DNA of 64,000 bases from Allomeiothermus silvanus DSM 9946 (lineage in GTDB: Bacteria; Deinococcota; Deinococci; Deinococcales; Thermaceae), in the NCBI RefSeq assembly GCF_000092125.1, contig NC_014212.1, forward strand, positions 3,000,279 to 3,064,278, in the 5' to 3' direction. The position numbers and the translations under genes were made by a program. Below are positions 1 through 64,000 of the stretch, in pieces; within the stretch, counting starts at the first letter, position 1; each line of letters starts with the position of its first letter. The notes beneath the pieces were generated by a model, which did no database searches, was not told the origin of the DNA, and worked only from the letters and a program-made list of their open reading frames with translations.

Positions 1-1355
1 ATCTAGCTGGCTTTTATCCCTATCAGGAGACCTATCAGATCGGTGGGCAAAAGTTTACCGCCCCTTCCCCAGCTAACCTAACCCGCTTCGTAGTAGGCCA
101 GAAATGGCCGATGATCTCCTTCGTCGAAGCCACCCAGGGCTACCCCGGCTCGGAAGGCATCTACTTCTATAGCGCCCAGGCCAACGAACACTGGAACTGG
201 CTCTCCGGCACCAGCGACGAACCCATCGCGGAACTCGAATCCCCTTATCTACCTAAGGACGATTCCCTGGTGCGCACCTCCGACCGGGCCCTCCCTCCAG
301 GATTTAGGGGCGAGTACAGCGCAAGCTATTTCCGTGTCCCCCAGCTTTACCTGAGCCCGATTGACCAGCGCGTCCACCTGAGCTGGGCCCAGGGGGGCTT
401 GTGGAATCTAGGGGATGGCCGGGTACTCCGCACCCACAGCCTCCAAGCCGGGCCCAATGTAGACAGTTGGATCCTGGAGCGTCCAGCTACTGCCCCACCC
501 TCTCCCCCTCCAAGCACGAAACCCTCTCCCCAAGAGGACACCCCTCGGGCCTACCCGGGCAAGCTCGAGCAGGCTTTGTATGCTCTCAGCGGTTACCTGC
601 TCTACAGCGGCCCTGACGGCGTAGAGCTACGGCAGGCTAGCTACCAGCTGCAAGCTTTCTCCCTCGATCCCCCCGCCGACCGGGCCAGCTGGCAAGTCTT
701 CCGCCAACGCATCGCCCCGTTTGCAGGGCGCGACCCGCGCAACCTACGAGCCTGGCTGCAGGCTTTTCCCGGCGCCAGTCTAAACCTGCCGGGCGCCCAG
801 CTAAGTCAAGTGAGGGCAGTCCCGAGTGGATTTCAGATGGTGCTGAGTACCCCTCGCCCTGTCGGGACGGCGCTAGGCCTGCCTAACCTTCCCGCGGGAA
901 CCCATCTGCTGCGCTATAACGCGGCCAGCCGTACTTGGAGCCGCCGCCAAGCGGAGACTCCTAAGCTTCAGGGTAGGCTCGAGGCCAAAGATGCGCGGCA
1001 ATTTGAGCCGGCCCGGTTCCGGCTCAGCCTGGAGAACCAGGGCAGCCTCGATTACATAGGGCCCGCCGAGCTATGGGTGGGCAACGAATTGGTAAAAGCC
1101 TGGAGGGGACTCATCGTTCCGGGGGTGGGCCGGTGGTCTGAGGAGTTGGCTTTCTCTCCCCGCGGGAGGGGTTATCAGCCGGTTAGGCTGGTGCTGGGGA
1201 AAAACACCCTCGAGCTCGCTCCGGTCTTTATCACCCCTAACCAACGGGAGGGTATACGACAAGAGTTTAGCGCGAATCCGATGGCTCTGATCCTGCTAGT
1301 GGTGTTCCTCGCCGGAGGGCTTTTGGGTCTATGGCGCGCGTGGAGATGGGTATGA
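1..1355 (+). CDS. Partial envelope protein of unknown function, one C-terminal membrane anchor
   Basis: The reading frame is open from the left window edge (from base 3) to the TGA at 1353-1355, so the start lies outside. The visible part is about 450 residues. Most is polar and probably extracytoplasmic, with a Pro/Ser-rich linker around 480-545. It ends in a single hydrophobic helix (MALILLVVFLAGGLLGL) followed by a short basic tail. This suggests a secreted ectodomain anchored by its C-terminus. The next gene begins 13 bp later, so the two are probably cotranscribed. I do not recognise the family and assign no function. Confidence 0.7.
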   Translation, partial: LAGFYPYQETYQIGGQKFTAPSPANLTRFVVGQKWPMISFVEATQGYPGSEGIYFYSAQANEHWNWLSGTSDEPIAELESPYLPKDDSLVRTSDRALPPGFRGEYSASYFRVPQLYLSPIDQRVHLSWAQGGLWNLGDGRVLRTHSLQAGPNVDSWILERPATAPPSPPPSTKPSPQEDTPRAYPGKLEQALYALSGYLLYSGPDGVELRQASYQLQAFSLDPPADRASWQVFRQRIAPFAGRDPRNLRAWLQAFPGASLNLPGAQLSQVRAVPSGFQMVLSTPRPVGTALGLPNLPAGTHLLRYNAASRTWSRRQAETPKLQGRLEAKDARQFEPARFRLSLENQGSLDYIGPAELWVGNELVKAWRGLIVPGVGRWSEELAFSPRGRGYQPVRLVLGKNTLELAPVFITPNQREGIRQEFSANPMALILLVVFLAGGLLGLWRAWRWV

Positions 1356-1368
1356 ACCGGAGGCAGCA

Positions 1369-2985
1369 ATGACCCCAAGCCGCAGAGATATCCAGCCAGC
1401 CCAGCCTTCAGCAAAGGCCAGGCCACACCCCCTGCAAGAAAGCCAGCTCTCGGCGTTCTGGTTGATCGCAGCAGTCGGGCTTTGCTTCGGTTTGTATTTT
1501 GTGTTGCGTTACGGCGGCCGCTGGGGCGAGATCGACGGGGTGGCCTTCGCCGGAATCATTGCCCGCATGCAGCTTGAGGGCAGGATCGATTACGCCGGGG
1601 CGTACCCGCATGGGTACGCCTATGCCACCTGGGTCAACATGCTCTCTTACTTCACCGGGCGGCCCATCGGCGAGTTAATGCAGGTCTATACACCCATACT
1701 GGGCAATGTGTTCCTGGGGATTTTCGGCTTCGCCGCCTTCCGCCGCTGGCTTGGCTCGGATCGGCTGGGCCTGATCGCTGCTTCGACGCTGTTTCTGGTG
1801 CCAGAGCTAGTGTTTACCGTCTCTCGTGGCAACCACGAGAAGGTCACCGTCGCCCTTACCCTGCTGGCCTCGCTCAGTCTGCTGAAGGGCTTTATGGAAG
1901 CGCAAGCCCGCAACTGGGGGCTCTTCGCAGCTTGGGTGGCAGTCTATTATCTGGTGACCTTTAGCTTAGCTACGCTCAACGTCTTCTTCGGCTCGAGCTT
2001 TATCGTAGCTTCTACCGTAGCTTTGGTCTTCGCCCTGCTCTTTCTGGGAATGCGCCGCCATCCCCTGAGCCAACTACGACCTGCTGCCCAGCGGCTGGCC
2101 CTACGGGTGGGGGCCTCCTGGCTGTTGGTATTGCTGGTGATGTGGTATATCTATCCCATAGCTGGGCAAAACCTGGAAGTGCTCAAAACGGCCCTAGCCA
2201 AGCTCGGAGCCTTGGCCCTGAGTTTCACCCCGGAATCCAACCCCTACGAATCCACCGCTACTGACTGGGCTAGTCCTTGGGTCTATAAACTGCTCTCCTC
2301 TTTCCGCTGGATTCTTTTTCTGGGCTCTTTTGCGGCCTGGCTTATGCTCCTCGTCCCTACCCTGCGTACCCCTGAAAGGGCGTCTATTCCACGGGTTTTC
2401 CTGCTAGCTTTGTATGGGGGGTTCGGCCTGCAGTTGTCAGCAGCAATCCCGATCGACCTGGTAGGGCTCGAGGCAGGCAGCAACCTCCAGGTGCGAATGT
2501 ACACCTACTTCGCTGTCTTCGCCGCCCCACTTTTCACCTTGGGTCTTTCCCGGCTCTTGGGCTCGAGCCCCTGGCGCTGGCAGGCAGCGGGCGCAGCAGC
2601 AGTGATACTGGCGGTGCTCAGCCTGCTCAAAGCCACCCTCGACCCTTTGGTGAGCAACCGCTGGATGCACTACAGCGCCGGCGAGATCGAGGCGATCCAC
2701 ACCTGGAGCGAGCGTGAGCGGGAGAGCGTGTTGTGGGTAGGCCCGGAGACCCGCCTTTACGACGCCTATTATATGGAGTATAATTTTGGTCCTTCCAACC
2801 TCAACGACCTGGACGTGGCCCGGCGCAACCCCTTTACCTTCCACACGCTGAACTCGAGCCTCAAGCAGGCAAATTCGATAGCTTGGGGATTCCCCCGATC
2901 CACCTGGCTCCTGGGTGACCAGGTGTATGACAACGGAGAAGCGCAGATCTATCACCGTTCGCCGCAGACACCCTTCCAGCGCTGA
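1369..2985 (+). CDS. Polytopic integral membrane protein, possibly GT-C glycosyltransferase-like
   Basis: The 538-residue protein has roughly ten or more hydrophobic segments starting at about residue 28 and a soluble C-terminal tail of about 90 residues. The ATG at 1369 follows a GGAGG at 1358-1362, and the gene sits 13 bp after the upstream envelope gene. Polar loops between early helices (ATWVN, SRGNHEK) and the many-helix layout resemble GT-C type lipid-linked sugar transferases. No diagnostic catalytic motif is clear, so that assignment is only a suggestion. A strong hairpin follows the stop codon. Confidence 0.65.
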   Translation: MTPSRRDIQPAQPSAKARPHPLQESQLSAFWLIAAVGLCFGLYFVLRYGGRWGEIDGVAFAGIIARMQLEGRIDYAGAYPHGYAYATWVNMLSYFTGRPIGELMQVYTPILGNVFLGIFGFAAFRRWLGSDRLGLIAASTLFLVPELVFTVSRGNHEKVTVALTLLASLSLLKGFMEAQARNWGLFAAWVAVYYLVTFSLATLNVFFGSSFIVASTVALVFALLFLGMRRHPLSQLRPAAQRLALRVGASWLLVLLVMWYIYPIAGQNLEVLKTALAKLGALALSFTPESNPYESTATDWASPWVYKLLSSFRWILFLGSFAAWLMLLVPTLRTPERASIPRVFLLALYGGFGLQLSAAIPIDLVGLEAGSNLQVRMYTYFAVFAAPLFTLGLSRLLGSSPWRWQAAGAAAVILAVLSLLKATLDPLVSNRWMHYSAGEIEAIHTWSERERESVLWVGPETRLYDAYYMEYNFGPSNLNDLDVARRNPFTFHTLNSSLKQANSIAWGFPRSTWLLGDQVYDNGEAQIYHRSPQTPFQR

Positions 2986-2998
2986 TCGTGGTTCCCAC

Positions 2999-3026
2999 AA
3001 ACACCCGCCGATCCCGGCGGGTGTTT
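2999..3026 (+). terminator. Strong hairpin after the membrane-protein gene
   Basis: AACACCCGCCG pairs with CGGCGGGTGTT around a two- to three-base loop, 14 bases after the stop codon. There is only a short T run (GTTT), so Rho-independent activity is likely but not certain. A second inverted repeat (CCGCACGG with CCGTGCGG) follows at about 3031-3055. The rest of the 2986-3250 gap holds no convincing gene. Confidence 0.6.
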
Positions 3027-3250
3027 CACCCCGCACGGCCCGGTTGACCGTGCGGGATATTCGTGGGAACCGCTCTGAGATCCAGCACTGCACGGCCCTC
3101 ATAGAAGTAGAGCCGGGCTACCTAGCGGAGGTCAATCACCTCGGAACCACCCCAAAACAAACCCCACCCAGCCGAGGCTAGGGTTTTTGGTGAGGGAAGG
3201 CTCATACCGGATTCAAAAAGATATACCCCTTTTTGTAATATCCTTCTTTC

Positions 3251-4117
3251 ATGACGGTGGTCAATCACCTCACCCTGGAGCAACTGCAACACCGCATCAA
3301 ACAGGAGAAAGACCCCATCGCCCAGCTTCGCTTCCTGGCCGTCTACCCTGCCCAAAGGGGATTGGGGGCTCAGGAGATCGCCCAACTCACCACCCGCACC
3401 CCCCGCTGGGTGCACGCCACCCTGCAACGCTACAACCCGCAAGGCCCCCAAGCCCTGAGCGACCGTCGCCATACCAACCCCGGACGCCGGCCCAAGCTGA
3501 GACCAGAGGAAAGCGCCCAGGTGCACAAAGCCCACCGCCCGATGGCGGTCTTTGGACGGGCGAGAAACTGCGGCAGTGGGTGGCGCTGGCGGCTTTCGCT
3601 CAACCCGATCTACCGCCCGGGCTACCGTCTGAAGGTGCCCCGGCCGGTACACCGCAAGGGCGACCCGGCGGCGCAGGAGGCCAACCTCTGCCAAAGGGTT
3701 GAGGCGGCGCGGGCCATGGTTCTACGTCTGCAGCTTTGTGGAACCGGAGAGCGGGGCCAGCCTGAGTCTGTTGGTAGATGGGATGGACAGCGAGGTGATG
3801 AGCTGGGTGCTGCAGGAGTTTCAGGCCTGGGTAGGGGAAGGGACAGCCTGGGTGGTGCTGGATCGGGCGGGGTGGCACGTCTCCCGGCGGGTGGAGGTGC
3901 CCGAGGGGGTGGCCCTGGATTACCTGCCGCCCTATTCGCCGGAGCTACAACCGGCGGAGCGGATGTGGCCGAGGCGGTGGCCAACCGGTACTTTGAGACG
4001 CTGGAGGCGATGATGGCGGTGGTGGCGGAGCGCTGTCAGGTGCTTTCGGCAGACCCGGCTACGGTACGCAAGCATACCCTCTTCCATTGGTGGCCCAGGA
4101 TGAAGGAATCAACGTGA
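3251..4117 (+). pseudogene. Broken IS630-family transposase
   Basis: The frame from 3251 encodes a typical IS630 N-terminus (helix-turn-helix region ending SDRRHTNPGRRP). Homologous pieces then jump frames: GGLWTGEKLRQWV is in another frame near 3545, GYRLKVPRPVHRK returns to the first frame, and the catalytic C-terminal part (VVLDRAGWHVS, then PPYSPELQPAERMW) is in a third frame at 3699-4013. The end (HTLFHWW) is back in the first frame. The segment with the first catalytic Asp between about 3700 and the N-terminal half appears deleted. Possible inverted ends share CATACC at about 3203-3208 and, inverted, near 4120-4126. This is an inactive remnant. Confidence 0.85.
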
Positions 4118-4421
4118 AAGGGTATGACTGGACTGTGACACCCCTGCTCCGGCAGTAAGTACGGGCCTCAGAGCCTCCGCTCGAGCGCCTGAGCAAACCG
4201 CTCGATGTCGGAGAGGTCGTTGTAGATCTGGGCTGAAATTCGCGCCCACAGCCGCCCACCGATAGCCATGACGGGTAGCTCGATATGGTCCTCGAAGAGC
4301 AGGGCGTCCTTGAGGCGAGCCGCGTCTGCCGGGCTCGAGCCCAAGCGAGCGCAGCACCGCGTTGACCCCGGTGGTGGCGTTGCCCACGAAGACCAGATCC
4401 TCCCCGCGCGCGCCAAGGAAC

Positions 4422-4460
4422 AGTGAAGCCGCACCCGCGGCCCGGCGATGCCGGTACTCA
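4422..4460 (+). repeat. 39-bp double-hairpin element, copy 1
   Basis: Begins AGTGAA and ends GCCGGTACTCA. The first stem is GCCGC/GCGGC, the second CCGGC-GAT-GCCGG. It lies antisense inside the aminotransferase relic, where it contributes 13 codons (HEYRHRRAAGAAS) without shifting the frame. It shares the ends and second stem of the other copies, but its first stem differs in sequence while keeping its pairing. Confidence 0.85.
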
Positions 4461-4619
4461 TGCGCGACCTCCTGCGCCGCCGAGCGCAGCCGGGGTTGCG
4501 CGAGCTTCGAACTCGCCGTGAGCCCGGACAGTTCGCGCAGCAAGAAGCGGGCCGGGTGTCGCTCGATCTCGTTGCGGATGGCCTGCTGGGCCTCGAGTAC
4601 CCGCCAGGGGGTCACCCCC

Positions 4620-4658
4620 TGAGTACCGGCGCTAGCCGGGTCGCTATGCGAATTCACT
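4620..4658 (-). repeat. 39-bp double-hairpin element, copy 2
   Basis: On the minus strand it reads AGTGAATTCGCATAGCGACC and continues to GCCGGTACTCA. The stems are TCGC-ATA-GCGA and CCGGC-TAGC-GCCGG. It adds VNSHSDPASAGTQ to the aminotransferase relic in frame. It is base-identical to the copy in deoC at 8655-8693. Confidence 0.9.
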
Positions 4659-4783
4659 ACGGTGCCGTGGTTGAGGTAGACGGCCTGGGGCTCGAGGGGG
4701 AAGTGCTCAAGCATGGTTCTGCCAAAGCTCATCACCCCCGATTATCCCCGAACCGCGCCGAAGAAGACTGCACGGAATTGCCC

Positions 4784-6016
4784 TCAGCCCAACGCCTTGA
4801 ACCGCTCCAGCACCCTCAGCACCTGGTCAATATCGGCCTGGGTGTGCTCCGCCGAAACCTGGAAGCGGATGGACTCCTCACCTTTGGGCACCACCGGGTA
4901 GACGATGGCGGTAGCGAGGATTCCCTCCTCGCGCAAAAAGCGCACTAGCTGGCCCGTTCGTTCGCCGTCGCGAAGCACCAACGGCACCACCGGGTGATCG
5001 CCGGGGAAGCTCTCATATCCGAGCTGGAGAACACCCTCGCGGAAGCGCCGGGTCATCGCCCGCAGGTGGGCCAGGCGGGTCTGGCCTTCGGGGCTCTCTA
5101 GAAGCTCGAGCGCCGCTCCCGCCGCCGCTGCCTCGCCGGGGGTGATGGGGTTGGAGTAGATATACATGGGGGAAGTCTCGCGGAAATACGCGATGAGGGC
5201 GGAGGGGCCCACTACGTAACCCCCGTTCACCCCAAAAGCCTTGCCCAAGGTTCCCACCAGGATGTCGGCCTGGGCTTGGGTGTACTCTTCGGTTCCCCGC
5301 CCGGTCGCCCCGAACGCTCCCACCCCGTGCGAGTCATCCACGACCAATAGGGCGTTCTCGGGGAAGTGATGGTCGTACTTCCGCACCAGCAGGGCAATCT
5401 CGGACAAAGGCGCGTGCGAGCCGCGCATGCTGAAGATGCCGTCGGTGATGACCAAAGCCCGCCTGGCTCCCATCGCGGCGGCTTGGTGCAGGGCAGCTTC
5501 CAGGTCAGCCAGGTTCAGGTGCTTGTAGACGTACTTCTCCCGAGGACGCGCGAGCCGGATGGCGTTGATGATGCAGTTGTGGTTGAGTTCATCGCTGATG
5601 AGAACCGTCTCGGGCGTCACCAGCGGGACCACCACGCTTAGGATGGTGGCGTACGCCGAGGAGAAGATCATGGCGGCCTCGCGGGCATGGAAACGGGCCA
5701 GGCGGCCTTCAAGTTCCACATGCGGCTCATAGGTCCCGCTGATAAAGCGCACCGCCCCAGGGCCAACCCCGAAGCGCTCGATAGCCTCTTCCTCGGCTTT
5801 TTTCAGGGCCGGGTGCTGGGCCAAGCCCAGGTAGCTGTTGGAGTTCATGCGGATGAAAAGCTTTTCGCCGTGGCCTAAAAGCCGGTAGCGGGGGCCTCGT
5901 TCCCCCTGGGCAGGCACCACCTCGGTCACCACCGGTTCGTGGCCCTTGCGGCGGCCCTGCGCCTCGAGGTCCTCTACAGCCTGTTGGAGCACGGGAGTCA
6001 ACCGGTCTAGCGGCAT
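4784..6016 (-). CDS. kbl: 2-amino-3-ketobutyrate CoA ligase / alpha-oxoamine synthase
   Basis: The 410-residue PLP enzyme of the alpha-oxoamine synthase family shows NSNSYLGLAQHP, the DDSHGVGAFGATGRG loop, and the PLP lysine in GTLGKAFGVNGGY. With CoA it cleaves 2-amino-3-oxobutanoate, the unstable product of threonine dehydrogenase, to glycine and acetyl-CoA. Its ATG follows the stop of the dehydrogenase gene by one base, so translation is probably coupled. That neighbour favours Kbl over the related BioF; thermophile homologues can have relaxed specificity, so a BioF role is not fully excluded. Confidence 0.85.
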   Translation of the reverse strand: MPLDRLTPVLQQAVEDLEAQGRRKGHEPVVTEVVPAQGERGPRYRLLGHGEKLFIRMNSNSYLGLAQHPALKKAEEEAIERFGVGPGAVRFISGTYEPHVELEGRLARFHAREAAMIFSSAYATILSVVVPLVTPETVLISDELNHNCIINAIRLARPREKYVYKHLNLADLEAALHQAAAMGARRALVITDGIFSMRGSHAPLSEIALLVRKYDHHFPENALLVVDDSHGVGAFGATGRGTEEYTQAQADILVGTLGKAFGVNGGYVVGPSALIAYFRETSPMYIYSNPITPGEAAAAGAALELLESPEGQTRLAHLRAMTRRFREGVLQLGYESFPGDHPVVPLVLRDGERTGQLVRFLREEGILATAIVYPVVPKGEESIRFQVSAEHTQADIDQVLRVLERFKALG

Positions 6017-6017
6017 C

Positions 6018-6995
6018 TCAAACCCCCTGCACAGCCCAGCGGGCTGATAGCTGCGCGAGCATGTCAGCAGTCATCGCGGCCAGGTCGAAAGCCGGTTTCC
6101 AGCCCCATTCCTCGCGAGCGGCGGAATCGTCCAGGGTATGCGGCCAAGAATCCGCGATGGCCTGGCGCACCGGATCAATCTGGTAGTGGATTTTGAAGTG
6201 CGGCAGGTGCTTGCGGATCTCGGCAGCAAGCTCAGCCGGGGTGCAGCTAAAAGCGGCCACATTGAAAGCGTTACGGTGGCGGAGCCGGGCCGGGTCGGCT
6301 TCCATCAGCTCGAGCGTGGCCCGGATGGCATCGGGCATGTACATCATCGGCAGCCGGGTGTCGGGCCCCAGGAAGCTGGTATAGCTGCCCTGGCGCAAGG
6401 CTTCCCAGAAGATCTCCACGGCGTAGTCGGTGGTTCCCCCCCCGGGCGGGGCGGTGTAGGAGATGAGACCGGGGTAGCGCAGGCCGCGCACGTCCAGGCC
6501 AAAGCGCAAAGCGTAGTAGTCGCAAAGGAGTTCTCCGGCTACTTTGGTCACGCCGTAGAGCGAACCCGGGCGCTGGAGGGTGTCCTGCGGGGTGAGGTCT
6601 TTGGGTGTGGAAGGGCCAAAAGCCGCAATGGAGCTGGGTACGAAGACCCGGCATCCGTAAGCCCTAGCTACTTCCAGCACGTTGTAGAGGCCTTCCATAT
6701 TGACCCGCCAGGCCAGCTCGGGCTGGGCCTCGGCTTTGGCCGAGAGGATGGCCGCCAGGTGGTAGAGGGTACCCACGTTGTACTTTTCGACCACTTCCTC
6801 GAGCCTCGAGCGGTCGGTGCAGTCGAGGACCTCGAAGGGGCCTTCCCGGATCGGCCTATCGGGGGGCAAACTTCGCACGTCGGAAGCCACCACCCGCTCC
6901 ATGCCCAAGCGCTCCTGCAAAGCAGGAACCAGTTCCGAGCCCACTTGCCCTAGGGCTCCGGTGACGAGGATATTTTGCGCACGCTTCACTTCCAT
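6018..6995 (-). CDS. tdh: L-threonine 3-dehydrogenase, NAD-epimerase type
   Basis: The 325-residue short-chain/epimerase-fold protein has the NAD-binding motif VTGALGQVGSEL near its N-terminus and the catalytic pair in SLYGVTKVAGE (Tyr-x3-Lys). The family oxidises L-threonine to 2-amino-3-ketobutyrate using NAD. I chose the ATG at 6995 (MEVKRAQNILVTG) because GGAGGGG lies just upstream; a longer reading to 7067 has no such site. It is the first gene of a two-gene threonine-to-glycine operon with kbl. Confidence 0.83.
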   Translation of the reverse strand: MEVKRAQNILVTGALGQVGSELVPALQERLGMERVVASDVRSLPPDRPIREGPFEVLDCTDRSRLEEVVEKYNVGTLYHLAAILSAKAEAQPELAWRVNMEGLYNVLEVARAYGCRVFVPSSIAAFGPSTPKDLTPQDTLQRPGSLYGVTKVAGELLCDYYALRFGLDVRGLRYPGLISYTAPPGGGTTDYAVEIFWEALRQGSYTSFLGPDTRLPMMYMPDAIRATLELMEADPARLRHRNAFNVAAFSCTPAELAAEIRKHLPHFKIHYQIDPVRQAIADSWPHTLDDSAAREEWGWKPAFDLAAMTADMLAQLSARWAVQGV

Positions 6996-7072
6996 ACCCC
7001 TCCATCCTATAGCGCGCCCAGCCCAAGAGCGCATCCTCGGGTTTCCCCTGTCCCTAGCAGGGTTCAACGGCC

Positions 7073-7106
7073 CGTCACAGGTCTGTCACAAGGGGCTTTC
7101 TATACT
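7073..7106 (+). promoter_or_regulatory. Pho-box-like activated promoter of the small lipoprotein gene
   Basis: CGTCACA (7073-7079) and TGTCACA (7084-7090) are direct repeats with a 4-bp gap, an 11-bp period. Exactly 10 bp later comes TATACT (7101-7106), and there is no good -35 box. This is the geometry of PhoB-activated promoters (7-4-7 repeats, 10 bp, -10 box). The sequence shows the layout; activation by an OmpR/PhoB-family regulator is inferred. Confidence 0.5.
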
Positions 7107-7154
7107 GCCGGGCGTGCTTGGGGAGGACCCTGAGCAAAGTACGGGAGGAACACG

Positions 7155-7571
7155 ATGAAAAGACAACTGATCGCAGGTTTGGTAGGGATGTTGGCTTTGG
7201 TGATGGCGGGCTGTGGCGGCGCCGGGGGCGGCAACGTCGGTCAGGACATCATCAGCGGGAAAGTCAGCCGGGCCGGGGGCTCCGTCGCGGGTACTCTCGT
7301 CGCAGCCTGCGACGTCAACGATCTGTGCAACCAGCAAGACCCCGCCGCCGACGGCAGCTACAAGCTCAGCGGGCTCAGGTCGGGGCAGAGCTATGCGATC
7401 ATCGCCATTCAGTTCGTGGACCCAGACAACAACCCCGACTTCGTGGGCATCTACTCCGCCGACGGCAAGAACATCACCCCGGTCACGCCCCCCAAGAGCA
7501 ACGTCAACTTCGCCCTCCAGGCGGTGACCGCTGGGAGCCTCGAGGTCAAACCGCAGTTTCTGCACCGCTAA
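7155..7571 (+). CDS. Small lipoprotein with a beta-sandwich-like domain
   Basis: The 138-residue protein begins with a lipoprotein signal peptide ending in the lipobox LVMAGC (Cys at residue 22) and a Gly-rich linker. The remaining ~110 residues (ISGKVSRAGGSVAGTLVAAC, then DGSYKLSGLRSGQSYAI) look like a carboxypeptidase-regulatory or transthyretin-like beta-sandwich. It should be lipid-anchored on the cell surface or in the periplasm. GGGAGG precedes the ATG by about 8 bases. The role is unknown; the Pho-box-like promoter raises a possible link to phosphate stress. Confidence 0.7.
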   Translation: MKRQLIAGLVGMLALVMAGCGGAGGGNVGQDIISGKVSRAGGSVAGTLVAACDVNDLCNQQDPAADGSYKLSGLRSGQSYAIIAIQFVDPDNNPDFVGIYSADGKNITPVTPPKSNVNFALQAVTAGSLEVKPQFLHR

Positions 7572-7586
7572 GGTGTAGGAGCACCG

Positions 7587-7811
7587 ATGAACGCTCGGCT
7601 TTCTCGCGTGTACGTGGTGCGGATCTGGCTCGAGCCCACCCAAGGAGGCGAGGGGGTCTGGCGGGCTTCGGTCACCGAGACCCGCACCCAGGAGCGGAGG
7701 TATTTCACCAACCCCGAAGAACTCAAACAGTTCCTCGAGAGGTTGTTTCGCTGCGCGAAAGCAGCGAGGTCCAAACGGCCCCACCCCATCCATCCGAGCC
7801 CGGCTAAGTAG
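7587..7811 (+). CDS. Small conserved-looking protein of unknown function
   Basis: The 74-residue ORF starts at an ATG 8 bases after TAGGAG, 15 bp after the lipoprotein gene, so the two are probably cotranscribed. The N-terminal 50 residues (YVVRIWLEPTQGGEGVWRAS, TRTQERRYFTNPEELKQFLE) have the make-up of a small alpha/beta protein that I have seen as an uncharacterised family in thermophiles. The tail is basic and Pro-rich. No function is assigned. Confidence 0.55.
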   Translation: MNARLSRVYVVRIWLEPTQGGEGVWRASVTETRTQERRYFTNPEELKQFLERLFRCAKAARSKRPHPIHPSPAK

Positions 7812-7915
7812 CTCCACAAAGACGGGATGGGTGTGCGGTTGGGTCAGCCACCCCTCCCCCACCCACTATTTTTCTATCCTGCATGCTTAGGATAGGCCCG
7901 CCCAGCCGTGCCGCT

Positions 7916-8698
7916 TCAGTAACCGCTCTTCAAACCGCCCTCACCCGTCGCCCGAACCCCTCCGGCCTTGCGCGCTTTGAACTCCTCGAGGATCGCGGCG
8001 GTGGCGGTAGCCCCTACCCGGGTGGTGCCTACGCGCATCACCTCGAGCAAGGCATCCAAGGTGCGCACCCCGCCCGCTGCCTTGATTTGCACGTGCGGCG
8101 AGACCGCCTCGCGCATGAGTTTGAGATCCTCGAGGGTCGCCCCGGAGGGGGCGAAGCCGGTGGAGGTCTTGACGAAATCGGCTCCCGCCTGCTCAGAAAG
8201 CTGGCAGCCCAGCACCTTCTGCTCCTCGCTCAAGTAGGCGTTCTCGAGGATCACCTTGACCAAGGCCCCACCCCTCTTGGCGACTTCGACCACCGCCTGG
8301 ATGTCCCCCAGCACGTACTCGGCCTCGCCGCCCCGCAACCGACCGATGTTGATGACCATGTCCAGCTCGACCGCGCCCTGCTCCATCGCCAGCTTGGCCT
8401 CGAAGACCTTGGTGGCGGTGGCCGAGCTTCCGTGGGGGAAGCCCACCACGGTTCCGACCTTGACGCTCGAGCCCCGCAATGCCTTGGCCGCGAGTTCTAC
8501 GTCACAGGGCTTCACACACACCGAGGCCACCCGGTAGCGCTCGGCCAGCTCGCAGCCCGCGAGGACCTCGGCGGGGGTGAGTTCGGGGCGCAACAGCGAG
8601 TGGTCGATCATCTGCGCGACCTGTTCATAGCTGAGGGTTTCTGCCGTAATCTCTTGAGTACCGGCGCTAGCCGGGTCGCTATGCGAATTCACTGGCAT
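7916..8698 (-). CDS. deoC: Deoxyribose-phosphate aldolase with a 13-residue N-terminal insertion
   Basis: The 260-residue DERA TIM barrel carries the Schiff-base lysine in FVKTSTGFA, the second lysine in IKAAGG, and VELDMVINIG. It cleaves 2-deoxyribose 5-phosphate to acetaldehyde and glyceraldehyde 3-phosphate in deoxynucleoside catabolism. The N-terminus reads MP, then VNSHSDPASAGTQ, then EITAETLSYEQVAQMIDHSL. The inserted 13 residues are a 39-bp element directly after codon 2. An ORF without them would begin MPEITAETL. The insertion is outside the barrel and is probably tolerated. The gene precedes, and is likely cotranscribed with, the sugar isomerase genes read from the right. Confidence 0.88.
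   Translation of the reverse strand: MPVNSHSDPASAGTQEITAETLSYEQVAQMIDHSLLRPELTPAEVLAGCELAERYRVASVCVKPCDVELAAKALRGSSVKVGTVVGFPHGSSATATKVFEAKLAMEQGAVELDMVINIGRLRGGEAEYVLGDIQAVVEVAKRGGALVKVILENAYLSEEQKVLGCQLSEQAGADFVKTSTGFAPSGATLEDLKLMREAVSPHVQIKAAGGVRTLDALLEVMRVGTTRVGATATAAILEEFKARKAGGVRATGEGGLKSGY
8655..8693 (-). repeat. 39-bp double-hairpin element, copy 3 (in deoC)
   Basis: Identical to the copy at 4620-4658. It lies two codons after the deoC start and is read in frame as VNSHSDPASAGTQ. Because it lies so close to the start codon, its two hairpins could also affect translation initiation. Confidence 0.9.
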
Positions 8699-8713
8699 GG
8701 ATTTCTCCTAGGG

Positions 8714-9628
8714 CTAGCTCACGAAATTCCTGAGGAAACGCCCGGACTGCACCAGCGCCCGCTTGCGGTCCTCGAGCGAGCCCTCATAAGCCCGGTCTTC
8801 GACCTCGATGCAGACCGGGCCTGAGTAGCGGGCCTCGGTAAGGTTGGCGAAGAAGTGGGTCCAGTTCACCTCGCCCAGCCCCGGCAGCTTGGGGGTGTGG
8901 TACTCGAGCGGGGTCGCCAAAATCCCTACCTGCCGCAGCTTGTCGCGGTCGATGCGCACGTCCTTGGCGTGGACGTGGAAGAGCTTGTCCTTGAACTCGA
9001 GCAAGGGCCAGGCCGGGTCCATCATCTGCCAGACCAGGTGGCTGGGGTCGTAGTTGAGGCCAAAGTGATCGGAGGGGATACGGCTGAACATCTCACGCCA
9101 GATGACCGGGCTCACCGCTAGGTTTTTGCCGCCCGGCCATTCGTCGCTGGTAAAGAGCATGGGGCAGTTCTCGATCCCGACCTTTACCCCCTCCCGCTCG
9201 GCGTGCCGGATGATCTCCGGCCAGCGCTCGTCGAAGAGGGCCCAGTTGTCCTTCAAGGATCGGCTGGGCTCCCGCCCGATGAAGGTATTCATCCGCCCGA
9301 TTCCCAGCCTTGCCGAGGCGCTGATGACTTTTTTGATGTGCTCGAGGTAGACGCTGGCCTCTTTTTCGTCGGCTACCAGCGGGTTGGGGTAGTAGCCCAA
9401 ACCCGAGATCGAGACCCCGTACTTCTGCATAAGCCCCTGGATCCGCTCGACCTCGGCGTCGTCCAGCTCGTTCACATCGATGTGGGTGACCCCGGCGTAG
9501 CGGCGCTCGGCCTTTCCTTTGGGCCAGCACATCACCTCTACGGTGTCGAAGCCTTGACGGGAGGCGAACTCGAGCACTTCCTCGAGGCCGAGATCGGGGA
9601 GAATCGCACTGACAAAACCTAGCTGCAT
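8714..9628 (-). CDS. Sugar phosphate isomerase/epimerase, AP-endonuclease-2-like TIM barrel
   Basis: The 304-residue protein has the family's metal-ligand signatures: [29 protein letters not shown] and the late [10 protein letters not shown]. Members isomerise or epimerise sugars, inosose or keto-sugars and usually stand beside Gfo/Idh/MocA dehydrogenases. Here such a dehydrogenase gene lies 12 bp upstream on the same strand and deoC lies downstream, so all three probably form an operon. The exact substrate cannot be read from the sequence. Confidence 0.8.
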
Positions 9629-9640
9629 AGGGTGGCTCCT

Positions 9641-10795
9641 CTAATACCTGACCTTGATCCATTTGCCCTTCTTGCTGCTCTCGAGGATCGCTTCGCACAA
9701 GGCTAGTTCCTTGTGGCCGTCCTCAAAGGTCGCATAGAGCGGGTTTTTGCTGGGCTTTCCCGCCTTGATGTCGGCATAGACAGCGCGGTAGAGCTGTTTG
9801 AAGGTGTCGGGGAAGCCCTCGTTGTGGCCGCCGGGGTAGCTGGTGTAGTGGGCAGCCTCGCCCTCTAAGAGGCTGGGGTCGCGGATCAGGGTACGGTTGG
9901 CGGCGTTGCGCTCCCCGATCCACAGCTCGTTGGGGCGCTCGCCGTTCCAAGCCAAAGCCCGCTCGGACCCCGCGATCTCCCACTCGATGCGGTTTTTGCG
10001 TCCAGCGGTAACCTGGGAAACGGTGAGTACCCCGCGCTTCCCGCCCGCAAAGCGCAAGAGTACCGAGGCGTAATCCTCGGTGGTGATCTTGACCGGCTCG
10101 GTGGCGGCTTCCCGGCTACCTTTCTTGCCGCTGAAGGTCTCTACCGAACCTGCCGGGGGACGCTGCCGGATGGGGTGCACGGTGTAAAGGTCGGCCATCA
10201 CCTCCTCTACTTCGAGCCCGGTGATAAAGGTCACCAGGTCCAGCCAGTGGGTGCCGATATCGCCGATGGCCCGCAGCTCTCCCCCATCCTCGGCCAATAC
10301 CCGCCAGTTGAAGTCGGTAGGGTAGAGGAGCCAGTCTTGCACGTAGCTTCCCTTGACGTGAAAGACCTCCCCGATCTCACCCCGCCGTACCATCTCGCGG
10401 GCTTGCAGGCAGAGCGGATAGAAGCGGAGGTTGTAGTTGACCGCCGTCACCAGCTCGGGGTACTGCTGGGCGGCGGCGACGAGTTCTTTGGTCTCCTGGG
10501 TGTTCATGCCCAAGGGCTTTTCGCAGACCACGTGCTTGCCCGCTTCCAGGGCTTGCAGGACCTGCTCGCGGTGGAAGCGGTTGGGGCTGGTGAGGTGGAC
10601 GACCGCGACTTCCGGATCGGAGAGCATCTCGGCGTAGCTCGAGTAGCCCCGCTCGAGCCCAATGTTTTGCGCGGCCTGGCGCGACTTTTCCGGACTCGAG
10701 CCCAGCACCCCCTTGACCTTGACCCCGATCCGCCGCAGGGCCTCTACGTGTACCGGGCCGATAAAACCTGTGCCGACCACCCCGACTTTGATCAT
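9641..10795 (-). CDS. Gfo/Idh/MocA-family NAD(P)-dependent oxidoreductase
   Basis: The 384-residue protein starts with a Rossmann motif ([17 protein letters not shown]), has the family signature [11 protein letters not shown] near residue 95, and an active-site-type region DIGTHWLDL. Such enzymes oxidise or reduce sugars and polyols. It is the first gene of the leftward operon with the TIM-barrel isomerase and deoC. The substrate is unknown; the set resembles inositol or disaccharide oxidation clusters. Confidence 0.82.
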
Positions 10796-10848
10796 CTATC
10801 GCCTCCTGGATAGGGCTAAAACAAAAGCTCATCGCTGTGGGAGTACTC

Positions 10849-11100
10849 CTAAAATATCCTTGGCCCGCCCCCACAAAGCAAGTACCGTCCAAGTCCAAAC
10901 GTCGGCACCCCTAGCAGCACGCCGCGCTCGGTGAGCACAAGGATTTGCGAGGCGTAAGTGATCCTCCGGCCACGCTCCCAATAGATCGTGCTCCAAGATC
11001 CCAGGAGTGAGGCTGTAATTGGGGTAGGCCCGAGGCTCCAGAGGGTTTCCTTGAGCTGGAGGTAGAGCGGCAACGGGACGCGCTTCTGGGAGCTTCATAA
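10849..11100 (-). pseudogene. Possible regulator remnant between the sugar operon and the IS
   Basis: The 329-bp gap 10796-11124 has no intact gene. On the minus strand a 74-codon stretch contains LPLYLQLKETLW and [22 protein letters not shown]. These weakly recall the start and the winged-helix end (TERGVL...G.GTF) of GntR-family regulators. Related pieces fall in different frames, so a decayed regulator of the sugar genes is possible. This is a weak call from pattern only. Confidence 0.25.
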
Positions 11101-11124
11101 GGCTTCTTTCCCGAGCTGGCGGAC

Positions 11125-12264
11125 TGAACCCGGACAAACACATGTGAGACTCTAAGCTGGGATAAAAAGAGGGGAACCGACCAGGAAAGGAGGTTCCCCA
11201 GGTGCAGTTTACCACCGTTGGCCGAGAGATATGGAGAGGCGCTAGACAAGCACAGAGGCTGGCCGAGGCCAACGCAAGCGACCCAGAGGTCCAGGAACGT
11301 CTGCGCAAGCTCCGACTGGTCAAAGCCCTGCGTGAAAGTAAAAAGAGCTGGAAGGAGATCCAGGACCTGGTCGGGATCAGCCGGGCCACCTACCACCGCT
11401 GGCAAAAAGCCCTAAAAGAAAAGGGCCTGGCTGGACTCAAACCCCGCTCCCGCCGCCCTAAGCACCTGCGCACAAAGGTCCACTGGACCCCAGGGCTGCT
11501 CATTAGAATAGAAACTCTCCGCAAGGAAAACCCCACCTGGGGACGCTGGTCCATCTGGCTTACCCTCCGCAAGGAGGGTTTCCAGATGAGCGAACGCACG
11601 GTGGGGCGCATCCTGGCCTACCTGGAGAAGCACCGACGTATCGAGAGCGTGGCCGGCTACCTGGCCCGGACTCAAAGAGGGAAGCTAAAGCGAAGGGTAA
11701 ACCGGCCCTACGCCAAAAGGAAGCCCCGAGGATACGAGGCCAGGGCTCCTGGGGACCTGGTCCAGGTGGACACCCTCACCCTGACCTTAGGACCGGGAAG
11801 CATGGTCAAGCACTTCTCGGCGATTGACCTCCATAGCCGGTTTGTCCTGGCGGAGGTGCACAGCCGGGCCACGGCTAAGCTTTCTGAGGGGTTCTTGTCC
11901 TTGCTTCTGGCCAGGGCCCCTTTTCCCATCCGGGCCATCCAGGTGGATGGGGGCAGCGAGTTCATGGCCGAGTTTGAGGAGGCCTGCTGTGCTCTGGGGA
12001 TTGCCTTGTTTGTGCTACCGCCGAGGAGTCCTAAACTCAATGGTCACGTGGAGCGGATGCAGCGGACCTTCAAGGAGGAGTTCTACACCCGGCCTTTGCC
12101 CACCCCGCTCAGCGAGCTGCAGGCAGAGCTGGATACCTACCTGGACTACTACAACCGCCGAAGGCCTCACATGGCCCTGGGGGGTCTTGCTCCGCTGGAG
12201 TTTTTGGCTAAGATGCAAGAGGAGTCGGTTCCTCAAAGAGTCTCAAATGTGTTGACCGATTACA
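11125..12264 (+). mobile_element. Complete 1140-bp insertion sequence, copy A (DDE integrase type, IS481-like)
   Basis: The ends are imperfect inverted repeats of about 28 bp sharing the internal block GAGACTCT, running from TGAACCCGG at the left to ...CGATTACA at the right, so the termini are 5'-TG and CA-3'. It is flanked by the 5-bp target duplication CGGAC (11120-11124 and 12265-12269). A second copy of the same length lies at 60946-62085, with target duplication GGTTT. The shared boundary of the two copies fixes the ends exactly. Intact ends and target repeats indicate recent transposition. Confidence 0.93.
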
Positions 12265-12272
12265 CGGACTAG
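11202..12272 (+). CDS. IS transposase, copy A; stop codon supplied by the target
   Basis: The 356-residue transposase has an N-terminal helix-turn-helix (residues ~40-85, WKEIQDLVGISRATYHRWQK) and an rve integrase core. The DDE residues lie in VQVDTLTL, IQVDGGSEF and GHVERMQRTFKEE. The GTG start follows AAAGGAGG. GGGGAACC (11171-11178) and GGTTCCCC (11192-11199) can pair across this ribosome site. The coding frame runs through the right end of the IS and stops at a TAG in flanking DNA, giving the C-terminus DYTD; copy B ends DYKT. The product should be intact and active. Confidence 0.9.
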   Translation: MQFTTVGREIWRGARQAQRLAEANASDPEVQERLRKLRLVKALRESKKSWKEIQDLVGISRATYHRWQKALKEKGLAGLKPRSRRPKHLRTKVHWTPGLLIRIETLRKENPTWGRWSIWLTLRKEGFQMSERTVGRILAYLEKHRRIESVAGYLARTQRGKLKRRVNRPYAKRKPRGYEARAPGDLVQVDTLTLTLGPGSMVKHFSAIDLHSRFVLAEVHSRATAKLSEGFLSLLLARAPFPIRAIQVDGGSEFMAEFEEACCALGIALFVLPPRSPKLNGHVERMQRTFKEEFYTRPLPTPLSELQAELDTYLDYYNRRRPHMALGGLAPLEFLAKMQEESVPQRVSNVLTDYTD

Positions 12273-12464
12273 ACATCCGGTGGTTCGTACCTTTATATTC
12301 CACCCTGGATCGGCTCACCAAGCAAGTGCGAGAAGGTAGGGTTCCGTTTGGCGTCTTGAGCGGCATCCAGCATGAGCACCGGGGCCGCGGGCCGGGGTTG
12401 ACCCCAGAAGGGTGGAGGGTAGAATCGAGTCCCTCACGGTTTCGATTTAGCAAGGTTGACGATC

Positions 12465-13345
12465 ATGGCAAATGCTTCTATCGGTTTGGATCTGGGAGGA
12501 ACCACCTATAGCCTGGGCTGGCTCGACCAGGAGGGCCGCTTGCGCGACCTGGTGAGCCTCGAGACCCACTCCTACCGTCCGCCCGCCGAGATCGTGGCCG
12601 ATCTGGCCCGCGCCACCCAGGCCACCGTCGAGAAAGCCCGGCTAGCCGGGTACAGCGTCATAGCCGCCGGGATCGGGGTTCCAGCGGTGATAGATCCCTG
12701 GGCCGGGAAGGTGCTGCTGCCGCCTAATTTCGCCGAAGGCTGGCATGGCCTAGCGTTGGCAGCCCAGTTACGGGCCCTCACTGGCCTGCCCACCTGGCTC
12801 GTCAACGACGCCCGCGCCTTCACCTTCGCCGAGTCACGGCTAGGAGCGGGAAGGGGTTACAGCCAACTGCTGGGCATCACCGTGGGAACCGGGGTGGGCG
12901 GGGGCTGATCCTGAACGGCCAGCTGTATCTGGGGCGCTGGGGTACGGCAGGCGAGTTCGGGCACCAAGTCTATGACCCCCATGGGCAGGTCTGCGGCTGC
13001 GGCGGGGTGGGTTGTATCGAAGCTTATGCCTCTGGCCCGGCTATTGTGGCGGCGGCAGCGCGCCCCTTGCGCCAGGGCCGGGTGCCCATCCTGCGCGAGA
13101 TCATCGGGAACTCGCTGGATCGCCTCAGCCCTAAAGCCGTGGCGGAGGCTGCCCTAGCAGGCGAGGAGGAATGCCGCGCGATCTATCGCCAGGTGGGCCG
13201 GGTGCTGGGCTTGGGGATCAGCATCGCCGAACACCTTCACGAGCTAAAGATCCTCCGGGCAGAGTTGGACGAGCCAGGGGTGATGGGAGCTGCGGTATGG
13301 GCGGCCGAGCAGTGGGCGAGCATGTACCCAAAGCACCAATCCTGA
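12465..13345 (+). pseudogene. ROK-family sugar kinase interrupted by a one-base frameshift
   Basis: The first part (IGLDLGGTTYSLGW, LVNDARAFTFAE, GTGVGGG) ends at a TGA at about 12906. The rest (LILNGQLYLGRWGTAGEFGH, zinc motif CGCGGVGCIEA) continues in another frame to 13345. The break is at a run of five G (12900-12904); one extra G restores a complete ROK protein of about 294 residues. Causes could be true inactivation, phase variation or a base-call error. I prefer the ATG at 12465 over the TTG at 12456. The family phosphorylates sugars or represses sugar genes; this copy has no N-terminal helix-turn-helix, so a kinase is more likely. Confidence 0.75.
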
Positions 13346-13352
13346 TAGGTTG

Positions 13353-14099
13353 ATGCGTATGGAAACGATCAATGTCACGATTTGGAACGAGTACCTCCAC
13401 GAAACCCGCAACCCACGAGTGCAGGCCATCTACCCCGAGGGTATCCACCGAGCCATCGCGAAGGGGCTCGAGCCCCTAGGCGACTTCGCCATCCGCACCG
13501 CCACCCTGGCCGAGCCCGAGCACGGGCTCAGCGCAGCGGTGCTCGAGCAAACCGACGTGCTCCTATGGTGGGGCCACGTAGCCCATGACCAAGTGAGCGA
13601 AAAGGTAGTGGAGCAGGTACAGTTGCAGGTACTTTCAGGCATGGGGCTGATCGTGCTGCACTCGGGGCACTACGCCAAGATCTTCAAGCGGCTGATGGGC
13701 ACCTTTTGTAGCCTCAAGTGGCGCGAGGCGGGCGAGCGCGAGCGGCTGTGGAACCTGCGCCCCGACCATCCCATCCTGCAAGGCATCCCGGAGTACATCG
13801 AACTCCGCGAGGAGGAAATGTACGGCGAGCGCTTCGACATCCCTGAGCCCGACGAACTCCTGATGATCTCCTGGTTCCAGGGCGGGGAGGTTTTTAGGAG
13901 TGCCTGCACCTGGACCCGCGGGCACGGGCGGATCTTCTATTTCCGGCCCGGCCACGAAACCTACCCCACCTACTACAACCCTCATGTGTTGCGCATCCTG
14001 GCCAACGCCTGCGGCTGGGCAAGGCGGCGGGTACGGCTCGATGTGACCCAGGCTCCCCATAGCCAACCGCTGGAACCGCTGCCCCGGGAGGCGCAATGA
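13353..14099 (+). CDS. ThuA-like (trehalose utilisation) protein
   Basis: The protein of about 248 residues has a class-I glutamine amidotransferase-like fold typical of Thu[31 protein letters not shown], and a C-terminal [21 protein letters not shown]. ThuA proteins accompany dehydrogenases for 3-keto-disaccharides. The start is ATG 13353 or 13359; a TTG at 13350 is less likely. It follows the ROK gene by about 8 bp and overlaps the next oxidoreductase by 4 bp, so the three form an operon. Confidence 0.82.
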
Positions 14100-15157
14100 G
14101 CACCCCCAAGGCCCTTCGGGTAGGGATCATCGGGGCAGGTGGGATCTCCAATGCCCACTACAAAGGCTATGTCGCAGGCGGAGCACAGGTGGTAGCGGTA
14201 GCCGATGTAAACCTGGCCGCCCTGGAAACCCGCCAGAGCGAGTGGGGGGTCAGGCAAGCCTTTACCGATTACGAACAGCTCTTGGCACTTCCCGAGGTCG
14301 AGGCGGTCTCGATCTGTACCCCTAACGCTTTCCACTACCCCGCCACGTTGGCGGCGGCCAAGGCGGGCAAGCACATCCTCTGTGAGAAGCCCATCTCGCT
14401 CTCTTTGGCTGAGGCCCAGCAGATGATCGAAGCTTGCCGCACAGCCGGGGTTGTCTTACAGATCAACCACCACCTGCGCTCGAGCGGCGCGGCCTGCAAA
14501 GCCAAGCAAATCCTCGAGTCGGGCGAGCTGGGCCGGGTCACCTTTATCCGGCTGCGCCAAGCCCACGACTGGGGTGGGACTAACGCAGTGCGCGAATCCT
14601 TCGGCAAAAAAGCCCTCTCGGGAGGTGGCACCCTGCTCGACAACGGCTGCCACCTGTTTGATCTGGCCCGCTACTTTGGCGGGGAGGTAGAAGAGATCTT
14701 CGCCCGCACCGCCACCCTCAAGTTCGACATCGAAGTCGAAGACACTGCCCACGCCTCGCTGAGGTTCGAGAGCGGAGCCTTGGGTGAGATCGAGGCGGCC
14801 TGGACTGCCACCGGTTGGGAGGAAGGCTTTTGGATCTATGGCACCAAAGGGGCGCTCGAGTACACCAACCGCTATGGCCGGCCAATGCTGCGCTTTAGCC
14901 ACCGCACCTCCCCTGGTACTACCTGGGCCGAGCCAGACCACACCGACCATACCTTTGCCGGTGAGCCTAGCCACACCCGCCACGTGGGGAACTTCCTAGC
15001 CGCCATCCGGGGGGAGCGCCCGGTGATCTGCACTGGCCAGGATGGCCTGGAGGCAGTACGGCTGGTGCTGGCGGCCTATGAGAGTGCCCGTACGGGCCAA
15101 CCCCTGCGGCTCGAGGATTTTCGTCTTGGAGAAACTCCCCAGGAGGAAACCGCGTGA
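14096..15157 (+). CDS. Gfo/Idh/MocA-family oxidoreductase
   Basis: The 353-residue protein has a Rossmann motif ([17 protein letters not shown]), the signature [15 protein letters not shown], and the active-site-type segment [17 protein letters not shown]. The ATGA overlap with ThuA implies translational coupling. The ThuA plus Gfo/Idh pair is typical of pathways that oxidise disaccharides or sugars to 3-keto forms (ThuAB-like), which is the likely role here. A 7-bp stem (GCCCAAA/TTTGGGC) at 15172-15191 follows the stop and may be a weak terminator. Confidence 0.83.
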
Positions 15158-15273
15158 AGCCCTGGGAAGTGGCCCAAAATCGGCTTTGGGCGACCTGCCA
15201 CACCGATACCACAAACACTGCGGACGACGGTCCGATACGGGTGGGGCAGACCATCCCCTCGCAGCTTGGGGCG

Positions 15274-16050
15274 CTAACGCACCAGTAGGGGTAACACGAT
15301 AAACAAAAACACGTTAGCGATCCCGTGAGCTAGAGCCACCCCCAGGATCGAGCCGGTACGGTAGACGATCCAGCCAAATATCAGCCCAATAGCGACCGCA
15401 AAAAGCACATCGGGGAAAGAGTGCCAGCCAAGGTGAAGCACCCCGGATACCAAAGCCACGTAGCAGATCCCCTGCGTCGGACCGAGGGCCCCAATGGCTG
15501 CCCGTTGCATCAGGCCGCGAAAGAGCAACTCCTCGCTAAAGCCCGTAAACAAGATCAGGCTCAATACCGGCCAGATCAAGGTACTCGGCTCGAGGCTGGC
15601 CACCAGCGGAGTGGGTTGGATGACCAGGCGCTCGAGCCAACCCAAGAGCGGTCCCAAGGCAGCCACCGGGATTTGCACCCAGAACCCACGCAAGTTAAGG
15701 CCTACCTCTCCCCAGGTGTACCCCAGTTGCCGGGCTGCGACCAAACTTGCCAGGATGAGCGGGATGTTGACCACGGCGTACTGGTACACCGGGTCTGCTA
15801 GTAGCGCCGGAATCGAAAGCGAAACCACCCGCAGCAGCGGGGCTAGGGCCAAAGCCGCATACAGCCGACCCAGCGACTCCTTGCTAAAGGCGGAGTGAAC
15901 CAACAAGGTTACCGCTAGCGCCACGTGCACAGCCAGACTCACTGCCGGGTAAGCCCCCGCTGCTAGCACTTCGGCGAAGAGTAAGATCCCCAGGTAACAC
16001 CAAACCATCCCGGTCCCGCTGAAAAAGCTGCTAGCTCGAGAGCGGTTCAA
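15274..16050 (-). CDS. CPBP-family intramembrane metalloprotease (CAAX protease-like)
   Basis: The 258-residue polytopic protein carries the CPBP/Abi motifs: the Glu-Glu pair in GFSEELLFRGLMQRA, the His in LHLGWHS, and the third motif HGIANVF near the C-terminus. The family comprises membrane proteases involved in prenyl-protein processing or bacteriocin immunity; bacterial substrates are mostly unknown. It overlaps the upstream DUF1616 gene by 4 bp. It is convergent with the sugar operon. Confidence 0.85.
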   Translation of the reverse strand: MNRSRASSFFSGTGMVWCYLGILLFAEVLAAGAYPAVSLAVHVALAVTLLVHSAFSKESLGRLYAALALAPLLRVVSLSIPALLADPVYQYAVVNIPLILASLVAARQLGYTWGEVGLNLRGFWVQIPVAALGPLLGWLERLVIQPTPLVASLEPSTLIWPVLSLILFTGFSEELLFRGLMQRAAIGALGPTQGICYVALVSGVLHLGWHSFPDVLFAVAIGLIFGWIVYRTGSILGVALAHGIANVFLFIVLPLLVR

Positions 16051-16868
16051 GGGGTTCCCTCCCCACCGGGCTGCAACATCAGGTAGACCTCGCGGTAAGG
16101 CTTAGCTTCTCCTTTGCGGTATAACTCCAAACGCAAGCGGCCCTCGCCGCCCGCTGGAGCGGTCAGTTGAAGGGTCTGCTCCCAGGTCTGGCCGCTCGCC
16201 AAAAGTGGTAGCTCAAGCGGAGCCATTCCGGGAGCCTGGAGCACATAGGCCATCGGGCGGCCCTCGAGATTACGCACCCCTACTTCTACCACCATAGCTG
16301 CGCCGGGAGTCACCCGCACCGGATAATCTTCGAAATGGCCTGTCGGACCGAGCAAGTAGAACTCGGTGAGTGGCACATTAGGTCGCACGAAGAACGACAG
16401 CACAAATACCAAGGCTGCCGCGGTGACTCCCCATCCCAGCCATCGGGGCGACCAGGAAAGATCGGGGTAGAACCAATCCTCACGGCGCAACCGGCGGCGG
16501 CGGTACACCGCCACCCCCCCTATCAGCAAGGTAAAACCACTCAACCCTAGCGCTAAGGGTACCGGGCGAATGCCCCAGGTAGCGCTTAGGATCACCCCTA
16601 AAAAGCTGACGGGTATCACCGCGAGCCCTAAGCTCATCACGAGGCGCTCGACTGGGTCAAGATCCGAACGCTTGGGGAAAAGCGCAACCATTAAGGTATA
16701 GCCAGGGACCGCCAACACCACTAGAAAACCCAGCAAGATCCGTAATGGGTTCTGCGCCCCAGGCCAGAGCACCAGCCACATGCTCATCGCTAAGGCCAAG
16801 GCCAAGGCCATCAGCAGATCCCAATGAGCCCACCCACCTCTCACATGCTTAGTGTAGCCGCCTTGCAT
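16047..16868 (-). CDS. DUF1616-type membrane protein
   Basis: The 273-residue protein has four hydrophobic helices in its first 150 residues (LLGFLVVLAVPGYTLMVALF is typical of DUF1616), a charged loop VYRRRRLRRED, then another helix. The last ~110 residues form an extracytoplasmic beta-rich domain with a CARDB-like pattern (VVEVGVRNLEGRPMAYVLQ). ATG 16868 was chosen because GGAGGAG stands directly before it. Function is unknown; it is coupled to the CPBP protease gene. Confidence 0.72.
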   Translation of the reverse strand: MQGGYTKHVRGGWAHWDLLMALALALAMSMWLVLWPGAQNPLRILLGFLVVLAVPGYTLMVALFPKRSDLDPVERLVMSLGLAVIPVSFLGVILSATWGIRPVPLALGLSGFTLLIGGVAVYRRRRLRREDWFYPDLSWSPRWLGWGVTAAALVFVLSFFVRPNVPLTEFYLLGPTGHFEDYPVRVTPGAAMVVEVGVRNLEGRPMAYVLQAPGMAPLELPLLASGQTWEQTLQLTAPAGGEGRLRLELYRKGEAKPYREVYLMLQPGGEGTP

Positions 16869-16914
16869 ACTCCTCCGCCTTTCATGTGACAACCTTTCAA
16901 TCGGCACCCCCGCC

Positions 16915-17550
16915 TCACTCGTGCCCCAGTAGCCGCAATACCAGCTTGAGGTACTCCGTCCAGGTATTGCGAAGACCATCGACGCTCTGCCACCAGTTCT
17001 GAGGGGTGTACCCTTCCTCGGGGGCCGCGACCACGTGTACGGCAATGCCGCTCGTGCCGAAAACCTCCGACAGCACCCAGCGAGCCCGGCGGGTGTGGTA
17101 GGGCGAGGTCACGACCAACAAGGAGCGCCAACCCCGGAAGTGGGCCACCTTCAAGATCTCCCGGGCTTCCTCGTAGGTGGTGCGCACGGTCAGGTCGCTC
17201 AGCACCACCGCCGAGCGAGGCACCCCCTGCCAGACAGCCTCTCTCGCTACGAGTTCCGCATAGCGCTCGCGAATCCCAGGTGCATCAAGTGGCATGTCAG
17301 TGGCGAGAAACCAGCGTCCATAACCTTGACGAAACAGCGCTGCCGCATATAACACCCGCTCGCGCCCTCCAGCCAAGGGCACAATGGCCGCCTGAGGATC
17401 GCTACGCAGCCCCTCCAGTGAGGTCAGCGGTTCGGTAACTACCAGCCAGGCTGCAATCCCAGGTAGCCATAGACCATGGGCCAGCCCCAGCACTGCCACG
17501 AGAGCCAGTCCCACAAGCGGGATACGCAGGGAGGGCGGGATACGAAGCAT
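16915..17550 (-). CDS. YdcF/ElyC-type DUF218 membrane-anchored protein
   Basis: The ~211-residue protein begins with one membrane helix (LVGLALVAVLGLAHGLWL) and continues as a DUF218 domain: IVPLAGGRERVLYAAALF, SDLTVRTTYEEAREIL, and LLVVTSPYHTRRARWV. The last is the most typical motif. Family members such as ElyC and SanA affect envelope integrity. Position 17550 (MLRIPPSLR) is the best start, although no strong ribosome site is visible. Confidence 0.75.
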   Translation of the reverse strand: MLRIPPSLRIPLVGLALVAVLGLAHGLWLPGIAAWLVVTEPLTSLEGLRSDPQAAIVPLAGGRERVLYAAALFRQGYGRWFLATDMPLDAPGIRERYAELVAREAVWQGVPRSAVVLSDLTVRTTYEEAREILKVAHFRGWRSLLVVTSPYHTRRARWVLSEVFGTSGIAVHVVAAPEEGYTPQNWWQSVDGLRNTWTEYLKLVLRLLGHE

Positions 17551-17587
17551 AAAATGCTGCTCTAAGGGAGCGCCGTGAAAAAAATCA

Positions 17588-17630
17588 AAAAAACAAGCAC
17601 GGCGAAGAACCCCACCTTTCACGCCGTGCC
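17588..17630 (-). terminator. Rho-independent terminator of the small membrane-protein gene
   Basis: Read on the minus strand, GCACGGCG pairs with CGCCGTGC around a 17-base loop and is followed by a T-rich tract (CTTGTTTTTTTGATTTTTTT). It lies just downstream of the gene ending at 17650. Confidence 0.8.
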
Positions 17631-17649
17631 AGCCCCCACATTCGAACTT

Positions 17650-17871
17650 CTACAAGAGCTTAGCGAGCACAATCCCAGCCAACGCAAAGACTAGGGGCAC
17701 CACCCCGACACTGCTCACTTTGGCATACCAACGGGCCCGCGGATGCTCTGAAGCACTAACCAGTTCCTTGGAAATCAGTAGCGCGAGCAGCGCGACAATC
17801 ACCGCCGCCGACCAAGCAAAAGCCGCAACGCCGCTGATCGCGGCGACGGTGGTGACGGTGGTAGTAACCAT
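17650..17871 (-). CDS. Small two-helix membrane protein
   Basis: The 73-residue protein from the ATG at 17871 (MVTTTVTTVAAISG) has AGAGGA upstream. It contains two hydrophobic segments (GVAAFAWSAAVIVALLALLI and VGVVPLVFALAGIVLAKLL) joined by a basic loop (HPRARWYAKV). It has its own terminator, so it is probably a monocistronic expressed gene. The family is not recognised. Confidence 0.65.
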   Translation of the reverse strand: MVTTTVTTVAAISGVAAFAWSAAVIVALLALLISKELVSASEHPRARWYAKVSSVGVVPLVFALAGIVLAKLL

Positions 17872-18000
17872 GGGTTCCTCTAGTTCAACGGTAGGGGATT
17901 GTGCCCCCTCTGTCAAGCCAAAGTAGCGTTACATGTATTTACGTAAGCAACGGCATAAGTCACGCCTAGAGAGCGCTGCCCCAGAGAAGATCTAGGGAAG

Positions 18001-18146
18001 TTGCTTGCAATAAATCCACTCATATATAAACGAGGGTGTTACATAGACGTGTTAGCCTAGAATCAAGTTTTACCCAGACTCCTTCAAGGAGTAGCTTCAC
18101 CCATAAGAGAATATGCCAGCAGGAGGATGTCCAGCCGTGAAGCTAC
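18001..18146 (+). promoter_or_regulatory. AT-rich promoter region with a 10-bp inverted repeat before the SARP-like gene
   Basis: The 360-bp gap 17872-18231 is clearly more AT-rich than its neighbours. TTGCTT (18001-18006) and TATAAA (18025-18030), 18 bp apart, form a candidate promoter. GTAGCTTCAC (18091-18100) and GTGAAGCTAC (18137-18146) are a perfect inverted repeat flanking 36 bp. It may be an operator or a leader stem. No gene is visible in the gap. Confidence 0.45.
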
Positions 18147-18231
18147 ACTCGATCGCAAATTTACTTATATATCCAGTTGATGACTTCTTACGGTCCAAGT
18201 CCCTTCAAGCTCTAGCCGGTGGAGATCGTCC

Positions 18232-20070
18232 ATGACTACCAACGCACCTTTCCAGCTGATGCTCTGGGGGCCAGCCCGCCTCGAGCACCAAGGGCGTGAG
18301 GTCAAGCTGCAGCGCAAGGGGCTAGCCATTTTGTATTACCTCGCCCTGGAAGGCCCCACCCGCCGCGAAGTACTGGCTGACCTTCTATGGGGCCACAGTG
18401 CCGCCTCGCAAAACCTACGGGTCGAGCTTTACCGACTTTCCCAGGTGCTTTCACCGCTGGGATTCACCGCCTTCGCCCCCGGCGAAGACCCGTTACGCCT
18501 TCCCTCCTTGGTCTTCCTGGACCGCACCCCCGGCCCCGGCCTCCCCTTGGAAGGCCTAGAAGAAGTCTCTACCGAGTTTAGGGCCTGGCTCGAGGGCCAG
18601 CGTTCACAACTCGTCGCCAACACCTCTGGAACCTGGGGCCGCGAGCGATTGGTGCACGAGATCGCCAACCAGATCCGGCTGCCTTACGCCCTGATCCTCA
18701 TGGGCCGCCCCGGTTCAGGCCGCACCAACTTCGCCCAGTCCTTGGCCAAAACCCTGGGGCTGCCCTTCCTGGAGGGTTTAAGGGGTAATGGCAAGGCCGT
18801 CCACTACCTGCGCCAGCCTTATCCCGAGGGAGCGCTCGAGCGTATCCTCGCTGACCGCGAAGGGCTATGGGTGGTGGAGTGCTCGGCTTATGGCGAAGAT
18901 CCTCGGTTGATCCTGGAGCTGCGCAGCGGCTACCCTCCTGAGCGGATGCGCTTTATCCACCTGCCTCCGCTCTCTTGGAGCGAGGCCCGCGCTAAGCCGC
19001 TGGCCCCGATGACTTTTAGCGAGGCAGCCCGGGTCTACCTAGCCTCGGGCGGCAACCCCGGCCACCTGCGCGAACTGCTGGCGCTCTCCCCTATGGAGGG
19101 CGAGATGACCGGCACCCTCCCCCTGCCCCAGCGGGTACGGGCCATGCTCCAGCTCGAGGCCAGGATGCTCTCGCTGGAGGCTCGCCTGGCAATCGAGCGC
19201 CTCTCGATCCACCCCGGTCCGCTCTCCGAAGGGCTTCTGAGAGCCTTGGAGGCTTCCCCTTATCTCGACGAACTCGAGCGGCGGGGTTGGCTGATCTACG
19301 ACGGACACTGGCGCTTTAGCGACGAATCAAGCCGCCGGGTCTTTTACCAGAGCCTACAGCCGGGTCGGCGGCAGCAATACCATCGCCAAGCCGCGTTGCA
19401 GTTCGCCCTAGAAGGCCAGCGGGTAGCCGAGGCCTATCACCGTCTGCTGGCGGGGGACACTGCTGACTGGGGTACCTTCCTCAAGCACCTCGAGGGTTGG
19501 TCACGGGCTGCTTTAGAAGCCTGGCTGGGGATGCCGGGCCAGACCGTGAGCGCTGCTTCGCGCAAACCGATGGTGCCGGGAGGCGAATTAGCGATGCTCG
19601 AGGAAAGCCGCTTTGGCTCCGGCTTCCAGGCCGAGGGTCGGCGGTTGGTCTGGGTACGCCAACCCACCCAGGCCAGCCCTTCCGGGGTCGAGTGGATTCT
19701 GCCCGAAGAGTCCTGCCTGGTACACCTGCACGGCCAAGTTCACCTGGAAAACCCACTGGGGATCGGCGTGAGTGGCGAGGCCGCTCCCCTCGTGATTGAG
19801 ATCCACAACCACCGTCGCATTCAGGTCTTTCTGCTGAGTGGGGTGAGCCCTGGCTGGCTGGACGAGTATACCCTCCTGCTGCCTTTGGCCGAGCAGCTTG
19901 ATTACTGGTTCTGGATGCCTGCCGAGGCCCGTATGCGGCTCTCGAGCCGGGCTGAAAGCGCCATCTTAGACCTGGAAGTCTCGGCCCACCGGGTCCTGCA
20001 GGGAACCCCCGGCGAGGGGCGACCGGCGGTAGAAGCCTTCGTGCTAGGCACAGCCAAGGTACTCCGGTAA
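18232..20070 (+). CDS. SARP-like transcriptional regulator with ATPase domain
   Basis: The 612-residue protein has an N-terminal winged helix of the SARP/OmpR kind (residues ~8-75: LMLWGPARLEHQGREVKLQR, then LYYLALEGPTRREVLADLLW and LRVELYRLSQ). A STAND/AAA-like ATPase follows with Walker A GRPGSGRTN at about residue 160. A helical region (250-430) is next, and the last ~170 residues form a beta-rich domain I do not recognise (ILPEESCLVHLHGQVHLENP). SARP-type regulators usually activate adjacent genes. The start is the ATG after GGTGGAGA. The trailing convergent gene begins 2 bp later. Confidence 0.7.
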   Translation: MTTNAPFQLMLWGPARLEHQGREVKLQRKGLAILYYLALEGPTRREVLADLLWGHSAASQNLRVELYRLSQVLSPLGFTAFAPGEDPLRLPSLVFLDRTPGPGLPLEGLEEVSTEFRAWLEGQRSQLVANTSGTWGRERLVHEIANQIRLPYALILMGRPGSGRTNFAQSLAKTLGLPFLEGLRGNGKAVHYLRQPYPEGALERILADREGLWVVECSAYGEDPRLILELRSGYPPERMRFIHLPPLSWSEARAKPLAPMTFSEAARVYLASGGNPGHLRELLALSPMEGEMTGTLPLPQRVRAMLQLEARMLSLEARLAIERLSIHPGPLSEGLLRALEASPYLDELERRGWLIYDGHWRFSDESSRRVFYQSLQPGRRQQYHRQAALQFALEGQRVAEAYHRLLAGDTADWGTFLKHLEGWSRAALEAWLGMPGQTVSAASRKPMVPGGELAMLEESRFGSGFQAEGRRLVWVRQPTQASPSGVEWILPEESCLVHLHGQVHLENPLGIGVSGEAAPLVIEIHNHRRIQVFLLSGVSPGWLDEYTLLLPLAEQLDYWFWMPAEARMRLSSRAESAILDLEVSAHRVLQGTPGEGRPAVEAFVLGTAKVLR

Positions 20071-20071
20071 A

Positions 20072-20335
20072 TCAGTCGGCAGCTTCGCTAAGCAACCCAA
20101 CCTCGCGCAGCCAAATCCGCAGCTTGACAACGGAAAAGCGGCTCATCGAGGCGGCGTGGTCGCCGTAAATCAGGGTCGGGACGCTACGGCGGCCCTGGTT
20201 AGCCTCCAGCACCACCTGCTCTCCCAGAGGGTCTTGATCGATATCCACTTCGGTAAAAGGAATACCGAGCATGCGCAAAGCCTGCTTAGCGGCTCGGCAG
20301 TCGCCACACCAGGAAGTCGAGTAAACCGTTACCAC
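20072..20335 (-). CDS. Glutaredoxin-like protein (mycoredoxin type)
   Basis: The 87-residue thioredoxin-fold protein has the active site WCGDCR near the N-terminus, the cis-Pro motif SVPTLIYGD, and EVDIDQDPLG typical of mycoredoxin or NrdH-like glutaredoxins. It would reduce mixed disulfides, possibly with bacillithiol in this phylum, which is an inference. Its stop is 2 bp from the stop of the convergent SARP gene. Confidence 0.82.
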   Translation of the reverse strand: MVTVYSTSWCGDCRAAKQALRMLGIPFTEVDIDQDPLGEQVVLEANQGRRSVPTLIYGDHAASMSRFSVVKLRIWLREVGLLSEAAD

Positions 20336-20404
20336 GCCGCGAATGATAAGATTCGCTTCCGAGAGCCAATGTGACCAATGGCAATTTTTGCATCGGGTAG
20401 TAAC

Positions 20405-21307
20405 CTACACCTCCCCCACCTCGACAGCCGCCGTAAGCGCTGCTCCTAGAAGCCCAGCTTCGGTACCGAGCTTGGCCAGGCGCACCGGGGCTGGCTGCCA
20501 GCCCTCGAGGTAGCGTTCATAGGCCTGCATAAGGGTGTGCATATACCCCTCGCCGCCGTGCAGCGCCACTCCCCCACCGACCACGATGACTTCAGGGTCG
20601 AAGGTTTTGACAAAGTTCGCCAAGCCGATTCCTACAAAGTGAGCTGCTTGGTGAACGATTCGGGTGGCCTTGGTCTCCCCCGCTCGGTAACGGGCGAAGA
20701 GTTCGGGGGTGGTCATGGGGGTGTTGTAGGCGTACCCGGCATCGCGTTCGAGGGCTCGGCCCGCCGCGACTGACTCGAGGCAACCATCAAGGCCGCAACC
20801 GCACACTGGCCCCTGGGGAATCACGGTAACGTGCCCTACCTCGGCTCCTTGGCCGCGCGCCCCGCGCCAGACCCGCCCGCCTACCACGAACCCCCCACCG
20901 ATCCCGGTAGAAACCGTCACAAACAAGGAACTCTCGGCCCCTCGGGCAGCTCCCAGATAGTGCTCGGCCAAAGCAGCGGCGTTAGCGTCGTTCTCTAGAT
21001 ATACTGGCAGCCCCAGGGTCGCGGTCAGCTTAGCAACTACGGGAAAGTCGAGCATCCCTGCGATGTTGGGAGCAAACTTGATAACTCCCTTTTTAAAGTC
21101 CAGCGGCCCCGGCACCCCCAGCCCCACCGACTGTGCCGCCATCCCGGCTTCGCGCATGGCAGCGCGGGCAGCCTGGGCCATTGCTTCCACAACGGCATCC
21201 CCACCATCTTCAGGGGTGGCCACCGTGACCTTGGAGCGTAAAGCTCCTTCGCTGAACACCCCTGCTGCGATTTTGGTCCCGCCTAAGTCAATCCCTACTA
21301 CGCTCAT
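20405..21307 (-). CDS. ROK-family glucokinase
   Basis: The 300-residue protein has the phosphate-binding motif GIDLGGTKIAAGV, the catalytic Asp in ENDANAAALAE, the TGIGGGFV motif, and the zinc motif CGCGLDGCLES. It likely phosphorylates glucose or a related hexose with ATP. The ATG at 21307 (MSVVGIDLGG) fits other ROK proteins. No Shine-Dalgarno is visible; TATAAC ends 8 bases upstream, consistent with a leaderless transcript. Confidence 0.87.
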   Translation of the reverse strand: MSVVGIDLGGTKIAAGVFSEGALRSKVTVATPEDGGDAVVEAMAQAARAAMREAGMAAQSVGLGVPGPLDFKKGVIKFAPNIAGMLDFPVVAKLTATLGLPVYLENDANAAALAEHYLGAARGAESSLFVTVSTGIGGGFVVGGRVWRGARGQGAEVGHVTVIPQGPVCGCGLDGCLESVAAGRALERDAGYAYNTPMTTPELFARYRAGETKATRIVHQAAHFVGIGLANFVKTFDPEVIVVGGGVALHGGEGYMHTLMQAYERYLEGWQPAPVRLAKLGTEAGLLGAALTAAVEVGEV

Positions 21308-21443
21308 AAGAGAGGTTATACCGTAGTTGCAGGCCAAAGTTTAGGGCTCGAGCCTTTATCACAAAAGGCCCCGATAATGCCCCCTCGCGCGGCCTGGCCT
21401 GGGTTGGGGGTCCCTTACCTTTTGGAGGGTATGCTATAGACAC

Positions 21444-21989
21444 ATGCAACTTGACGAGTATCTCGAGATCCTGGGAGAGGCCTACGCCTGTCTGGGACGG
21501 CCACGCCTGGAAGGCCGCCTGGTAGCGTTGTTGCTGGCAAGCCCTGGTCCCATAGCTTTGGGCGAAGCCGCTCAGATGCTAGGGGTGACGAAAAACGCCC
21601 TGCTTAAGCTACTCACGCCCATGACCGAGCGTGGGGACGTGATGCGTACCCTCGAGCCCTCCACCCGCCGCCACCTATTTGAACTCACCGACCACGCTTT
21701 TATCCACGACCTGCGAACGGAGGTAGCTAACCGTCAGAAGATCAGCGAGGCTACCCTCGCCTACCTCAAAAGCACCCGAGGACTCCCCCCTCATACCAAA
21801 AGCCGCCTACGGGGTCACGCCGAGTTCACCCGGCGGCTAGCCCATCAGATAGGCCGGGTACTCAAACACCAAGAGAGCAAACTGGCCCGCGAGGTGGAAG
21901 AGCACATCGAAAAGGACTGGTACGCTCTGCCCCCGCGCAGAAAGCGCTGGCGAGAGAAAGAAAAGCATGAACCTAAAGGTTCACGATAA
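21444..21989 (+). CDS. GbsR/MarR-like winged-helix regulator
   Basis: The 181-residue protein has a winged helix at residues ~25-85 (LLASPGPIALGEAAQMLGVT, ALLKLLTPMTERGDVMR), then a helical, strongly basic C-terminus. The layout matches GbsR-type regulators. TATGCT ends 8 bases before the ATG, with no Shine-Dalgarno, so a leaderless message is possible. It is divergent from the glucokinase gene. The target is unknown. Confidence 0.68.
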   Translation: MQLDEYLEILGEAYACLGRPRLEGRLVALLLASPGPIALGEAAQMLGVTKNALLKLLTPMTERGDVMRTLEPSTRRHLFELTDHAFIHDLRTEVANRQKISEATLAYLKSTRGLPPHTKSRLRGHAEFTRRLAHQIGRVLKHQESKLAREVEEHIEKDWYALPPRRKRWREKEKHEPKGSR

Positions 21990-22237
21990 AGGTACATCCT
22001 CAAGGTTCTCCTAGAATGGTAGTGCGAGCTTCTCGTACCCTTCTAGCTTAGGAGTGCTGCGGTGAGGGAACGACCGGCTTTAGCACCTTAGCTAGGCTGC
22101 CCCTTGGTATTCAGAAGTTGGCTCGGTCAATAAGCCAACGCAGGGCAAGCTCATCAGAAGCCTTACGTGTGCCTACCCCAGGGTGACACATTTTGTAGCG
22201 CAACCCCTCCACCAATCCTCTTCCCGAGGATGCCTTT

Positions 22238-22639
22238 ATGAGAAAATCCCTTCAGCAAAGCCGAGGATGCATTCTTTTGGTGGACGATGAACAAGCCCAC
22301 CGTCACTTCCTCGAGCGTGGGCTGCGCTACGAGGGGTATCAGGTACGGTTGGCGGCGGAGGGCCAGGAAGGGCTCGAGCTGGCCCTCATCCACCCCCCCG
22401 ACCTCATCCTGCTCGACATCATGATGCCCGGCATGAACGGCTTCGCAGTAGCGCGGGCTTTACACGAAGCCGGACTGCGCGTTCCTATCGTCTTTATCAG
22501 CGCTAGCGACGAGCCCGAGACCTGCGAGGAGGCCCGGCTCATGGGGGTGCCGCTCTTGGTCAAGCCCGTGAACCTGGACGATTTGCTGGGACAGATCGCC
22601 CAAACCCTGCACGTCCGCTTCCCCGTATCTCCCCGGTAG
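22238..22639 (+). CDS. Single-domain response regulator
   Basis: The 133-residue receiver domain has the acidic pair in LLVDDE, the phospho-accepting Asp in LILLDIMMPGMNG, the conserved Ser in FISAS, and the Lys in LVKPV. No output domain is present. It resembles the receiver at 27255-27671, which is paired with a kinase, so that kinase could act on both. The 248 bp upstream hold no gene; the 46-bp palindrome lies just downstream. Confidence 0.85.
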   Translation: MRKSLQQSRGCILLVDDEQAHRHFLERGLRYEGYQVRLAAEGQEGLELALIHPPDLILLDIMMPGMNGFAVARALHEAGLRVPIVFISASDEPETCEEARLMGVPLLVKPVNLDDLLGQIAQTLHVRFPVSPR

Positions 22640-22666
22640 AATTCCTGTCTCGCGCATGCAGGTGTC

Positions 22667-22712
22667 ATACCAGATTTGGTTGATTCGGTAACGAATCAAC
22701 CAAATCTGGTAT
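22667..22712. repeat. Perfect 46-bp palindrome (two 21-bp arms, 4-bp loop)
   Basis: ATACCAGATTTGGTTGATTC (plus G) is followed by GTAA and then its exact reverse complement. There is no T run, so this is not a standard terminator. The outer bases ATACCAGATT resemble ATACCGGATT at the left flank of the IS630 remnant (3204-3213), suggesting a miniature element or joined inverted ends. It could still stop transcription after the response regulator. Confidence 0.85.
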
Positions 22713-22780
22713 TACCTGCGGCTCTCTTTACGCGCACCCCGTCCAGGGCAACCCACGGAATATAGAGCTTTGCTCTGGCC

Positions 22781-22825
22781 AGGCTCGCTTGAGCGACCGC
22801 CCCAAGGCTCGCTTGAGCGACCGCC
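22781..22825. repeat. Two 21-bp direct repeats, period 24 bp
   Basis: AGGCTCGCTTGAGCGACCGC (plus C) occurs at 22781-22801 and 22805-22825. Each contains TCGCT-TG-AGCGA, a small hairpin. The area between the palindrome and the subtilase gene (22713-22892) is otherwise empty. Confidence 0.8.
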
Positions 22826-22892
22826 AGGGGGCTATCCTTCCCCCACCCATCTCGCGGCCTGGGCGAGGACTGCCGCCCCGCATCCCAGCCGC

Positions 22893-24413
22893 TCAAAAAC
22901 ACCATGCATTGGCCGGATTCACGACCTGAGCCGCGTCCACCAGACCATAACCGGTTTGTGGTTCCCAGCCGTCGGGCCCGTGCTGGGCGGCGCTGCGCAG
23001 GCAGCGGCGAACCTCAGCTAGGCGCTGAGCGGCGGGCTGCGGTTTTCCTAAAGCATTCTGCTGGTACAGGTAAAGCGCTACTACGCTGCTAATAAACGGG
23101 GCCGCGAATGAGGTGCCAAAGCCGTTGGCATATTCCCCTTCCTGCCGCCCGCTAAGGGTGGTGATCTCACTTCCAGGGGCCATAAACGCAAGCCCTTGAC
23201 CATAGTTGGAAGCAGCACCTTGGCTCCAAACCGCTCGGGAACGGGCCATATTGGTAGCTCCCACTGCGATCACCCAGGGGGAAGAAGCGGGGTAGTCTAT
23301 AGAGTCGGCCCCCTCATTGCCGCTGGCCGCCACCACCACTAGTCCCTTCTGGGTGGCCTGCTCGAGCACCGCCTCCAGGTAAGGGTCACGAAAGCCCTGG
23401 CCTTGGGGGGCGGCTAGGGCCAGAGAGAGGTTTAGGACCTGCGCCGGGTAGGGATTGACAAAAGTCTGCCCGCCGATGGTAGTCGCCCCTAAGGCGTATT
23501 CCACCGCTTGGGCGATCTGCAAAGTGCTAGCCTGCCCGTGGGCATCAAAGACCTTGAGCGGGAGTACCTGAGCCAGGTTATACGCCGCCCCCGCCAGCCC
23601 CCACCCCCTGTCGGTGACCGCCGCGATGACCCCGGCTACGGCGGTGCCGTGGTTGCGCCCAGCCCAGTCACCGGGTGTAACCCGCCCCTGCACCGGCTGG
23701 GGTGCTGCTAGGTCATCCCCCACCAGGTCCAGCCAGCTGGCAGAAGGGGTGAGGTTAGGTTTCAGATCGGAGCGCTCGGTGTAGAACCCGGTGTCGGCCA
23801 CTGCCACCACCGGCCTGGCACAACCGGGGGTAAGTTGTCTCCAGGCTTCTTCTAAATTTAGCTGGGCGAAGATAGGGCGCTGGTTGAGCGGGTAGTCGGG
23901 GCTGTTGGGGGGAACCGCAAGGCCGCTGGGACGGTAGAGGTACTCAGGCTGGACGTAGCGGGCTCCGCCTCGCAACAGCGCCCGTGCGGCCTCGAGTTCA
24001 GCTCCGGGGCGCACGGTGTAAAGCTGCCAGCCCCGCTCCCCCACCGGCTGCAGGGGACGAGCCTCCAGCCGCTCGAGTTCGGGCTGCACAGCGCTTTGCA
24101 AGCGCATGCCCTCCTGGTAAACGATAACCCGTCCCGGCAGGTGGGGAAGGTCAAAGCGTCCCACTCCCTGCACAGCCGGGCGCAAAACTTCGGGTGCTGC
24201 CGCAGCCGCCGCTTGGAGGCACCCCCCCGCCGGCGCAAGCGGAACCCCTGTGCTTTGCAAAGCCGAGGAACAACCCGCCAACAGGCCAGCCAACAACAGC
24301 CAGGTTCCCCACTTGGCCACGTGTCCAAAGGTAGCGCGGTTCCACCTTCTCAAGCCCGAAGTGCGTTGGGGTGAGTCATGCAGCAACAAAGGGTTTTCCA
24401 CAAACTTGCGCAC
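22893..24413 (-). CDS. Subtilisin-like serine protease, lipoprotein
   Basis: The S8 catalytic triad is clear: Asp in VADTGFY, His in NHGTAVAGVIA, Ser in GTSFAAPF, plus the oxyanion Asn in AASGNEG. A lipobox (LLAGLLAGCS) follows a hydrophobic stretch, so the enzyme is exported and lipid-anchored. Residues ~90-190 look like an inhibitor-type propeptide. I favour the GTG at 24413 (MRKFVENPLL) because GGGAGGTGG lies directly upstream. The frame extends open to 24539, and a start nearer the signal (about 24320) is possible. It is divergent from the second SARP-like gene. Confidence 0.87.
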   Translation of the reverse strand: MRKFVENPLLLHDSPQRTSGLRRWNRATFGHVAKWGTWLLLAGLLAGCSSALQSTGVPLAPAGGCLQAAAAAAPEVLRPAVQGVGRFDLPHLPGRVIVYQEGMRLQSAVQPELERLEARPLQPVGERGWQLYTVRPGAELEAARALLRGGARYVQPEYLYRPSGLAVPPNSPDYPLNQRPIFAQLNLEEAWRQLTPGCARPVVAVADTGFYTERSDLKPNLTPSASWLDLVGDDLAAPQPVQGRVTPGDWAGRNHGTAVAGVIAAVTDRGWGLAGAAYNLAQVLPLKVFDAHGQASTLQIAQAVEYALGATTIGGQTFVNPYPAQVLNLSLALAAPQGQGFRDPYLEAVLEQATQKGLVVVAASGNEGADSIDYPASSPWVIAVGATNMARSRAVWSQGAASNYGQGLAFMAPGSEITTLSGRQEGEYANGFGTSFAAPFISSVVALYLYQQNALGKPQPAAQRLAEVRRCLRSAAQHGPDGWEPQTGYGLVDAAQVVNPANAWCF

Positions 24414-24640
24414 CCCGACCACCTCCCGTGGTGGGGTGCAACCGGGCGGTGTTCGGCCGGTTGCACCACTAGCTCCCTGTGCCCCTTGGTGCCCATATTG
24501 GGTGACACAGTTCGTCGCCTCCGAACCCCCCGCGGACACATCCTGCCGCTAGGGTCTACAGCTACTCTGCCCGAAAAAGGGTTGGATTAGGGTTGCACCG
24601 GGTGAACGTTGCCCCGTAAACACCGCCCGCGCGTTTACAG

Positions 24641-27126
24641 ATGTACAAAGGGGGGGTGGACGTGTGGCTTTCCCAGCGCCTCGAGACCCTGCGCCAACAC
24701 CCCGGACCGATCATTTTGGAGGGCGATCCCGAGTGGGGGGCTGCATACCTGATTGCCGCCTTAGCCGAGCGGCCTCTGGTCTGGCTAGAGCTCAACGCCC
24801 GCGACGCCAAAGACCCAGTGGTGCAGGGCAACAAGCTGGCCGAGGCCGTGGCGCGGGCGGTAGGAAGCCCACTTTTCGGTTACGCCCTGCCGTATAGCTA
24901 CGGGCTGTCGGTGCTGCAACAGCATCTCGAGCTACTGGGGCCGCTCACCTTCGCGCTCTCGGGGGCCGAGTACGGGGTCGGTCTGGCTCGCTCGCTGCTC
25001 GGGCTCCACCGCTCGGGCAGCCGGGTGATCTTGCACTTTTCCCATCTCCCCCCTGGGTTCCATCCCCCCGCCGGTAGTCTGCGGCTAGGACCAGAGCAAC
25101 TCGCCCTCACCCACGAGGAAGCCGCCGCGCTGGGGGCTGGGGGGATGAGCCGGGATCGGCTCGAGACCCTCTTAACGACGAGCGGGCGGGCTTACGAGCG
25201 CTTTTTGCTGCTGCTCGACGCCGAACGCGCTCTCCCCGGACCCCGCACTCGACCCAGCCCGCGCGGACCGCGCCCCCTATTAGGCGAAGAGCCTGCCACA
25301 ACCGAGGAACAAGCCCAGGCGCTTTTCAACGCCCTGGCCCGGCAGCGGCGCTGGATTGAGGCGCTCGAGCTGGCCAGCGTCCGCCTTCCCCATCTGGTTC
25401 CCCAAGCGCTCGAGCCCGCCGCTCAGACCATGTGGGCTCGGGGAACCCTGGACCTATTACACCAACTGCTGCGCCGCCTCCCCCCCGACCCTCGGGTGCT
25501 TCGCTGGCGGTTAGCCGCGGCGCTCGAGCAAGAGCAAGAGGCGGAACTTTTACCTCAGGTCGAGGCAACGCTGCGCCAGGAGGAAGCGCCCGAGCTACGG
25601 GCGCTATACGCCTTGGCTCTGTACTACCGAGGCGACCTGGAAGCATCGCTGCACCAGGCCCGCCGGGCCGCCGAGGCCGCAGCCACCCCGCTGACGTTGC
25701 ACCACTGGGGACGGCTCCGCGGGGTTTTGGACCCCGCCCAGGCCCTCCATACGTTAAAGGAGGCGCTGCGCCTGGCCGAGTTGCAGCAAGACCACTACCA
25801 CACCATCCTCTGCACCTTATCCCTCGCCCAGACTTTCAACGCGCTAGGGCGCTACGAGGAAGCAGCGGACTGGGCCGAATGGGGGCTCAACCTATACCAA
25901 CACGAAGGGCTAGGGCACGGCGGCCTACGGCTTCACCTTTTGCTCGAGTGGACCGCAAGCCGCACACTGCTGGGGCAAACCGCGGGTCTTGGGGAGCGCT
26001 TAAAGCAGGAAAACCCCTCTGGAAGCGCGAGCTCAAGGCTTGGCGCCCTTTTTCGCAGCACCCTGGCCGATTTTTACCTGAGCGAGGGACAGCCCGAGCA
26101 AGCCGAGCGAATCTACGCCGAGCTGGCCCAGATCACCCACCGCCGGGAGGACTACGCCGCTTTGGCTAACCTCTGGGTGCGGGTGTTGCTGGAATGCGGA
26201 CGGGAGGAGGAAGCGTTGCAGGTGGCCCGGCGGGCTTTGCGGCTTACCGAGGGGCTACCTCCCTTTTTTCGCCGACGAGCCCAGCTCGCCTATGGGATGG
26301 CCCTGAGCCTGCGCGACCCTACCCAAGGAGTAGAGGCCTTGCAAGCGGTGCTGCCTGCGCTGCGCGAGCCGCTATTGGCCCCTCGGCTGGCCCAGGCCGG
26401 GCTGTATCTGGCCCGCGCACAGCTGGCTTTGGGCCAAACCGCCGCCGCCAAGGCCACTGTGGAGTCCATCCGCAGCTTCGTAACCCCGGGGGGGCTGGGT
26501 ATCTGGCCGGTCCCAGGGAAGCCTTCCGCCCGACCCTGACCTTGCTGGGGGGAGAGCGCTTTGACCTCGAGCTGGACTTTCTGGGGGGTGTCCGGGTGAC
26601 CCATGCCCGGCTCGCCAACCCTTGCCGCTTGCGCTATGCCGAGCTGATGGCGGTCTTGGCCCTGCACCCAGCGGGATTGAACCTGGAAGCCCTCACCCTG
26701 GCGGTCTACGGTGAAACGGCCAGCCCCCAAACCGCCAAGGCCGACCTCTCGCGGCTGCGCAGGGAGGGGGTAGCGATCGAAAGCAAGCCCTACCGGCTGG
26801 CCGGTCGCTTGCGGGCAGACTTCCTCGAGGTAGAGGAGTTGCTCCAGCAGGGCCAGGTACGCAAGGCCCTGGGGCTATACCGCGGACCGCTCCTTCCCGG
26901 CTCGCAAGCCCCGGCAGTAGTCCAACAGCGCGAAGCGCTCGAGGAGAGCCTGCGCCAGGCGGTGTTGGCCTCGGGTGACCCCGAAGCGGTGTGGGTGCTG
27001 GCGGAGCAGTTCGCTCAGGACCTCGAGCTGTGGGAGCGGGCGCTTGAGCTACTCCCGCATAGCGATCCCCGCCGGGTCTTGGCCAAAGCTCGAGTCGAGC
27101 GGCTGCGGCGCGACTGGGGGGTATGA
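24641..27126 (+). pseudogene. SARP-like ATPase/TPR regulator with C-terminal winged helix, split by a frameshift
   Basis: The first frame (24641-26539) encodes ~630 residues. An ATPase-like N-terminal part (PIILEGDPEWGAAYLIAALA) is followed by repeated TPR-like helices (AGLYLARAQLALGQTAAAKA). Another frame then gives the missing C-terminus (LTLLGGERFDLELDFLGGVR, then LSRLRREGVAIESKPYRLAG), a SARP-type winged helix with a bacterial transcriptional-activator-like tail. The frames meet near a run of seven G (26488-26494); eight G would give one ~828-residue protein. The start is ATG 24641 or GTG 24656/24662. Cause: a mutation, phase variation or a base-call error. Confidence 0.65.
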
Positions 27127-27254
27127 TCCGCCGTGGTTCGAGCCTCCGGCATTTACCGGGTTCATCGGCTGAAAATTGCCACACCATACCCCCTAGGCTC
27201 TCCTCAGCCAGCGCTCAGCTGGCATGAATCTAATACGGTTTGGAGCAGGGGACG

Positions 27255-27671
27255 GTGGACGACGTGCAGTGCATTCTCGTGGTAGACGATGACCCCTCGG
27301 TGCGCAGCTTCCTGCGGCGAGGATTCTCGCTGGAGGGGTACACGGTTCAGCTTGCCGCCTCGGGGGAGGAAGGCCTGACCGTGGCGGAGGCCACCTCTCC
27401 GGACCTGGTGATCCTGGACCTGATGATGCCAGCCCTCGACGGACACCAGACCCTCTCCCGGCTGCGGGTAAAAAGCCCCGATTTGCCGGTGCTGCTGCTC
27501 TCGGGCCGCGACGACCCCGAGGAGCAAGAGCGGCTCCTGGAAGCCGGAGCGAATGCCTATCTGATCAAGCCGGTGGGTTTCGCGGAGTTACTGGCCGAGG
27601 TACGGCGGCTGATCGGCAGCTCGGGCTCGAGCGGGGGCGGATCTAGGGAGGCTCCTGACGAGGTGGGTTGA
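27255..27671 (+). CDS. Response regulator, receiver domain only
   Basis: The protein of ~138 residues has LVVDDDP, the phospho-Asp in LVILDLMMPALDG, LLSGRD, and the Lys in LIKPVG, followed by a Ser/Gly-rich tail. I chose the GTG at 27255 because GGAGCAGGGG precedes it. The histidine kinase gene starts 3 bp after its stop, so the two form a two-component operon. Its similarity to the receiver at 22238 suggests a duplication. Confidence 0.83.
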   Translation: MDDVQCILVVDDDPSVRSFLRRGFSLEGYTVQLAASGEEGLTVAEATSPDLVILDLMMPALDGHQTLSRLRVKSPDLPVLLLSGRDDPEEQERLLEAGANAYLIKPVGFAELLAEVRRLIGSSGSSGGGSREAPDEVG

Positions 27672-27674
27672 GCC

Positions 27675-28829
27675 ATGCCTTTGTACTTGCAGTTGGCCTT
27701 GATCTACGGTACTGCCCCTGGCGGTGCTCTTGAATGGCTATCGCGGCAAGGCGAACCTGCTCGAGGGAATCGGGGCTTACCAGTGAAGGGCCAACAGGCC
27801 CCCGGCGATGCCGGGACTCAGGGGCATGCCCCACCATCCCAGCCTGCCGGGGTCCCCTTCGAAATCAGCCACCGCACCTTCTTACGCGCCGTCCACCCTG
27901 ACGACCACAAACGCCTGAAAACCAAAGTGCGGCAGGTACTCGAAACGGGCGAACTCTACGAGGACGAGTTCCGGGTAGTCTTGCCGGGCGGGCAGGAGCG
28001 CTGGCTGGCGGTGCGCGGACGGGTCTACCGCAACCGCAGCGGGCAGCCCGTGCGCATGGCCGGGATCACCCTCGATACCACCCAGCGCCGTCTGGCTGAG
28101 GAGGCCCTACGCCAAAGCGAAGCCCGGCTGCGCGAGATCAACCAAGCCCAGCAGCGTTTCGTGGCCGACGCCGCTCACGAACTACGGGCACCGCTCACGG
28201 CCATCCAGGGCAACCTCGAGTTGCTCTATCGCTACCCGGAGATGCCCCCCCAAGACCGCATGGAGTCGGTGATCCAAGCCCTCCAGGAGGCCCGCCGGCT
28301 GGGACGGCTAGTAGCCGATATGCTGGCCTTGGCGCGGGGCGACGCGGGACACCGGCTCAAGCGCGAGTCCATCGAGCTAGACCGGGTGCTGCTGGAAGCT
28401 TTCGAGAGCACCTGCCACCTCAGCCAGCAGCACCGTCTTACCCATGAGCTGGAGCCCGTGCGGTTGGTGGGAGATCGGGATTACCTCAAGCAGTTGGCGC
28501 TGATCTTGCTAGACAACGCGCTTAAGTACACCCCACCTGGGGGGCAAGTGCACTTGGCCCTCTCCCGTCAGGAGGGCCACGCCGAGCTGCAGGTTTCAGA
28601 TACCGGAAGCGGAATCGCCCCCCAGGACCTTCCCCACGTCTTCGACCGTTTCTACCGGGCCGATCAGTCGCGCCGCCGCGACCCTGGGGGGAGTGGGCTG
28701 GGGCTTTCCATCGCTAAGTGGATTGTCGAGCAACACGGCGGGGAAATCTGGCTCGAGAGCGAACCCGGCCAGGGCACCCGTGCCGTCGTGCGGCTGCCCT
28801 TGCCTGGGGCGGGGCGCAGTGCGTTTTAG
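27675..28829 (+). CDS. PAS-domain histidine kinase with damaged N-terminus
   Basis: The 384-residue protein contains a C-terminal piece of a PAS domain (FLRAVHPDDHKRL to MAGITLDTTQRR), a HisKA domain with the phospho-His in ADAAHELRAPLTAI, and a HATPase domain (DNALKYTPPGG, DTGSGIAPQDLPHVFDRFYR, GSGLGLSI). The first ~60 residues look abnormal. In the +1 frame, bases 27712-27783 read LPLAVLLNGYRGKANLLEGI and then GAYQ, a likely original segment. A 39-bp element follows directly, and the front half of the PAS domain is absent. The catalytic core is intact. Confidence 0.8.
   Translation: MPLYLQLALIYGTAPGGALEWLSRQGEPARGNRGLPVKGQQAPGDAGTQGHAPPSQPAGVPFEISHRTFLRAVHPDDHKRLKTKVRQVLETGELYEDEFRVVLPGGQERWLAVRGRVYRNRSGQPVRMAGITLDTTQRRLAEEALRQSEARLREINQAQQRFVADAAHELRAPLTAIQGNLELLYRYPEMPPQDRMESVIQALQEARRLGRLVADMLALARGDAGHRLKRESIELDRVLLEAFESTCHLSQQHRLTHELEPVRLVGDRDYLKQLALILLDNALKYTPPGGQVHLALSRQEGHAELQVSDTGSGIAPQDLPHVFDRFYRADQSRRRDPGGSGLGLSIAKWIVEQHGGEIWLESEPGQGTRAVVRLPLPGAGRSAF
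27782..27820 (+). repeat. 39-bp double-hairpin element, copy 4 (in the histidine kinase)
   Basis: AGTGAAGGGCCAACAGGCCC runs on to GCCGGGACTCA. The stems are GGCC-AACA-GGCC and CCGGC-GAT-GCCGG. It is read as [13 protein letters not shown] in the kinase frame. It stands exactly where the N-terminal homology breaks. Confidence 0.88.
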
Positions 28830-28831
28830 GG

Positions 28832-30136
28832 TTATCCCAACGCTTTGAACACCTCGCCCACCGCCGCTAGGGTCTGCTCGAGTTCGACTTCGCCGTGAGC
28901 GGTGGAGAAAAACGCCGCCTCGAACTGGCTGGGCGGCCAGTACACCCCACGCTCCAAGAGCCCGTGGAAGAAGTGCTTGAAGGCCTCCGTATCCGACTGT
29001 ACCGCCTCGGCGTAGGTAGCCACCGGCCCGGCGTGAAAGAACACCGTGACCATCGAGCCGACCCGGTTCACCGTGACCGGGAGGGTAGCGGCCTCTTGGA
29101 TCCCGGCTTCCAACCTCGCCCCATAGCGCTCTAGCTGGTCATAGGGGCGTTCTTCGCTCAGGATCCGCAGGGTCTCGATCCCCGCCGCCATCGCGATGGG
29201 GTTGCCGCTCAGGGTTCCAGCCTGGTAAACCGGGCCCAGCGGGGCCACCTGGCGCATGTACTCGGCTTTGCCGCCGTAGGCTCCCACCGGCATCCCCCCG
29301 CCGATGATCTTGCCCCAGCACACCAGGTCCGGCTCGAGGCCCAACCGCTCCACCGCTCCGCCCAGCGCCAGGCGGAAGCCGGTCATGACCTCGTCGGCGA
29401 TGAGAAGGGCGCCGTGCTTGCGGGTGAGGGTGTGAAGAGAGGCGAGAAATTCGGGCGTAGGCACCAGCACCCCGGCATTTCCCACCACGGGTTCGAAGAT
29501 CACCGCCGCAATGCTATCCCCCCACTCGGCGAAAAGCCGCTCGAGCCCCGCCGGGTCGTTATAGTCAGCGACCAGGGTCAGCTCGGCGAAAGCCGGGGGA
29601 ACCCCGGCGCTCGAGGGGGCACTTTTCCCCGAACCCCCCCCAGCGCTCAGGAGGCCCGACCCCGCCTGCACCAAGAGCCCATCGGCGTGGCCGTGGTAGT
29701 TACCGCGAAACTTGACGATGTAATCGCGCCCGGTAACCCCGCGCGCCAAGCGCAAAGCGCTCATGGTAGCCTCGGTTCCGCTCGAGACAAAGCGCACTTG
29801 GTCGCAGCAGGGATAAGCCGCTAAGATCAGTTCGGCCAGTTCGATCTCGCGCTCGGTGGGGGCCCCGAAACTGGTTCCGTCCGTGAGGGCCTGCCGTATC
29901 GCCTCTACCACCCGTGGGTGGGCATGGCCCAGAATCATCGGCCCCCAGGAGCCGATGTAGTCGAGGAGTTCGTTGCCATCAACATCCCACATCCAAGCAC
30001 CCTGGGCTTTGGCAATGAAGCGAGGGGTACCCCCCACCGCTTTGAAGGCCCGCACCGGGGAGTTCACCCCACCGGGAATCACCCGCTGGGCCCGCTCGAA
30101 CAGGGCTTGGGACCGGGAATCCGAAACTACGCTCAT
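28832..30136 (-). CDS. hemL: Glutamate-1-semialdehyde 2,1-aminomutase
   Basis: The 434-residue PLP enzyme shows RVIPGGVNSPVRAF, the PLP lysine in WGKIIGGGMPVGAYGG, and FVSSGTEATMSALRLARG. It converts glutamate-1-semialdehyde to 5-aminolevulinate in the C5 pathway, directly after HemA. The start at 30136 (MSVVSDSRSQALFERA) matches the family. It is divergent from the hemA operon and shares a 213-bp control region with it. It is convergent with the histidine kinase gene, whose stop is 2 bp away. Confidence 0.93.
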   Translation of the reverse strand: MSVVSDSRSQALFERAQRVIPGGVNSPVRAFKAVGGTPRFIAKAQGAWMWDVDGNELLDYIGSWGPMILGHAHPRVVEAIRQALTDGTSFGAPTEREIELAELILAAYPCCDQVRFVSSGTEATMSALRLARGVTGRDYIVKFRGNYHGHADGLLVQAGSGLLSAGGGSGKSAPSSAGVPPAFAELTLVADYNDPAGLERLFAEWGDSIAAVIFEPVVGNAGVLVPTPEFLASLHTLTRKHGALLIADEVMTGFRLALGGAVERLGLEPDLVCWGKIIGGGMPVGAYGGKAEYMRQVAPLGPVYQAGTLSGNPIAMAAGIETLRILSEERPYDQLERYGARLEAGIQEAATLPVTVNRVGSMVTVFFHAGPVATYAEAVQSDTEAFKHFFHGLLERGVYWPPSQFEAAFFSTAHGEVELEQTLAAVGEVFKALG

Positions 30137-30196
30137 ACCTGTGACCGTATCACCGACCGGCCTACCCGGCAAGGGAGCCGACCCCAATGCTCAGCG

Positions 30197-30230
30197 GTGA
30201 CACTTTCGTGACACATATTCTGTCGATAAT
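30197..30230 (+). promoter_or_regulatory. Direct-repeat operator and -10 box in the hemL/hemA intergenic region
   Basis: GTGACAC (30197-30203) and GTGACAC (30208-30214) are exact direct repeats, 4 bp apart, period 11. Exactly 10 bp later comes GATAAT (30225-30230), facing hemA, and no -35 box is present. On the other strand the repeats read GTGTCAC. The 7-4-7 layout fits an OmpR/PhoB-family regulator, and one is encoded in the operon (35471-36241). Linking them is inference. Confidence 0.45.
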
Positions 30231-30349
30231 AGCTACTACTACTCTGGGGCTACCCGTACGTAGCTCCCATCAAGCAAAGCGGGGTATCGAAAGATGACCA
30301 AGGACATTCGTCCACGCAGCGGCTTCTACCATAGCGAAGGTGAGGATTG

Positions 30350-31528
30350 ATGGAGGCACTGGCCCTGATCGGGGTGTCCCAGCGGCGCGGGGGTACCGAA
30401 GCGCTCGAGGCCTGGACGGCCTGGGTGGAAGGGGTGGAGCGTTGGCCCCAGGCCTGGGTGCAAGAGGTGGTACCCATCACTACCTGCAACCGCTGCGACC
30501 TGGTGTTGGCTTTGCCCAGAGGGGTAAGCCTGGAGCGGCTGCGCAGCGAACTCATCCCCGCCGGCCTGCCGCGGGGGTACGCCTTCGCGGGGGAGGCGGC
30601 CTTTGAGCAGCTGTGCCGGGTAGCGGCTTCGCTCGACTCCTTGAACCCCGGCGAGGACCAGATCATGAACCAGGTGCGCTCGGCCTTCGAGGCCGCCCGC
30701 AGCAAAGGCACGGTTGGCCCCACCACCAGCCTGGCCTTCAACCTGGCCCTGCGAATAGCCAAGCGGGTGCGCCGCGAGGTGCCCCTGGCCCCGGAGAAAA
30801 CCAGCCTCTTCAGCCTGGCCCGCCCGGTTTTTGAGCGGTCCTTGCCCGCAAGGGCCAAAGTGGCGGTCCTCGGCGCGGGGGAGATGGGCGCGCTGGCTGC
30901 CCGCAGCTTGGCGGCGAATGCCCAAATCTCCTTGCTGATCGCCAACCGCAGCCTCGACAGAGCCCGGGCTCTGGCCGCCGAACTGCACGCGGAAGCCCTC
31001 GAGCTGGGCGTTTTCCTCGAGGGTAGAATTCCGGTGGATGGCCTGGTGTGCGCTACTCCGGTCGAGCACCTGATCGGCGAGGATTTTCTGGCCCGGCAAC
31101 CCCGGCTGCGGGCCATCGTGGATCTGGGCCTCCCGCACAACATAGACCCTCGGCTGGCGGCGAAAAGAGGTCTAGTGCTCATCGACCTCGAGCGCATGCA
31201 AGCTCTGGGCGAAGAGCGGCGCAAACAGTTGCAGGTGCATCTGGCCCGAGCTGAGGCAATCATCCAAGAAGAACTGGAGGCTGCTCTTGCAGAGTGGGCC
31301 GAGCGTCGGTTGGGTATGGCTATCGCCCAGCTCCGCGAGCGCTACCGGGCAACGCTGGAGGGGTTGTTAGGGGAGTTGCTGCCGCCCGAGGAGATCCACC
31401 GGCTGGCGGGCCGCTTTGCCCATCTGCCCATCAAAGGATTGCGGGGCCTGGTACGCTCGCACGGGCTCGAGGCAGCCCAGGTCTTCCTCGACGAGGCCGG
31501 GCTGGGTCAGGGGGTCGAGCGTGTCTAG
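30350..31528 (+). CDS. hemA: Glutamyl-tRNA reductase
   Basis: The 392-residue protein has the active-site Cys in ITTCNRCDLV, GEDQIMNQV, an NADPH-binding motif LGAGEMGALAARSL followed by IANRSLDRA, and a helical dimerisation domain. It reduces Glu-tRNA to glutamate-1-semialdehyde. The ATG at 30350 follows GGTGAGG. It opens a long heme gene string and overlaps hemC by 8 bp. Confidence 0.93.
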   Translation: MEALALIGVSQRRGGTEALEAWTAWVEGVERWPQAWVQEVVPITTCNRCDLVLALPRGVSLERLRSELIPAGLPRGYAFAGEAAFEQLCRVAASLDSLNPGEDQIMNQVRSAFEAARSKGTVGPTTSLAFNLALRIAKRVRREVPLAPEKTSLFSLARPVFERSLPARAKVAVLGAGEMGALAARSLAANAQISLLIANRSLDRARALAAELHAEALELGVFLEGRIPVDGLVCATPVEHLIGEDFLARQPRLRAIVDLGLPHNIDPRLAAKRGLVLIDLERMQALGEERRKQLQVHLARAEAIIQEELEAALAEWAERRLGMAIAQLRERYRATLEGLLGELLPPEEIHRLAGRFAHLPIKGLRGLVRSHGLEAAQVFLDEAGLGQGVERV

Positions 31529-32435
31529 GGTAAGAATCGCCACCCGGGGTAGCCGCCTGGCCCGGTGGCAGGCCGAATGGGTAGCTGCCCAACTGCAAGA
31601 CCAGGGGATTGCCAGCACGCTGGTCATCGTCGAAACCCAAGGCGACCGTGAGCGGGTGGCGTTCTCTCAAATGCAGGGCCAGGGGTTTTTCACCAAAGCG
31701 GTACAGGATGCGGTGCGCGAAGGGCGAGCGGACCTCGCCGTGCACTCGCTCAAGGATCTGCCCTCCGCCCCTACCCCAGGGCTGGTGCTGGCGGCTATAC
31801 CCATCCGGGAAGACCCCCGCGAGGCGCTATTGGTGCTCCCCTCGGCTTGGGACGCCCAAGCCCCGGCACTGCCGCTGGCTCCGGGAGCGCGGGTGGGCTC
31901 GAGCGCGGTGCGCCGCCAGGCCCAACTGGCCCAGCTCCGGCCTGACCTAAAGCTGCTGGAGCTGCGCGGCAACGTCCCTACCCGGGTGGAGAAGCTCCAA
32001 AGCGGCGGTTACGAGGCGATCCTGCTGGCCTGGGCGGGTCTGAAGCGGCTGGGGCTGGATCTGGGGGGGCTCGCGGTACGGCTTCTAGAGCCCCGAGAGT
32101 TTGTGCCCGCGCCGGGGCAGGGGGCATTGGCCCTCGAGTGCCGCGAAGAAGACACCCAGCTACGAGGGGTCCTGCAGGGACTGGATGACCCTACCGCCCG
32201 CCTCACCGTGGGGATCGAGCGCGGCCTGATGGCCCGGCTCCAGGGGGGCTGTCAGCTGGCCCTCGGCGCGAGCGCTCAGAGGGTGCAAGGAGGCTGGCAG
32301 CTCCTGGCCTGGTACGGCGGCAGGCGGTACGAAGCGCTCGGCGCCGAACCCCAGGATGTGATCGAGGGCATCTACGCCCAGATTCTGGCCGATCACCCGG
32401 AGGCCATAGGCGCGATGGGGGAGGTGCGGCGGTGA
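31521..32435 (+). CDS. hemC: Porphobilinogen deaminase (hydroxymethylbilane synthase)
   Basis: The 304-residue protein has RIATRGSRLARWQAEWV, the catalytic Asp in AVHSLKDLPSA, and the cofactor-binding Cys in LQGGCQLALGA. It polymerises four porphobilinogens to hydroxymethylbilane. The start is the GTG at 31521, which overlaps the end of hemA; this fits the conserved N-terminus better than any upstream codon. Confidence 0.92.
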   Translation: MSRVRIATRGSRLARWQAEWVAAQLQDQGIASTLVIVETQGDRERVAFSQMQGQGFFTKAVQDAVREGRADLAVHSLKDLPSAPTPGLVLAAIPIREDPREALLVLPSAWDAQAPALPLAPGARVGSSAVRRQAQLAQLRPDLKLLELRGNVPTRVEKLQSGGYEAILLAWAGLKRLGLDLGGLAVRLLEPREFVPAPGQGALALECREEDTQLRGVLQGLDDPTARLTVGIERGLMARLQGGCQLALGASAQRVQGGWQLLAWYGGRRYEALGAEPQDVIEGIYAQILADHPEAIGAMGEVRR

Positions 32436-33136
32436 CGGTCGCCCTAACCCACGCCGAAGGACGCCTGGAAGGGTTAAGGGAACGCCTTGAAACGCAGGGG
32501 TATAGGGTGGTGCACTACCCGCTGATAGCTACCCAGACCCTGCAGGGGGTAAGCCTGGAGCCGCTCGAGGCCTGCTGCTGGTGGCTCTTCTCGAGCCAGG
32601 CGGCGGTTCGGGCGGTGGTGGAGCTAGGGGGAAGGTTCGCGGGGCACCGCCTCGGAGCGGTAGGGGAAGGCACCGCCAAGGCCTTGCGGGATCTGGGCCT
32701 CGAGGTCGAGTTGGTGAGCCCGGAGGGCCACGCTGAATCCCTGGCCCGTGCTTTCATCGCCTGGCAAGCCCCGGGGCCGGTAGGGCTCCCGCGCGGGAAC
32801 CGGGCGCTACCGACCCTGGCCGATCTGCTGGAGGGGGCTGGGTACGAAGTGCACGCTCTGACGGTATACAAAACCCTCACCCAGCCCTGGCCCCCGGATG
32901 CGCCAATCCCCGATCTCACCGTGCTGGCAAGCCCTTCGGCGGTGGAAGCTTTGCCGGTGGAGGTAGCCCGGCAGACCCACTGCATCGCCCTGGGGCCGAG
33001 CACCGCGCAAAGCTTGCGGGCCTGCGGCCTCAGCTATAGCCAAGCCCAAAGCCCCACCGTAGAAGGGGTGATCGCGGCCATCGAACACGCTACCCAGGCC
33101 CTACCCCGCTCTGCCGTCCCCGGTTTGCACGGCTAA
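32432..33136 (+). CDS. hemD: Uroporphyrinogen-III synthase
   Basis: The 234-residue protein has the weakly conserved two-domain HemD pattern: WWLFSSQAAVRAVVEL, GAVGEGTAKALRDLG, LTVYKTLTQPWPP and VLASPSAVEAL. It closes and inverts ring D of hydroxymethylbilane. The GTG start overlaps the hemC stop by 4 bp. Its position between hemC and hemB supports the call. Confidence 0.88.
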   Translation: MTVALTHAEGRLEGLRERLETQGYRVVHYPLIATQTLQGVSLEPLEACCWWLFSSQAAVRAVVELGGRFAGHRLGAVGEGTAKALRDLGLEVELVSPEGHAESLARAFIAWQAPGPVGLPRGNRALPTLADLLEGAGYEVHALTVYKTLTQPWPPDAPIPDLTVLASPSAVEALPVEVARQTHCIALGPSTAQSLRACGLSYSQAQSPTVEGVIAAIEHATQALPRSAVPGLHG

Positions 33137-33177
33137 AGTGACGTTGTTTCGCCGAACGCAGTTAGGGAAGGATACCG

Positions 33178-34224
33178 ATGAAGACCCATTCCAAAGAACC
33201 ACCGATCGCTTCGACCCCCGGGCCAGCTCTGCCGCCTCTACCCTATCGGCCCCGGCGGCTGCGCCAAAGCGCCGCCTTGCGCGACAGTGTGGCCGAGACC
33301 CGGCTCCACCCGGAAGATCTGATCGCGCCATTCTTCGTGATCCCAGGCCAAGGGCGCGAGGAGCCGGTTCATGCCCTACCGGGAATCGCGCGTTACAGCG
33401 TGGATTTGCTGCTACCCCAGCTCGAGCGCTCCCTCAAGCTGGGGGTGCGCTCGGTAATGCTCTTCGGGGTGCTGCCCCCGAGCGAAAAAGACCCGCTGGC
33501 CCAAAGCGCCGCCGACCCGGGCGGCCCGGTTCCTACCGCTTTGCGTGCCGCCCGAAAAGCCTTCGGCAACGACCTGGTGCTCTACGCCGATGTATGCCTT
33601 TGCACCCACACCGACCACGGGCACTGCGGGCTACTCAAGGAGACGCCTAGGGGCGTGGTGATCGACAACGACGCGAGCTTGGTCCAACTGGCCCGGATGG
33701 CGCTAACCCAGGCCGAGGCCGGGGTGGACTGCGTGGCCCCCTCGGACATGATGGACGGGCGGGTAGGCTACCTGCGCCGGGCGCTGGATGAAGCCGGGCA
33801 CACCGGGGTGGGCATCCTCTCCTACGCGGTAAAGTACGCCAGCGCCTTCTACGGCCCCTTCCGCGAGGCCGCCGGGAGCGCCCCCAGCTTCGGCGACCGC
33901 AGCACCTACCAGATGGACCCCCGCAACGCCCGCGAGGCCTTGCGCGAAGCCCGGCTGGACGAGGAAGAAGGGGCCGATTTGCTGATGGTAAAGCCCGCCC
34001 TGGCTTATCTGGACATCCTAGCCCGGCTCCGGCCCACCACCCAGCTGCCACTGGTAGCCTACAACGTAAGCGGGGAGTACGCCATGCTCAAAGCAGCGGC
34101 GGCAGCAGGGGTGCTCGAGGAGGGCCGGGCCGTGCGCGAAACCCTCACCGCGATCAAACGGGCCGGAGCGGACCTCATCATCACCTACCACGCCCTAGAG
34201 GCGCTCGAGCGCGGTTGGCTGTGA
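33178..34224 (+). CDS. hemB: Delta-aminolevulinic acid dehydratase (porphobilinogen synthase)
   Basis: The 348-residue protein has DVCLCTHTDHGHCG (zinc-type Cys cluster), the Schiff-base lysines in AVKYASAFYGPFR and LLMVKPALAYLD, and PSDMMDGRVGYLR. It condenses two 5-aminolevulinates to porphobilinogen. ATG 33178 follows AGGGAAGGA. The first ~20 residues are a Pro-rich extension before the conserved YRPRRLRQS. Confidence 0.93.
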   Translation: MKTHSKEPPIASTPGPALPPLPYRPRRLRQSAALRDSVAETRLHPEDLIAPFFVIPGQGREEPVHALPGIARYSVDLLLPQLERSLKLGVRSVMLFGVLPPSEKDPLAQSAADPGGPVPTALRAARKAFGNDLVLYADVCLCTHTDHGHCGLLKETPRGVVIDNDASLVQLARMALTQAEAGVDCVAPSDMMDGRVGYLRRALDEAGHTGVGILSYAVKYASAFYGPFREAAGSAPSFGDRSTYQMDPRNAREALREARLDEEEGADLLMVKPALAYLDILARLRPTTQLPLVAYNVSGEYAMLKAAAAAGVLEEGRAVRETLTAIKRAGADLIITYHALEALERGWL

Positions 34225-34241
34225 ACAACAGGAGGTGGGGA

Positions 34242-35474
34242 TTGAGCAAAGTTGCTTTGCGCAGCAAACACGCCTTTGAGGATCACCGGAAGCCACGCAA
34301 ATGGGTTTTCCCTTCTTTTTCCCCCCTTTCCTGGCGCTGGGTGTGGGTGGCCTTCGGCTTGGTGGTGGTGTTTCTCATCGCCCAGGTGACCTGGTGGATG
34401 ATCTTCCAGCGCCAGCTGATCCAGCAGAGCATCGATTACGCCGAGACCACCTGGCTGCAAGAGGCCGCGCTGGTGCAACAGCTGTGGCTGGCCTCGAACC
34501 CCACCGAGCGGGAGGCGCTGGCCCAGGAGTTGCGCCAAGGATTCCCCCAACTGCGGGTGGAGGGCGAGCGGGTCTTGGTGGACCCTGAGCAGCTGGCTGC
34601 CTACCGCAACGCCCAACTGCGCCACCTGCGCATGCTGGCTTTCGAGGGCCCCTTTTTCTTGTTGGTGGCGCTCTTGGGCCTGTACATCATCGGTATGGCC
34701 TTGCGCCGCGAACAGGAGTTGAAGCGACGGCAGCAGAACTTTTTGATGGCCGTCACCCATGAGTTTCGCACCCCTATCAGCACCGTGCGCCTTTTGGCGG
34801 AGACCCTCGAGCGGCGCGAGCTGCCGCGCGAGAAGCAGCTAGGCTACCTGGCCCACATGGAGCAAGAACTCTCCCGACTGGAAGCCCTTTCTGAGCGGCT
34901 TTTGGCGACTGCGCGCCTCGAGCAAAGCCGCACCCGGCTTACCCCCCAAGGGTTCGCCCTGGCCACGGCCACCCGGCTAGACCTGGGCCAGGTGGTAACC
35001 GAACTCCTGCAGCGCCAGCGGGGCGGCCTGGAGGCGCGCGGGGCGGTGCTTCGCCTCGAGCTTCCGGAGGGAGAACTCCCGGTCGAACTGGATCCGGAAG
35101 CCTTCGGCATCGCTCTTTCCAACCTGCTCGACAACGCCATCAAATACACCCCTGGGGAGAAAAAGCTCATCCGGCTGCGGCTCGAGCGCCAGGGCAGCGA
35201 AGCCCTGCTTCACGTCGAGGACCAGGGGTCGGGCGTGGCCCCCGAGGACCTGCCCTACATCTTTGACCCCTTTTACCGCTCGGGGAGCGAGCTGACCCGC
35301 GAGACCCCGGGCTTGGGCATCGGGCTGTATCTGGTCAAAACGATCATGGAACTGTTGGGAGGAAAGATAACGTGCACACCGCTAGAACAAGGGACCCGTT
35401 TCACCCTGAGCCTACCGCTTTCGGCGGAGCGAGCCAACCTCGTGCCCGAGGGCACCAACCGGGGGGTTGCATGA
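34242..35474 (+). CDS. Membrane sensor histidine kinase inside the heme operon
   Basis: The ~410-residue protein has helices at about residues 35-55 and 135-155 that bracket a ~75-residue sensor loop. A HisKA domain follows with the phospho-His in AVTHEFRTPISTVRLLAETL, then HATPase motifs DNAIKYTPGEK, DQGSGVAPEDLPYIFDPFYR and GLGIGLYL. I prefer the TTG at 34242, since AGGAGG (34230-34235) is placed correctly. It overlaps the response regulator by 4 bp. The location between hemB and hemE suggests that it senses a signal tied to heme, redox state or a metal. Confidence 0.87.
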   Translation: MSKVALRSKHAFEDHRKPRKWVFPSFSPLSWRWVWVAFGLVVVFLIAQVTWWMIFQRQLIQQSIDYAETTWLQEAALVQQLWLASNPTEREALAQELRQGFPQLRVEGERVLVDPEQLAAYRNAQLRHLRMLAFEGPFFLLVALLGLYIIGMALRREQELKRRQQNFLMAVTHEFRTPISTVRLLAETLERRELPREKQLGYLAHMEQELSRLEALSERLLATARLEQSRTRLTPQGFALATATRLDLGQVVTELLQRQRGGLEARGAVLRLELPEGELPVELDPEAFGIALSNLLDNAIKYTPGEKKLIRLRLERQGSEALLHVEDQGSGVAPEDLPYIFDPFYRSGSELTRETPGLGIGLYLVKTIMELLGGKITCTPLEQGTRFTLSLPLSAERANLVPEGTNRGVA

Positions 35475-36241
35475 GGCGCCGGGTGCTGATCGTCGAGGAT
35501 GAGCGGGTGCTAGCCGAGGTACTGGCCGACAACCTGCGCGAGGAGGGGCTCGAGGTGGCCGTCGCCCGCGATGGCGAGAGCGCTTTGCAGCTGTGGCAAA
35601 GCTCCCAGCCGGACTTGGTGATCTTGGACGTGATGCTCCCGCGCCTTTCAGGGCTCGACGTATGCCGCCGTATGCGCACAGCGGGTGACCGCACCCCGGT
35701 GCTTTTCTTGAGCGCCAAGGGCCAGCCAGAGGAACGGGTGGAGGGGCTGCGGGTAGGCGGCGACGACTATATGGGCAAGCCTTTTCACCTTCCCGAGTTG
35801 CTGCTGCGGGTGCAGAACATGCTGTCCAGGTTGGAGTGGGGACAGGAGGCGTATTTTCGCCGAGCCGAGCGAGGGGTGGAGGTGGCCCCGGCGGGGCTCA
35901 GTTTCGGCGGGCACCAGGTGGACTTCCGCACCTGGAACGCGACGCTGGCCGATGGCCGGGTCGAGCCCTTGGGCGAGCGCGAAATCGGTATCCTCAGGCT
36001 GCTCGCCGAGCGGGCCGGGGAGGTGGTGAGCCGCGATGAGATCCTCGATCGGGTATGGGGGGGAGACATCTTTCCCAGCAGCCGCACCGTGGATAACTTC
36101 ATCGTGCGCTTGCGCAAGCTTTTTGAACCTGACCCGGCCCACCCGATCTATCTGCACACCGTCTGGGGGGTGGGCTATCGCTTCACCCCTGAGGGCACTG
36201 GCCTCCAATTCCCGGACAAACCCGCCCAGGAGTCGGCATGA
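35471..36241 (+). CDS. OmpR/PhoB-family response regulator inside the heme operon
   Basis: The 256-residue protein has a receiver domain (LIVEDERVLAE, phospho-Asp in LVILDVMLPRLSG, Lys in MGKPF) and a C-terminal winged helix (LGEREIGILRLLAERAGEVV, SRTVDNFIVRLRKLFEPDP, VWGVGYRF). It overlaps the kinase and hemE by 4 bp each. The DNA-binding family normally recognises 7-4-7 direct repeats like those upstream of hemA. Confidence 0.88.
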   Translation: MRRRVLIVEDERVLAEVLADNLREEGLEVAVARDGESALQLWQSSQPDLVILDVMLPRLSGLDVCRRMRTAGDRTPVLFLSAKGQPEERVEGLRVGGDDYMGKPFHLPELLLRVQNMLSRLEWGQEAYFRRAERGVEVAPAGLSFGGHQVDFRTWNATLADGRVEPLGEREIGILRLLAERAGEVVSRDEILDRVWGGDIFPSSRTVDNFIVRLRKLFEPDPAHPIYLHTVWGVGYRFTPEGTGLQFPDKPAQESA

Positions 36242-37308
36242 TGGCGGTTCCCCCTGCACCGGACAACCCGCTTACCGAAACCCCCTTGTTCCTTCGCGCG
36301 GCGTGGGGCGAGGACACCTCCAGGGCCCCCATCTGGGTGATGCGCCAGGCCGGGCGCTACTTACCTGAGTACCTGGCGGTTAAAGCCCGAGCCAGCTTTT
36401 GGGAGATGGTACGTACCCCTGAGCTGGCTGCCGAGGTGACCCTGCAACCCCTGCGGCGCTTCCCGCTGGATGCAGCTATTCTCTTCAGCGACATCATGAC
36501 CCCTTTGCAGGCGATGGGGGTGCGGATCGAGTTCAACCCGGGCCCCCTCATCGCCGAGCCCATCCGCTCGCTGCGGCACATCGAAGCCTTGCGGGTCCCC
36601 GAACCCGAGGAGATCGCCCCTTTTGGAGAAGAGGCCATCCGGCTAGTGCGGCGCGAACTCGAGGGCAAAAACATCCCCCTGATCGGCTTCGGGGGGGCTC
36701 CGCTGACGCTGGCGACGTACCTGATCCAAGGTTCAGGCTCCAAGGAGTACGAAGCGTTCCGGGCTTTTTTACGTCAGGAACCTGCCGCGGCCCATACCCT
36801 GTTGGAGAAACTCACCGAGGTCTCAATCCGTTATCTGCAAGGCCAGCTTCGGGCTGGAGCCCAGGCCATCCAGCTTTTCGACTCCTGGGCCGGGCTACTG
36901 GACGAAGCCACCTACCGCGCGTTCGCTCTGCCTTATACCACCCGGGTGCTCGAGGCCCTAGCAGGATGGGGAGCACCCCGCATCTACCTGGCGGTGGGGG
37001 CTTCGCACCTGTACCCGGTGATCGCCGAACTCCCTCTCGAGGTGGTGAGTGTGGACTGGCGGCTAGGCCTGGAACGCATCCGCCCCTACTTCCCCCAGCG
37101 CACCCTGCAAGGCAACCTCGATCCGGCGGTGCTGCTGGCTCCCCCGGAGGTCATTGCCCAGGAAGCCCACCGGGTGCTGCGGGCTGGGCTCGGTGGGCCG
37201 CATATCTTCAACCTGGGGCACGGCATCCTGCGCCAAACCCCCCCTGAGCACCTGGCCCACTTGATCGAAACCGTGCACGCATTTGACCGGACACCCGAAC
37301 AAATCTAG
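36238..37308 (+). CDS. hemE: Uroporphyrinogen decarboxylase
   Basis: The 356-residue protein has the substrate-binding motif IWVMRQAGRYLPEY, ILFSDIMTPLQAMG, GFGGAPLTLATYLIQG, and the late GNLDPAVLLAPP and FNLGHGILRQTPPEH. It decarboxylates uroporphyrinogen III to coproporphyrinogen III. Two consecutive ATG codons (36238, 36241) are possible starts. It is coupled to the response regulator gene, and hemQ follows 9 bp after its stop. Confidence 0.94.
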   Translation: MMAVPPAPDNPLTETPLFLRAAWGEDTSRAPIWVMRQAGRYLPEYLAVKARASFWEMVRTPELAAEVTLQPLRRFPLDAAILFSDIMTPLQAMGVRIEFNPGPLIAEPIRSLRHIEALRVPEPEEIAPFGEEAIRLVRRELEGKNIPLIGFGGAPLTLATYLIQGSGSKEYEAFRAFLRQEPAAAHTLLEKLTEVSIRYLQGQLRAGAQAIQLFDSWAGLLDEATYRAFALPYTTRVLEALAGWGAPRIYLAVGASHLYPVIAELPLEVVSVDWRLGLERIRPYFPQRTLQGNLDPAVLLAPPEVIAQEAHRVLRAGLGGPHIFNLGHGILRQTPPEHLAHLIETVHAFDRTPEQI

Positions 37309-37317
37309 GAGAGAGCT

Positions 37318-38109
37318 ATGGCACAACCCCACGAAACGGAAAAGCGCGAATACCAAGAAAAGCCCACCCGCCGCACGGTGGACATGGACCCCGCCGGGCT
37401 CATCAGCCGCAAGGCACCCGACCAAGCCAAGCGGCAATTCCTGAACTATAGCTTCTACAAGCTCTTGCCGGAGTTCCGCCGATTGCCGCGCAGCGAGATT
37501 GCCGAGGCCAAAGCCGAGTTTGCCGGGGTACTCGAGCGCTGGGCGGGTCGGGGCGAGGGTTTCATCCTGCGCACCTACAGCCTGGTGGGAACCCGCGCCG
37601 ACGTGGACTTCATGCTCTGGCGCGTCAGCTTCGACGTGCGGGATTTCCAGGCCATGCAGGCCGAACTCAACCGCACCCGCCTGGCCGGTTACCTGACCCA
37701 GCCTTATAGCTTCCTCTCCATGCAGAAGCGCTCCATCTACGTAGACCGCTTCAACCCCGAGGGCGAGGGCGTGCACCTGAGCCCCGGTCAGGGCAGCTAC
37801 CTCTTCGTGTACCCGTTCGTGAAAACCCGGGCCTGGTACAACCTCTCCCCCCAAGCCCGCCAGGGCATGATGGACGAGCACATCTACGTCTCGGCTCCTT
37901 TCACCGGGGTCACGCTCAACACCTCGTACTCGTACGGGATTGACGATCAGGAATTCGTGGTGGCTTTCGACTCCAACTACCCCCAGGAGTTCGTGGACTT
38001 AGTGCAGCGCCTGCGCTTCACCGAGGCCAGCCTCTACACCCTGCGCGACACCCCGATGTTCACCTGTGTGAAAAAGCCCATCCACGAGATGTTGGATGAT
38101 CTGGCGTAA
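37318..38109 (+). CDS. hemQ: Coproheme decarboxylase, chlorite-dismutase family
   Basis: The 263-residue protein belongs to the chlorite-dismutase-like HemQ family: LNYSFYKLLPEFRRLPR, YLTQPYSFLSMQKRSIYV, and YLFVYPFVKTRAWYNL, which contains the conserved Tyr and Lys. HemQ makes protoheme from coproheme. Together with HemH and HemY it shows that the coproporphyrin-dependent pathway is used. GGAGAGAG precedes the ATG. Confidence 0.92.
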   Translation: MAQPHETEKREYQEKPTRRTVDMDPAGLISRKAPDQAKRQFLNYSFYKLLPEFRRLPRSEIAEAKAEFAGVLERWAGRGEGFILRTYSLVGTRADVDFMLWRVSFDVRDFQAMQAELNRTRLAGYLTQPYSFLSMQKRSIYVDRFNPEGEGVHLSPGQGSYLFVYPFVKTRAWYNLSPQARQGMMDEHIYVSAPFTGVTLNTSYSYGIDDQEFVVAFDSNYPQEFVDLVQRLRFTEASLYTLRDTPMFTCVKKPIHEMLDDLA

Positions 38110-38111
38110 AG

Positions 38112-38160
38112 AAGGCCTGTGGCTGGCGATCAAATGCTTTTCCGCTGGCCACAGGCCTTT
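38112..38160 (+). terminator. Hairpin between hemQ and hemH
   Basis: AAGGCCTGTGGC pairs with GCCACAGGCCTT around ~25 bases, starting 3 bases after the hemQ stop and ending in TTT. It may terminate partially or trim message levels, because hemH and hemY lie in the same direction after it. Confidence 0.6.
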
Positions 38161-38190
38161 CCTGGCGTATGACGTACTGACGAGGTTCCT

Positions 38191-39147
38191 ATGAACGTAC
38201 TTTTCATGGCCTACGGCACCCCTTACCAACGCAGCGAAACCCTGCCTTACTACACCGATATCCGCCGGGGCCGCCCACCTACCCAGGAACTCCTGGAGGA
38301 ACTCGAGGAGCGCTACCGCCGCATCGGGCGCAGCCCCCTCAACGAGATCACCTACGCCCAAGCGGTGCGGCTCGAGGCCGCCTTAAACGCCACCCTGCCG
38401 CTTTTCCCCGAGCCCCTCGCCGCCTCGCCCGGCCCCCGGGTGCAAGGACCGGCACGGGTGTACTTGGGCACCAAGCACTGGCACCCCTTCATCGCCGAGG
38501 CGGTGAAGGCGATGGCCCAGGACGGGGTGAAGCAGGCGGTGGGGATCGTCGCCGCGCCGCACTTCTCGGGCCGCAGCATCGCCGAGTACCAGGAAAAAGT
38601 CACGCAGGCCCTAGCCGAGCTAGGGGACCCCTTCGAGATCCGCTTTGTGGAGGAGTACTATGACCACCCCGGCTACATCCGGGCTGTCGCCACGCGGGTG
38701 GTAGAACAGCTCTGGCGGCTCGTCGAGCCCCAAAAAGCCCTGTTCCTCTTCACCGCCCACTCTATCCCTGAGCGAGCGGCTCAGGATGGACGCTACCCGG
38801 GGCAGATCCGGGCTACGGCGGCGCTCGTCGCCCAAACCCTGGGCCTACTGCACTGGGACACCGCCTGGCAATCGGCAGGGCGCACACCCGAGCCTTGGAT
38901 CGGGCCGGACATCAACCAAAAGCTCGAGGAGGCCCAAGCCGCGGGCTACCGCGAGGTGGTGGTGACGGCGGTGGGCTTCCCCAGCGATCACCTCGAGGTC
39001 TACTACGACCTCGACTACGAGGCGCAGAACACCGCGCAAAAGCTGGGGATTCGCCTTTTGCGTACCCGCAGCCTCAACGCCGATGCGGATTACATCGAGG
39101 TGCTGCGCGATATCGTGGCGCGCAAGTGGAGGGAATTCGAGCCATGA
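38191..39147 (+). CDS. hemH: Ferrochelatase (coproporphyrin type inferred)
   Basis: The 318-residue protein has MAYGTPY, the active-site His in VAAPHFSGRSIAEYQEKV, the Glu/His region FTAHSIPERAAQDG, and AVGFPSDHLEVYYDLD. It inserts iron into a porphyrin. Linkage to hemQ implies coproporphyrin III as substrate rather than protoporphyrin IX, which is an inference from the neighbours. It overlaps hemY by 4 bp. Confidence 0.92.
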   Translation: MNVLFMAYGTPYQRSETLPYYTDIRRGRPPTQELLEELEERYRRIGRSPLNEITYAQAVRLEAALNATLPLFPEPLAASPGPRVQGPARVYLGTKHWHPFIAEAVKAMAQDGVKQAVGIVAAPHFSGRSIAEYQEKVTQALAELGDPFEIRFVEEYYDHPGYIRAVATRVVEQLWRLVEPQKALFLFTAHSIPERAAQDGRYPGQIRATAALVAQTLGLLHWDTAWQSAGRTPEPWIGPDINQKLEEAQAAGYREVVVTAVGFPSDHLEVYYDLDYEAQNTAQKLGIRLLRTRSLNADADYIEVLRDIVARKWREFEP

Positions 39148-40526
39148 GCCGGCTGGTCGTCATCGGCGGCGGCATGGCCGGTTTATCCGCCGCCTACGCC
39201 GCCCACAAAGCCAACCCTGCCCTCACCATCACCCTCCTCGAGGCCGGCCCCCGGCTGGGCGGCAAGGTGCTGACCCACGCCGAGGACGGATTTTTGCTGG
39301 AAGGTGGCCCCGACGCGGTGGTGCGGTACAAACCCTGGGCGCTGGAACTGATGCGGGAGTTGGGGCTCGAGGGAGAGCTGGTGGGGACCCTCCCGGCCAG
39401 GCCCTCGGCCCTGATCCACGACGGGAAACGGGCTTTGCCGATCCCTGCGGGGTTGCAGATGGTGGTTCCCGGCGACCTCTGGGCGCTGGCGAAAACCCCG
39501 TTGCTCTCCCCCTTCGGCAAGGCTCGAGCCCTCCTCGATCTGCTGTTGCCTGGCAAGGAAGAGGACGAAGCCTTCGGAGAGTTTATCCGGCGCCGCTTGG
39601 GCAACCAGGTGTGGGAGCGCTTGGCGGCCCCGTTATCGGGCGGGATCTACGGAGGTGACCCCGCTGAACTCTCCACCCTAGCGGCCTTCCCCCAGCTTAA
39701 AGAACTCGAGCGCACCCATAGTAGCCTGATCCGAGGTGCCCTTGAGCAGCGAAAAAAGCGGGGCACCCGCGAAGCCGGGGGGCTTTTCGCCTCGTTGCGC
39801 GGGGGATTGGGCACGTGGGTGGAGGCCATCACCAGGGGGCTCGAGGGGGTGCAGGTGTACCCCCATACCCCCGTGACTGGCCTCGAGCGCCGACCCGAGA
39901 GCTGGCGCGTCTATACCTCCCAGGGCTACCAGGAAGCCGAGGCGGTGGTCTTAGCGGTCCCGGCCGGTACGGCAGCACGGCTGCTAGAACCCCTTTACCC
40001 CACAGCGGCGCGGGCCTTGGGAGAGATCCCCTACGGCGACTCGGCTACAGTCTCGCTAGCCTTCCCCGCCGAGAAGATACCCCCCCGGGTGGGCCACGGG
40101 ATGCTGATGGCGGCAGGGCAGGGCTTCCATGTGCGGGGCTTTACCTGGACCGACCAGAAGTGGGCTGGTCGGGCCCCTCAGGGCTACGCGTTGGTGCGGG
40201 CCTATTTCTCCGGGATTAGCGCCCGCGAAGCCGAGCTAATCCAGATGGCCCTGGCCGATCTGGAGCGGCTGTGGGGCCAAGTCCCCCCTCCTGAGCGCAG
40301 TTGGGTTTTCCGCTGGCCCCAAGGCCTCCCGCGCTACACGGTGGGGCATTTGGAACGGGTGAAGACGGCCACGGAAGCCGAGCGGTTAGCGGGGTTGTTC
40401 CTGGCCGGGGCTGCCTACCAGGGCGTAGGCTTGCCCGAGGTGGTGCGCCTGGGCAGCGCCAAAGCCCTCCAGGCGGTGGCCTTCCTGAGCCGCGGAGCCC
40501 CTAGCGCAGTACCTCACCCGGCTTGA
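39144..40526 (+). CDS. hemY: Coproporphyrinogen III / protoporphyrinogen oxidase
   Basis: The 460-residue FAD enzyme begins VVIGGGMAGLSAAYAA and shows HemY features: GKVLTHAEDGFLLEGGPDAV, FIRRRLGNQVWERLAAPLSG and GLFLAGAAYQGVGLPEVVRL. In the HemQ pathway it oxidises coproporphyrinogen III to coproporphyrin III (CgoX). The ATG at 39144 overlaps the hemH stop. Its last 26 bp overlap the end of the convergent permease gene. Confidence 0.92.
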   Translation: MSRLVVIGGGMAGLSAAYAAHKANPALTITLLEAGPRLGGKVLTHAEDGFLLEGGPDAVVRYKPWALELMRELGLEGELVGTLPARPSALIHDGKRALPIPAGLQMVVPGDLWALAKTPLLSPFGKARALLDLLLPGKEEDEAFGEFIRRRLGNQVWERLAAPLSGGIYGGDPAELSTLAAFPQLKELERTHSSLIRGALEQRKKRGTREAGGLFASLRGGLGTWVEAITRGLEGVQVYPHTPVTGLERRPESWRVYTSQGYQEAEAVVLAVPAGTAARLLEPLYPTAARALGEIPYGDSATVSLAFPAEKIPPRVGHGMLMAAGQGFHVRGFTWTDQKWAGRAPQGYALVRAYFSGISAREAELIQMALADLERLWGQVPPPERSWVFRWPQGLPRYTVGHLERVKTATEAERLAGLFLAGAAYQGVGLPEVVRLGSAKALQAVAFLSRGAPSAVPHPA

Positions 40527-41628
40527 CCCTGAGCGCCCGCAAAAGCGGCAAAAGCGAGGCCAGCAGCACCACCCCCAGGCTCATCAGCGAAACCCAAACG
40601 AAGTCGCCCAAGCGAAGTTGCGCGGGCAGACCGCTGATGAAGTACAGCTCGCCGGGGATGCGCACCGGGTTGAGGGCGAAGTAGGTCGACAGCCCATAAC
40701 CCAGCAGGTTTCCCAAGATGACCCCAGCCGTGCCGAGGATCAGCCCCTCGAGCGCAAACACCCCGGCCACCTGCACCCCCCTAGCTCCCATCACCCGCAA
40801 AAGGGCAATGTCCGGGGTTTTCTCCACCACCGCCAGCACCAGCACGTTAGCCATACCTAAGGCCGCCACCACCACGATCAAGAACACCACGATCCCGATC
40901 ACCCGTTTTTGCAGGGCCAGCTGCTCGATGAGGGTGCGGTTGAGGCTTTGCCAGGTCTGGGCGAAATAATGCGTGCCGGAGAGTTCTCGGGCCACCTGGG
41001 GGGCTTGCTCGGGGTCTTTGAGCAGAACCTGGTAGCCGGTGAGGGTCCCGGGCTGGTCGGTGAGGTTTTGCACATCCTCGAGCGTGGCGAAGGCGTTTTC
41101 GGCGTCGAGCAAGGCGTTGCCGGTATGGAAAGTTCCGACTACCTCGAGTGAGATTCGCTTCTGACTCACCGAGAGCACGAAGAGCCGATCCCCCGGGAAA
41201 GCGCCCAACTGCCGGGCCAGATCGGAGCCTAGGATGATGCTCCCGGGTCGCAAGCGGGAGAGGTCAAGGCGGGGATATACCCGCTGGGCCCCTTCTCCCA
41301 AGCCCCACAAGGTAGCCACATCCACCCCCGCCCGCTGTCCCGAGGTAGCCCGGCGGGTGAGCAGCGCCTTGGTGACCAGGTAGGGGGTCTGGGCTACTAC
41401 CTGGGGGTTAGCCTTGGGAGGCGGGGCGTTCTGGGGGTCGAAGGCTTGCAAGAAGATATGCGGCACCCCGCGCAAGGTGGCGTCGATCAGCCCTTGGGTG
41501 AAACCGTTGGTAAGCGAGAGGGCGGTGGTGAGCACCATAATGCCCACCGCCACGCCCAAAAGGGTGATAAGGCTTTGCGTGCGGCGGTAGCGCAGGTGGC
41601 GCAGGGCCAAGAACCAGATGAAGCGCAT
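40501..41628 (-). CDS. FtsX/MacB-type ABC transporter permease
   Basis: The 375-residue protein has the layout of LolC/MacB permeases: an N-terminal helix (SLITLLGVAVGIMVLTTALS), a ~200-residue extracytoplasmic domain, and three C-terminal helices (IVVFLIVVVAALGMANVLVL, LEGLILGTAGVILGNLLGYG, LMSLGVVLLASLLPLLRALR). Such permeases work with an ATPase in lipoprotein release, macrolide export or envelope signalling. No ATPase gene is adjacent. Confidence 0.85.
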   Translation of the reverse strand: MRFIWFLALRHLRYRRTQSLITLLGVAVGIMVLTTALSLTNGFTQGLIDATLRGVPHIFLQAFDPQNAPPPKANPQVVAQTPYLVTKALLTRRATSGQRAGVDVATLWGLGEGAQRVYPRLDLSRLRPGSIILGSDLARQLGAFPGDRLFVLSVSQKRISLEVVGTFHTGNALLDAENAFATLEDVQNLTDQPGTLTGYQVLLKDPEQAPQVARELSGTHYFAQTWQSLNRTLIEQLALQKRVIGIVVFLIVVVAALGMANVLVLAVVEKTPDIALLRVMGARGVQVAGVFALEGLILGTAGVILGNLLGYGLSTYFALNPVRIPGELYFISGLPAQLRLGDFVWVSLMSLGVVLLASLLPLLRALRVKPGEVLR

Positions 41629-41662
41629 CCTGGATAGGATACCGTAGGGCCCGAGATTCGGT

Positions 41663-42097
41663 TTATCGGCCTACTTGGAGCACGGTCACCCGCACGTTGC
41701 GCACCCCAAAGCGGAAGGCGGTGCTGCGATCGGGCAACCATACGTCAATGTGGTTGCGCTTGCGCGGGTTCATGGTGTCTTCTACCACGAAGACGGTATC
41801 CCGGAAGAGGTAGTTGAACTGTCCCCTCCCTCCCCGGACGGTGCCCAAGTCTTCAAGCCTCACTTTTGAGCCATACGGCAAGGTGCGTAGCAAGTCGCGG
41901 CTCACCGCGACGATGCCGATCCTGGTCCGGGCTCCGGTAGCGGTGATGTGGGGGGTGCGGTCGGTTTCTCGTACGCTCGAGGTGTAAGCGGTAGCGGTAA
42001 GGATGTAAGTTCGGGGAGCCTGGGCCAATCCCGTGTTTACAATCACCAGCGCCAATACCCACCAAAAAAAACGTACGGCGATCAATCGTCGTACCAT
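41663..42097 (-). CDS. Secreted 3D-domain protein
   Basis: The 144-residue protein has a signal peptide (VRFFWWVLALVIVNTGLAQA) and a 3D domain named after its Asp residues: TATAYTSSVRETD, VVEDTMNPRKRNHIDVWLPD. The fold is the double-psi barrel shared with lytic transglycosylase MltA. It probably acts on peptidoglycan. It lies 34 bp upstream of the permease gene and may be cotranscribed with it. Confidence 0.85.
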   Translation of the reverse strand: MVRRLIAVRFFWWVLALVIVNTGLAQAPRTYILTATAYTSSVRETDRTPHITATGARTRIGIVAVSRDLLRTLPYGSKVRLEDLGTVRGGRGQFNYLFRDTVFVVEDTMNPRKRNHIDVWLPDRSTAFRFGVRNVRVTVLQVGR

Positions 42098-42331
42098 AGT
42101 CGTCCTAAAGGCTAGGCGGGCTCTCCAAGGAGAGGCTAAGAGGGTTGCATATACATCCTCATTATTCAGCCTCCCCCGTTCTCACCTGGCCTTCAGGTGA
42201 ATTACAGAAGTGCATATTCGACGGCCTTAACCGCCTCCCCGCAAAAGTGAAGCCCACATTAAGCCGGACCCCATCTCTCTCATCCGAAGGTATGCACCGC
42301 CGCGTTTACAAATTAGGGCTCCAGGGCGTGA

Positions 42332-42372
42332 AAAAGAAGCCCTTTTTCCGTTTTAGACGGGCTTCTCCCTAG
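42332..42372 (-). terminator. Rho-independent terminator downstream of the FakA-like gene
   Basis: On the minus strand, AGAAGCCC pairs with GGGCTTCT around ~16 bases, followed by TTTT. It lies 28 bp after the gene that ends at 42400. The remaining gap (42098-42331) holds no gene that I can support. Confidence 0.8.
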
Positions 42373-42399
42373 TTACGTTTCAAGCGAAATGAATATTCT

Positions 42400-44001
42400 C
42401 TACTCGAGCACCGCCAAATAGTCGTAGAGATCGGGTCCGCCAGGGTGAACCTCCAGGGTGAGGTCGGGAAAAGCCTGAGAAATCTCCTGTAAGAGGGCCT
42501 CAAGCCTCGGCTTCTCCACGGTTGGGCCGTGGAAGAGGGTCATGATCTCGTGCATAGCGTCCTTGGCCAGCCGCACCAACCCTAACAAGGCTTCCTCCGG
42601 GGTCCCGGCTACCAGGGCCAGCTTGTCGTCCTTGAGTCCGATGGGCTGCCCCTCTTTGACCTCCAGGCTCTCAATAGTGGCATCGCGACTAGCCCGGGTG
42701 ACCTCGAGGGTCACCGAGCGGTTCATAGCTTCTTCCATCTCCGGCAACAGCTCGGCAGGCTCTACGTCGCCGTGGTACATTACCGCAGCGGCCAAGCCCT
42801 GCCCCATGGTCCGGGTGGGTAGCACGTGAACGTGCTTTCCTGCCTCTTGAGCGAGTTGGGCTGCTTGCTGGGCCGACATCAGGACGTTGGAATTGTTGGG
42901 CAGTACGATCACGTGCGGATTAGGCACGCTCCTAACCGCATCGAGTATGTCCTGCACGCTGGGGTTGGCCGTCTGCCCTCCGGCCACTACCCGCGCCCCC
43001 AGGCTGCGGAAGACCTTCACCAAACCCCAGCCCGCTGCCACCACCACCAAGCCGGTGGGCGGGGGGGCTTCCTCGGCGGCCCCGGCCATGCTCAGGATCT
43101 CGGTGTGCTGTAGCGACATATCTTCAACCTTGGTGCGCACCATCTTGCCGTAGCGGGCTACCATGCTCAAGAGGGCATCGGGGTCGTTGGTGTGGATGTG
43201 GCCTTTAACGTAGCCCTCCGCGCCTACCACCAGCAAGGAGTCTCCCCAACCCGAAACCGCCTGGCGGATTTCCTCGATGGGGGCCTGCACCCCCTCCATC
43301 AAGAACTCGGTGCAGTAGCCGTACTGCTCGGCGGCGAAATTGGTCTGGGCGTATTTCTCAACCTTAGGTGGCTCCGGCAGGGGCAGGCCCAGCAAGAAAC
43401 CACGGATTCCCTCCAGAATGTGCAAGTATCCGGCCCCACCGGCATCCACCACTCCGGCCTGTTTGAGCACCGGCAGCAAGTTGGGAGTCTCGGCTAAGCC
43501 GACTCGCCCGCGCTCGAGCGCCCCCGACAGCACCGCCTCCAAATTCTTAGCCCCCCCTTCCAGGGCCTTACGGGCCCCCTCCGAGGCGTAGCGGGCTACG
43601 GTGAGGATGGTGCCCTCCACCGGCTTCATCACCGCCTTATACCCGGTGCGGGTGCCCTCCTCGAGGGCTTCGACGAGCACCTGAGGGGTGAGGGCCTCGG
43701 CTTTTTTTATCGCTTCCGAGAAGCCCTTGAGGATCTGCGAGGTGATGACCCCGGAGTTGCCTCGCGCTCCTAAGAGCGAGCCATAGCTGATGGCCCGAGC
43801 TACCTCCGCCATGCGCGAGGTATCGACCATGTCGAGTTCACGCCGTAGCGACTGCAGGGTAAGGTGCATATTGGTGCCGGTGTCCCCATCGGGAACCGGG
43901 TAGACGTTGAGGGCGTTGGTCTCTTCGATATACACCGCAAACCAGTCGGTGGCGTAGCGAAAAGCCTGCGCCAGTTCGGCGGGGGAAAGGCGCTCAGCCA
44001 C
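42400..44001 (-). CDS. fakA: FakA-like fatty acid kinase (DAK2 domain)
   Basis: The 533-residue protein has an N-terminal DAK2 domain with the nucleotide and metal motif VYPVPDGDTGTNMHLTL, LLGARGNSGVITSQILKGF and DAGGAGYLHILEGI. Central and C-terminal regions follow (GYVKGHIHTNDP, VIVLPNNSNVLMSA). With a DegV-type FakB carrier (none seen here) it phosphorylates exogenous fatty acids. The Asp23 gene upstream is a typical partner of this family. Confidence 0.85.
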   Translation of the reverse strand: MAERLSPAELAQAFRYATDWFAVYIEETNALNVYPVPDGDTGTNMHLTLQSLRRELDMVDTSRMAEVARAISYGSLLGARGNSGVITSQILKGFSEAIKKAEALTPQVLVEALEEGTRTGYKAVMKPVEGTILTVARYASEGARKALEGGAKNLEAVLSGALERGRVGLAETPNLLPVLKQAGVVDAGGAGYLHILEGIRGFLLGLPLPEPPKVEKYAQTNFAAEQYGYCTEFLMEGVQAPIEEIRQAVSGWGDSLLVVGAEGYVKGHIHTNDPDALLSMVARYGKMVRTKVEDMSLQHTEILSMAGAAEEAPPPTGLVVVAAGWGLVKVFRSLGARVVAGGQTANPSVQDILDAVRSVPNPHVIVLPNNSNVLMSAQQAAQLAQEAGKHVHVLPTRTMGQGLAAAVMYHGDVEPAELLPEMEEAMNRSVTLEVTRASRDATIESLEVKEGQPIGLKDDKLALVAGTPEEALLGLVRLAKDAMHEIMTLFHGPTVEKPRLEALLQEISQAFPDLTLEVHPGGPDLYDYLAVLE

Positions 44002-44036
44002 ACCTACCCCCCTTCGCAGCCGGGAAGAAAGCCCTC

Positions 44037-44378
44037 CTATCCACGGCTCACCCCCACCACGTGTACCCGTACCGTGGAAAGTTCGACCCCAGCTAGGCTC
44101 TTGGCAGCCCAGGATACCCGCTCCCCGATAGAGTCCACCACCGCTGGAATGCGCGCACCGAAAGCCACCACCACATACAGATCGGCCTGGTACTTACCCG
44201 GCGCGGCGGGGTCGGGCTTGACCACCACCCCCTCGCTGGCCTCAGCCCGGCCCAGGATACGGCTGATGCTCTCGCGGATGCCCGCCGGGCTCATCCCCAC
44301 CACACCCGGCACTTCGTGGGCCGCCAACCCCAAAATGGCTGCCAGCGCCCCTTCGGTCACATTGACATTGCCTTTCAA
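44037..44378 (-). CDS. Asp23/Gls24-family protein
   Basis: The ~113-residue protein has GNVNVTEGALAAILGLAAHE, VPGVVGMSP and a C-terminal VRVHVVGVSRG typical of Asp23 (DUF322). I favour the TTG at 44378 because AGGAGG stands 5 bases before it; a longer frame to 44396 overlaps that site. It lies 35 bp upstream of fakA, the usual order. The family is linked to envelope stress and to FakA regulation. Confidence 0.85.
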   Translation of the reverse strand: MKGNVNVTEGALAAILGLAAHEVPGVVGMSPAGIRESISRILGRAEASEGVVVKPDPAAPGKYQADLYVVVAFGARIPAVVDSIGERVSWAAKSLAGVELSTVRVHVVGVSRG

Positions 44379-44534
44379 GCTCTCCTCCTGTTGCAAGGGA
44401 CCCCGAGCCGGGCTCGAGGCGCGATGATAGCGCTTTCCACTATTGAGACAGTATACCGTTAGCTCTCCTCCAGCGAGCGCCGAAAGGGCATACTCCGCGG
44501 GTTGCCTTTCCCGTGAGGCCGGTGGGGCTGGGGT

Positions 44535-45689
44535 CTATTCCCAGTGACCGCCTTCTTGCAAGGCGCGAGCGAACCACCCCGGAATCTCTTGGCCGAATCG
44601 TCGCCGGGCAAAGTCCCGAGCGAACTCACCGTAACGCTTCTCGGCAATTGCGCTTCGGGCTTGCTCCATCAGCCGATGCAGATAGCGCAGGTTGTGCAGG
44701 CTCACCATGCGCAAGCCCAGCATCTCCTCGGCCCGGATCAGGTGTGAGAGATAAGCCCGGCTGAAGTGGCGGCAGGCGTAGCAGTCGCACTCCGGGTCAA
44801 TCGGACGGGGATCGTCGAGATACCGGGTGAGCTTGAGGTTCATCCGGCCCTCCGCGACCAGTGCGTAGCCGAAGCGTCCGGTGCGGGTGGGGTACACGCA
44901 GTCGAACATGTCTATCCCCAGCGCTACCGACGCGACCAGATCCTCCGGGTGGCCCACCCCCATCAGGTAGCGGGGCTTGCTTTCGGGCAGGATGCGGGTC
45001 GAAAGCTCCACCGCCGGGTACATGGCCTCCTTAGGCTCGCCCACCGCCAGTCCGCCGATGGCGAACCCGGGAGCGTCGAAGGCGACCGTAGCCTCCGCAC
45101 TTATCCTACGCAGCTCCAAGTCTATCCCCCCCTGGGCGATGGCAAAGAGGGCTTGGTCGGGGCGGGTTTTGGCCTTGAAGCAGCGCTCGAGCCAGCGCAG
45201 GGTTCGCTCGATGGACTCCTTCATGTACTCCCGGCTGGCCGGGTAGGGCGGACACTCGTCGAAGGCCATGATGATGTCCGCCCCCAACGCCTCCTGCACG
45301 GCTACGCTTTTTTCCGGCGATAGCTCGATCAGGTCGCCGTTGATGTGGCTTTGAAAGACTACGCCTTCCTCCGAGATGCGCCGCAGGTGGCCTAGGCTCA
45401 TCACCTGAAACCCCCCCGAATCGGTGAGCCAGGGGCCGCTATAGGCGGCGAAACGGTGTAGCCCGCCCAAGGCCTTCACCCGCTGGGGGCCGGGGCGCAA
45501 GAGCAGGTGATAGGTATTGGCCAAAACGATCTGCGATCCGATATCCCGGATCTCCTGGGGGCTTATGCCCTTGACGGAGCCTAGCGTACCCACCGGCATG
45601 AAAAGCGGGGTGTGTACTAAACCGTGCGGGGTCGGCAAGAGCCCGTTGCGGGCTCGGCCCGCCCGGGCGGTGATGCGGAAGTCAAACAC
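44535..45689 (-). CDS. tgt: Queuine tRNA-ribosyltransferase
   Basis: The 384-residue enzyme has the catalytic Asp in TDSGGFQVMS, QGGIDLELR, the nucleophile Asp in DMFDCVYPTRTGR, and the zinc site CDCYACRHFSRAYL ending at His in SLHNLRY. It exchanges guanine-34 of target tRNAs for the queuosine precursor. The GTG at 45689 (VFDFRITARAG) is the best start: it sits 7 bases after the -10 box of a strong promoter, so the mRNA would be leaderless. The frame is open to 45725, but that would overlap the promoter. Confidence 0.92.
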   Translation of the reverse strand: MFDFRITARAGRARNGLLPTPHGLVHTPLFMPVGTLGSVKGISPQEIRDIGSQIVLANTYHLLLRPGPQRVKALGGLHRFAAYSGPWLTDSGGFQVMSLGHLRRISEEGVVFQSHINGDLIELSPEKSVAVQEALGADIIMAFDECPPYPASREYMKESIERTLRWLERCFKAKTRPDQALFAIAQGGIDLELRRISAEATVAFDAPGFAIGGLAVGEPKEAMYPAVELSTRILPESKPRYLMGVGHPEDLVASVALGIDMFDCVYPTRTGRFGYALVAEGRMNLKLTRYLDDPRPIDPECDCYACRHFSRAYLSHLIRAEEMLGLRMVSLHNLRYLHRLMEQARSAIAEKRYGEFARDFARRRFGQEIPGWFARALQEGGHWE

Positions 45690-45696
45690 ACGAAAG

Positions 45697-45725
45697 ATTG
45701 TCGAATGCCAAGCGCCACACGTCAA
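45697..45725 (-). promoter_or_regulatory. tgt promoter (leaderless)
   Basis: TTGACG (45725-45720) and GACAAT (45702-45697) are separated by 17 bp on the minus strand. The GTG start lies 7 bases after the -10 box, so transcription should begin at or beside the start codon. Confidence 0.7.
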
Positions 45726-45758
45726 ACGCCCGTCGCCTTATACCGAGTCCCAGGGCTT

Positions 45759-45787
45759 TTGCCGCCCGAAGCACTTGGCGTTAGACT
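45759..45787 (+). promoter_or_regulatory. crcB promoter (leaderless)
   Basis: TTGCCG (45759-45764), 17 bp, TAGACT (45782-45787), then 6 bases to the GTG of crcB. It is divergent from the tgt promoter, 33 bp away. There is no space for a fluoride riboswitch. Confidence 0.6.
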
Positions 45788-45793
45788 TATCTG

Positions 45794-46159
45794 GTGGAGC
45801 GGTATCTGCTGGTGATGTTGGGCGGGGCCATCGGCGCGGGCCTGCGCTATGGGCTGGGGGCCTGGCTTCAGGGGCTAGCCGGGCCGAGTTTCCCCTGGAG
45901 CACCTTTTTTATCAACCTGAGCGGAAGCTTTCTCATCGGAGCGGTGCTGCGCCGCTCCCTCGAGGGCAACCTCTCTACCGAAGCCCGGCTGTTTTTAGCC
46001 GTGGGCATTTTTGGGGGCTATACCACCTTCTCCACCTTCAGCTACGAAACCCTGACCCTGGTCCAACAGGGGGAATGGCTCAAGGCGTTTTTGTACGTGA
46101 CCGGCAGCGTGGTGTTGGGATTTATAGCGGTCTGGTTGGCCTATCGCCTGGCCGGGTAA
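45794..46159 (+). CDS. crcB: Fluoride channel/exporter CrcB (Fluc)
   Basis: The 121-residue four-helix protein has GGAIGAGLRYGLG, INLSGSFLIG and the signature GGYTTFSTFSYET. Dimers form a fluoride-selective channel. The GTG start follows the -10 box directly. A DUF190 gene follows 19 bp after the stop, a common pairing. Confidence 0.92.
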   Translation: MERYLLVMLGGAIGAGLRYGLGAWLQGLAGPSFPWSTFFINLSGSFLIGAVLRRSLEGNLSTEARLFLAVGIFGGYTTFSTFSYETLTLVQQGEWLKAFLYVTGSVVLGFIAVWLAYRLAG

Positions 46160-46178
46160 CGTTGGGTAGGGGGTATGT

Positions 46179-46511
46179 ATGAAGCTCGAGGGTGAAGCCA
46201 AGCTCGTGCGCATCTTTATCGGGGAGTCGGACCGTTGGCAGGGAAAACCCCTCTACGAGGCCATCGTGCTCGAGGCCAAGCGCCAGGGATTGGCGGGGGC
46301 CACGGTGTTCAAGGGGGTGACGGGCTTCGGGGCCCACTCGCGCATCCACTCCGCCAAGATCTTGCAGCTTTCCGAGGATCTCCCGATGATGATCGAGATC
46401 GTGGACGCCGAGGAAAAGGTACGGGCCTTCTTGCCCGCGCTCGAGGCGATGGTGGGGGAGGGGTTGGTGACCATGGAGCGGGTAGAGGTAATCCGCTACC
46501 GGCACCGCTAG
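46179..46511 (+). CDS. DUF190-family protein
   Basis: The 110-residue PII-like ferredoxin-fold protein has LVRIFIGESDRWQGKPLYEA, GATVFKGVTGFG and SEDLPMMIEIVDAEEKV, all typical of DUF190. Members are often encoded with crcB. A regulatory role for the channel is possible but unproven. Confidence 0.88.
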   Translation: MKLEGEAKLVRIFIGESDRWQGKPLYEAIVLEAKRQGLAGATVFKGVTGFGAHSRIHSAKILQLSEDLPMMIEIVDAEEKVRAFLPALEAMVGEGLVTMERVEVIRYRHR

Positions 46512-46583
46512 GGGCCGTTCTGGCTTTGCCGGAATGTACGGTGCCTTACCCGCCCTGGCCAAAGCCAGGGCTACCCTTAGCCT

Positions 46584-47180
46584 ATGTTCGGCAATTTCTT
46601 CAAAAGCCCCAAGGACGAACGCGGGCGGGTTCCTCCTGGCCAGACGCTCACCGAGCGCTTCCCCGTGCTCACCTACGGCCCGACCCCCAGCTTAAAGCCC
46701 CAGGAGGTACGGCTCAAGGTATATGGGCGGGTGGAAACCCCCCTCGAGCTTTCCTGGGACGACCTGATGGGCCTGCCCCAAAGCGACCTCACCGCCGACT
46801 TCCACTGCGTTACCCGCTGGAGCAAGCTCGACGTGAAATGGCGGGGGGTTCGGGTGCTCGATCTTATGGAGCAAGTCCGGCTCGAGCCCAGCGCCAAAGC
46901 TGTGCTGCTACACTGTTACGGGGGATACACCACCAACTTGCTCCTGGAGGACTTCCTGCGCCCGGAGAACCTGCTGGCCCACACCCTCTATGGCGAACCC
47001 CTCCCGCGGGACCATGGCGGCCCCTTACGGCTCATCGTGCCGCACCTGTACGCCTGGAAAAGCGCCAAATGGCTACGGGGGCTCGAGTTCTTGGACCGGG
47101 AAGAACTCGGCTTCTGGGAGGTCAACGGTTATCACCGCCGGGGGGATCCCTGGAAGGAAGAGCGCTTTAGCGAAGGGTAG
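46584..47180 (+). CDS. Molybdopterin-dependent oxidoreductase, sulfite-oxidase fold
   Basis: The 198-residue protein consists of the sulfite-oxidase-type molybdopterin domain, with the Mo-ligating Cys in FHCVTRWSKLDVKWRG, LLHCYGGYTTNL and LRLIVPHLYAWKSAKWLRGL. It is shorter than MsrP and has no Tat signal, so it is probably cytoplasmic. The substrate is unknown. A CCTGGC/GCCAGG hairpin (46553-46570) lies just upstream. Confidence 0.85.
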   Translation: MFGNFFKSPKDERGRVPPGQTLTERFPVLTYGPTPSLKPQEVRLKVYGRVETPLELSWDDLMGLPQSDLTADFHCVTRWSKLDVKWRGVRVLDLMEQVRLEPSAKAVLLHCYGGYTTNLLLEDFLRPENLLAHTLYGEPLPRDHGGPLRLIVPHLYAWKSAKWLRGLEFLDREELGFWEVNGYHRRGDPWKEERFSEG

Positions 47181-47206
47181 GTATACTAAGGGCGAGGTGA
47201 GTCGAG

Positions 47207-47515
47207 ATGACTGCCGAGGCCCAGGCGGTGCAGATAGCCTTACAGGCTTACCGTGACTGCCAGGAATTGGAAGAGCGCGAGTACGCAGAGCAGTACGACG
47301 AGGTCAAGCGGATGGAGGATGAGGCCCCCGCACCTGATCCGTGCGCGCTCCTTTTCAATGAGTTGGTGGAGGCCTGTATCCGCTACGTGGAAGCGGGCGG
47401 GAACCGAGCCGACCTCGATCTTGGCGAATACCGCAGCGCCGTTTACCGGCGGATGGATGAGTTCCGCTCGGTGCAACGATGGGAGGACGAAGGGGGAAGC
47501 ACCCCACCTGCCTAA
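47207..47515 (+). CDS. Acidic helical protein of unknown function
   Basis: The 102-residue, Glu/Asp-rich, predominantly helical protein (ELEEREYAEQYDEVKRMEDE) has no recognisable domain. The ATG follows GGCGAGGTGAG by a few bases and the gene lies 26 bp after the molybdoenzyme gene, so cotranscription is likely. It converges with the VanW gene. Confidence 0.55.
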   Translation: MTAEAQAVQIALQAYRDCQELEEREYAEQYDEVKRMEDEAPAPDPCALLFNELVEACIRYVEAGGNRADLDLGEYRSAVYRRMDEFRSVQRWEDEGGSTPPA

Positions 47516-47520
47516 AGGTT

Positions 47521-49296
47521 TTACCGGCCTGGATGGGCTTGGCTCGGCCCTACCAAGTAGACCGCCTGCCAGGGACGGTAGCGGGTGGAGAGTACCTCGG
47601 TGCGCGTGCCCGAAGCGTCGGTAATGGTGCGGCTCAGGCGAACGCTGTAGCCGTCAGCGGCCCAGTCTACTTGTTTGCGAACCCCAGGGCGGAGGCTATC
47701 GTCCTCGATGTACTTAGCGGGGGGGTGGGGGGTGCGCGAGAGAATGACCGGGTCGGATATCGTCACCGTGCGCCCGATGGGTAGGCCCCACACGCTCACC
47801 GTCAGGCTCACCTTGTCAGGATCGTAATAGGTACGAAGGAGCAGCGGGGAGGGGGTGTCGTTTTTCATCCGCAGGTCCAGGTAAGGCTGGTATACGGCGG
47901 CGTCGAAACCGATGATGGGGTCGTACCAGTGCACCCGGTAAGCATGGGGATTGCGTTCCACCACCGGAAGGCCGGTCTTGTATAAAGCGCGGAAGGTGGT
48001 GGTCGAGACCTGGCAGACCCCGCCCCCTACCCCAGGCACGGTACGCCCGCCAGAGATCACCAAACCCTCCTTGAAGCCCGTTTCAGGGGCGATGTCGCCA
48101 ACAACTTGGTTGAAGGAGAAGGTCTCGCCGGGGGCGATGATGTACCCATCAAGGCGAGAAGCCGCGGTGCGTACATTGTGAATGCGTTCGGCGCTCGAGC
48201 CTTTGAAGGTGGTGGTGGCGCTCGAAAGCAGCACCAGCTGGCTGGGCTCGGGCAGGTCGGCGGCCTTGAGGGTGGGCTCGACCGTTACGACCGGCAAGTC
48301 CAAGGTGCGGGCGTCGGGTTGCCAGAGGAGGGGCACCAGGGCTTCCTCGGCGGCCTTCAGATCGAGTTTCCAGCCGGGTTTTTCCCCTACAACGGTGAAG
48401 GCCAGGGTAGCCGGCAGCGAGGAGGAGGTCCCCCATACGTAGTGCGCGTTTACCGCTTCTTGGTCGTAGGCCTTGGCTACTTGTCGCAGCAGCTTGCGTA
48501 CAGCGGCGGGGTTGGCCTCGAGCCCTTCTTTTTTCAACACCATCAGCCCGGCGACCTGCTCGGGCCGGAGGGTGTAGGTTTTGAGCGCGCCCCCGGGTTG
48601 GGTGTAGTTGAGGGTGATGGGGCGCAGGAGGGCGTTGGCCTCGGCGGCACGGGCCTCGTACTCGCTGGCCTGGACGCTCGCTGCTACCTCCTCCATGGGT
48701 AGTTCAAGGGTAGCCGTGCTGGGATCGGCCAGAAAGCTGGCCGCCGCTCTCTCCACGTTGAAGCGCCGCCCCGGGGTATCGGGCGTCACTACGAAGCGAC
48801 CGTTCTTGAACTCGACCTCGGCGTTTTTGGGGGGCTGCTTGAGGGCCAGGTTGAGCCGCTCGAGCCGCCGGTAGAGCACAGCCTTTTCCACCACCCCCGA
48901 GACCGGGACATTCACCCCCTGCCGCCAAGCGGCCCAGCGCTCGCGCAGCGAGTCCGCCAGCCCGCCCTCACGCCCGATGCGGAAAGCGGCCTGGGCGGTG
49001 GCCATAGCATCGGCCCTCCAACCCAACTCGGCGGCGCTCAGCTGGTAAGTTCGCCCCCCAGCCTGCACCGCCACCAGGGACCGGTTGGTGAGCCGGCCCT
49101 GAGCAGCGATTTGGGCGGCGGCCTCTTCTACCGTCATCCGCCCCACCGCGACCCCATCCGCCATCACTCCGGGGAAGATCCGCGAGCCGAAGTAGAGTTC
49201 AATCCCACCGAGCAGCACGGCGATACCTAGCACACCGGCCAGGGCCACTTTGCGGCGGGTCTTTGCCGCGCGAATAGGGGGATGCGGGGGATTCAT
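47521..49296 (-). CDS. VanW-family protein with peptidoglycan-binding-like repeats
   Basis: The 591-residue protein has one N-terminal membrane anchor (VALAGVLGIAVLLGGIELYF), two PG-binding-4-like regions (MTVEEAAAQIAAQ, FNVERAAASFL), and a VanW domain (ETFSFNQVVGDIAPETGFKE, GGGVCQVSTTTFRAL, NPHAYRVHWYD). A G5-like tail follows. It is probably anchored outside the membrane and acts at the cell wall; the precise function of VanW is not known. Confidence 0.87.
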   Translation of the reverse strand: MNPPHPPIRAAKTRRKVALAGVLGIAVLLGGIELYFGSRIFPGVMADGVAVGRMTVEEAAAQIAAQGRLTNRSLVAVQAGGRTYQLSAAELGWRADAMATAQAAFRIGREGGLADSLRERWAAWRQGVNVPVSGVVEKAVLYRRLERLNLALKQPPKNAEVEFKNGRFVVTPDTPGRRFNVERAAASFLADPSTATLELPMEEVAASVQASEYEARAAEANALLRPITLNYTQPGGALKTYTLRPEQVAGLMVLKKEGLEANPAAVRKLLRQVAKAYDQEAVNAHYVWGTSSSLPATLAFTVVGEKPGWKLDLKAAEEALVPLLWQPDARTLDLPVVTVEPTLKAADLPEPSQLVLLSSATTTFKGSSAERIHNVRTAASRLDGYIIAPGETFSFNQVVGDIAPETGFKEGLVISGGRTVPGVGGGVCQVSTTTFRALYKTGLPVVERNPHAYRVHWYDPIIGFDAAVYQPYLDLRMKNDTPSPLLLRTYYDPDKVSLTVSVWGLPIGRTVTISDPVILSRTPHPPAKYIEDDSLRPGVRKQVDWAADGYSVRLSRTITDASGTRTEVLSTRYRPWQAVYLVGPSQAHPGR

Positions 49297-49380
49297 CTAT
49301 CTCCTAGCTTAGGGGAACGCTTCGCCTCAGACTACCCAGTGAGGGTTGCAAAGGGGTGACCCGGAATGGGAGCATGTGAT

Positions 49381-50052
49381 CTAGCGAACCGCGAAGGGGT
49401 TGAAATTGGTGTCGCGGTCGTAATAATCCTCGCGCTCGGCACGTTTCAAGAACCCCACTACCGCGTAGGTGAGGGGGGTAAAGAGCGCCTCCACCCCCAC
49501 CTTGAACACGTAGTTTGACACGAAAACCGTCCACAGCAGGGCATTATCCCACACCCCGTAGAAGGCGATGAGCAAAAAGAGGCCGGTGTCGAGCCCCTGA
49601 GCGATGAGGGTCGAGCCGAGGGTGCGGGTCCACAGCCAGCGCCCCTGGGTGGCGATTTTGAGCTTTGCCAGCACGTAGCTGTTGACGAACTCGCCCACCC
49701 AGTAAGCTACCAGGCTGGCCAGCACGATGCGCGGCACCAGGCCCAGGATGGCCGAGAAAGCCTGAGCAGTGCTTTGCTGGTCGGGAGGGGTGGGTAGGGC
49801 ATTCACGATGCCGAAGGTCAGGGTCGCCAGTATCAGCAAAAAGAATCCTGTCCAGATCACCCGCCTCGAGCGCTTGTACCCATACACCTCGGTCAGCACG
49901 TCCCCGAAGATGTAAGCGAGCGGGAACAGGATGGTCCCGCCATCGAAGGTGAAAGGCCCCAGCAGCACTACCTTGGTGGAGGCGATGTTGGAAACGATCA
50001 GTACCACCACGAAGAGGGCGGTGATGAAGTCCAAATAACGGTAGGCCCGCAT
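49381..50052 (-). CDS. Queuosine precursor transporter (YhhQ/COG1738)
   Basis: The 223-residue polytopic protein has DFITALFVVVLIVSNIASTK, FDGGTILFPLAYIFGDVLTE and VAYWVGEFVNSYVLAKLK, all typical of the family. It imports pre-Q0/pre-Q1 or queuine and so complements tgt in this window. TACAAT ends 8 bases before the ATG and no Shine-Dalgarno is seen, so it is probably leaderless. Confidence 0.88.
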   Translation of the reverse strand: MRAYRYLDFITALFVVVLIVSNIASTKVVLLGPFTFDGGTILFPLAYIFGDVLTEVYGYKRSRRVIWTGFFLLILATLTFGIVNALPTPPDQQSTAQAFSAILGLVPRIVLASLVAYWVGEFVNSYVLAKLKIATQGRWLWTRTLGSTLIAQGLDTGLFLLIAFYGVWDNALLWTVFVSNYVFKVGVEALFTPLTYAVVGFLKRAEREDYYDRDTNFNPFAVR

Positions 50053-50121
50053 AGCGTCCGATTGTACAACGTTCGCGGGGGCGCTTCACCTCTACCTGGG
50101 CGCATGACCTAGCAGCCGGAT

Positions 50122-50658
50122 CTATTCTGAGCGAATCGAGGTGATGAAAGGCAGGTTACGGTCGTACTGCGCCCGGTCCAGGCCGTAGCCATAGACGTAA
50201 GCGTCCTCGATCTCGAAGCCCAGGTAGTGAATCGGGACTTCGATGCGGCGGCGGGTCGGTTTGGAGAGAAGGGCAGCGATCTTGACCGAGGCGGGCTGAC
50301 GGGCCTCCAGGTAGTGCATCAGGTAGTTGAGGGTGATACCGGTGTCCACGATATCCTCCACCACGATCACGTCCTTACCGCTGATGGGGTAGCGCAGATC
50401 CTTGACCAGCTCGACCTCGCCGCTGGTCTTGGTGTCATCGCCATAGGAGGAAAGGGCCAGGAAGTCCATCGAAACCGGCAGGTCAATCCGGCGCACCAGA
50501 TCCGCCATAAAGATAAAGGCCCCGTTCAAGACGCAGATCAGGTGAGGTTGTTTCCCCTTGTAGTCTTGGGTGATTTGGGCCCCGAGTTCACGGATGCGCT
50601 CTTGGATCTGCTGCTCGCTGATCTGGACGAGGCCGTCCCCGGCTTGGAAGATGCTCAC
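50122..50658 (-). CDS. hpt: Hypoxanthine-guanine phosphoribosyltransferase
   Basis: The 178-residue enzyme shows the PRPP-binding motif VIVVEDIVDTGITL, ICVLNGAFIFMADLVRRI, and the flexible-loop region SSYGDDTKTSGEVE. It salvages hypoxanthine and guanine. The GTG start is 7 bases after TACAAT, another leaderless arrangement. The RluB-like gene ends 22 bp upstream. Confidence 0.92.
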   Translation of the reverse strand: MSIFQAGDGLVQISEQQIQERIRELGAQITQDYKGKQPHLICVLNGAFIFMADLVRRIDLPVSMDFLALSSYGDDTKTSGEVELVKDLRYPISGKDVIVVEDIVDTGITLNYLMHYLEARQPASVKIAALLSKPTRRRIEVPIHYLGFEIEDAYVYGYGLDRAQYDRNLPFITSIRSE

Positions 50659-50680
50659 AAAGGTGATTGTACCCGAAGGC

Positions 50681-51790
50681 TCAGGGTTTTTTGCCCCGCC
50701 GTTTCAGGGCAGCGGAAGTACTGCGCTGCTTTATGCCAGTGGCGGCATCTTTGCGCAAAGAAGCGGGCCGGGTCCTTTCCCCTGGCGTTTTGGTGGAGGA
50801 GGTGGATTTGGAGCCCAGACCTTTGGGCTCGAGCTCTGCCGTCCTCTTGCCCTGATAGGGCCGCCGGCTAGTCCCCCAACGGCCTGATCTTTGGGCGGAG
50901 CGATCCGATTCTCGAGCCCACCTCGCCCAGCGGTCGGTTCCGGCTTGGGGGGTATCGCCGGGGGATTTTGTCCGCACTGTGAAGCCCGCTCGGCCCTGCT
51001 CGGTTCGGCTTGGCGGTTTTATGGCTCGTGACTCCTCTCTCTGCTGGGCGAATTTGGCGGGCTTAGCCTTGGCCCAGCCCTCTTTTTTGCGGGGCTTTAG
51101 GGGTTTTTGTCCCTGCAAGAGCCCGATCTCTTCCGGGGTCAGGTAGCGCCACTCGCCGGGATTGAGCTTCCCCAACTTGATCGGCCCCACCTGCAAGCGC
51201 ACCAGCCGGGTCACCGGGTAGCCCAGCCTCCCCAGCATCCGCCGCACCTCGCGCTTTTTCCCCTCGGCCATGACGATCCGAGCCCCCTCTTGGGTGGGTT
51301 CGGCCTCGAGGGCCTGGGCCAGCCCGTCGTCCAGTGCCACGCCCTCCACCAGCCGTCTGCAATCGGCCTCGGACACCCTGCCGTGCTTGCACCAGGCCCG
51401 GTAGACCTTGCGTACCCCGTAGCGGGGATGGGTAAGCTTTAGGGTCAGGTCGCCGTCATTGGTAAGCAGCAAGAGCCCCTCGGAGTCTTTGTCGAGGCGG
51501 CCCACCGGATGCAGGCCAGGTACGTCGGGCACGAGCTGATAAACGGTACGCTCGGCGTGGGGGTCGCTCTTGGTGGTGGTCACGCCCACCGGTTTATGTA
51601 GGGCAATCACCACTTTTTTCTCTGGAAGGCGCACCCGTTCGCCGTCGAGGCACACCACGTCGCTCTCGGACACGCTCGAGCCGATCCCGGCGATCTGATC
51701 GTTGATGGTGACCCGCCCTTCGCGAATCAGGTCTTCGGCCTTGCGGCGGCTGGCAACCCCAGCCCGGGCGAGAAATTGTTGTAAGCGCAT
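50681..51790 (-). CDS. RluB/RsuA-family pseudouridine synthase with a long basic tail
   Basis: The protein has an N-terminal S4 domain (MRLQQFLARAGVASRRKAED), the catalytic Asp in GRLDKDSEGLLLLTNDG, and GKKREVRRMLGRLGYPV. It isomerises a uridine in rRNA. The core ends near residue 230. The remaining ~140 residues are low-complexity and rich in Lys, Arg, Ser, Thr, Pro and Gly, and probably disordered RNA-binding. Such tails occur in RluB, but this one is long. Confidence 0.87.
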   Translation of the reverse strand: MRLQQFLARAGVASRRKAEDLIREGRVTINDQIAGIGSSVSESDVVCLDGERVRLPEKKVVIALHKPVGVTTTKSDPHAERTVYQLVPDVPGLHPVGRLDKDSEGLLLLTNDGDLTLKLTHPRYGVRKVYRAWCKHGRVSEADCRRLVEGVALDDGLAQALEAEPTQEGARIVMAEGKKREVRRMLGRLGYPVTRLVRLQVGPIKLGKLNPGEWRYLTPEEIGLLQGQKPLKPRKKEGWAKAKPAKFAQQREESRAIKPPSRTEQGRAGFTVRTKSPGDTPQAGTDRWARWARESDRSAQRSGRWGTSRRPYQGKRTAELEPKGLGSKSTSSTKTPGERTRPASLRKDAATGIKQRSTSAALKRRGKKP

Positions 51791-51918
51791 AGTAGCCCAT
51801 TCTACTCGTAGCGAAGGCCCTAAGACGAGGTCTCGGTGCCTTGGGCGCTAACCTGGAAAAACTCCACCACCGCTTGCCCGAGCTAAAATTGGCGGCAAAG
51901 TAGAGATAAGCCTGGCCT

Positions 51919-52728
51919 TCAGAGGGGGGATTTCTTGCTGAATTTGGGGTTACGTTTTTCCTTGAGCGACTCGAGCCCCTCGCGTGCGTCCGGCCCCATA
52001 AAACCCAGGAATTCCAGGGCCAGGCTGGCGTCGAAGGTCGGCCCGGCCAGCCTTAGCCAGTTGTTGAGGGCGTACTTGGTCCAGCGGATTGCGGTCGCGG
52101 AGCCCTGGGTGAGCCTTTGGGCCAGCTCGAGCGCTTTGGCGTAGACCGCTTGGTCATCCACACACAGCGAGACCAGCCCCAGCCGCTCGGCTTCCTCACC
52201 GCTCATGGACTCGTTCAAGAGCAGGTAATACTTCGACTTGTTCAGCCCGATCAAGAGGGGCCAGATGATCGCCGAGTGATCCCCCGCCGCTACCCCCAGC
52301 CGGGTGTGCCCGTCCAGGATACGGGCTTTCTTCCCCGCTACGCTGATATCCGAAAGGAGCGCCACCGCGAGCCCTGCCCCCACCGCCGGGCCTTCGATGG
52401 CCGCCACCACCGGCTTGGAGCAGTTCAGGATGTTGTAGACGAGGTCCCTGGCTTCTTTCCAGACCCGCACCAGGGTCTCGTAATCGCGGATCATCTCCTC
52501 GATCATGGCGAAGTCGCCCCCGGCGCTGAAAACACCGCCCTCGCCCCGCACCAGCACTGCGCTGATCTCCGCCTCGGCATCGATGTCGCGCCATACATAG
52601 GCCAACTCGCGGTGCATCGTGGCATCGGCGGCGTTGAGGCGGCCTGGGTTGGAGAGGACGACCTCCAGCACCCCCTCGGCGGGCTCGGCAAACTTTAGGC
52701 GGGAATAGGCGGATTTCCAGTCGCTCAT
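51919..52728 (-). CDS. Crotonase-superfamily protein (enoyl-CoA hydratase-like)
   Basis: The 269-residue protein has the crotonase oxyanion motifs [16 protein letters not shown] and [19 protein letters not shown]. The usual catalytic Glu region (PGAGGTQRL type) is replaced by [17 protein letters not shown], so hydratase activity is uncertain. The enzyme may be an isomerase or thioesterase variant. ATG 52728 has GAGGA nearby; the frame is open to 52830. It is divergent from truB. Confidence 0.8.
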
Positions 52729-52844
52729 AGGGCAATGTCCTCTGCTTGATTCTGCCTCATCTAAAGCCATGGGGGAAGCGGCCGCACGGTGGGATCTGGT
52801 TGGCTTTGCGCTGGCGCGACGGTGTAGCATACAATCCCTCTGAC

Positions 52845-53813
52845 ATGGCCTTATTCGCCGTGGACAAACCGCTCGGCATCACCTCTCACGACGTGGTGGA
52901 CGCTGCCCGCAGGCGCCTTGGAACCCGCCGGGTGGGGCACACCGGAACCCTCGACCCACTGGCGACGGGGGTGCTAATCCTGGCGAGCAACAGTTCGACC
53001 AAGCTGGTTCCTTTTCTCTCCGCTGAAGATAAGGAGTACCTGGCCTGGGTCTCGTTTGGTGCGACCACTGAAACCCTTGACGCCGAAGGCCCGGTTACGG
53101 CGGAGGCCCCGGTGCGGTTCAGCAAAAAAGACCTCGAGACCACCCTCCCACACTTCCTTAGCCTCACCGAGCAGGTACCCCCCGCGTATTCGGCGGTCAA
53201 GATAGGAGGGGTCAAGGCGTACGAAGCCGCCCGAAAGGGAGAGAGCCTGGAACTCACCCCCAGGCCGGTCAAGTACCTCGAAGTTACCCTCCTGGCCTTC
53301 GAACCTGCCCCCAAAACCTACCGCATCGGCCCCTCACCGAACGGTTGGGAGATCACCCCAGTGAAAGGCCGACAGGCCCCCGGCGATGCCGGTACTCAGC
53401 GGGGCCGCCTGGTCCAGCTTCCCAGGGCACTCGGGACGTACCCCACCGCGGTGATTCGTTTGGTGGTGGGTAGCGGAACCTACGTGCGGGCTTTCGCCCG
53501 TGATCTGGGAGAACTTCTGGGTACGAAGGCCTTCTTATCAGGGTTGGTACGAACCCGGGTGGGCCGGGTGGGGCTTGAGCGCTGCGTGCCCCTGGAGAAA
53601 ATTGACCCGGAGCACCCCCTAGAGGAGACCCAGGCCCTCTCCTTCCCGCTGGTACAACTCTCTCATGCCGAGGTCAAGCGGGTGCTCGAGGGTGTTCCGC
53701 TCCCAATCCCGGCCCAAGGGTACGTGGCCCTAGTAGATAACCGCCGTCAGCTCATCGCCATCGCCGAGGGGGATGGCTTCAAGCTCAAGATCAAGCGGGT
53801 ATTCAAGAAGTAG
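52845..53813 (+). CDS. truB: tRNA pseudouridine-55 synthase with a 13-residue in-frame insertion
   Basis: The 322-residue protein has [13 protein letters not shown], the catalytic Asp in [52 protein letters not shown], and a C-terminal PUA-like domain. It modifies U55 of tRNAs. The insertion [13 protein letters not shown] (53361-53399) sits between NGWEITP and RGRLVQLP, in a loop of the catalytic domain. The gene is otherwise intact, so a functional enzyme that tolerates the element is expected. ATG 52845 lies 9 bases after TACAAT, with TTGCGC 18 bp further upstream. Confidence 0.92.
53360..53398 (+). repeat. 39-bp double-hairpin element, copy 5 (in truB)
   Basis: AGTGAAAGGCCGACAGGCCC continues to GCCGGTACTCA. 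The stems are GGCC-GACA-GGCC and CCGGC-GAT-GCCGG. It adds exactly 13 codons to truB. Confidence 0.9.
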
Positions 53814-53979
53814 CTACGAGCAGGGTGGTTTAACAAGTGTCATAAGAAATCCTTGTGATGTGTTCTGCTATTTGGGGCCCCACCCGCGGCGTAGTTTCGC
53901 GGCGAAAGCCGGGTAGCGAGTCCAGGGGAGCAGGCGTAGCAGAGGGGCTTTGGCTTGCCCTAAAGCGGAACGCTACCCC

Positions 53980-54220
53980 TGAGTACCGGCGCCAGCCGGG
54001 GGCCGATGGCCCTTCACTTGAGTACCGGCGCCAGCCGGGGGCCGATGGCCCTTCACTTGAGTACCGGCGCCAGCCGGGGGCCGATGGCCCTTCACTTGAG
54101 TACCGGCGCCAGCCCAGGTTACCGGCAAGCACTAGGCCCGCTTGAGTACCGGCCATCGCCGGGTCGCTATGCGACTTCACTTGAGTACCGGCCATCGCCG
54201 GGTCGCTATGCGACTTCACT
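53980..54220 (-). repeat. Array of 39-bp double-hairpin elements (five complete, one partial)
   Basis: The complete units are 53980-54018, 54019-54057, 54058-54096, 54143-54181 and 54182-54220. A partial unit starts at 54097 and diverges after about 18 bases. The first three are identical (stem GGGCC-ATC-GGCCC on the minus strand). The last two are identical to each other but carry another first stem (TCGC-ATA-GCGA), like the copies in deoC. Unit ends abut without spacers, so this is not a CRISPR array. The surrounding gap (53814-54273) has no other supported gene. Confidence 0.92.
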
Positions 54221-54273
54221 AGGGCCGGGCTTTGCCTGTGCGAGCCGGTATGGCCACTCGGGCGGGGTTAATA

Positions 54274-54750
54274 TCACTGTGCATCGTCCATCGCTCGCAG
54301 CTCGAAGGTCTCCTTGATGATCGGCGTGGATAACACTACCGAGGTGCGGGTGCTGCCGAAGACCATCATCTGCTGAATGAGTTCTTGCAGGTGGGCGATA
54401 GAGCGGGCTACCACCCGGGCTACGAAGGAGGATTCTCCGGTCACGAAGTAGCACTCGCGCACCTCGAGCTTCCCTCGGGCGAACTCCACCACTTGGTTGT
54501 AGCGGGTGGGTGGGGCCGCTACCTCGATGAGGGCGGTAATCTCATACCCCAGCCGGGCCAAGTCCAGGCGAAGGCCGTAGCCGGTGATGATCCCCCGATC
54601 CTCGAGCCGCCGCACCCGCTCGGTGACGGCCGGGGTGGAAAGCCCTACCCGGCGGCCCAGTTCGCTGTAGGAGAGCCGGGCGTCTTGTTGCAGTTCATGC
54701 AAGATGGCCAGATTGATAGGGTCGAGTAGCCGCTGAGATTCGGAAGCCAT
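54274..54750 (-). CDS. Lrp/AsnC-family regulator
   Basis: The 158-residue protein has an N-terminal helix-turn-helix (LSYSELGRRVGLSTPAVTER) and a C-terminal RAM ligand-binding domain (ITALIEVAAPPTRYNQVVEF, ECYFVTGESSFVARVVA). It is divergent from alanine dehydrogenase, which this family commonly activates in response to an amino acid. The 108-bp region between them contains TTAAGCTTAA and related TTA-rich half-sites (54758-54812), candidates for its operator. Confidence 0.9.
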   Translation of the reverse strand: MASESQRLLDPINLAILHELQQDARLSYSELGRRVGLSTPAVTERVRRLEDRGIITGYGLRLDLARLGYEITALIEVAAPPTRYNQVVEFARGKLEVRECYFVTGESSFVARVVARSIAHLQELIQQMMVFGSTRTSVVLSTPIIKETFELRAMDDAQ

Positions 54751-54858
54751 ATCTAAGATTAAGCTTAACGAGCTGTAACCGATTCTCTAGCTTAGCCTTA
54801 ACTTCGGCATTCCTTTGCCCCCTTAGACGCCCTACACTTTCGGGAAAAGAGGTGAAAT

Positions 54859-55965
54859 ATGGTTATCGGAGTACCCAAGGAGATCAAGACGCTGGAGAAC
54901 CGCGTAGCCCTGACGCCGGGTGGGGTCACCAGCCTGGTGCGACGCGGCCATACGGTGCGGGTGCAGCAAAATGCCGGGGTTGGTTCGGGGATCTCGGACA
55001 GCGAATACCTAGCCGCTGGGGCCGAGATTGTCACCGCCGAGGAGGCCTGGGCCGCTGATTTGGTGGTCAAGGTCAAGGAGCCCATCGCCGAGGAGTACAA
55101 GTACCTGCGCGAGGGTCTGCTCCTTTTCACCTATTTGCACCTAGCTGCCGATGAAGCGCTCACCCAGGCCCTCTTGGCGGGCGGAACCATTGCCATCGCC
55201 TACGAGACGGTACAACTCGAGGACGGATCGCTTCCGCTGCTGGTGCCGATGAGCGAGGTCGCAGGGCGGATGGCTCCCCAGGTGGGGGCGGCGGCTTTAG
55301 AGAAGCCCCACGGCGGGCGGGGGGTGCTGCTGGGGGGGGTTCCCGGGGTGGCCCCGGCCAGCGTGGTCATCCTCGGCGGGGGCGTGGTGGGCACCAACGC
55401 CGCCAAGATAGCCCTGGGCATGGGCGCTCAGGTGACCATCCTGGAGCTTTCCAAAGCCCGCTTGCAATACCTTGACGACATCTTTGGCGGGCGGGTGATC
55501 ACCCTGGCTTCCACTGAGGCCAACATCGCGGCCTCGATCCGTCACGCTGACCTTCTGATCGGTGGGGTGTTGATCCCCGGCGCAAAGGCTCCCAAACTGG
55601 TCACCCGCGACATGCTAAGGAGCATGAAAGAAGGGGCGGTGATCGTGGACGTGGCGGTGGACCAAGGAGGCTGCGTAGAGACCATCCACCCCACCACCCA
55701 CGCCAACCCCACCTACGTAGTGGACGGGGTGGTCCACTACGGGGTGGCCAACATGCCGGGCGCTGTTCCTCGCACCAGCACCTTCGCCCTCACCAACCAA
55801 ACCCTGCCCTATCTGATCCGGCTGGCCGAAAAGGGCCTGGACGCCCTACGCGAAGACCCAGCCTTGAGGAAAGGGCTTAATACCTTCGCCGGGAAGTGCA
55901 CCTATAAAGGGGTGGCCGAAGCCTTCGGCCTACCCTACACCCCCGCGGAATCCGTGCTGGGTTGA
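54859..55965 (+). CDS. ald: Alanine dehydrogenase
   Basis: The 368-residue enzyme has [20 protein letters not shown], the substrate residues in [12 protein letters not shown] and YLHLAAD, the NAD-binding fold [20 protein letters not shown], and the catalytic Asp in VDVAVDQGG. It interconverts alanine with pyruvate and ammonia. AGAGGTG precedes the ATG. Divergent Lrp control is likely. Confidence 0.95.
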
Positions 55966-56027
55966 AGCGCGGGAGATTTGGGTTATTTGGGCGGGGTGGG
56001 GCACGGCGAGGTCTTAGCATCAGAGAT

Positions 56028-56747
56028 GTGAGCTTTTGGTATAGCGCTATAGCAGACCTCGCTTATTGTGTTCAACCCAGAGCCCTGCTGGTGGCTGTGG
56101 GCCTGGTATGCTCGGCTTCTGCCTGGGCAGAGGCTGTGCCTTGGCCAGCTGGGGAGAAGCTCACCTACCGGGCCACTTGGCAGGGCATGGTGGCGGGACA
56201 GCTTCAGCTCGAAGCCCAGCCGCTCGAGCAGGGCTGGAGCTTTAAAGGCCGCATGAACCCGCAAGGGGTGGGCGTGCTGCTGGGGTATAGCCTCGAGCTG
56301 GACAGCCAAGTGGGGGCTGACCTTTTCATTACCCGTTACCGCAAACTCCTCACCGAACCCTTCAAGGGCCAGACCCGGCTCGAGGTGGCGCTGCGGGATA
56401 ACGGGCTCGAGGCCACCCTCACCTACCCGGGCGGAGCCAAGGGGGGCTGGCGTAGCGCCACCCGGGAGGCCTTGGACGACCTCTCGGTCATCTACTACAT
56501 CCGGGTCCACCCCGGGGCCCAGAGCGTTCGGCTGGTGCAGTTCCCCCGCGTCATCGAGGGCCGCCTGGAGAACCTGGGCAAGAACCGGGAGGGGTTATTG
56601 GGCTACCGCTTCGTCCAAGCAGACACCGTGGTGGAGGTATGGTACGCCGACGACCCCCAGCGAACCCCGGTGCGGATCGTCTACGGGCGCGACCTGGGCC
56701 GGGTCGAGGCCAGCTTGGTCGCGACCTCTCAGAGCGGTTCCCACTAA
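56028..56747 (+). CDS. Exported DUF3108 protein
   Basis: The protein of ~239 residues has a signal peptide (ALLVAVGLVCSASAWAEA) and a DUF3108 domain: AGEKLTYRATWQGMVAGQLQ, DDLSVIYYIR, and VVEVWYADDPQRTPVRI. It should be a periplasmic or outer-membrane-associated beta-rich protein of unknown function. GTG 56028 is my choice; the frame is open upstream to 55962, overlapping ald. Confidence 0.75.
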   Translation: MSFWYSAIADLAYCVQPRALLVAVGLVCSASAWAEAVPWPAGEKLTYRATWQGMVAGQLQLEAQPLEQGWSFKGRMNPQGVGVLLGYSLELDSQVGADLFITRYRKLLTEPFKGQTRLEVALRDNGLEATLTYPGGAKGGWRSATREALDDLSVIYYIRVHPGAQSVRLVQFPRVIEGRLENLGKNREGLLGYRFVQADTVVEVWYADDPQRTPVRIVYGRDLGRVEASLVATSQSGSH

Positions 56748-56781
56748 TACTCGGTACAGCGGGGTTTGCTGGGCCGAGTAC

Positions 56782-56808
56782 ATTACGCCTCACCGTGGGA
56801 GGCGTAAT
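56782..56808. terminator. Perfect 10-bp inverted repeat after the DUF3108 gene
   Basis: ATTACGCCTC pairs exactly with GAGGCGTAAT around 7 bases, with another weaker pair (TACTCGG and CCGAGTA) just before it. There is no T run. It may be a terminator or a binding site. The rest of the 56748-57066 gap shows no gene; a promoter for the hydrolase gene should be there but is not obvious. Confidence 0.5.
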
Positions 56809-57066
56809 GGTGGGAAACGCGATCAGCCGGTCAAAAGCTCTAACCGATAGGCCCTATGTCCGTTGACCCCGTGGGTGGGAATGGCGAACTAGCGGCGCCA
56901 TAAGCCTGGGATTGCTTGGGTCACTGCGGGTCGTCTCGTGGATTCGGTTCCCTGGCACACCCTAAGGCCGATTATCCACTACAATTAACCCCAATCGTTC
57001 AACCTTGCCCGCTTTTGAACCGAAGGTAGGGACTCATCGGAGGGTGGCTGAGTAGCAGGTAGCCGT

Positions 57067-57795
57067 ATGACAGCAAGGGTCGTAGTGGCGATTGTGGGGT
57101 TTCTCTGGGTGGCCTGGGCCTTGCCTACCAACCGGTCGCCGCAAAGCGTGGCCTTCCAGGCCGTAGACCGAGTTCAGGTCTACGGCACCTACTACCCTAC
57201 CGGGGACCGCACCCGCCCGGTGGTGCTCCTCTTCCACCAGTCCGAGTCCAACCGCGGCGAGTATGCCCAGATCGCCCCCCGGCTGGTGGAGTTGGGGTTC
57301 AACGCCTTGGCCATTGACCAGCGGGTGGGCGGTTCGATGTGGGGGATGCGCAACCAGACCTATGAGCGGCTACGCCGGATCGCCGGTTATGAGGAAACCC
57401 TGCGCGACCTCGAGGCGGCGCTGAATTGGGTCACCCAGAGCGGGCATACCGGAGCGGTGCTGGTCTGGGGGAGTAGCTACTCCTCGGCGTTGGTGTTCTT
57501 GCTGGTGGCCCAGCATCCAAAAATCGCCGGAATCTTGTCCTTTTCGCCTTGGGAATACCTATGGGGCGAAGATACCGTGCGCCAGGCCGCGGCTAAGGTG
57601 CAGGTTCCGGTTTTTATCACCTCGGCCAAGGATGAGGCCGAGCAGGCCCGGGTGATCTTCCAGGCGGTGGCGAGCCCCAACAAGATCCAGTTTGTTCCCC
57701 GCCACGACGGCAGACACGGCTCGCCAGCCCTGGACGGCGAAGACCGCGAGGAGTATTGGCAGGCTGTGCGGGCTTTCCTGACCCAGTTCAACTGA
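57067..57795 (+). CDS. Exported alpha/beta hydrolase, dienelactone-hydrolase-like
   Basis: The 242-residue protein has an N-terminal signal sequence (VVVAIVGFLWVAWALP), a nucleophile elbow WGSSYSSALVF, and the usual fold elements VVLLFHQSESNRGEYAQIAP and PVFITSAKDEAEQA, with His in FVPRHDGRHGSPAL. The nucleophile is Ser in GxSxS. The substrate is unknown. A partial hairpin (57800-57840), similar to the one at 2990-3026, follows. Confidence 0.8.
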   Translation: MTARVVVAIVGFLWVAWALPTNRSPQSVAFQAVDRVQVYGTYYPTGDRTRPVVLLFHQSESNRGEYAQIAPRLVELGFNALAIDQRVGGSMWGMRNQTYERLRRIAGYEETLRDLEAALNWVTQSGHTGAVLVWGSSYSSALVFLLVAQHPKIAGILSFSPWEYLWGEDTVRQAAAKVQVPVFITSAKDEAEQARVIFQAVASPNKIQFVPRHDGRHGSPALDGEDREEYWQAVRAFLTQFN

Positions 57796-57882
57796 AAGCG
57801 GTTCCCCCAAACACCCGCCGGGATCGTTGAGGGTTTGTGGGAGGTGGATCTATGCGTTCCTGGCGATACGCACACAACATCA

Positions 57883-58992
57883 CTAGCCCTCCCTGTAAAA
57901 CCGGCTTTTCTGGTAGTAGTCCACGTACAAAATCTTGAAGAAGGCCAACATCGGCGTGCTGAACAAAACCCCGATAAAACCGAACAGCGAGCTGGCGATG
58001 AGGATGCCGATAATGCCCGTCACCGGGTGGATGCTGACCGCCCGACGCATCACGAAAGGGCCGTAGACGTTGCCCTCGAGCTGGTTGGTCAGGTACAGCA
58101 CGCCCACGGTCAAGGCCAGTTTGAGCCAGCCCAAAGGCAACGCCAGCAAAATAGCCGGAATCGCCGAGATGATAACTCCCACAAAGGGGATGAAGTTGAA
58201 GATAAAGGTCAAGAAGCCCAAGCTAGCGGCCTGGGGCACACCCACGATAGAAAGGCCCACCGCGACGATGGTTCCCGAGATGGTCGCGACCAAAACCTGA
58301 CCCCGCACAAAACTTCCAAAAGCCCGATCGGCTTTCTGCGAGACCTCGAGCGCCATAGGCTGGTACGGTTCGGGGATGGCCTTGAGCAGGGTGTGGGCGA
58401 TCTTGGGAAGGTCATAGAGCAAGTAGATCGAGATGGTAAGGGCGGTGAGGAGTTGAAAAATCCCACCCACTAGGTTGCTGAAGAAACCGATCAGGTTACC
58501 CCCTTGGGCCAGCAAAGCCTGGAGCAGTCGCAGCAAGGACTGGGTGAACCCCTGGAGCAAGGTCTGGATGCTGCTGCTAGCCTGGGCCAAAGCGTCGCGC
58601 ACCGGCTGGGGCAGTTCGATCTGCCCGAAGCGCCCCGGCAGGGCTTGTGCCCAGTCCAAAAGCGGAGCCAAGAGGTTAGGGAGCCCGGTGAGAAAGCCCG
58701 CCAGCTGACCGGCCATGTTCGCCAAGAGCACCGAGGCCAACGCCACGAAGAGCAAAAATCCCACGAACACCACCACCACCCCCAGCGCCCGGCTCAACCG
58801 GCGCCGCTCAAACCAACGCACGATGGGGCTGGTGATATACGAAAAAACCACCGCGATCAAAACGGTGACGATGGCCGATCTCGCCATGGCCAACGCCCAG
58901 TTCAGGTAGTAAAGCACCAGGACGATCAGCAGGGTATAGACCGCCACCCGAACCCAGAGATATTGCCACGCCTGACGAAAGGTTTCGCGCAT
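57883..58992 (-). CDS. AI-2E-family membrane transporter
   Basis: The 369-residue polytopic protein has paired N-terminal helices, a long amphipathic middle, and the characteristic C-terminal part (GVPQAASLGFLTFIFNFIPF, VYGPFVMRRAVSIHPVTGII). The family (TqsA/YdiK-like, UPF0118) includes AI-2 exporters and Na+/H+ antiporters; the substrate here cannot be decided. Confidence 0.87.
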   Translation of the reverse strand: MRETFRQAWQYLWVRVAVYTLLIVLVLYYLNWALAMARSAIVTVLIAVVFSYITSPIVRWFERRRLSRALGVVVVFVGFLLFVALASVLLANMAGQLAGFLTGLPNLLAPLLDWAQALPGRFGQIELPQPVRDALAQASSSIQTLLQGFTQSLLRLLQALLAQGGNLIGFFSNLVGGIFQLLTALTISIYLLYDLPKIAHTLLKAIPEPYQPMALEVSQKADRAFGSFVRGQVLVATISGTIVAVGLSIVGVPQAASLGFLTFIFNFIPFVGVIISAIPAILLALPLGWLKLALTVGVLYLTNQLEGNVYGPFVMRRAVSIHPVTGIIGILIASSLFGFIGVLFSTPMLAFFKILYVDYYQKSRFYREG

Positions 58993-59018
58993 GGCTAATA
59001 CGTTACCTTATATTTTCT

Positions 59019-59732
59019 TCAGATCTGCCCGGCTTTCTTTGCCAGGATCCTGGCCTGGGCGATCAACTCGGCGTTGCCGCTGGCCAACCGGCCATCGGGG
59101 AGGGCGAGGGTATCCTCGAGCCCCATCCGCACGTCGTAGCCTCGCTGCAGAGAAAGTTCCAGCAGCGGCCAGGCGGTAGCGTCTACCCCGTGGAGCAAGC
59201 GGGGGACTTTCAGGAGGGCTTTGTCCAGCAAAACCTCGATGGCCTCGGCCTCCCTCAGGGCTTCGGCTAGGTCTTGGGTTTCGATCTCGATGAGGGGGCG
59301 CAGGCAGCGCTCGAGCAGCCGGTAAGTATCGCGGACGTTTGCCAGCCCCGCCTCGACCCCGATGCCCCGGCTGAACAGTAGCTCGCACAGTTCCTCCGCG
59401 CCGGGTTCGGAGAAGTTAACCGAGCAGTAGTCGGGCAGTAGGTGCCATTCGCGGATCTGGGCGTAGCGTCGGGCTTCGTCAGGGACGATCCAGAAGCCGG
59501 TGGAAAGCCCGACCACAATCCCGGGACAAACCGCCCGAACGGCCTCCAGCACCTCAGCGCAAACTGAAGCCTGCAAAGTCTCCTTCCCAGCAGCCCCGCG
59601 GGGATGCAGGTGGAGGGCATTGACTCCGGCTTCCACCGAACGCCAGCCCTCAGCGGCGATCTGCTGAGGGGTGACGGGGACGGTGGGGTGGGCTCGAGCC
59701 CCGTTCAGACAAGCCTGAAGGGTCAGGCTCAT
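59019..59732 (-). CDS. BKACE-family (beta-keto acid cleavage) enzyme
   Basis: The 237-residue TIM-barrel protein has the metal motif ALHLHPRG and a C-terminal VRMGLEDTLALPDGRLASGN typical of BKACE (DUF849). Family members condense a beta-keto acid with acetyl-CoA. It is shorter than the usual 270-310 residues. It overlaps the LytM-like gene by 4 bp. The substrate is unknown. Confidence 0.82.
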   Translation of the reverse strand: MSLTLQACLNGARAHPTVPVTPQQIAAEGWRSVEAGVNALHLHPRGAAGKETLQASVCAEVLEAVRAVCPGIVVGLSTGFWIVPDEARRYAQIREWHLLPDYCSVNFSEPGAEELCELLFSRGIGVEAGLANVRDTYRLLERCLRPLIEIETQDLAEALREAEAIEVLLDKALLKVPRLLHGVDATAWPLLELSLQRGYDVRMGLEDTLALPDGRLASGNAELIAQARILAKKAGQI

Positions 59733-60445
59733 GGCAGGCCGAACCTTTGCTTGGCTTGAACCAGAAGAGCCTCAGGAGATTCAATCCCCTGCCCGAAAAA
59801 ACGGCTCTCGCCAGGGGTTCCTGTCCACAGCTCGAAGAGAAGCCGGGCTCCGGCGCGGCTCCCCCGCACCCCGGCAGGCGTCCCGGAGTTTCCCACCTTG
59901 CCGATGAACTGGCCTTTGGTGACCTTGCTGCCGACCTCGAGCCCCGGTGCGATTTCAGAGAGATGAGCGTAAACGGTGGCGGATCCGTCCGGGTGACGAA
60001 TCCAGATTTCGCGGCCCCGCAACTGGTCAAGCTGGGCGGGGGTGGCGCCTTTTTCGACCGCCTTGAGCAGGGCCTCGAACTCCGCTAGCGTGGGCTCTTT
60101 GTAGTCACGTTCGAGCTTCGTCACCTCTCCCCCACCCGCCGCTACTACCCCGGTCCCGTACACCACCGGCACACAGGAAGACCCATCGGTAAAGACGAAA
60201 CCCTGGTTGACCCCCTGCCGGTACTTGCGCGGCGCACCGGGGAGGTTAGCTCGGTCTTTGGGCAGACAAGCCCCGATCAAGGGTAGCATCAAGCCCTCCG
60301 GTCCGCGTTTGACCGAATCCCGGGCCTTAGCGACCTCTGTACGCAAAGCGGCTACCTGCCGCCGCTCGGCAGACCAAGCCAGGGTCATCACCAGGGCGTA
60401 GAGGAGGGCGGCCCCCAATATGTACCATCCTGGTTTGAGCCCCAT
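59729..60445 (-). CDS. Membrane-anchored LytM/M23-like protein with lost metal ligands
   Basis: The 238-residue protein has one N-terminal helix (WYILGAALLYALVMTLAW), a short coiled-coil, and an M23 fold: YRQGVNQGFVF, VYAHLSEIAPGLEVGSKVTK, IGKVGNSGTPAGVRG. The zinc ligands expected in the first motif (HxxxD) are Asn and Val, and the final HxH is replaced by RLLFELW. It is probably catalytically dead, like EnvC/NlpD-type amidase activators. Confidence 0.78.
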   Translation of the reverse strand: MGLKPGWYILGAALLYALVMTLAWSAERRQVAALRTEVAKARDSVKRGPEGLMLPLIGACLPKDRANLPGAPRKYRQGVNQGFVFTDGSSCVPVVYGTGVVAAGGGEVTKLERDYKEPTLAEFEALLKAVEKGATPAQLDQLRGREIWIRHPDGSATVYAHLSEIAPGLEVGSKVTKGQFIGKVGNSGTPAGVRGSRAGARLLFELWTGTPGESRFFGQGIESPEALLVQAKQRFGLP

Positions 60446-60510
60446 GGCTCCATTGTAGAGCCGAACCTAAGTTGTTCTTACGCTCTGCGCAACCCAGGGA
60501 TGCAGGGGCC

Positions 60511-60536
60511 AAAAAATCCAGGCCGGAGCGGCCTGG
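60511..60536 (-). terminator. rpmB terminator
   Basis: On the minus strand, CCAGGCCG pairs with CGGCCTGG around 3 bases, followed by ATTTTTTGG. It lies about 20 bp after the rpmB stop. Confidence 0.85.
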
Positions 60537-60555
60537 CCCTTCTCAAACCCACCAA

Positions 60556-60852
60556 CTATACAAGCTGGAGTAGCTTGGCTTTGATCTGCTTGGCGGTGAG
60601 CCCTTCGAGCTGCATACCCTTGGCTCGCTCAGCCAACTCATAGACCTTATGCACATAGCTGGTAGCGACCCGGAAGGTAATCTCCTGGCCTGCCACGGTA
60701 ATGTTGACCTTTTGCAGATTGGGGTACTGCCAGCGCTTGCTGATGCCGGTAGTCTTCTTACCCACACCGCCGTCGGCCTTGGCCTTACCCCGCCGGGTGA
60801 CTGAGTTGACCACGGTCGGGCGCTTTCCGCTGATCTCGCAAATCCTGGACAT
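60556..60852 (-). CDS. rpmB: 50S ribosomal protein L28
   Basis: The 98-residue protein shows SRICEISGKRPTVVNSVTRR, KKTTGISKRWQYPNLQKV and the C-terminal LTAKQIKAKLLQL. ATG 60852 (MSRICEISG) follows GGAGGAAGAGGAG. Its length matches the longer Thermus-type L28. The promoter is right beside the IS copy B. Confidence 0.95.
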   Translation of the reverse strand: MSRICEISGKRPTVVNSVTRRGKAKADGGVGKKTTGISKRWQYPNLQKVNITVAGQEITFRVATSYVHKVYELAERAKGMQLEGLTAKQIKAKLLQLV

Positions 60853-60911
60853 CTCCTCTTCCTCCAAGCCGGGCCGGACCCTTACGCCCGGCTCCGAAGC
60901 AACAGCGAGGA

Positions 60912-60940
60912 TTATAGCATACGCTTTCGCTTACCCGCTA
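60912..60940 (-). promoter_or_regulatory. rpmB promoter next to the IS insertion
   Basis: On the minus strand there is an extended -10, TGCTATAAT (box 60917-60912). With a 17-bp spacer the -35 position is TAGCGG (60940-60935), immediately before the IS target duplication (60941-60945). The insertion therefore stops at the edge of the promoter. Confidence 0.6.
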
Positions 60941-62008
60941 GGTTTTGTAATCGGTCAACACATTTGAGACTCTTTGAGGAACCGACTCCTCTTGCATCTT
61001 AGCCAAAAACTCCAGCGGAGCAAGACCCCCCAGGGCCATGTGAGGCCTTCGGCGGTTGTAGTAGTCCAGGTAGGTATCCAGCTCTGCCTGCAGCTCGCTG
61101 AGCGGGGTGGGCAAAGGCCGGGTGTAGAACTCCTCCTTGAAGGTCCGCTGCATCCGCTCCACGTGACCATTGAGTTTAGGACTCCTCGGCGGTAGCACAA
61201 ACAAGGCAATCCCCAGAGCACAGCAGGCCTCCTCAAACTCGGCCATGAACTCGCTGCCCCCATCCACCTGGATGGCCCGGATGGGAAAAGGGGCCCTGGC
61301 CAGAAGCAAGGACAAGAACCCCTCAGAAAGCTTAGCCGTGGCCCGGCTGTGCACCTCCGCCAGGACAAACCGGCTATGGAGGTCAATCGCCGAGAAGTGC
61401 TTGACCATGCTTCCCGGTCCTAAGGTCAGGGTGAGGGTGTCCACCTGGACCAGGTCCCCAGGAGCCCTGGCCTCGTATCCTCGGGGCTTCCTTTTGGCGT
61501 AGGGCCGGTTTACCCTTCGCTTTAGCTTCCCTCTTTGAGTCCGGGCCAGGTAGCCGGCCACGCTCTCGATACGTCGGTGCTTCTCCAGGTAGGCCAGGAT
61601 GCGCCCCACCGTGCGTTCGCTCATCTGGAAACCCTCCTTGCGGAGGGTAAGCCAGATGGACCAGCGTCCCCAGGTGGGGTTTTCCTTGCGGAGAGTTTCT
61701 ATTCTAATGAGCAGCCCTGGGGTCCAGTGGACCTTTGTGCGCAGGTGCTTAGGGCGGCGGGAGCGGGGTTTGAGTCCAGCCAGGCCCTTTTCTTTTAGGG
61801 CTTTTTGCCAGCGGTGGTAGGTGGCCCGGCTGATCCCGACCAGGTCCTGGATCTCCTTCCAGCTCTTTTTACTTTCACGCAGGGCTTTGACCAGTCGGAG
61901 CTTGCGCAGACGTTCCTGGACCTCTGGGTCGCTTGCGTTGGCCTCGGCCAGCCTCTGTGCTTGTCTAGCGCCTCTCCATATCTCTCGGCCAACGGTGGTA
62001 AACTGCAC
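60938..62008 (-). CDS. IS transposase, copy B
   Basis: Identical to copy A over the ~353 residues inside the element. The helix-turn-helix and the DDE residues (VQVDTL, IQVDGG, HVERMQ) are intact. The frame continues through the IS end into host DNA (...DYKT, TAG), so the last residues and stop come from the target site. Near-identity of the copies suggests that the IS is active. Confidence 0.9.
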   Translation of the reverse strand: MQFTTVGREIWRGARQAQRLAEANASDPEVQERLRKLRLVKALRESKKSWKEIQDLVGISRATYHRWQKALKEKGLAGLKPRSRRPKHLRTKVHWTPGLLIRIETLRKENPTWGRWSIWLTLRKEGFQMSERTVGRILAYLEKHRRIESVAGYLARTQRGKLKRRVNRPYAKRKPRGYEARAPGDLVQVDTLTLTLGPGSMVKHFSAIDLHSRFVLAEVHSRATAKLSEGFLSLLLARAPFPIRAIQVDGGSEFMAEFEEACCALGIALFVLPPRSPKLNGHVERMQRTFKEEFYTRPLPTPLSELQAELDTYLDYYNRRRPHMALGGLAPLEFLAKMQEESVPQRVSNVLTDYKT

Positions 62009-62085
62009 CTGGGGAACCTCCTTTCCTGGTCGGTTCCCCTCTTTTTATCCCAGCTTAGAGTCTCACATGTGTTTGTCCGGGTTCA
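60946..62085 (-). mobile_element. Complete 1140-bp insertion sequence, copy B (same IS as at 11125)
   Basis: Same length and, as far as I read, the same sequence as copy A, in the opposite orientation. The ends are TGTAATCGG... and ...CCGGGTTCA. The 5-bp target duplication is GGTTT (60941-60945 and 62086-62090). Different target repeats at the two sites show independent insertions with little specificity. Confidence 0.93.
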
Positions 62086-62100
62086 GGTTTGGCTTGGGGC

Positions 62101-62130
62101 TTGCATCTTCCCTTGGTGCCCCCTTAGACT
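62101..62130 (+). promoter_or_regulatory. lspA promoter (leaderless)
   Basis: TTGCAT (62101-62106), 18 bp, TAGACT (62125-62130), then 6 bases to the GTG of lspA. The IS target duplication ends only 10 bp upstream of the -35 box. Confidence 0.6.
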
Positions 62131-62136
62131 CGCCCC

Positions 62137-62586
62137 GTGCCTTTGATTCTCGTTCCTCTTTTACTCTGCCTCGACCAGGCAGTAAAAATCTGGGCTGTAG
62201 CCCATCTTGCTCCGGGCGTGCCCCACCCCTTTATCCCCCTGCTGAACCTGACCCTCATCTACAACACCGGGGCAGCCTTTGGCCTCTTCCCGGGCGGGGC
62301 CCGTATCTTGGTGGTCGTGAGTGTCGTGGTGGGGTTTGGAATTCTCTACTACCTAAGCCGCCATAGGCTGCCTCTGCTGCAGCAAGTAGCCTTCTCCCTG
62401 ATCGCCGCCGGGGCCTTGGGCAATGCCATCGACCGGATCGGGCGGGGATCGGTAGTGGACTACCTCGACACTACCGGAACTGGCTGGGGGCCTTTTGACA
62501 ATTTCCCCATCTTCAACCTAGCCGATGCCTGCGTGGTGGTAGGGGTAATCTTGCTGCTATTGCCGATCCGCCGACGCAAATGGTAA
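62137..62586 (+). CDS. lspA: Signal peptidase II
   Basis: The 149-residue protein with four membrane helices has the catalytic Asp pair in GALGNAIDRIGRGSVVDYLD and FNLADACVVVG, plus YNTGAAFGLFPG. It cleaves lipoprotein signal peptides, such as those of the lipoprotein at 7155 and the subtilase here. The GTG at 62137 directly follows its -10 box. Confidence 0.93.
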   Translation: MPLILVPLLLCLDQAVKIWAVAHLAPGVPHPFIPLLNLTLIYNTGAAFGLFPGGARILVVVSVVVGFGILYYLSRHRLPLLQQVAFSLIAAGALGNAIDRIGRGSVVDYLDTTGTGWGPFDNFPIFNLADACVVVGVILLLLPIRRRKW

Positions 62587-62603
62587 GCGCCCGGCACACC
62601 CCC

Positions 62604-63755
62604 TTACAAGATCGCACCGATGCGCTCGAGGGCTTTCTTGATGTTCTCCTGGCTGGTAGCGTAAGAGAAGCGAACATGGTGCGGGGCGGCGAAGTCGGTG
62701 CCGGGGACCACCGCCACCTTAGCCTCCTCGAGCATCTTTAGAGCCGCCTTGTTCTCGTCAGGGTCAATCTTGCTCACGTCGGAGAGCACGTAGAAGGCCC
62801 CGTTTACTCTGGGGGTCGAAAGCCCCAAGTCGTTGAGCCCCTTCACGATGAGATCGCGGCGGCGACGGTAGGCCTCGCGGGCCATAGCGATGAACTTGCC
62901 TGATTCCTCAACATTGTTGAGGGCCTCGACCATCGCCCATTGGGCGATAGTGTCGGGGGAGGTAGTGGACTGGCTCGAGACGTCGATAACCCCCTTGATC
63001 ACGTCCTTAGGCCCCCCGGCGTAACCGATGCGCCAACCGGTCATGGCGTAGGCTTTGGCTGCGCCGTTGACGGTGATGGTGCGATCAGGGGCCACGTGAG
63101 CTGGGGAGAAGTGTTCACCCTCGTAAATGAGGTGCTCGTAGATCTCGTCGGAGATCACGTAGAAATCGTGCTGGTTTGCGAGGTCGGCGATGGCGGTAAG
63201 CACTTCCTTGGGGTATACCGCCCCGGTGGGGTTGCCGGGTGAGTTGACCACGATGGCCTTGGTGCGGGGGGTGACTTTGTGAGCGATTTCGTCAGGATCG
63301 GGGATGAAACCCGATTCGGGCCCGGTTGCCACCGCTACCGGGTTTCCTCCGGCGAAGCGCACCATCTCGGGGTAGCTTACCCAGTAAGGGGCGATCACGA
63401 TTACCTCGTCGCCGGGATCGAGGATCGCCTGAAAGAGGTTGAAGAGGGCCTGCTTGCCGCCCACCGTCACCACGGTCTGTTCAGGCGGGATCTCAAGAGC
63501 GTTCTCCCGCTTGAATTTGGCGCTGATGGCCTCGCGCAGCTCGGGTATTCCCGCCGGTGGGGCATACTTGGTCTTCCCGGCTGCCATCGCCCGTGCTGCG
63601 GCATCCTTGATGTGCTGGGGGGTATCGAAGTCCGGCTCACCGGCGGTCATGGCGATGAGGTCTACACCCTGGCGGCGTAGCTCTAGGGCTTTAGCATTCA
63701 CGGCCACGGTGGCCGAGGGTTTCAGGGACCTGATGCGCTGGGACAAGCCTCGCAT
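62604..63755 (-). CDS. Class I aminotransferase, aspartate aminotransferase type
   Basis: The 383-residue PLP enzyme has MTAGEPDFDTPQHI, NSPGNPTGAVY, DEIYEHLIYEG and the PLP lysine in VNGAAKAYAMTGWRIGYAGG. It resembles the Thermus-type aspartate/prephenate aminotransferases. TTGACC (63792-63787), 17 bp, GAGAAT (63769-63764) and 8 bases to the ATG indicate a leaderless or nearly leaderless mRNA. Its stop converges with that of lspA. Confidence 0.9.
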   Translation of the reverse strand: MRGLSQRIRSLKPSATVAVNAKALELRRQGVDLIAMTAGEPDFDTPQHIKDAAARAMAAGKTKYAPPAGIPELREAISAKFKRENALEIPPEQTVVTVGGKQALFNLFQAILDPGDEVIVIAPYWVSYPEMVRFAGGNPVAVATGPESGFIPDPDEIAHKVTPRTKAIVVNSPGNPTGAVYPKEVLTAIADLANQHDFYVISDEIYEHLIYEGEHFSPAHVAPDRTITVNGAAKAYAMTGWRIGYAGGPKDVIKGVIDVSSQSTTSPDTIAQWAMVEALNNVEESGKFIAMAREAYRRRRDLIVKGLNDLGLSTPRVNGAFYVLSDVSKIDPDENKAALKMLEEAKVAVVPGTDFAAPHHVRFSYATSQENIKKALERIGAIL

Positions 63756-63803
63756 ACCCGTAGATTCTCAAGGGTCTGCGGGTGAAGGTCAAGAGCCCAA
63801 AAG

Positions 63804-63836
63804 CCAAACCGCCCCATGGGGTGTAGGGCGGTTTGG
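63804..63836. terminator. Hairpin between the partial gene and the aminotransferase gene
   Basis: CCAAACCGCCC pairs with GGGCGGTTTGG around 11 bases. On the minus strand CTTTTGGG follows, a short T run, so it may end the upstream minus-strand transcript. Confidence 0.65.
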
Positions 63837-63844
63837 AACGCGGC

Positions 63845-64000
63845 TCACTCCTGCTCGCGCTCGAGCTTTATCTCTACAACTCCCTTTTTGTACTCGACTT
63901 TAAGGCTCGCTTTCTGGCTACCTTGGCGGTACTCTGCCTTTACCCGGCCCCCGCGGTTATCAAGCCGGGTGCGAACCCATCCTCGAGCCAACAGCTCACG
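63845..64000 (-). CDS. C-terminal part of an unidentified basic protein
   Basis: A minus-strand frame of 51 codons runs from the right window edge to a TGA at 63847-63845. It ends VEYKKGVVEIKLEREQE and contains GGRVKAEYRQGSQKASLK, alternating charged and hydrophobic residues as in beta strands. The start is outside the window. The terminator hairpin 9 bp after the stop supports a real gene. Confidence 0.55.
   Translation of the reverse strand, partial: RELLARGWVRTRLDNRGGRVKAEYRQGSQKASLKVEYKKGVVEIKLEREQE

Follow-up and report, generated by a model that had tools for sequence, protein, structure and literature searches.

Cyanobacterial small dispersed repeats (SDR) are very small elements (21-27 bp in Nostocaceae) with a site preference, some of which lie inside larger repeats. 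Rickettsia palindromic elements (RPE) are palindromic repeats found in frame in many unrelated genes, with several families per lineage, and are thought to be selfish (PMC10969869, PMC3733652). The double-hairpin elements (DHE) and GC clusters of mitochondria, in fungi and elsewhere, are composed of two GC-rich hairpins, measure ~40 nt (GC42), are mobile, and occur singly or in tandem with variant loops (PMC4478555, PMC2800124). In yeast, direct repeats of AG or ACT flank the four commonest GC clusters (PMC4478555). REP/REPIN are 20-40-bp hairpin units forming doublets and tandem clusters, without an autonomous gene, for which a clover-like transposition fold has been proposed (PMC3116915); REPs carry GTAG or CGTC tags, are extragenic and have a linked RAYT (PMC3733652, PMC3116915). 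Finally, the BOX elements of Streptococcus pneumoniae are composites in which an internal module is repeated in tandem a variable number of times (PMC3049150).

The 39-bp element (39-mer) described here, from a 64,000-nucleotide stretch (the window) of the Meiothermus silvanus DSM 9946 genome, works like RPE, SDR or mitochondrial DHE and is a member of none of them by the tests made (for SDR, by their description). The likeness to RPE put forward in the first-pass annotation holds, as the element is palindromic and in frame in folK, truB, mutS2, hutI, deoC and a BatA/vWA gene. RPE, as described, are ~150 bp long and belong to Rickettsia, whereas the present element has 39 bp, two hairpins (probably within a three-way junction) and a Thermaceae host; unlike RPE, it also has a defined target and forms tandem arrays. 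It differs from SDR, as these are described, by its two hairpins, strong covariation and frequent in-frame insertion into genes. Like DHE and GC clusters it has two hairpins, is mobile and harbors no gene, as seen from covariation and empty sites, but it is bacterial and lacks flanking direct repeats; no bacterial DHE was found in the literature searched. The view that no family with such a structure had been named is correct for the Thermaceae lineage, but the structurally similar DHE of fungal mitochondria do bear a name. In contrast to REPs, the element bears no GTAG or CGTC tag at its ends (AGTGAA/ACTCA) and is not linked to a RAYT, and many of its copies lie within genes. One carrier, MITE a, is BOX-like in its 38- and 39-bp modules, although the 39-mer, unlike the internal module boxB, is independently mobile. 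DDE-type MITEs are distinguished by terminal inverted repeats, in place of which the 39-mer has only a 3-bp end complementarity, and by target-site duplication. An Rfam search of the window returned only a c-di-GMP-II riboswitch, the element matching no family above gathering score, and no match to it was found in viral contigs or a plasmid collection.

All ten copies listed in the first-pass annotation for the window are present with their AGTGAA and ACTCA ends and are real; five of them, however, are tandem units of one intergenic MITE composite (53980-54220) and not independent insertions. Two lie in a minus-strand ORF of class V aminotransferase type (4112-4741): one at 4422..4460 (plus strand, loops 4+3), antisense and in frame, and one at 4620..4658 (minus strand, loops 3+4), sense and in frame between HGTV and GVTP, at a site that is empty in C. 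chliarophilus. The copy at 8655..8693 (minus strand, loops 3+4) directly follows the deoC start codon, in frame, and the sister species G001 has the precise site in its empty form. Two further in-frame copies, both on the plus strand with loops 4+3, are found in a PAS/histidine kinase gene (27782..27820, gene 27672-28826) and in truB (53360..53398, gene 52731-53810). The latter is common to M. silvanus and G001, and its site is without the element in G002, G006 and G027. The MITE b/c composite (53878..54267, outer boundaries approximate), with all its units on the minus strand like itself, carries both arrays: three identical units with 3+4 loops, including a TGGC loop (53980..54096), followed by the 3' half of a fourth copy broken by the nested MITE c (54097..54114), and two identical units with a GTCGC/GCGAC stem carried by MITE c (54143..54220).

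Genome-wide, the pattern AGTGAA-N28-ACTCA has 63 exact matches in M. silvanus, against none when read backward. A covariance-model search, as advised in the first-pass annotation, yielded ~76 copies of the family, spread over the chromosome and the two plasmids; M. hypogaeus has >100, so that a scarcity of further copies, which would have spoken against the family, is not what is found. Two adjoining perfect 5-bp hairpins occur 13 times in the window versus 0-3 times in ten Markov-chain simulations, and 57 times versus 3-7 in 864 kb (genome stretches totalling 0.8 Mb plus the window). Meiothermus and Calidithermus are the only genera with the exact 14+13 class among 84,980 species, in agreement with the proposed restriction to one lineage.

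One strand of the element can fold into two abutting 5-bp hairpins. Stem 1 has 5 bp in most copies (GGGCC/GGCCC, GTCGC/GCGAC, GCCGC/GCGGC); the supposed 4-bp versions at 4620/8655 and at 53360 represent this 5-bp stem with a broken outer pair. In the two loop classes, 97-98% of cells are paired, and 33 and 40 cells are changed on both sides. The paired cells and covariation score were matched by 0/500 shuffles in both classes, and slid controls were far lower, which substantiates the claim that pairing is kept while sequence changes. The usual length is 39 nt (loops 3+4 or 4+3), and 37-, 38- and 42-nt forms also exist; "exactly 13 codons" therefore describes the canonical form and is not a strict rule, while four of six frames are indeed open in the canonical sequence. 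A third, outer 3-bp stem, P1 (AGT:ACT, GTT:AAC, AAG:CTT), had been missed: AGT and ACT at the two ends are able to pair, and covariation is seen there between related families. Judging from these sequences, P1 would probably complete a three-way junction, leaving a 2-nt 3' tail (CA or GG). Few end types contribute to this support, and P1 is absent from minimum-free-energy folds.

Comparison of orthologous genes with and without the element, also advised earlier, provided the exact 39-bp boundaries and the target. Sister genomes display clean empty sites at which exactly 39 bp have been gained, without duplication or deletion; in sister species, exact ones were read in folK, deoC, a nagK-like gene, the BatA/vWA gene, mutS2 and two more. 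Across 48 distinct sites the preferred target is CC|RGNG, with chi-square values of 18-55 at positions -2, -1, +1, +2 and +4, and 15 at +3. The empty sites read show no target-site duplication or short flanking direct repeats, and at every site examined the ends are exact and flanking deletions absent. With AGTG (RGNG) at its start and CA at its end, the element offers a good target at its own left edge, a feature that would account for the head-to-tail arrays.

We consider it probable that the 39-mer is a very small non-autonomous mobile DNA element, recognized as a folded single strand by a trans-acting enzyme. A HUH-type transposase or recombinase would bind this fold and move the element as a 39-nt single-stranded unit; the stems would covary because mobility needs the fold and not the sequence. 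Insertion of the unit at CC|RGNG is precise and leaves no target-site duplication, copies in genes survive only in the four stop-free frames, and a unit once inside a MITE was passively amplified along with it. Among the Y1 transposase genes searched, no mobilizing enzyme was identified. Those of the genome are of IS200/IS605 type and not RAYT; the best match, the one covered by individual typing, scores as IS200/IS605 and below the RAYT cut-off. No Y1 gene flanks an element, except for an element inside a tnpB. A RAYT/REP link was rejected, since the Y1 genes are IS200/IS605-type and not adjacent. The lack of target duplication fits IS200/IS605 mobilization, but the enzyme link was not found. 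Y1 presence follows the elements only loosely (10/14 genomes with elements versus 3/8 without, among 22), and genome G019 has 16 model matches without a Y1 gene. A replication-strand bias is not visible among the single copies (14 on the plus and 11 on the minus strand, spread over both arms), and inspection by eye revealed no convincing IS608-like same-strand guide pairing between ends and target.

The in-frame hosts include folK, truB, mutS2, deoC, hutI, the BatA/vWA gene and others, with HPPK, TruB, MutS2, HutI and DeoC identified as equivalogs. Each insertion lengthens an otherwise normal protein by 13 (or 14) residues: FolK has exactly a 13-residue excess over HPPK structures, and the folK with the element is the only HPPK gene of the genome. 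Copies in genes occupy only the four open frames, never the two stop-bearing ones, as expected of the frame-preserving insertion proposed at first. Other genera do carry the same 13 residues at the matching site in hutI and in an HMA/CxxC protein, an observation that had been named as contrary to mobility. The element is missing from other near relatives (hutI in G001 and G027, HMA in G002), and these copies are therefore taken as insertions that were inherited or acquired horizontally, and not as ancient protein sequence.

Shared copies resemble one another more than their flanks do (truB, 38/39 positions identical with a synonymous sole change, flanks 80%, P=0.002; HMA, 42/42, flanks 84%), and one copy lies in the hutH leader, with two in M. 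granaticius at the equivalent position. This would suit an element kept for a host function as an RNA or DNA structure (mRNA stabilizer, attenuator, protein-binding site), its gene insertions being co-opted regulatory or protein features. Such a role is rather unlikely: presence or absence differs between sister species at most sites, the host genes have no common theme and are entered in both orientations, the third-position test is significant for truB only, and hutI copies differ little from their own flanks.

Thermaceae are naturally competent. Capture of short structured DNA or cDNA during transformation or repair, instead of enzymatic transposition, would accord with this competence, the missing target duplication and the failure to find a transposase; it is unlikely in view of the exact ends, the absence of flanking deletions and the defined target motif. 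It is highly improbable that the element is removed from the product by ribosome bypass or by RNA or protein processing, like the mobile bypass elements of some yeast mitochondria. Its hairpins, its ~40 nt and its location inside conserved motifs (the FolK PVG loop; a CxxC motif, split between its two cysteines) are reminiscent of these, but gene copies are multiples of three (39 or 42 nt), no 37-, 38- or 40-41-nt form is found in well-supported intact genes, and selection on frame and length would be pointless if the element were skipped.

Arrays are found head-to-tail in MITEs a, b and c, and by number most M. hypogaeus copies lie within MITE a, which has a TNA duplication; contig-edge copies in this species, considered as IS end marks, were rejected as such, being MITE copies. 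In 81 C. chliarophilus copies of MITE a the unit is absent, whereas dozens of the M. hypogaeus copies have it at precisely the point that is empty there: it went into a pre-existing MITE and was then amplified with it. Despite this abundance in MITEs, there is very little chance that the 39-mer is a mere repeat module spread wholly by MITE transposition and tandem slippage, as an empty site for it exists in MITE a, the target motif is common to three unrelated MITE contexts, and sequences identical to units of the MITE arrays stand alone in genes, without MITE flanks and with exact 39-bp empty sites, which contradicts this explanation for those copies.

Second and third families have the same architecture without shared sequence; weak period-39 matches at G000:C1:2928535, tried as a protein repeat, were rejected as such and are the second element family. 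Tentatively, though plausibly, the families AGTGAA...ACTCA, GTTGTA...AACGG, AAGTTA...CTTGG and AGTCAA...ACTGG, alike in fold and size but not in sequence, may form a Thermaceae superfamily of minimal, 38-42-nt three-way-junction mobile elements, which would travel in the form of a folded single strand, cause no target duplication, depend on an undescribed enzymology, and afterwards remain under nucleotide-level constraint inside essential genes.

The 39-mers rank with the smallest mobile elements described, and with the smallest whose precise and target-specific insertion is evident from empty sites. They are coding segments inserted into housekeeping enzymes (FolK, TruB, MutS2), and such insertions may be one route to new protein segments. 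How a ~40-nt unit that has no genes and makes no target duplication is mobilized, and at what frequency mobile elements contribute tolerated peptide segments to proteins, so far discussed mainly for the obligate intracellular Rickettsia, both become testable in M. silvanus, a free-living hot-spring host that can be cultured in the laboratory.

The ten copies of the 39-mer, a 39-bp double-hairpin element, placed in the window by the first-pass annotation (4422, 4620, 8655, 27782, 53360, 53980, 54019, 54058, 54143, and 54182) were all confirmed exactly. The pattern AGTGAA-N28-ACTCA has 63 matches in the whole M. silvanus DSM 9946 genome (3,721,669 bases; PMC3035272), its reversed control has none, and a variable-spacing pattern adds 42- and 37-nt forms. 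A covariance model built on ten distinct copies yields 81 matches in this genome at E<=1, of which ~76 belong to the 39-mer family, leaving out four of a related family and a weak one. Paired abutting perfect 5-bp hairpins number 13 in the window versus 0-3 in ten simulations, and 57 in 864 kb of chromosome versus 3-7 simulated, 36 of the 57 being 39-mer family members. The window also harbors a c-di-GMP-II riboswitch (24446-24531, minus strand; Rfam RF01786, 70 bits). Segments 11401-12040 and 61215-61809 carry identical 39-bp stretches at inverted positions, which suggests two copies of one insertion sequence.

Insertion sites were analyzed by using the flanks minus the element as query in relatives and reading the matching stretches. 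The sister species (G001) lacks exactly 39 bp in folK, deoC, a nagK-like gene, a BatA/vWA gene, mutS2, and two others, without duplication or deletion at these empty sites; the proposed comparison of orthologous genes with and without the element yields exact element ends at these sites. The truB and rfbB copies are common to both species. The target consensus is CC|RGNG (48 distinct sites). The element starts with AGTG and ends with CA, making its left edge similar to the target; this would account for the arrays, with as many as six units joined head to tail.

Pfam/NCBIfam hosts of the element include FolK, TruB, MutS2, HutI, DeoC, BatA/vWA, a BadF/BadG-type kinase, a tyrosine recombinase, TnpB, a PAS histidine kinase, and HolB. 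FolK, from the sole HPPK gene of M. silvanus, possesses 13 additional residues when aligned with HPPK structures. The ~20 gene insertions with good support fall exclusively in the four frames recognized at first reading as stop-free, with a chance of ~(4/6)^20 assuming equal frame likelihood. The claimed length of exactly 13 codons holds for the usual 39 nt, but not for 42-nt gene copies or for 37-, 38-, and 40-41-nt forms. Every well-supported gene insertion is 39 or 42 nt long, and the other forms are not within intact genes, as far as can be judged. A class V aminotransferase-like ORF (window 4112-4741) harbors two oppositely oriented elements and, because of an apparent frameshift farther downstream, is probably a decaying gene or pseudogene.

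Two loop classes, 3+4 and 4+3, both total 39 nt. As first proposed, the stems change sequence while keeping pairing: both classes retain them via two-sided changes, with 97.4% and 98.5% paired cells and 33 and 40 double-change cells. None of 500 shuffles matched the observed pairing or covariation score in either class, and pairing with slid partners, as a control, falls to 27-49%. The first hairpin (P2) occurs as GGGCC/GGCCC, GCCGC/GCGGC, GTCGC/GCGAC, and GCCCC/GGGGC; its covariation is not a selection artefact, since the search pattern left P2 free. The ends pair AGT with ACT in the 39-mer, GTT with AAC in a second family (GTTGTA...TAACGG), and, in MITE a (a larger carrier repeat), AAG with CTT at the ends of its 38-bp module. 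Comparing the sequences leads us to infer a three-way junction in which 3 nt precede P2, P2 directly abuts the second hairpin (P3), the closing strand usually follows after 1 nt, and 2 nt form a 3' tail. Folding predictions for the single strand give no stem besides P2 and P3, and therefore the outer pairing (P1) rests on comparison across few families.

Sequence divergence is suggestive, not proof, of constraint on the element once inserted. In truB, 1 of 39 positions differs, synonymously, versus 20% of the flanks (P=0.002; third positions P=0.016). In M. silvanus and C. chliarophilus, a 42-nt form (L041, L123, L170) interrupts the metal-binding CxxC motif of an HMA-type protein; this form, absent in C. 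roseus, is identical over its 42 nt versus 16% flank divergence (P=0.0008), the third-position test being not significant. In hutI, the signal of constraint is weak. M. silvanus shares an identical (39/39) hutI element with two Calidithermus species, and it is absent in G001 and M. hypogaeus. Since M. silvanus differs from C. chliarophilus by just ~4% in the flanks of this element (L043, L036, L037), the hut region, element included, has likely passed between genera. In the hutH leader, M. silvanus has a single element and M. granaticius has two at the equivalent position (L022, L148).

The covariance model finds matches in 14 of 61 relatives, spread over three genera of the family; the genomes sampled from genus g5, presumably Thermus, and from the order's other families gave none. 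Among 84,980 species, only Meiothermus and Calidithermus match the exact 14+13 pattern, and viral and plasmid sequence searches gave no match. The GTTGTA...TAACGG family, also of 39-bp double hairpins, has five members in M. silvanus (G000:C1:2928529-2928918, L052; G000:C1:2922489), with three in tandem and one nearby in one PP2C-domain gene, all in frame. The relative G019 has one copy, with alternative 4+3 loops (G019:C235:16124), as well as AGTCAA...TACTGG double hairpins of 38 nt (L231-L241), which occur singly or in tandem within small MITE-like repeats with ends TACGGC...GCCGTA.

In M. hypogaeus (G027), most 39-mer copies lie within MITE a, which has inverted ends (ATACCAGATTCGG...CCGGTAT), a TNA duplication, and a length of 198-312 bp (198/236/274/312; L062-L097 and M. 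silvanus loci), the 38-bp steps arising from a tandem 38-bp double-hairpin module. MITE a also exists without the 39-mer, with 81 such copies in C. chliarophilus and often elsewhere too, and the junction, GACCGWC|AGGGAGG, shows the usual target; the 39-mer therefore entered a pre-existing MITE at its customary target and was then co-amplified with it. Carriers MITE b and MITE c occupy window 53878-54267. MITE c is nested in a 39-mer unit (window 54115-54142 and 54221-54267; L006, L010), so double hairpins may themselves be targets of another element.

These comparisons establish the mobility of the 39-mer, its precise insertion, its target, and its two conserved hairpins; a trans-acting enzyme would recognize it as a folded single strand. 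IS200/IS605-type Y1 enzymes would account for precise insertion without duplication. A link between them and the 39-mer was looked for and none was found, and G019 has 16 covariance-model matches and no detected Y1 gene. The 39-mer resembles RPEs by its in-frame insertion into genes, DHEs and GC clusters by its two hairpins and its single and tandem copies, and REPINs as hairpin doublets mobilized in trans, but in each case one of the defining features tested is absent from it, so the most fitting label is a novel form within the class of very small non-autonomous mobile repeats.

Follow-up and report, generated by a model that had tools for sequence, protein, structure and literature searches.

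Palindromic repeats lying in frame within the protein genes of Rickettsia have been known since 2000, and the pneumococcal BOX repeat is built to the layout boxA-boxB(n)-boxC. The insertion sequence IS608 inserts 3' of a TTAC that is retained in its left flank, and the target is chosen by a guide positioned 5' of the hairpin (PMC5934647). The cleavage site of TnpA-REP is a CT adjacent to hairpins (PMC8266576), and the palindromic repeats of Rickettsia are found in frame within unrelated protein genes (PMC10969869).

The 39-bp unit described here comes from a window of 64,000 nucleotides of Allomeiothermus (Meiothermus) silvanus DSM 9946 (contig NC_014212.1, positions 3,000,279 to 3,064,278) and can be compared with each of these systems. 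Like the elements of the IS200/IS605 type (IS608, ISDra2), it lies 3' of a short left-flank target, shows no target duplication and has terminal hairpins; unlike them, it measures 39 nt, consists of two abutting hairpins and carries no gene, and the analysis found no parent element that shares its ends. With the REP sequences and their TnpA-REP (RAYT) enzymes it shares short, high-copy hairpins and conserved bases 5' of the stem, but it has no GTAG, it has two hairpins, many of its copies lie within genes and no RAYT gene flanked by it was seen. The Rickettsia elements are likewise palindromic and in frame within open reading frames; they are about 150 bp long, whereas the short form here is 39 bp and the host belongs to a different phylum, and the Thermaceae unit shows both empty sites and a rule for its target. 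In the BOX repeat, too, a short internal unit occurs in variable number within a larger dispersed repeat, but the 39-bp unit also appears to move alone into genes and sits in two unrelated host repeats. By analogy, the unit appears to work like a non-autonomous element of the IS200/IS605 type, and we assign it as a member of neither that family nor the Rickettsia palindromic elements, since no cognate enzyme with the same ends was found and since its size and host differ from those of the latter.

The sequence-only reading had described three identical tandem units followed by two of another type at 53980-54220, and exactly this arrangement is present: three identical 39-bp units, a segment of 46 nt and a second type of 39-bp unit in two identical copies, with TRF scores of 270 and 160 for the array repeats. 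The pattern TTGAGTACCGGCNNNNGCCGG, with at most three mismatches, has 10 matches in the window against 0.52 expected, a number reached in none of 100 shuffles. The whole nested structure lies on the forward strand within one larger MITE-like repeat, family A, at 53871-54270. The left module of this repeat (53871-53979) has the terminal sequence TTTGGGGCCCCACCCGCG, its left end is the inverse of the right-end CGGGCGGGG, and the module is found in whole or in part at seven further loci (L046, L058, L059, L061, L066, L067 and L071). The three type 1 units, each with two 5-bp hairpins, follow at 53980-54018, 54019-54057 and 54058-54096. Behind them, at 54097-54142, stands a partial unit with about 28 nt, which had been taken for unrelated bases and which proved to be the interior of a recurrent longer form: these 46 nt agree exactly with the beginning of the 147-bp long form that is intact at L059; they recur at L047, and L051 has a slightly different version. 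The two type 2 units (54143-54181 and 54182-54220) sit nested inside the long form, at its CGCT|AGGG site, and they are followed by a truncated remnant of its right part (54221-54257), which matches L047 and L059 beyond the nested site, and by the family A right terminal sequence, beginning TCGGGCGGGGTT (54258-54270). With the 46 nt recognized as the left part of the long form, the whole stretch resolves into seamless modules, each starting with TGAGTA and ending with CACT or CGCT. A CRISPR array was rejected as a candidate, as the units abut directly and have no spacers.

Each unit is composed of TGAGTA, a first hairpin, a second hairpin that adjoins it directly, and TTCACT; both stems are 5 bp long and the loops 3-4 nt. 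The ends TGAGTA and TTCACT do not form extended inverted repeats, and subterminal hairpins are present at both ends of the unit. The length is 39 nt in nearly all copies, even where the loop lengths are swapped (4+3 or 3+4). The first stem hardly varies, and the second occurs as GGGCC/GGCCC, GTCGC/GCGAC, GCCGC/GCGGC and other variants. Among 54 distinct sequences, 250 of 270 cells of stem 2 are paired, compared to a shuffled mean of 174 and a shuffled maximum of 204, where the shuffles ignore the relatedness of the sequences, though the stem changes come as two-sided blocks. Judged by this pairing, the second hairpin is kept by compensatory changes (G-C, C-G and T-A exchanges).

The long form, about 80-150 nt in length, has the same ends as the 39-mer and extra sequence between them. 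When 108 interior bases are taken out of the 147-bp long form, an exact 39-mer is left, and the 81-bp long form at L225 reduces likewise. One and the same internal site of family A is occupied by arrays of short units in some copies and by the 147-bp long form in others. The nested site CGCT|AGGG is empty in L059, holds one unit in L047 and two units in L051 and in the window; L047 minus one 39-mer is identical to L059 over 147 bp, both loci belonging to the same genome. The comparison of these loci therefore resolves the window array into three short units and a long form, of which the left part and a truncated right part are present with two short units nested between them.

The number of units is variable at equivalent sites within one genome: 1, 1, 2, 3, 4, 4 and 5 across copies of family A and 1, 2, 2, 2, 3 and 6 across copies of family B. 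Both host repeats have terminal inverted repeats, AACCCCGCCCG/CGGGCGGGGTT in family A and ends of the type ATACC[GA]GATTC in family B. The latter was seen at six loci in M. silvanus (L053, L055, L063, L064, L068 and L069); in the draft assembly of M. hypogaeus (G043, L136-L175) it apparently has about 100 copies, many at contig ends, and the copies read there hold one 39-bp unit each. Some tandems mix unit types (L134 and L111), and one orthologous site holds a single unit in M. silvanus (L060) and two different units in M. granaticius (L134). Tandem amplification and insertion beside existing copies, both of which had been proposed for the window array, are supported by the range of one to six units at equivalent sites and by the mixed-type tandems, and similar arrays, whose absence would have spoken against the proposal, do exist elsewhere. 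The identity of units within each block, from which that proposal had been drawn, is real but is weaker evidence than was claimed, since the same units are identical between distant loci too. The further suggestion that the array is a special source of copies finds no support: single copies are widespread, and of the roughly 100 family-B copies of M. hypogaeus those read have one unit each.

Many single units lie in frame within genes (truB, folK, mutS2, deoC and tnpB). Reading through them, in several frames, gives inserts of 13 residues, such as VKSHSDPAMAGTQ in FolK, VKPHQRPGHAGTQ in a MutS2-like protein and LSTGASRGPMALH in TnpB, and several of the host genes have Pfam support. The unit within truB of the window (53360-53398, reverse strand) adds 13 residues in frame and is also found in the sister species (G001); in the alignment with solved TruB chains, the segment holding the insert stays unaligned. 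One aminotransferase-like open reading frame contains two single units, at 4422-4460 (reverse strand), where the site is empty in M. granaticius (L372), and at 4620-4658 (forward strand), where it is empty in L373 and L374 at CCCC|AC. Another single unit is located near the 5' end of deoC (8655-8693, forward strand), at a site that is empty in G001, and a diverged one in a histidine-kinase-like open reading frame (27782-27820, reverse strand). An amidohydrolase gene of C. chliarophilus harbors two tandem units in frame. Long forms of 81-110 bp also occur within open reading frames (L225, L224, L389 and L388), and most of the long forms measured (81, 93, 117 and 147) are divisible by three. One IS605-type element of the M. 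silvanus genome (L072, G000:C1:3135000-3137000) has an interrupted tnpA and a tnpB with an in-frame 39-bp unit.

Alignments with relatives yielded eight pairs of filled and empty sites that differ by an exact 39-bp gap and show no target duplication: folK (CCCC|GGCG), a VWA/BatA gene (CCCC|AAGC), a mutS2-like gene (CCGC|TCAC), deoC, a BadF-type ATPase gene, a hutI-like gene (CCCC|GCGC) and the two sites in the aminotransferase-like frame. At the amidohydrolase site, 78 bp are present in C. chliarophilus and none in G001; for the A2M site (G001) and for L121 no clean empty site was found. The bases of the left flank are already present in the empty sites, they are C-rich, and the insertion lies directly 3' of them. 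Of 42 sites de-duplicated by hand, 32 have a C at position -4, 32 have one at -2 and 37 have a pyrimidine at -1; the full CNCY motif occurs in 21 of the 42, compared with about 2 expected, and half of the sites thus fit it only loosely. Taken from these alignments, the unit is inserted precisely 3' of a pre-existing C-rich C-N-C-Y motif, without duplication. A 2-bp CT target duplication was ruled out by the empty sites, for example by folK (CCCC|GGCG), where there is no CT at the junction. In a by-eye comparison, TGAG can oppose both conserved C of CNCY, the middle base being unmatched. Also by eye, and with the replication origin not located, the orientation of units along the chromosome shows no clear strand bias.

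The genome-wide figures rest on pattern searches and on the stretches retrieved with them. The exact gapped pattern has 67 copies in the genome of M. silvanus DSM 9946, 108 in M. hypogaeus (G043) and a handful in Calidithermus and other Meiothermus; the reversed pattern, used as a control, gave counts near zero, and none were found in the sampled Thermus-like genus (g5) or in the other families sampled. A scan of about 85,000 species returned Meiothermus (hypogaeus, taiwanensis, granaticius, rufus and MAGs), Calidithermus and one Thermaceae MAG, and two scattered matches outside these carriers look like chance. Among the relatives, the carriers are Meiothermus, Allomeiothermus and Calidithermus, and the pattern is confined to Thermaceae apart from such chance-like matches. 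Matches in a viral contig (L362), a Lachnospiraceae MAG (L292) and Flavobacterium (L352) were rejected as looking like chance; GAGTA is preceded by A, not T, in L362 and L352. No earlier description of the 39-bp element was found in the literature searched, which covers few subscription journals, and a search of a plasmid collection with the unit gave no match. As a separate observation, the 348-kb plasmid contains stretches of about 2 kb that are 99.8-99.9% identical and inverted (G000:C2 13500-15500 versus 254000-256000, L074/L078), as well as a second such pair (22000-24000 versus 245600-247600, L075/L077), which suggests a large inverted duplication.

We consider it fairly probable that the 39-bp unit is a minimal non-autonomous mobile element which is moved in trans by a Y1 transposase in the manner of IS200/IS605, stacks upon itself and is subject to recombination. 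The donor would be a folded single strand, on which a Y1 (HUH) transposase would act in trans, and the unit would insert 3' of a CNCY-type tetranucleotide retained in the left flank. The CACT at the 3' end of the unit fits CNCY, so that copies could stack head to tail; it would serve as the target for the next copy, and spacerless arrays would start in this way. Recombination or slippage between identical units would then alter their number, and such recombination probably contributes. At the window locus the outcome would be a MITE-like repeat with a long form, three short units having come to stand before the long form and two inside it. We put forward more tentatively, as a possibility somewhat short of even, that this 39-nt twin hairpin travels as a folded single strand through the action of a Y1 enzyme in trans, plants 13-codon inserts in conserved genes of thermophiles and, its own 3' end being a target, stacks upon itself; it would then perhaps rank with the smallest mobile units known.

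A rival view derives the arrays wholly from one resident unit, multiplied by replication slippage or unequal recombination, with no self-targeted insertion. This explanation has a real but minor share of the probability: identical units in one array fit recombination alone and in this respect speak against the Y1 model, most arrays hold identical units, the unit number varies among copies of the same larger repeat, and the L060 unit looks like the first half of unit 1 joined to the second half of unit 2 of the L134 pair, as a deletion between repeats would leave. However, the tandems at L134 and L111 hold clearly different unit types, a single unit has no neighbour with which to misalign, and the sampled family-B copies in the draft assembly of M. 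hypogaeus have stayed at one unit. Slightly less probable again is movement by another enzyme (a serine or DEDD recombinase, or a DDE transposase) or along an RNA-templated route, perhaps as in the Rickettsia palindromic elements. No cognate Y1 enzyme was found, which favours such a route: the Y1_Tnp (PF01797) genes of this genome resemble IS200/IS605 TnpA and none was seen with the ends of the unit. The one Y1 element compared across its copies begins TTGAC, and the presence of Y1 across Thermaceae tracks the elements only loosely. On the other hand, the combination of hairpins with a short pre-existing target in the left flank and no target duplication is typical of IS200/IS605, and the missing target duplication argues against most DDE elements.

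A classical REP/RAYT system (REPtron) would account for small hairpins at high copy number, and the C-Y left boundary is compatible with TnpA-REP cleavage at CT. Nevertheless we regard it as improbable: GAGTA and not GTAG stands before the hairpin, none of the Y1 genes read is flanked by the unit or by two inverted units, copies lie within genes, and there are two hairpins per unit. The least probable explanation by far is that the array is a functional structured RNA or a terminator region of truB. The strand does fold better than shuffles (z -2.85), but no Rfam family matches the array, and the same modules are present at dozens of unrelated places and within genes. In the sister species G001, truB and the Lrp-type gene are both kept at about 83-84% DNA identity, and truB contains the same unit there; the gap of about 118 bp between these two genes contains neither the family A repeat nor the array, which indicates that the array is not part of a conserved truB function. 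The structured transcript after truB that the sequence-only reading had considered is therefore not supported as a conserved one, a conserved RNA role behind truB seems unlikely from this comparison, and the array has no evident function there. The sole Rfam match in the window is a cyclic di-GMP-II riboswitch at 24446-24531 (reverse strand; 70.3 bits, above the gathering score), far from the array.

This one family combines exact pairs of empty and filled sites with a rule for the target, two forms (short and long) that share their ends, and probable self-stacking. The insertion mechanism is thereby directly testable in organisms unrelated to Rickettsia. The unit also represents a route by which inserts of 13 residues enter conserved enzymes (TruB, FolK, MutS2-like and DeoC). 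If true, the model of movement by a Y1 enzyme in trans would also suggest how protein-coding palindromic elements, the Rickettsia ones among them, come to be inserted.
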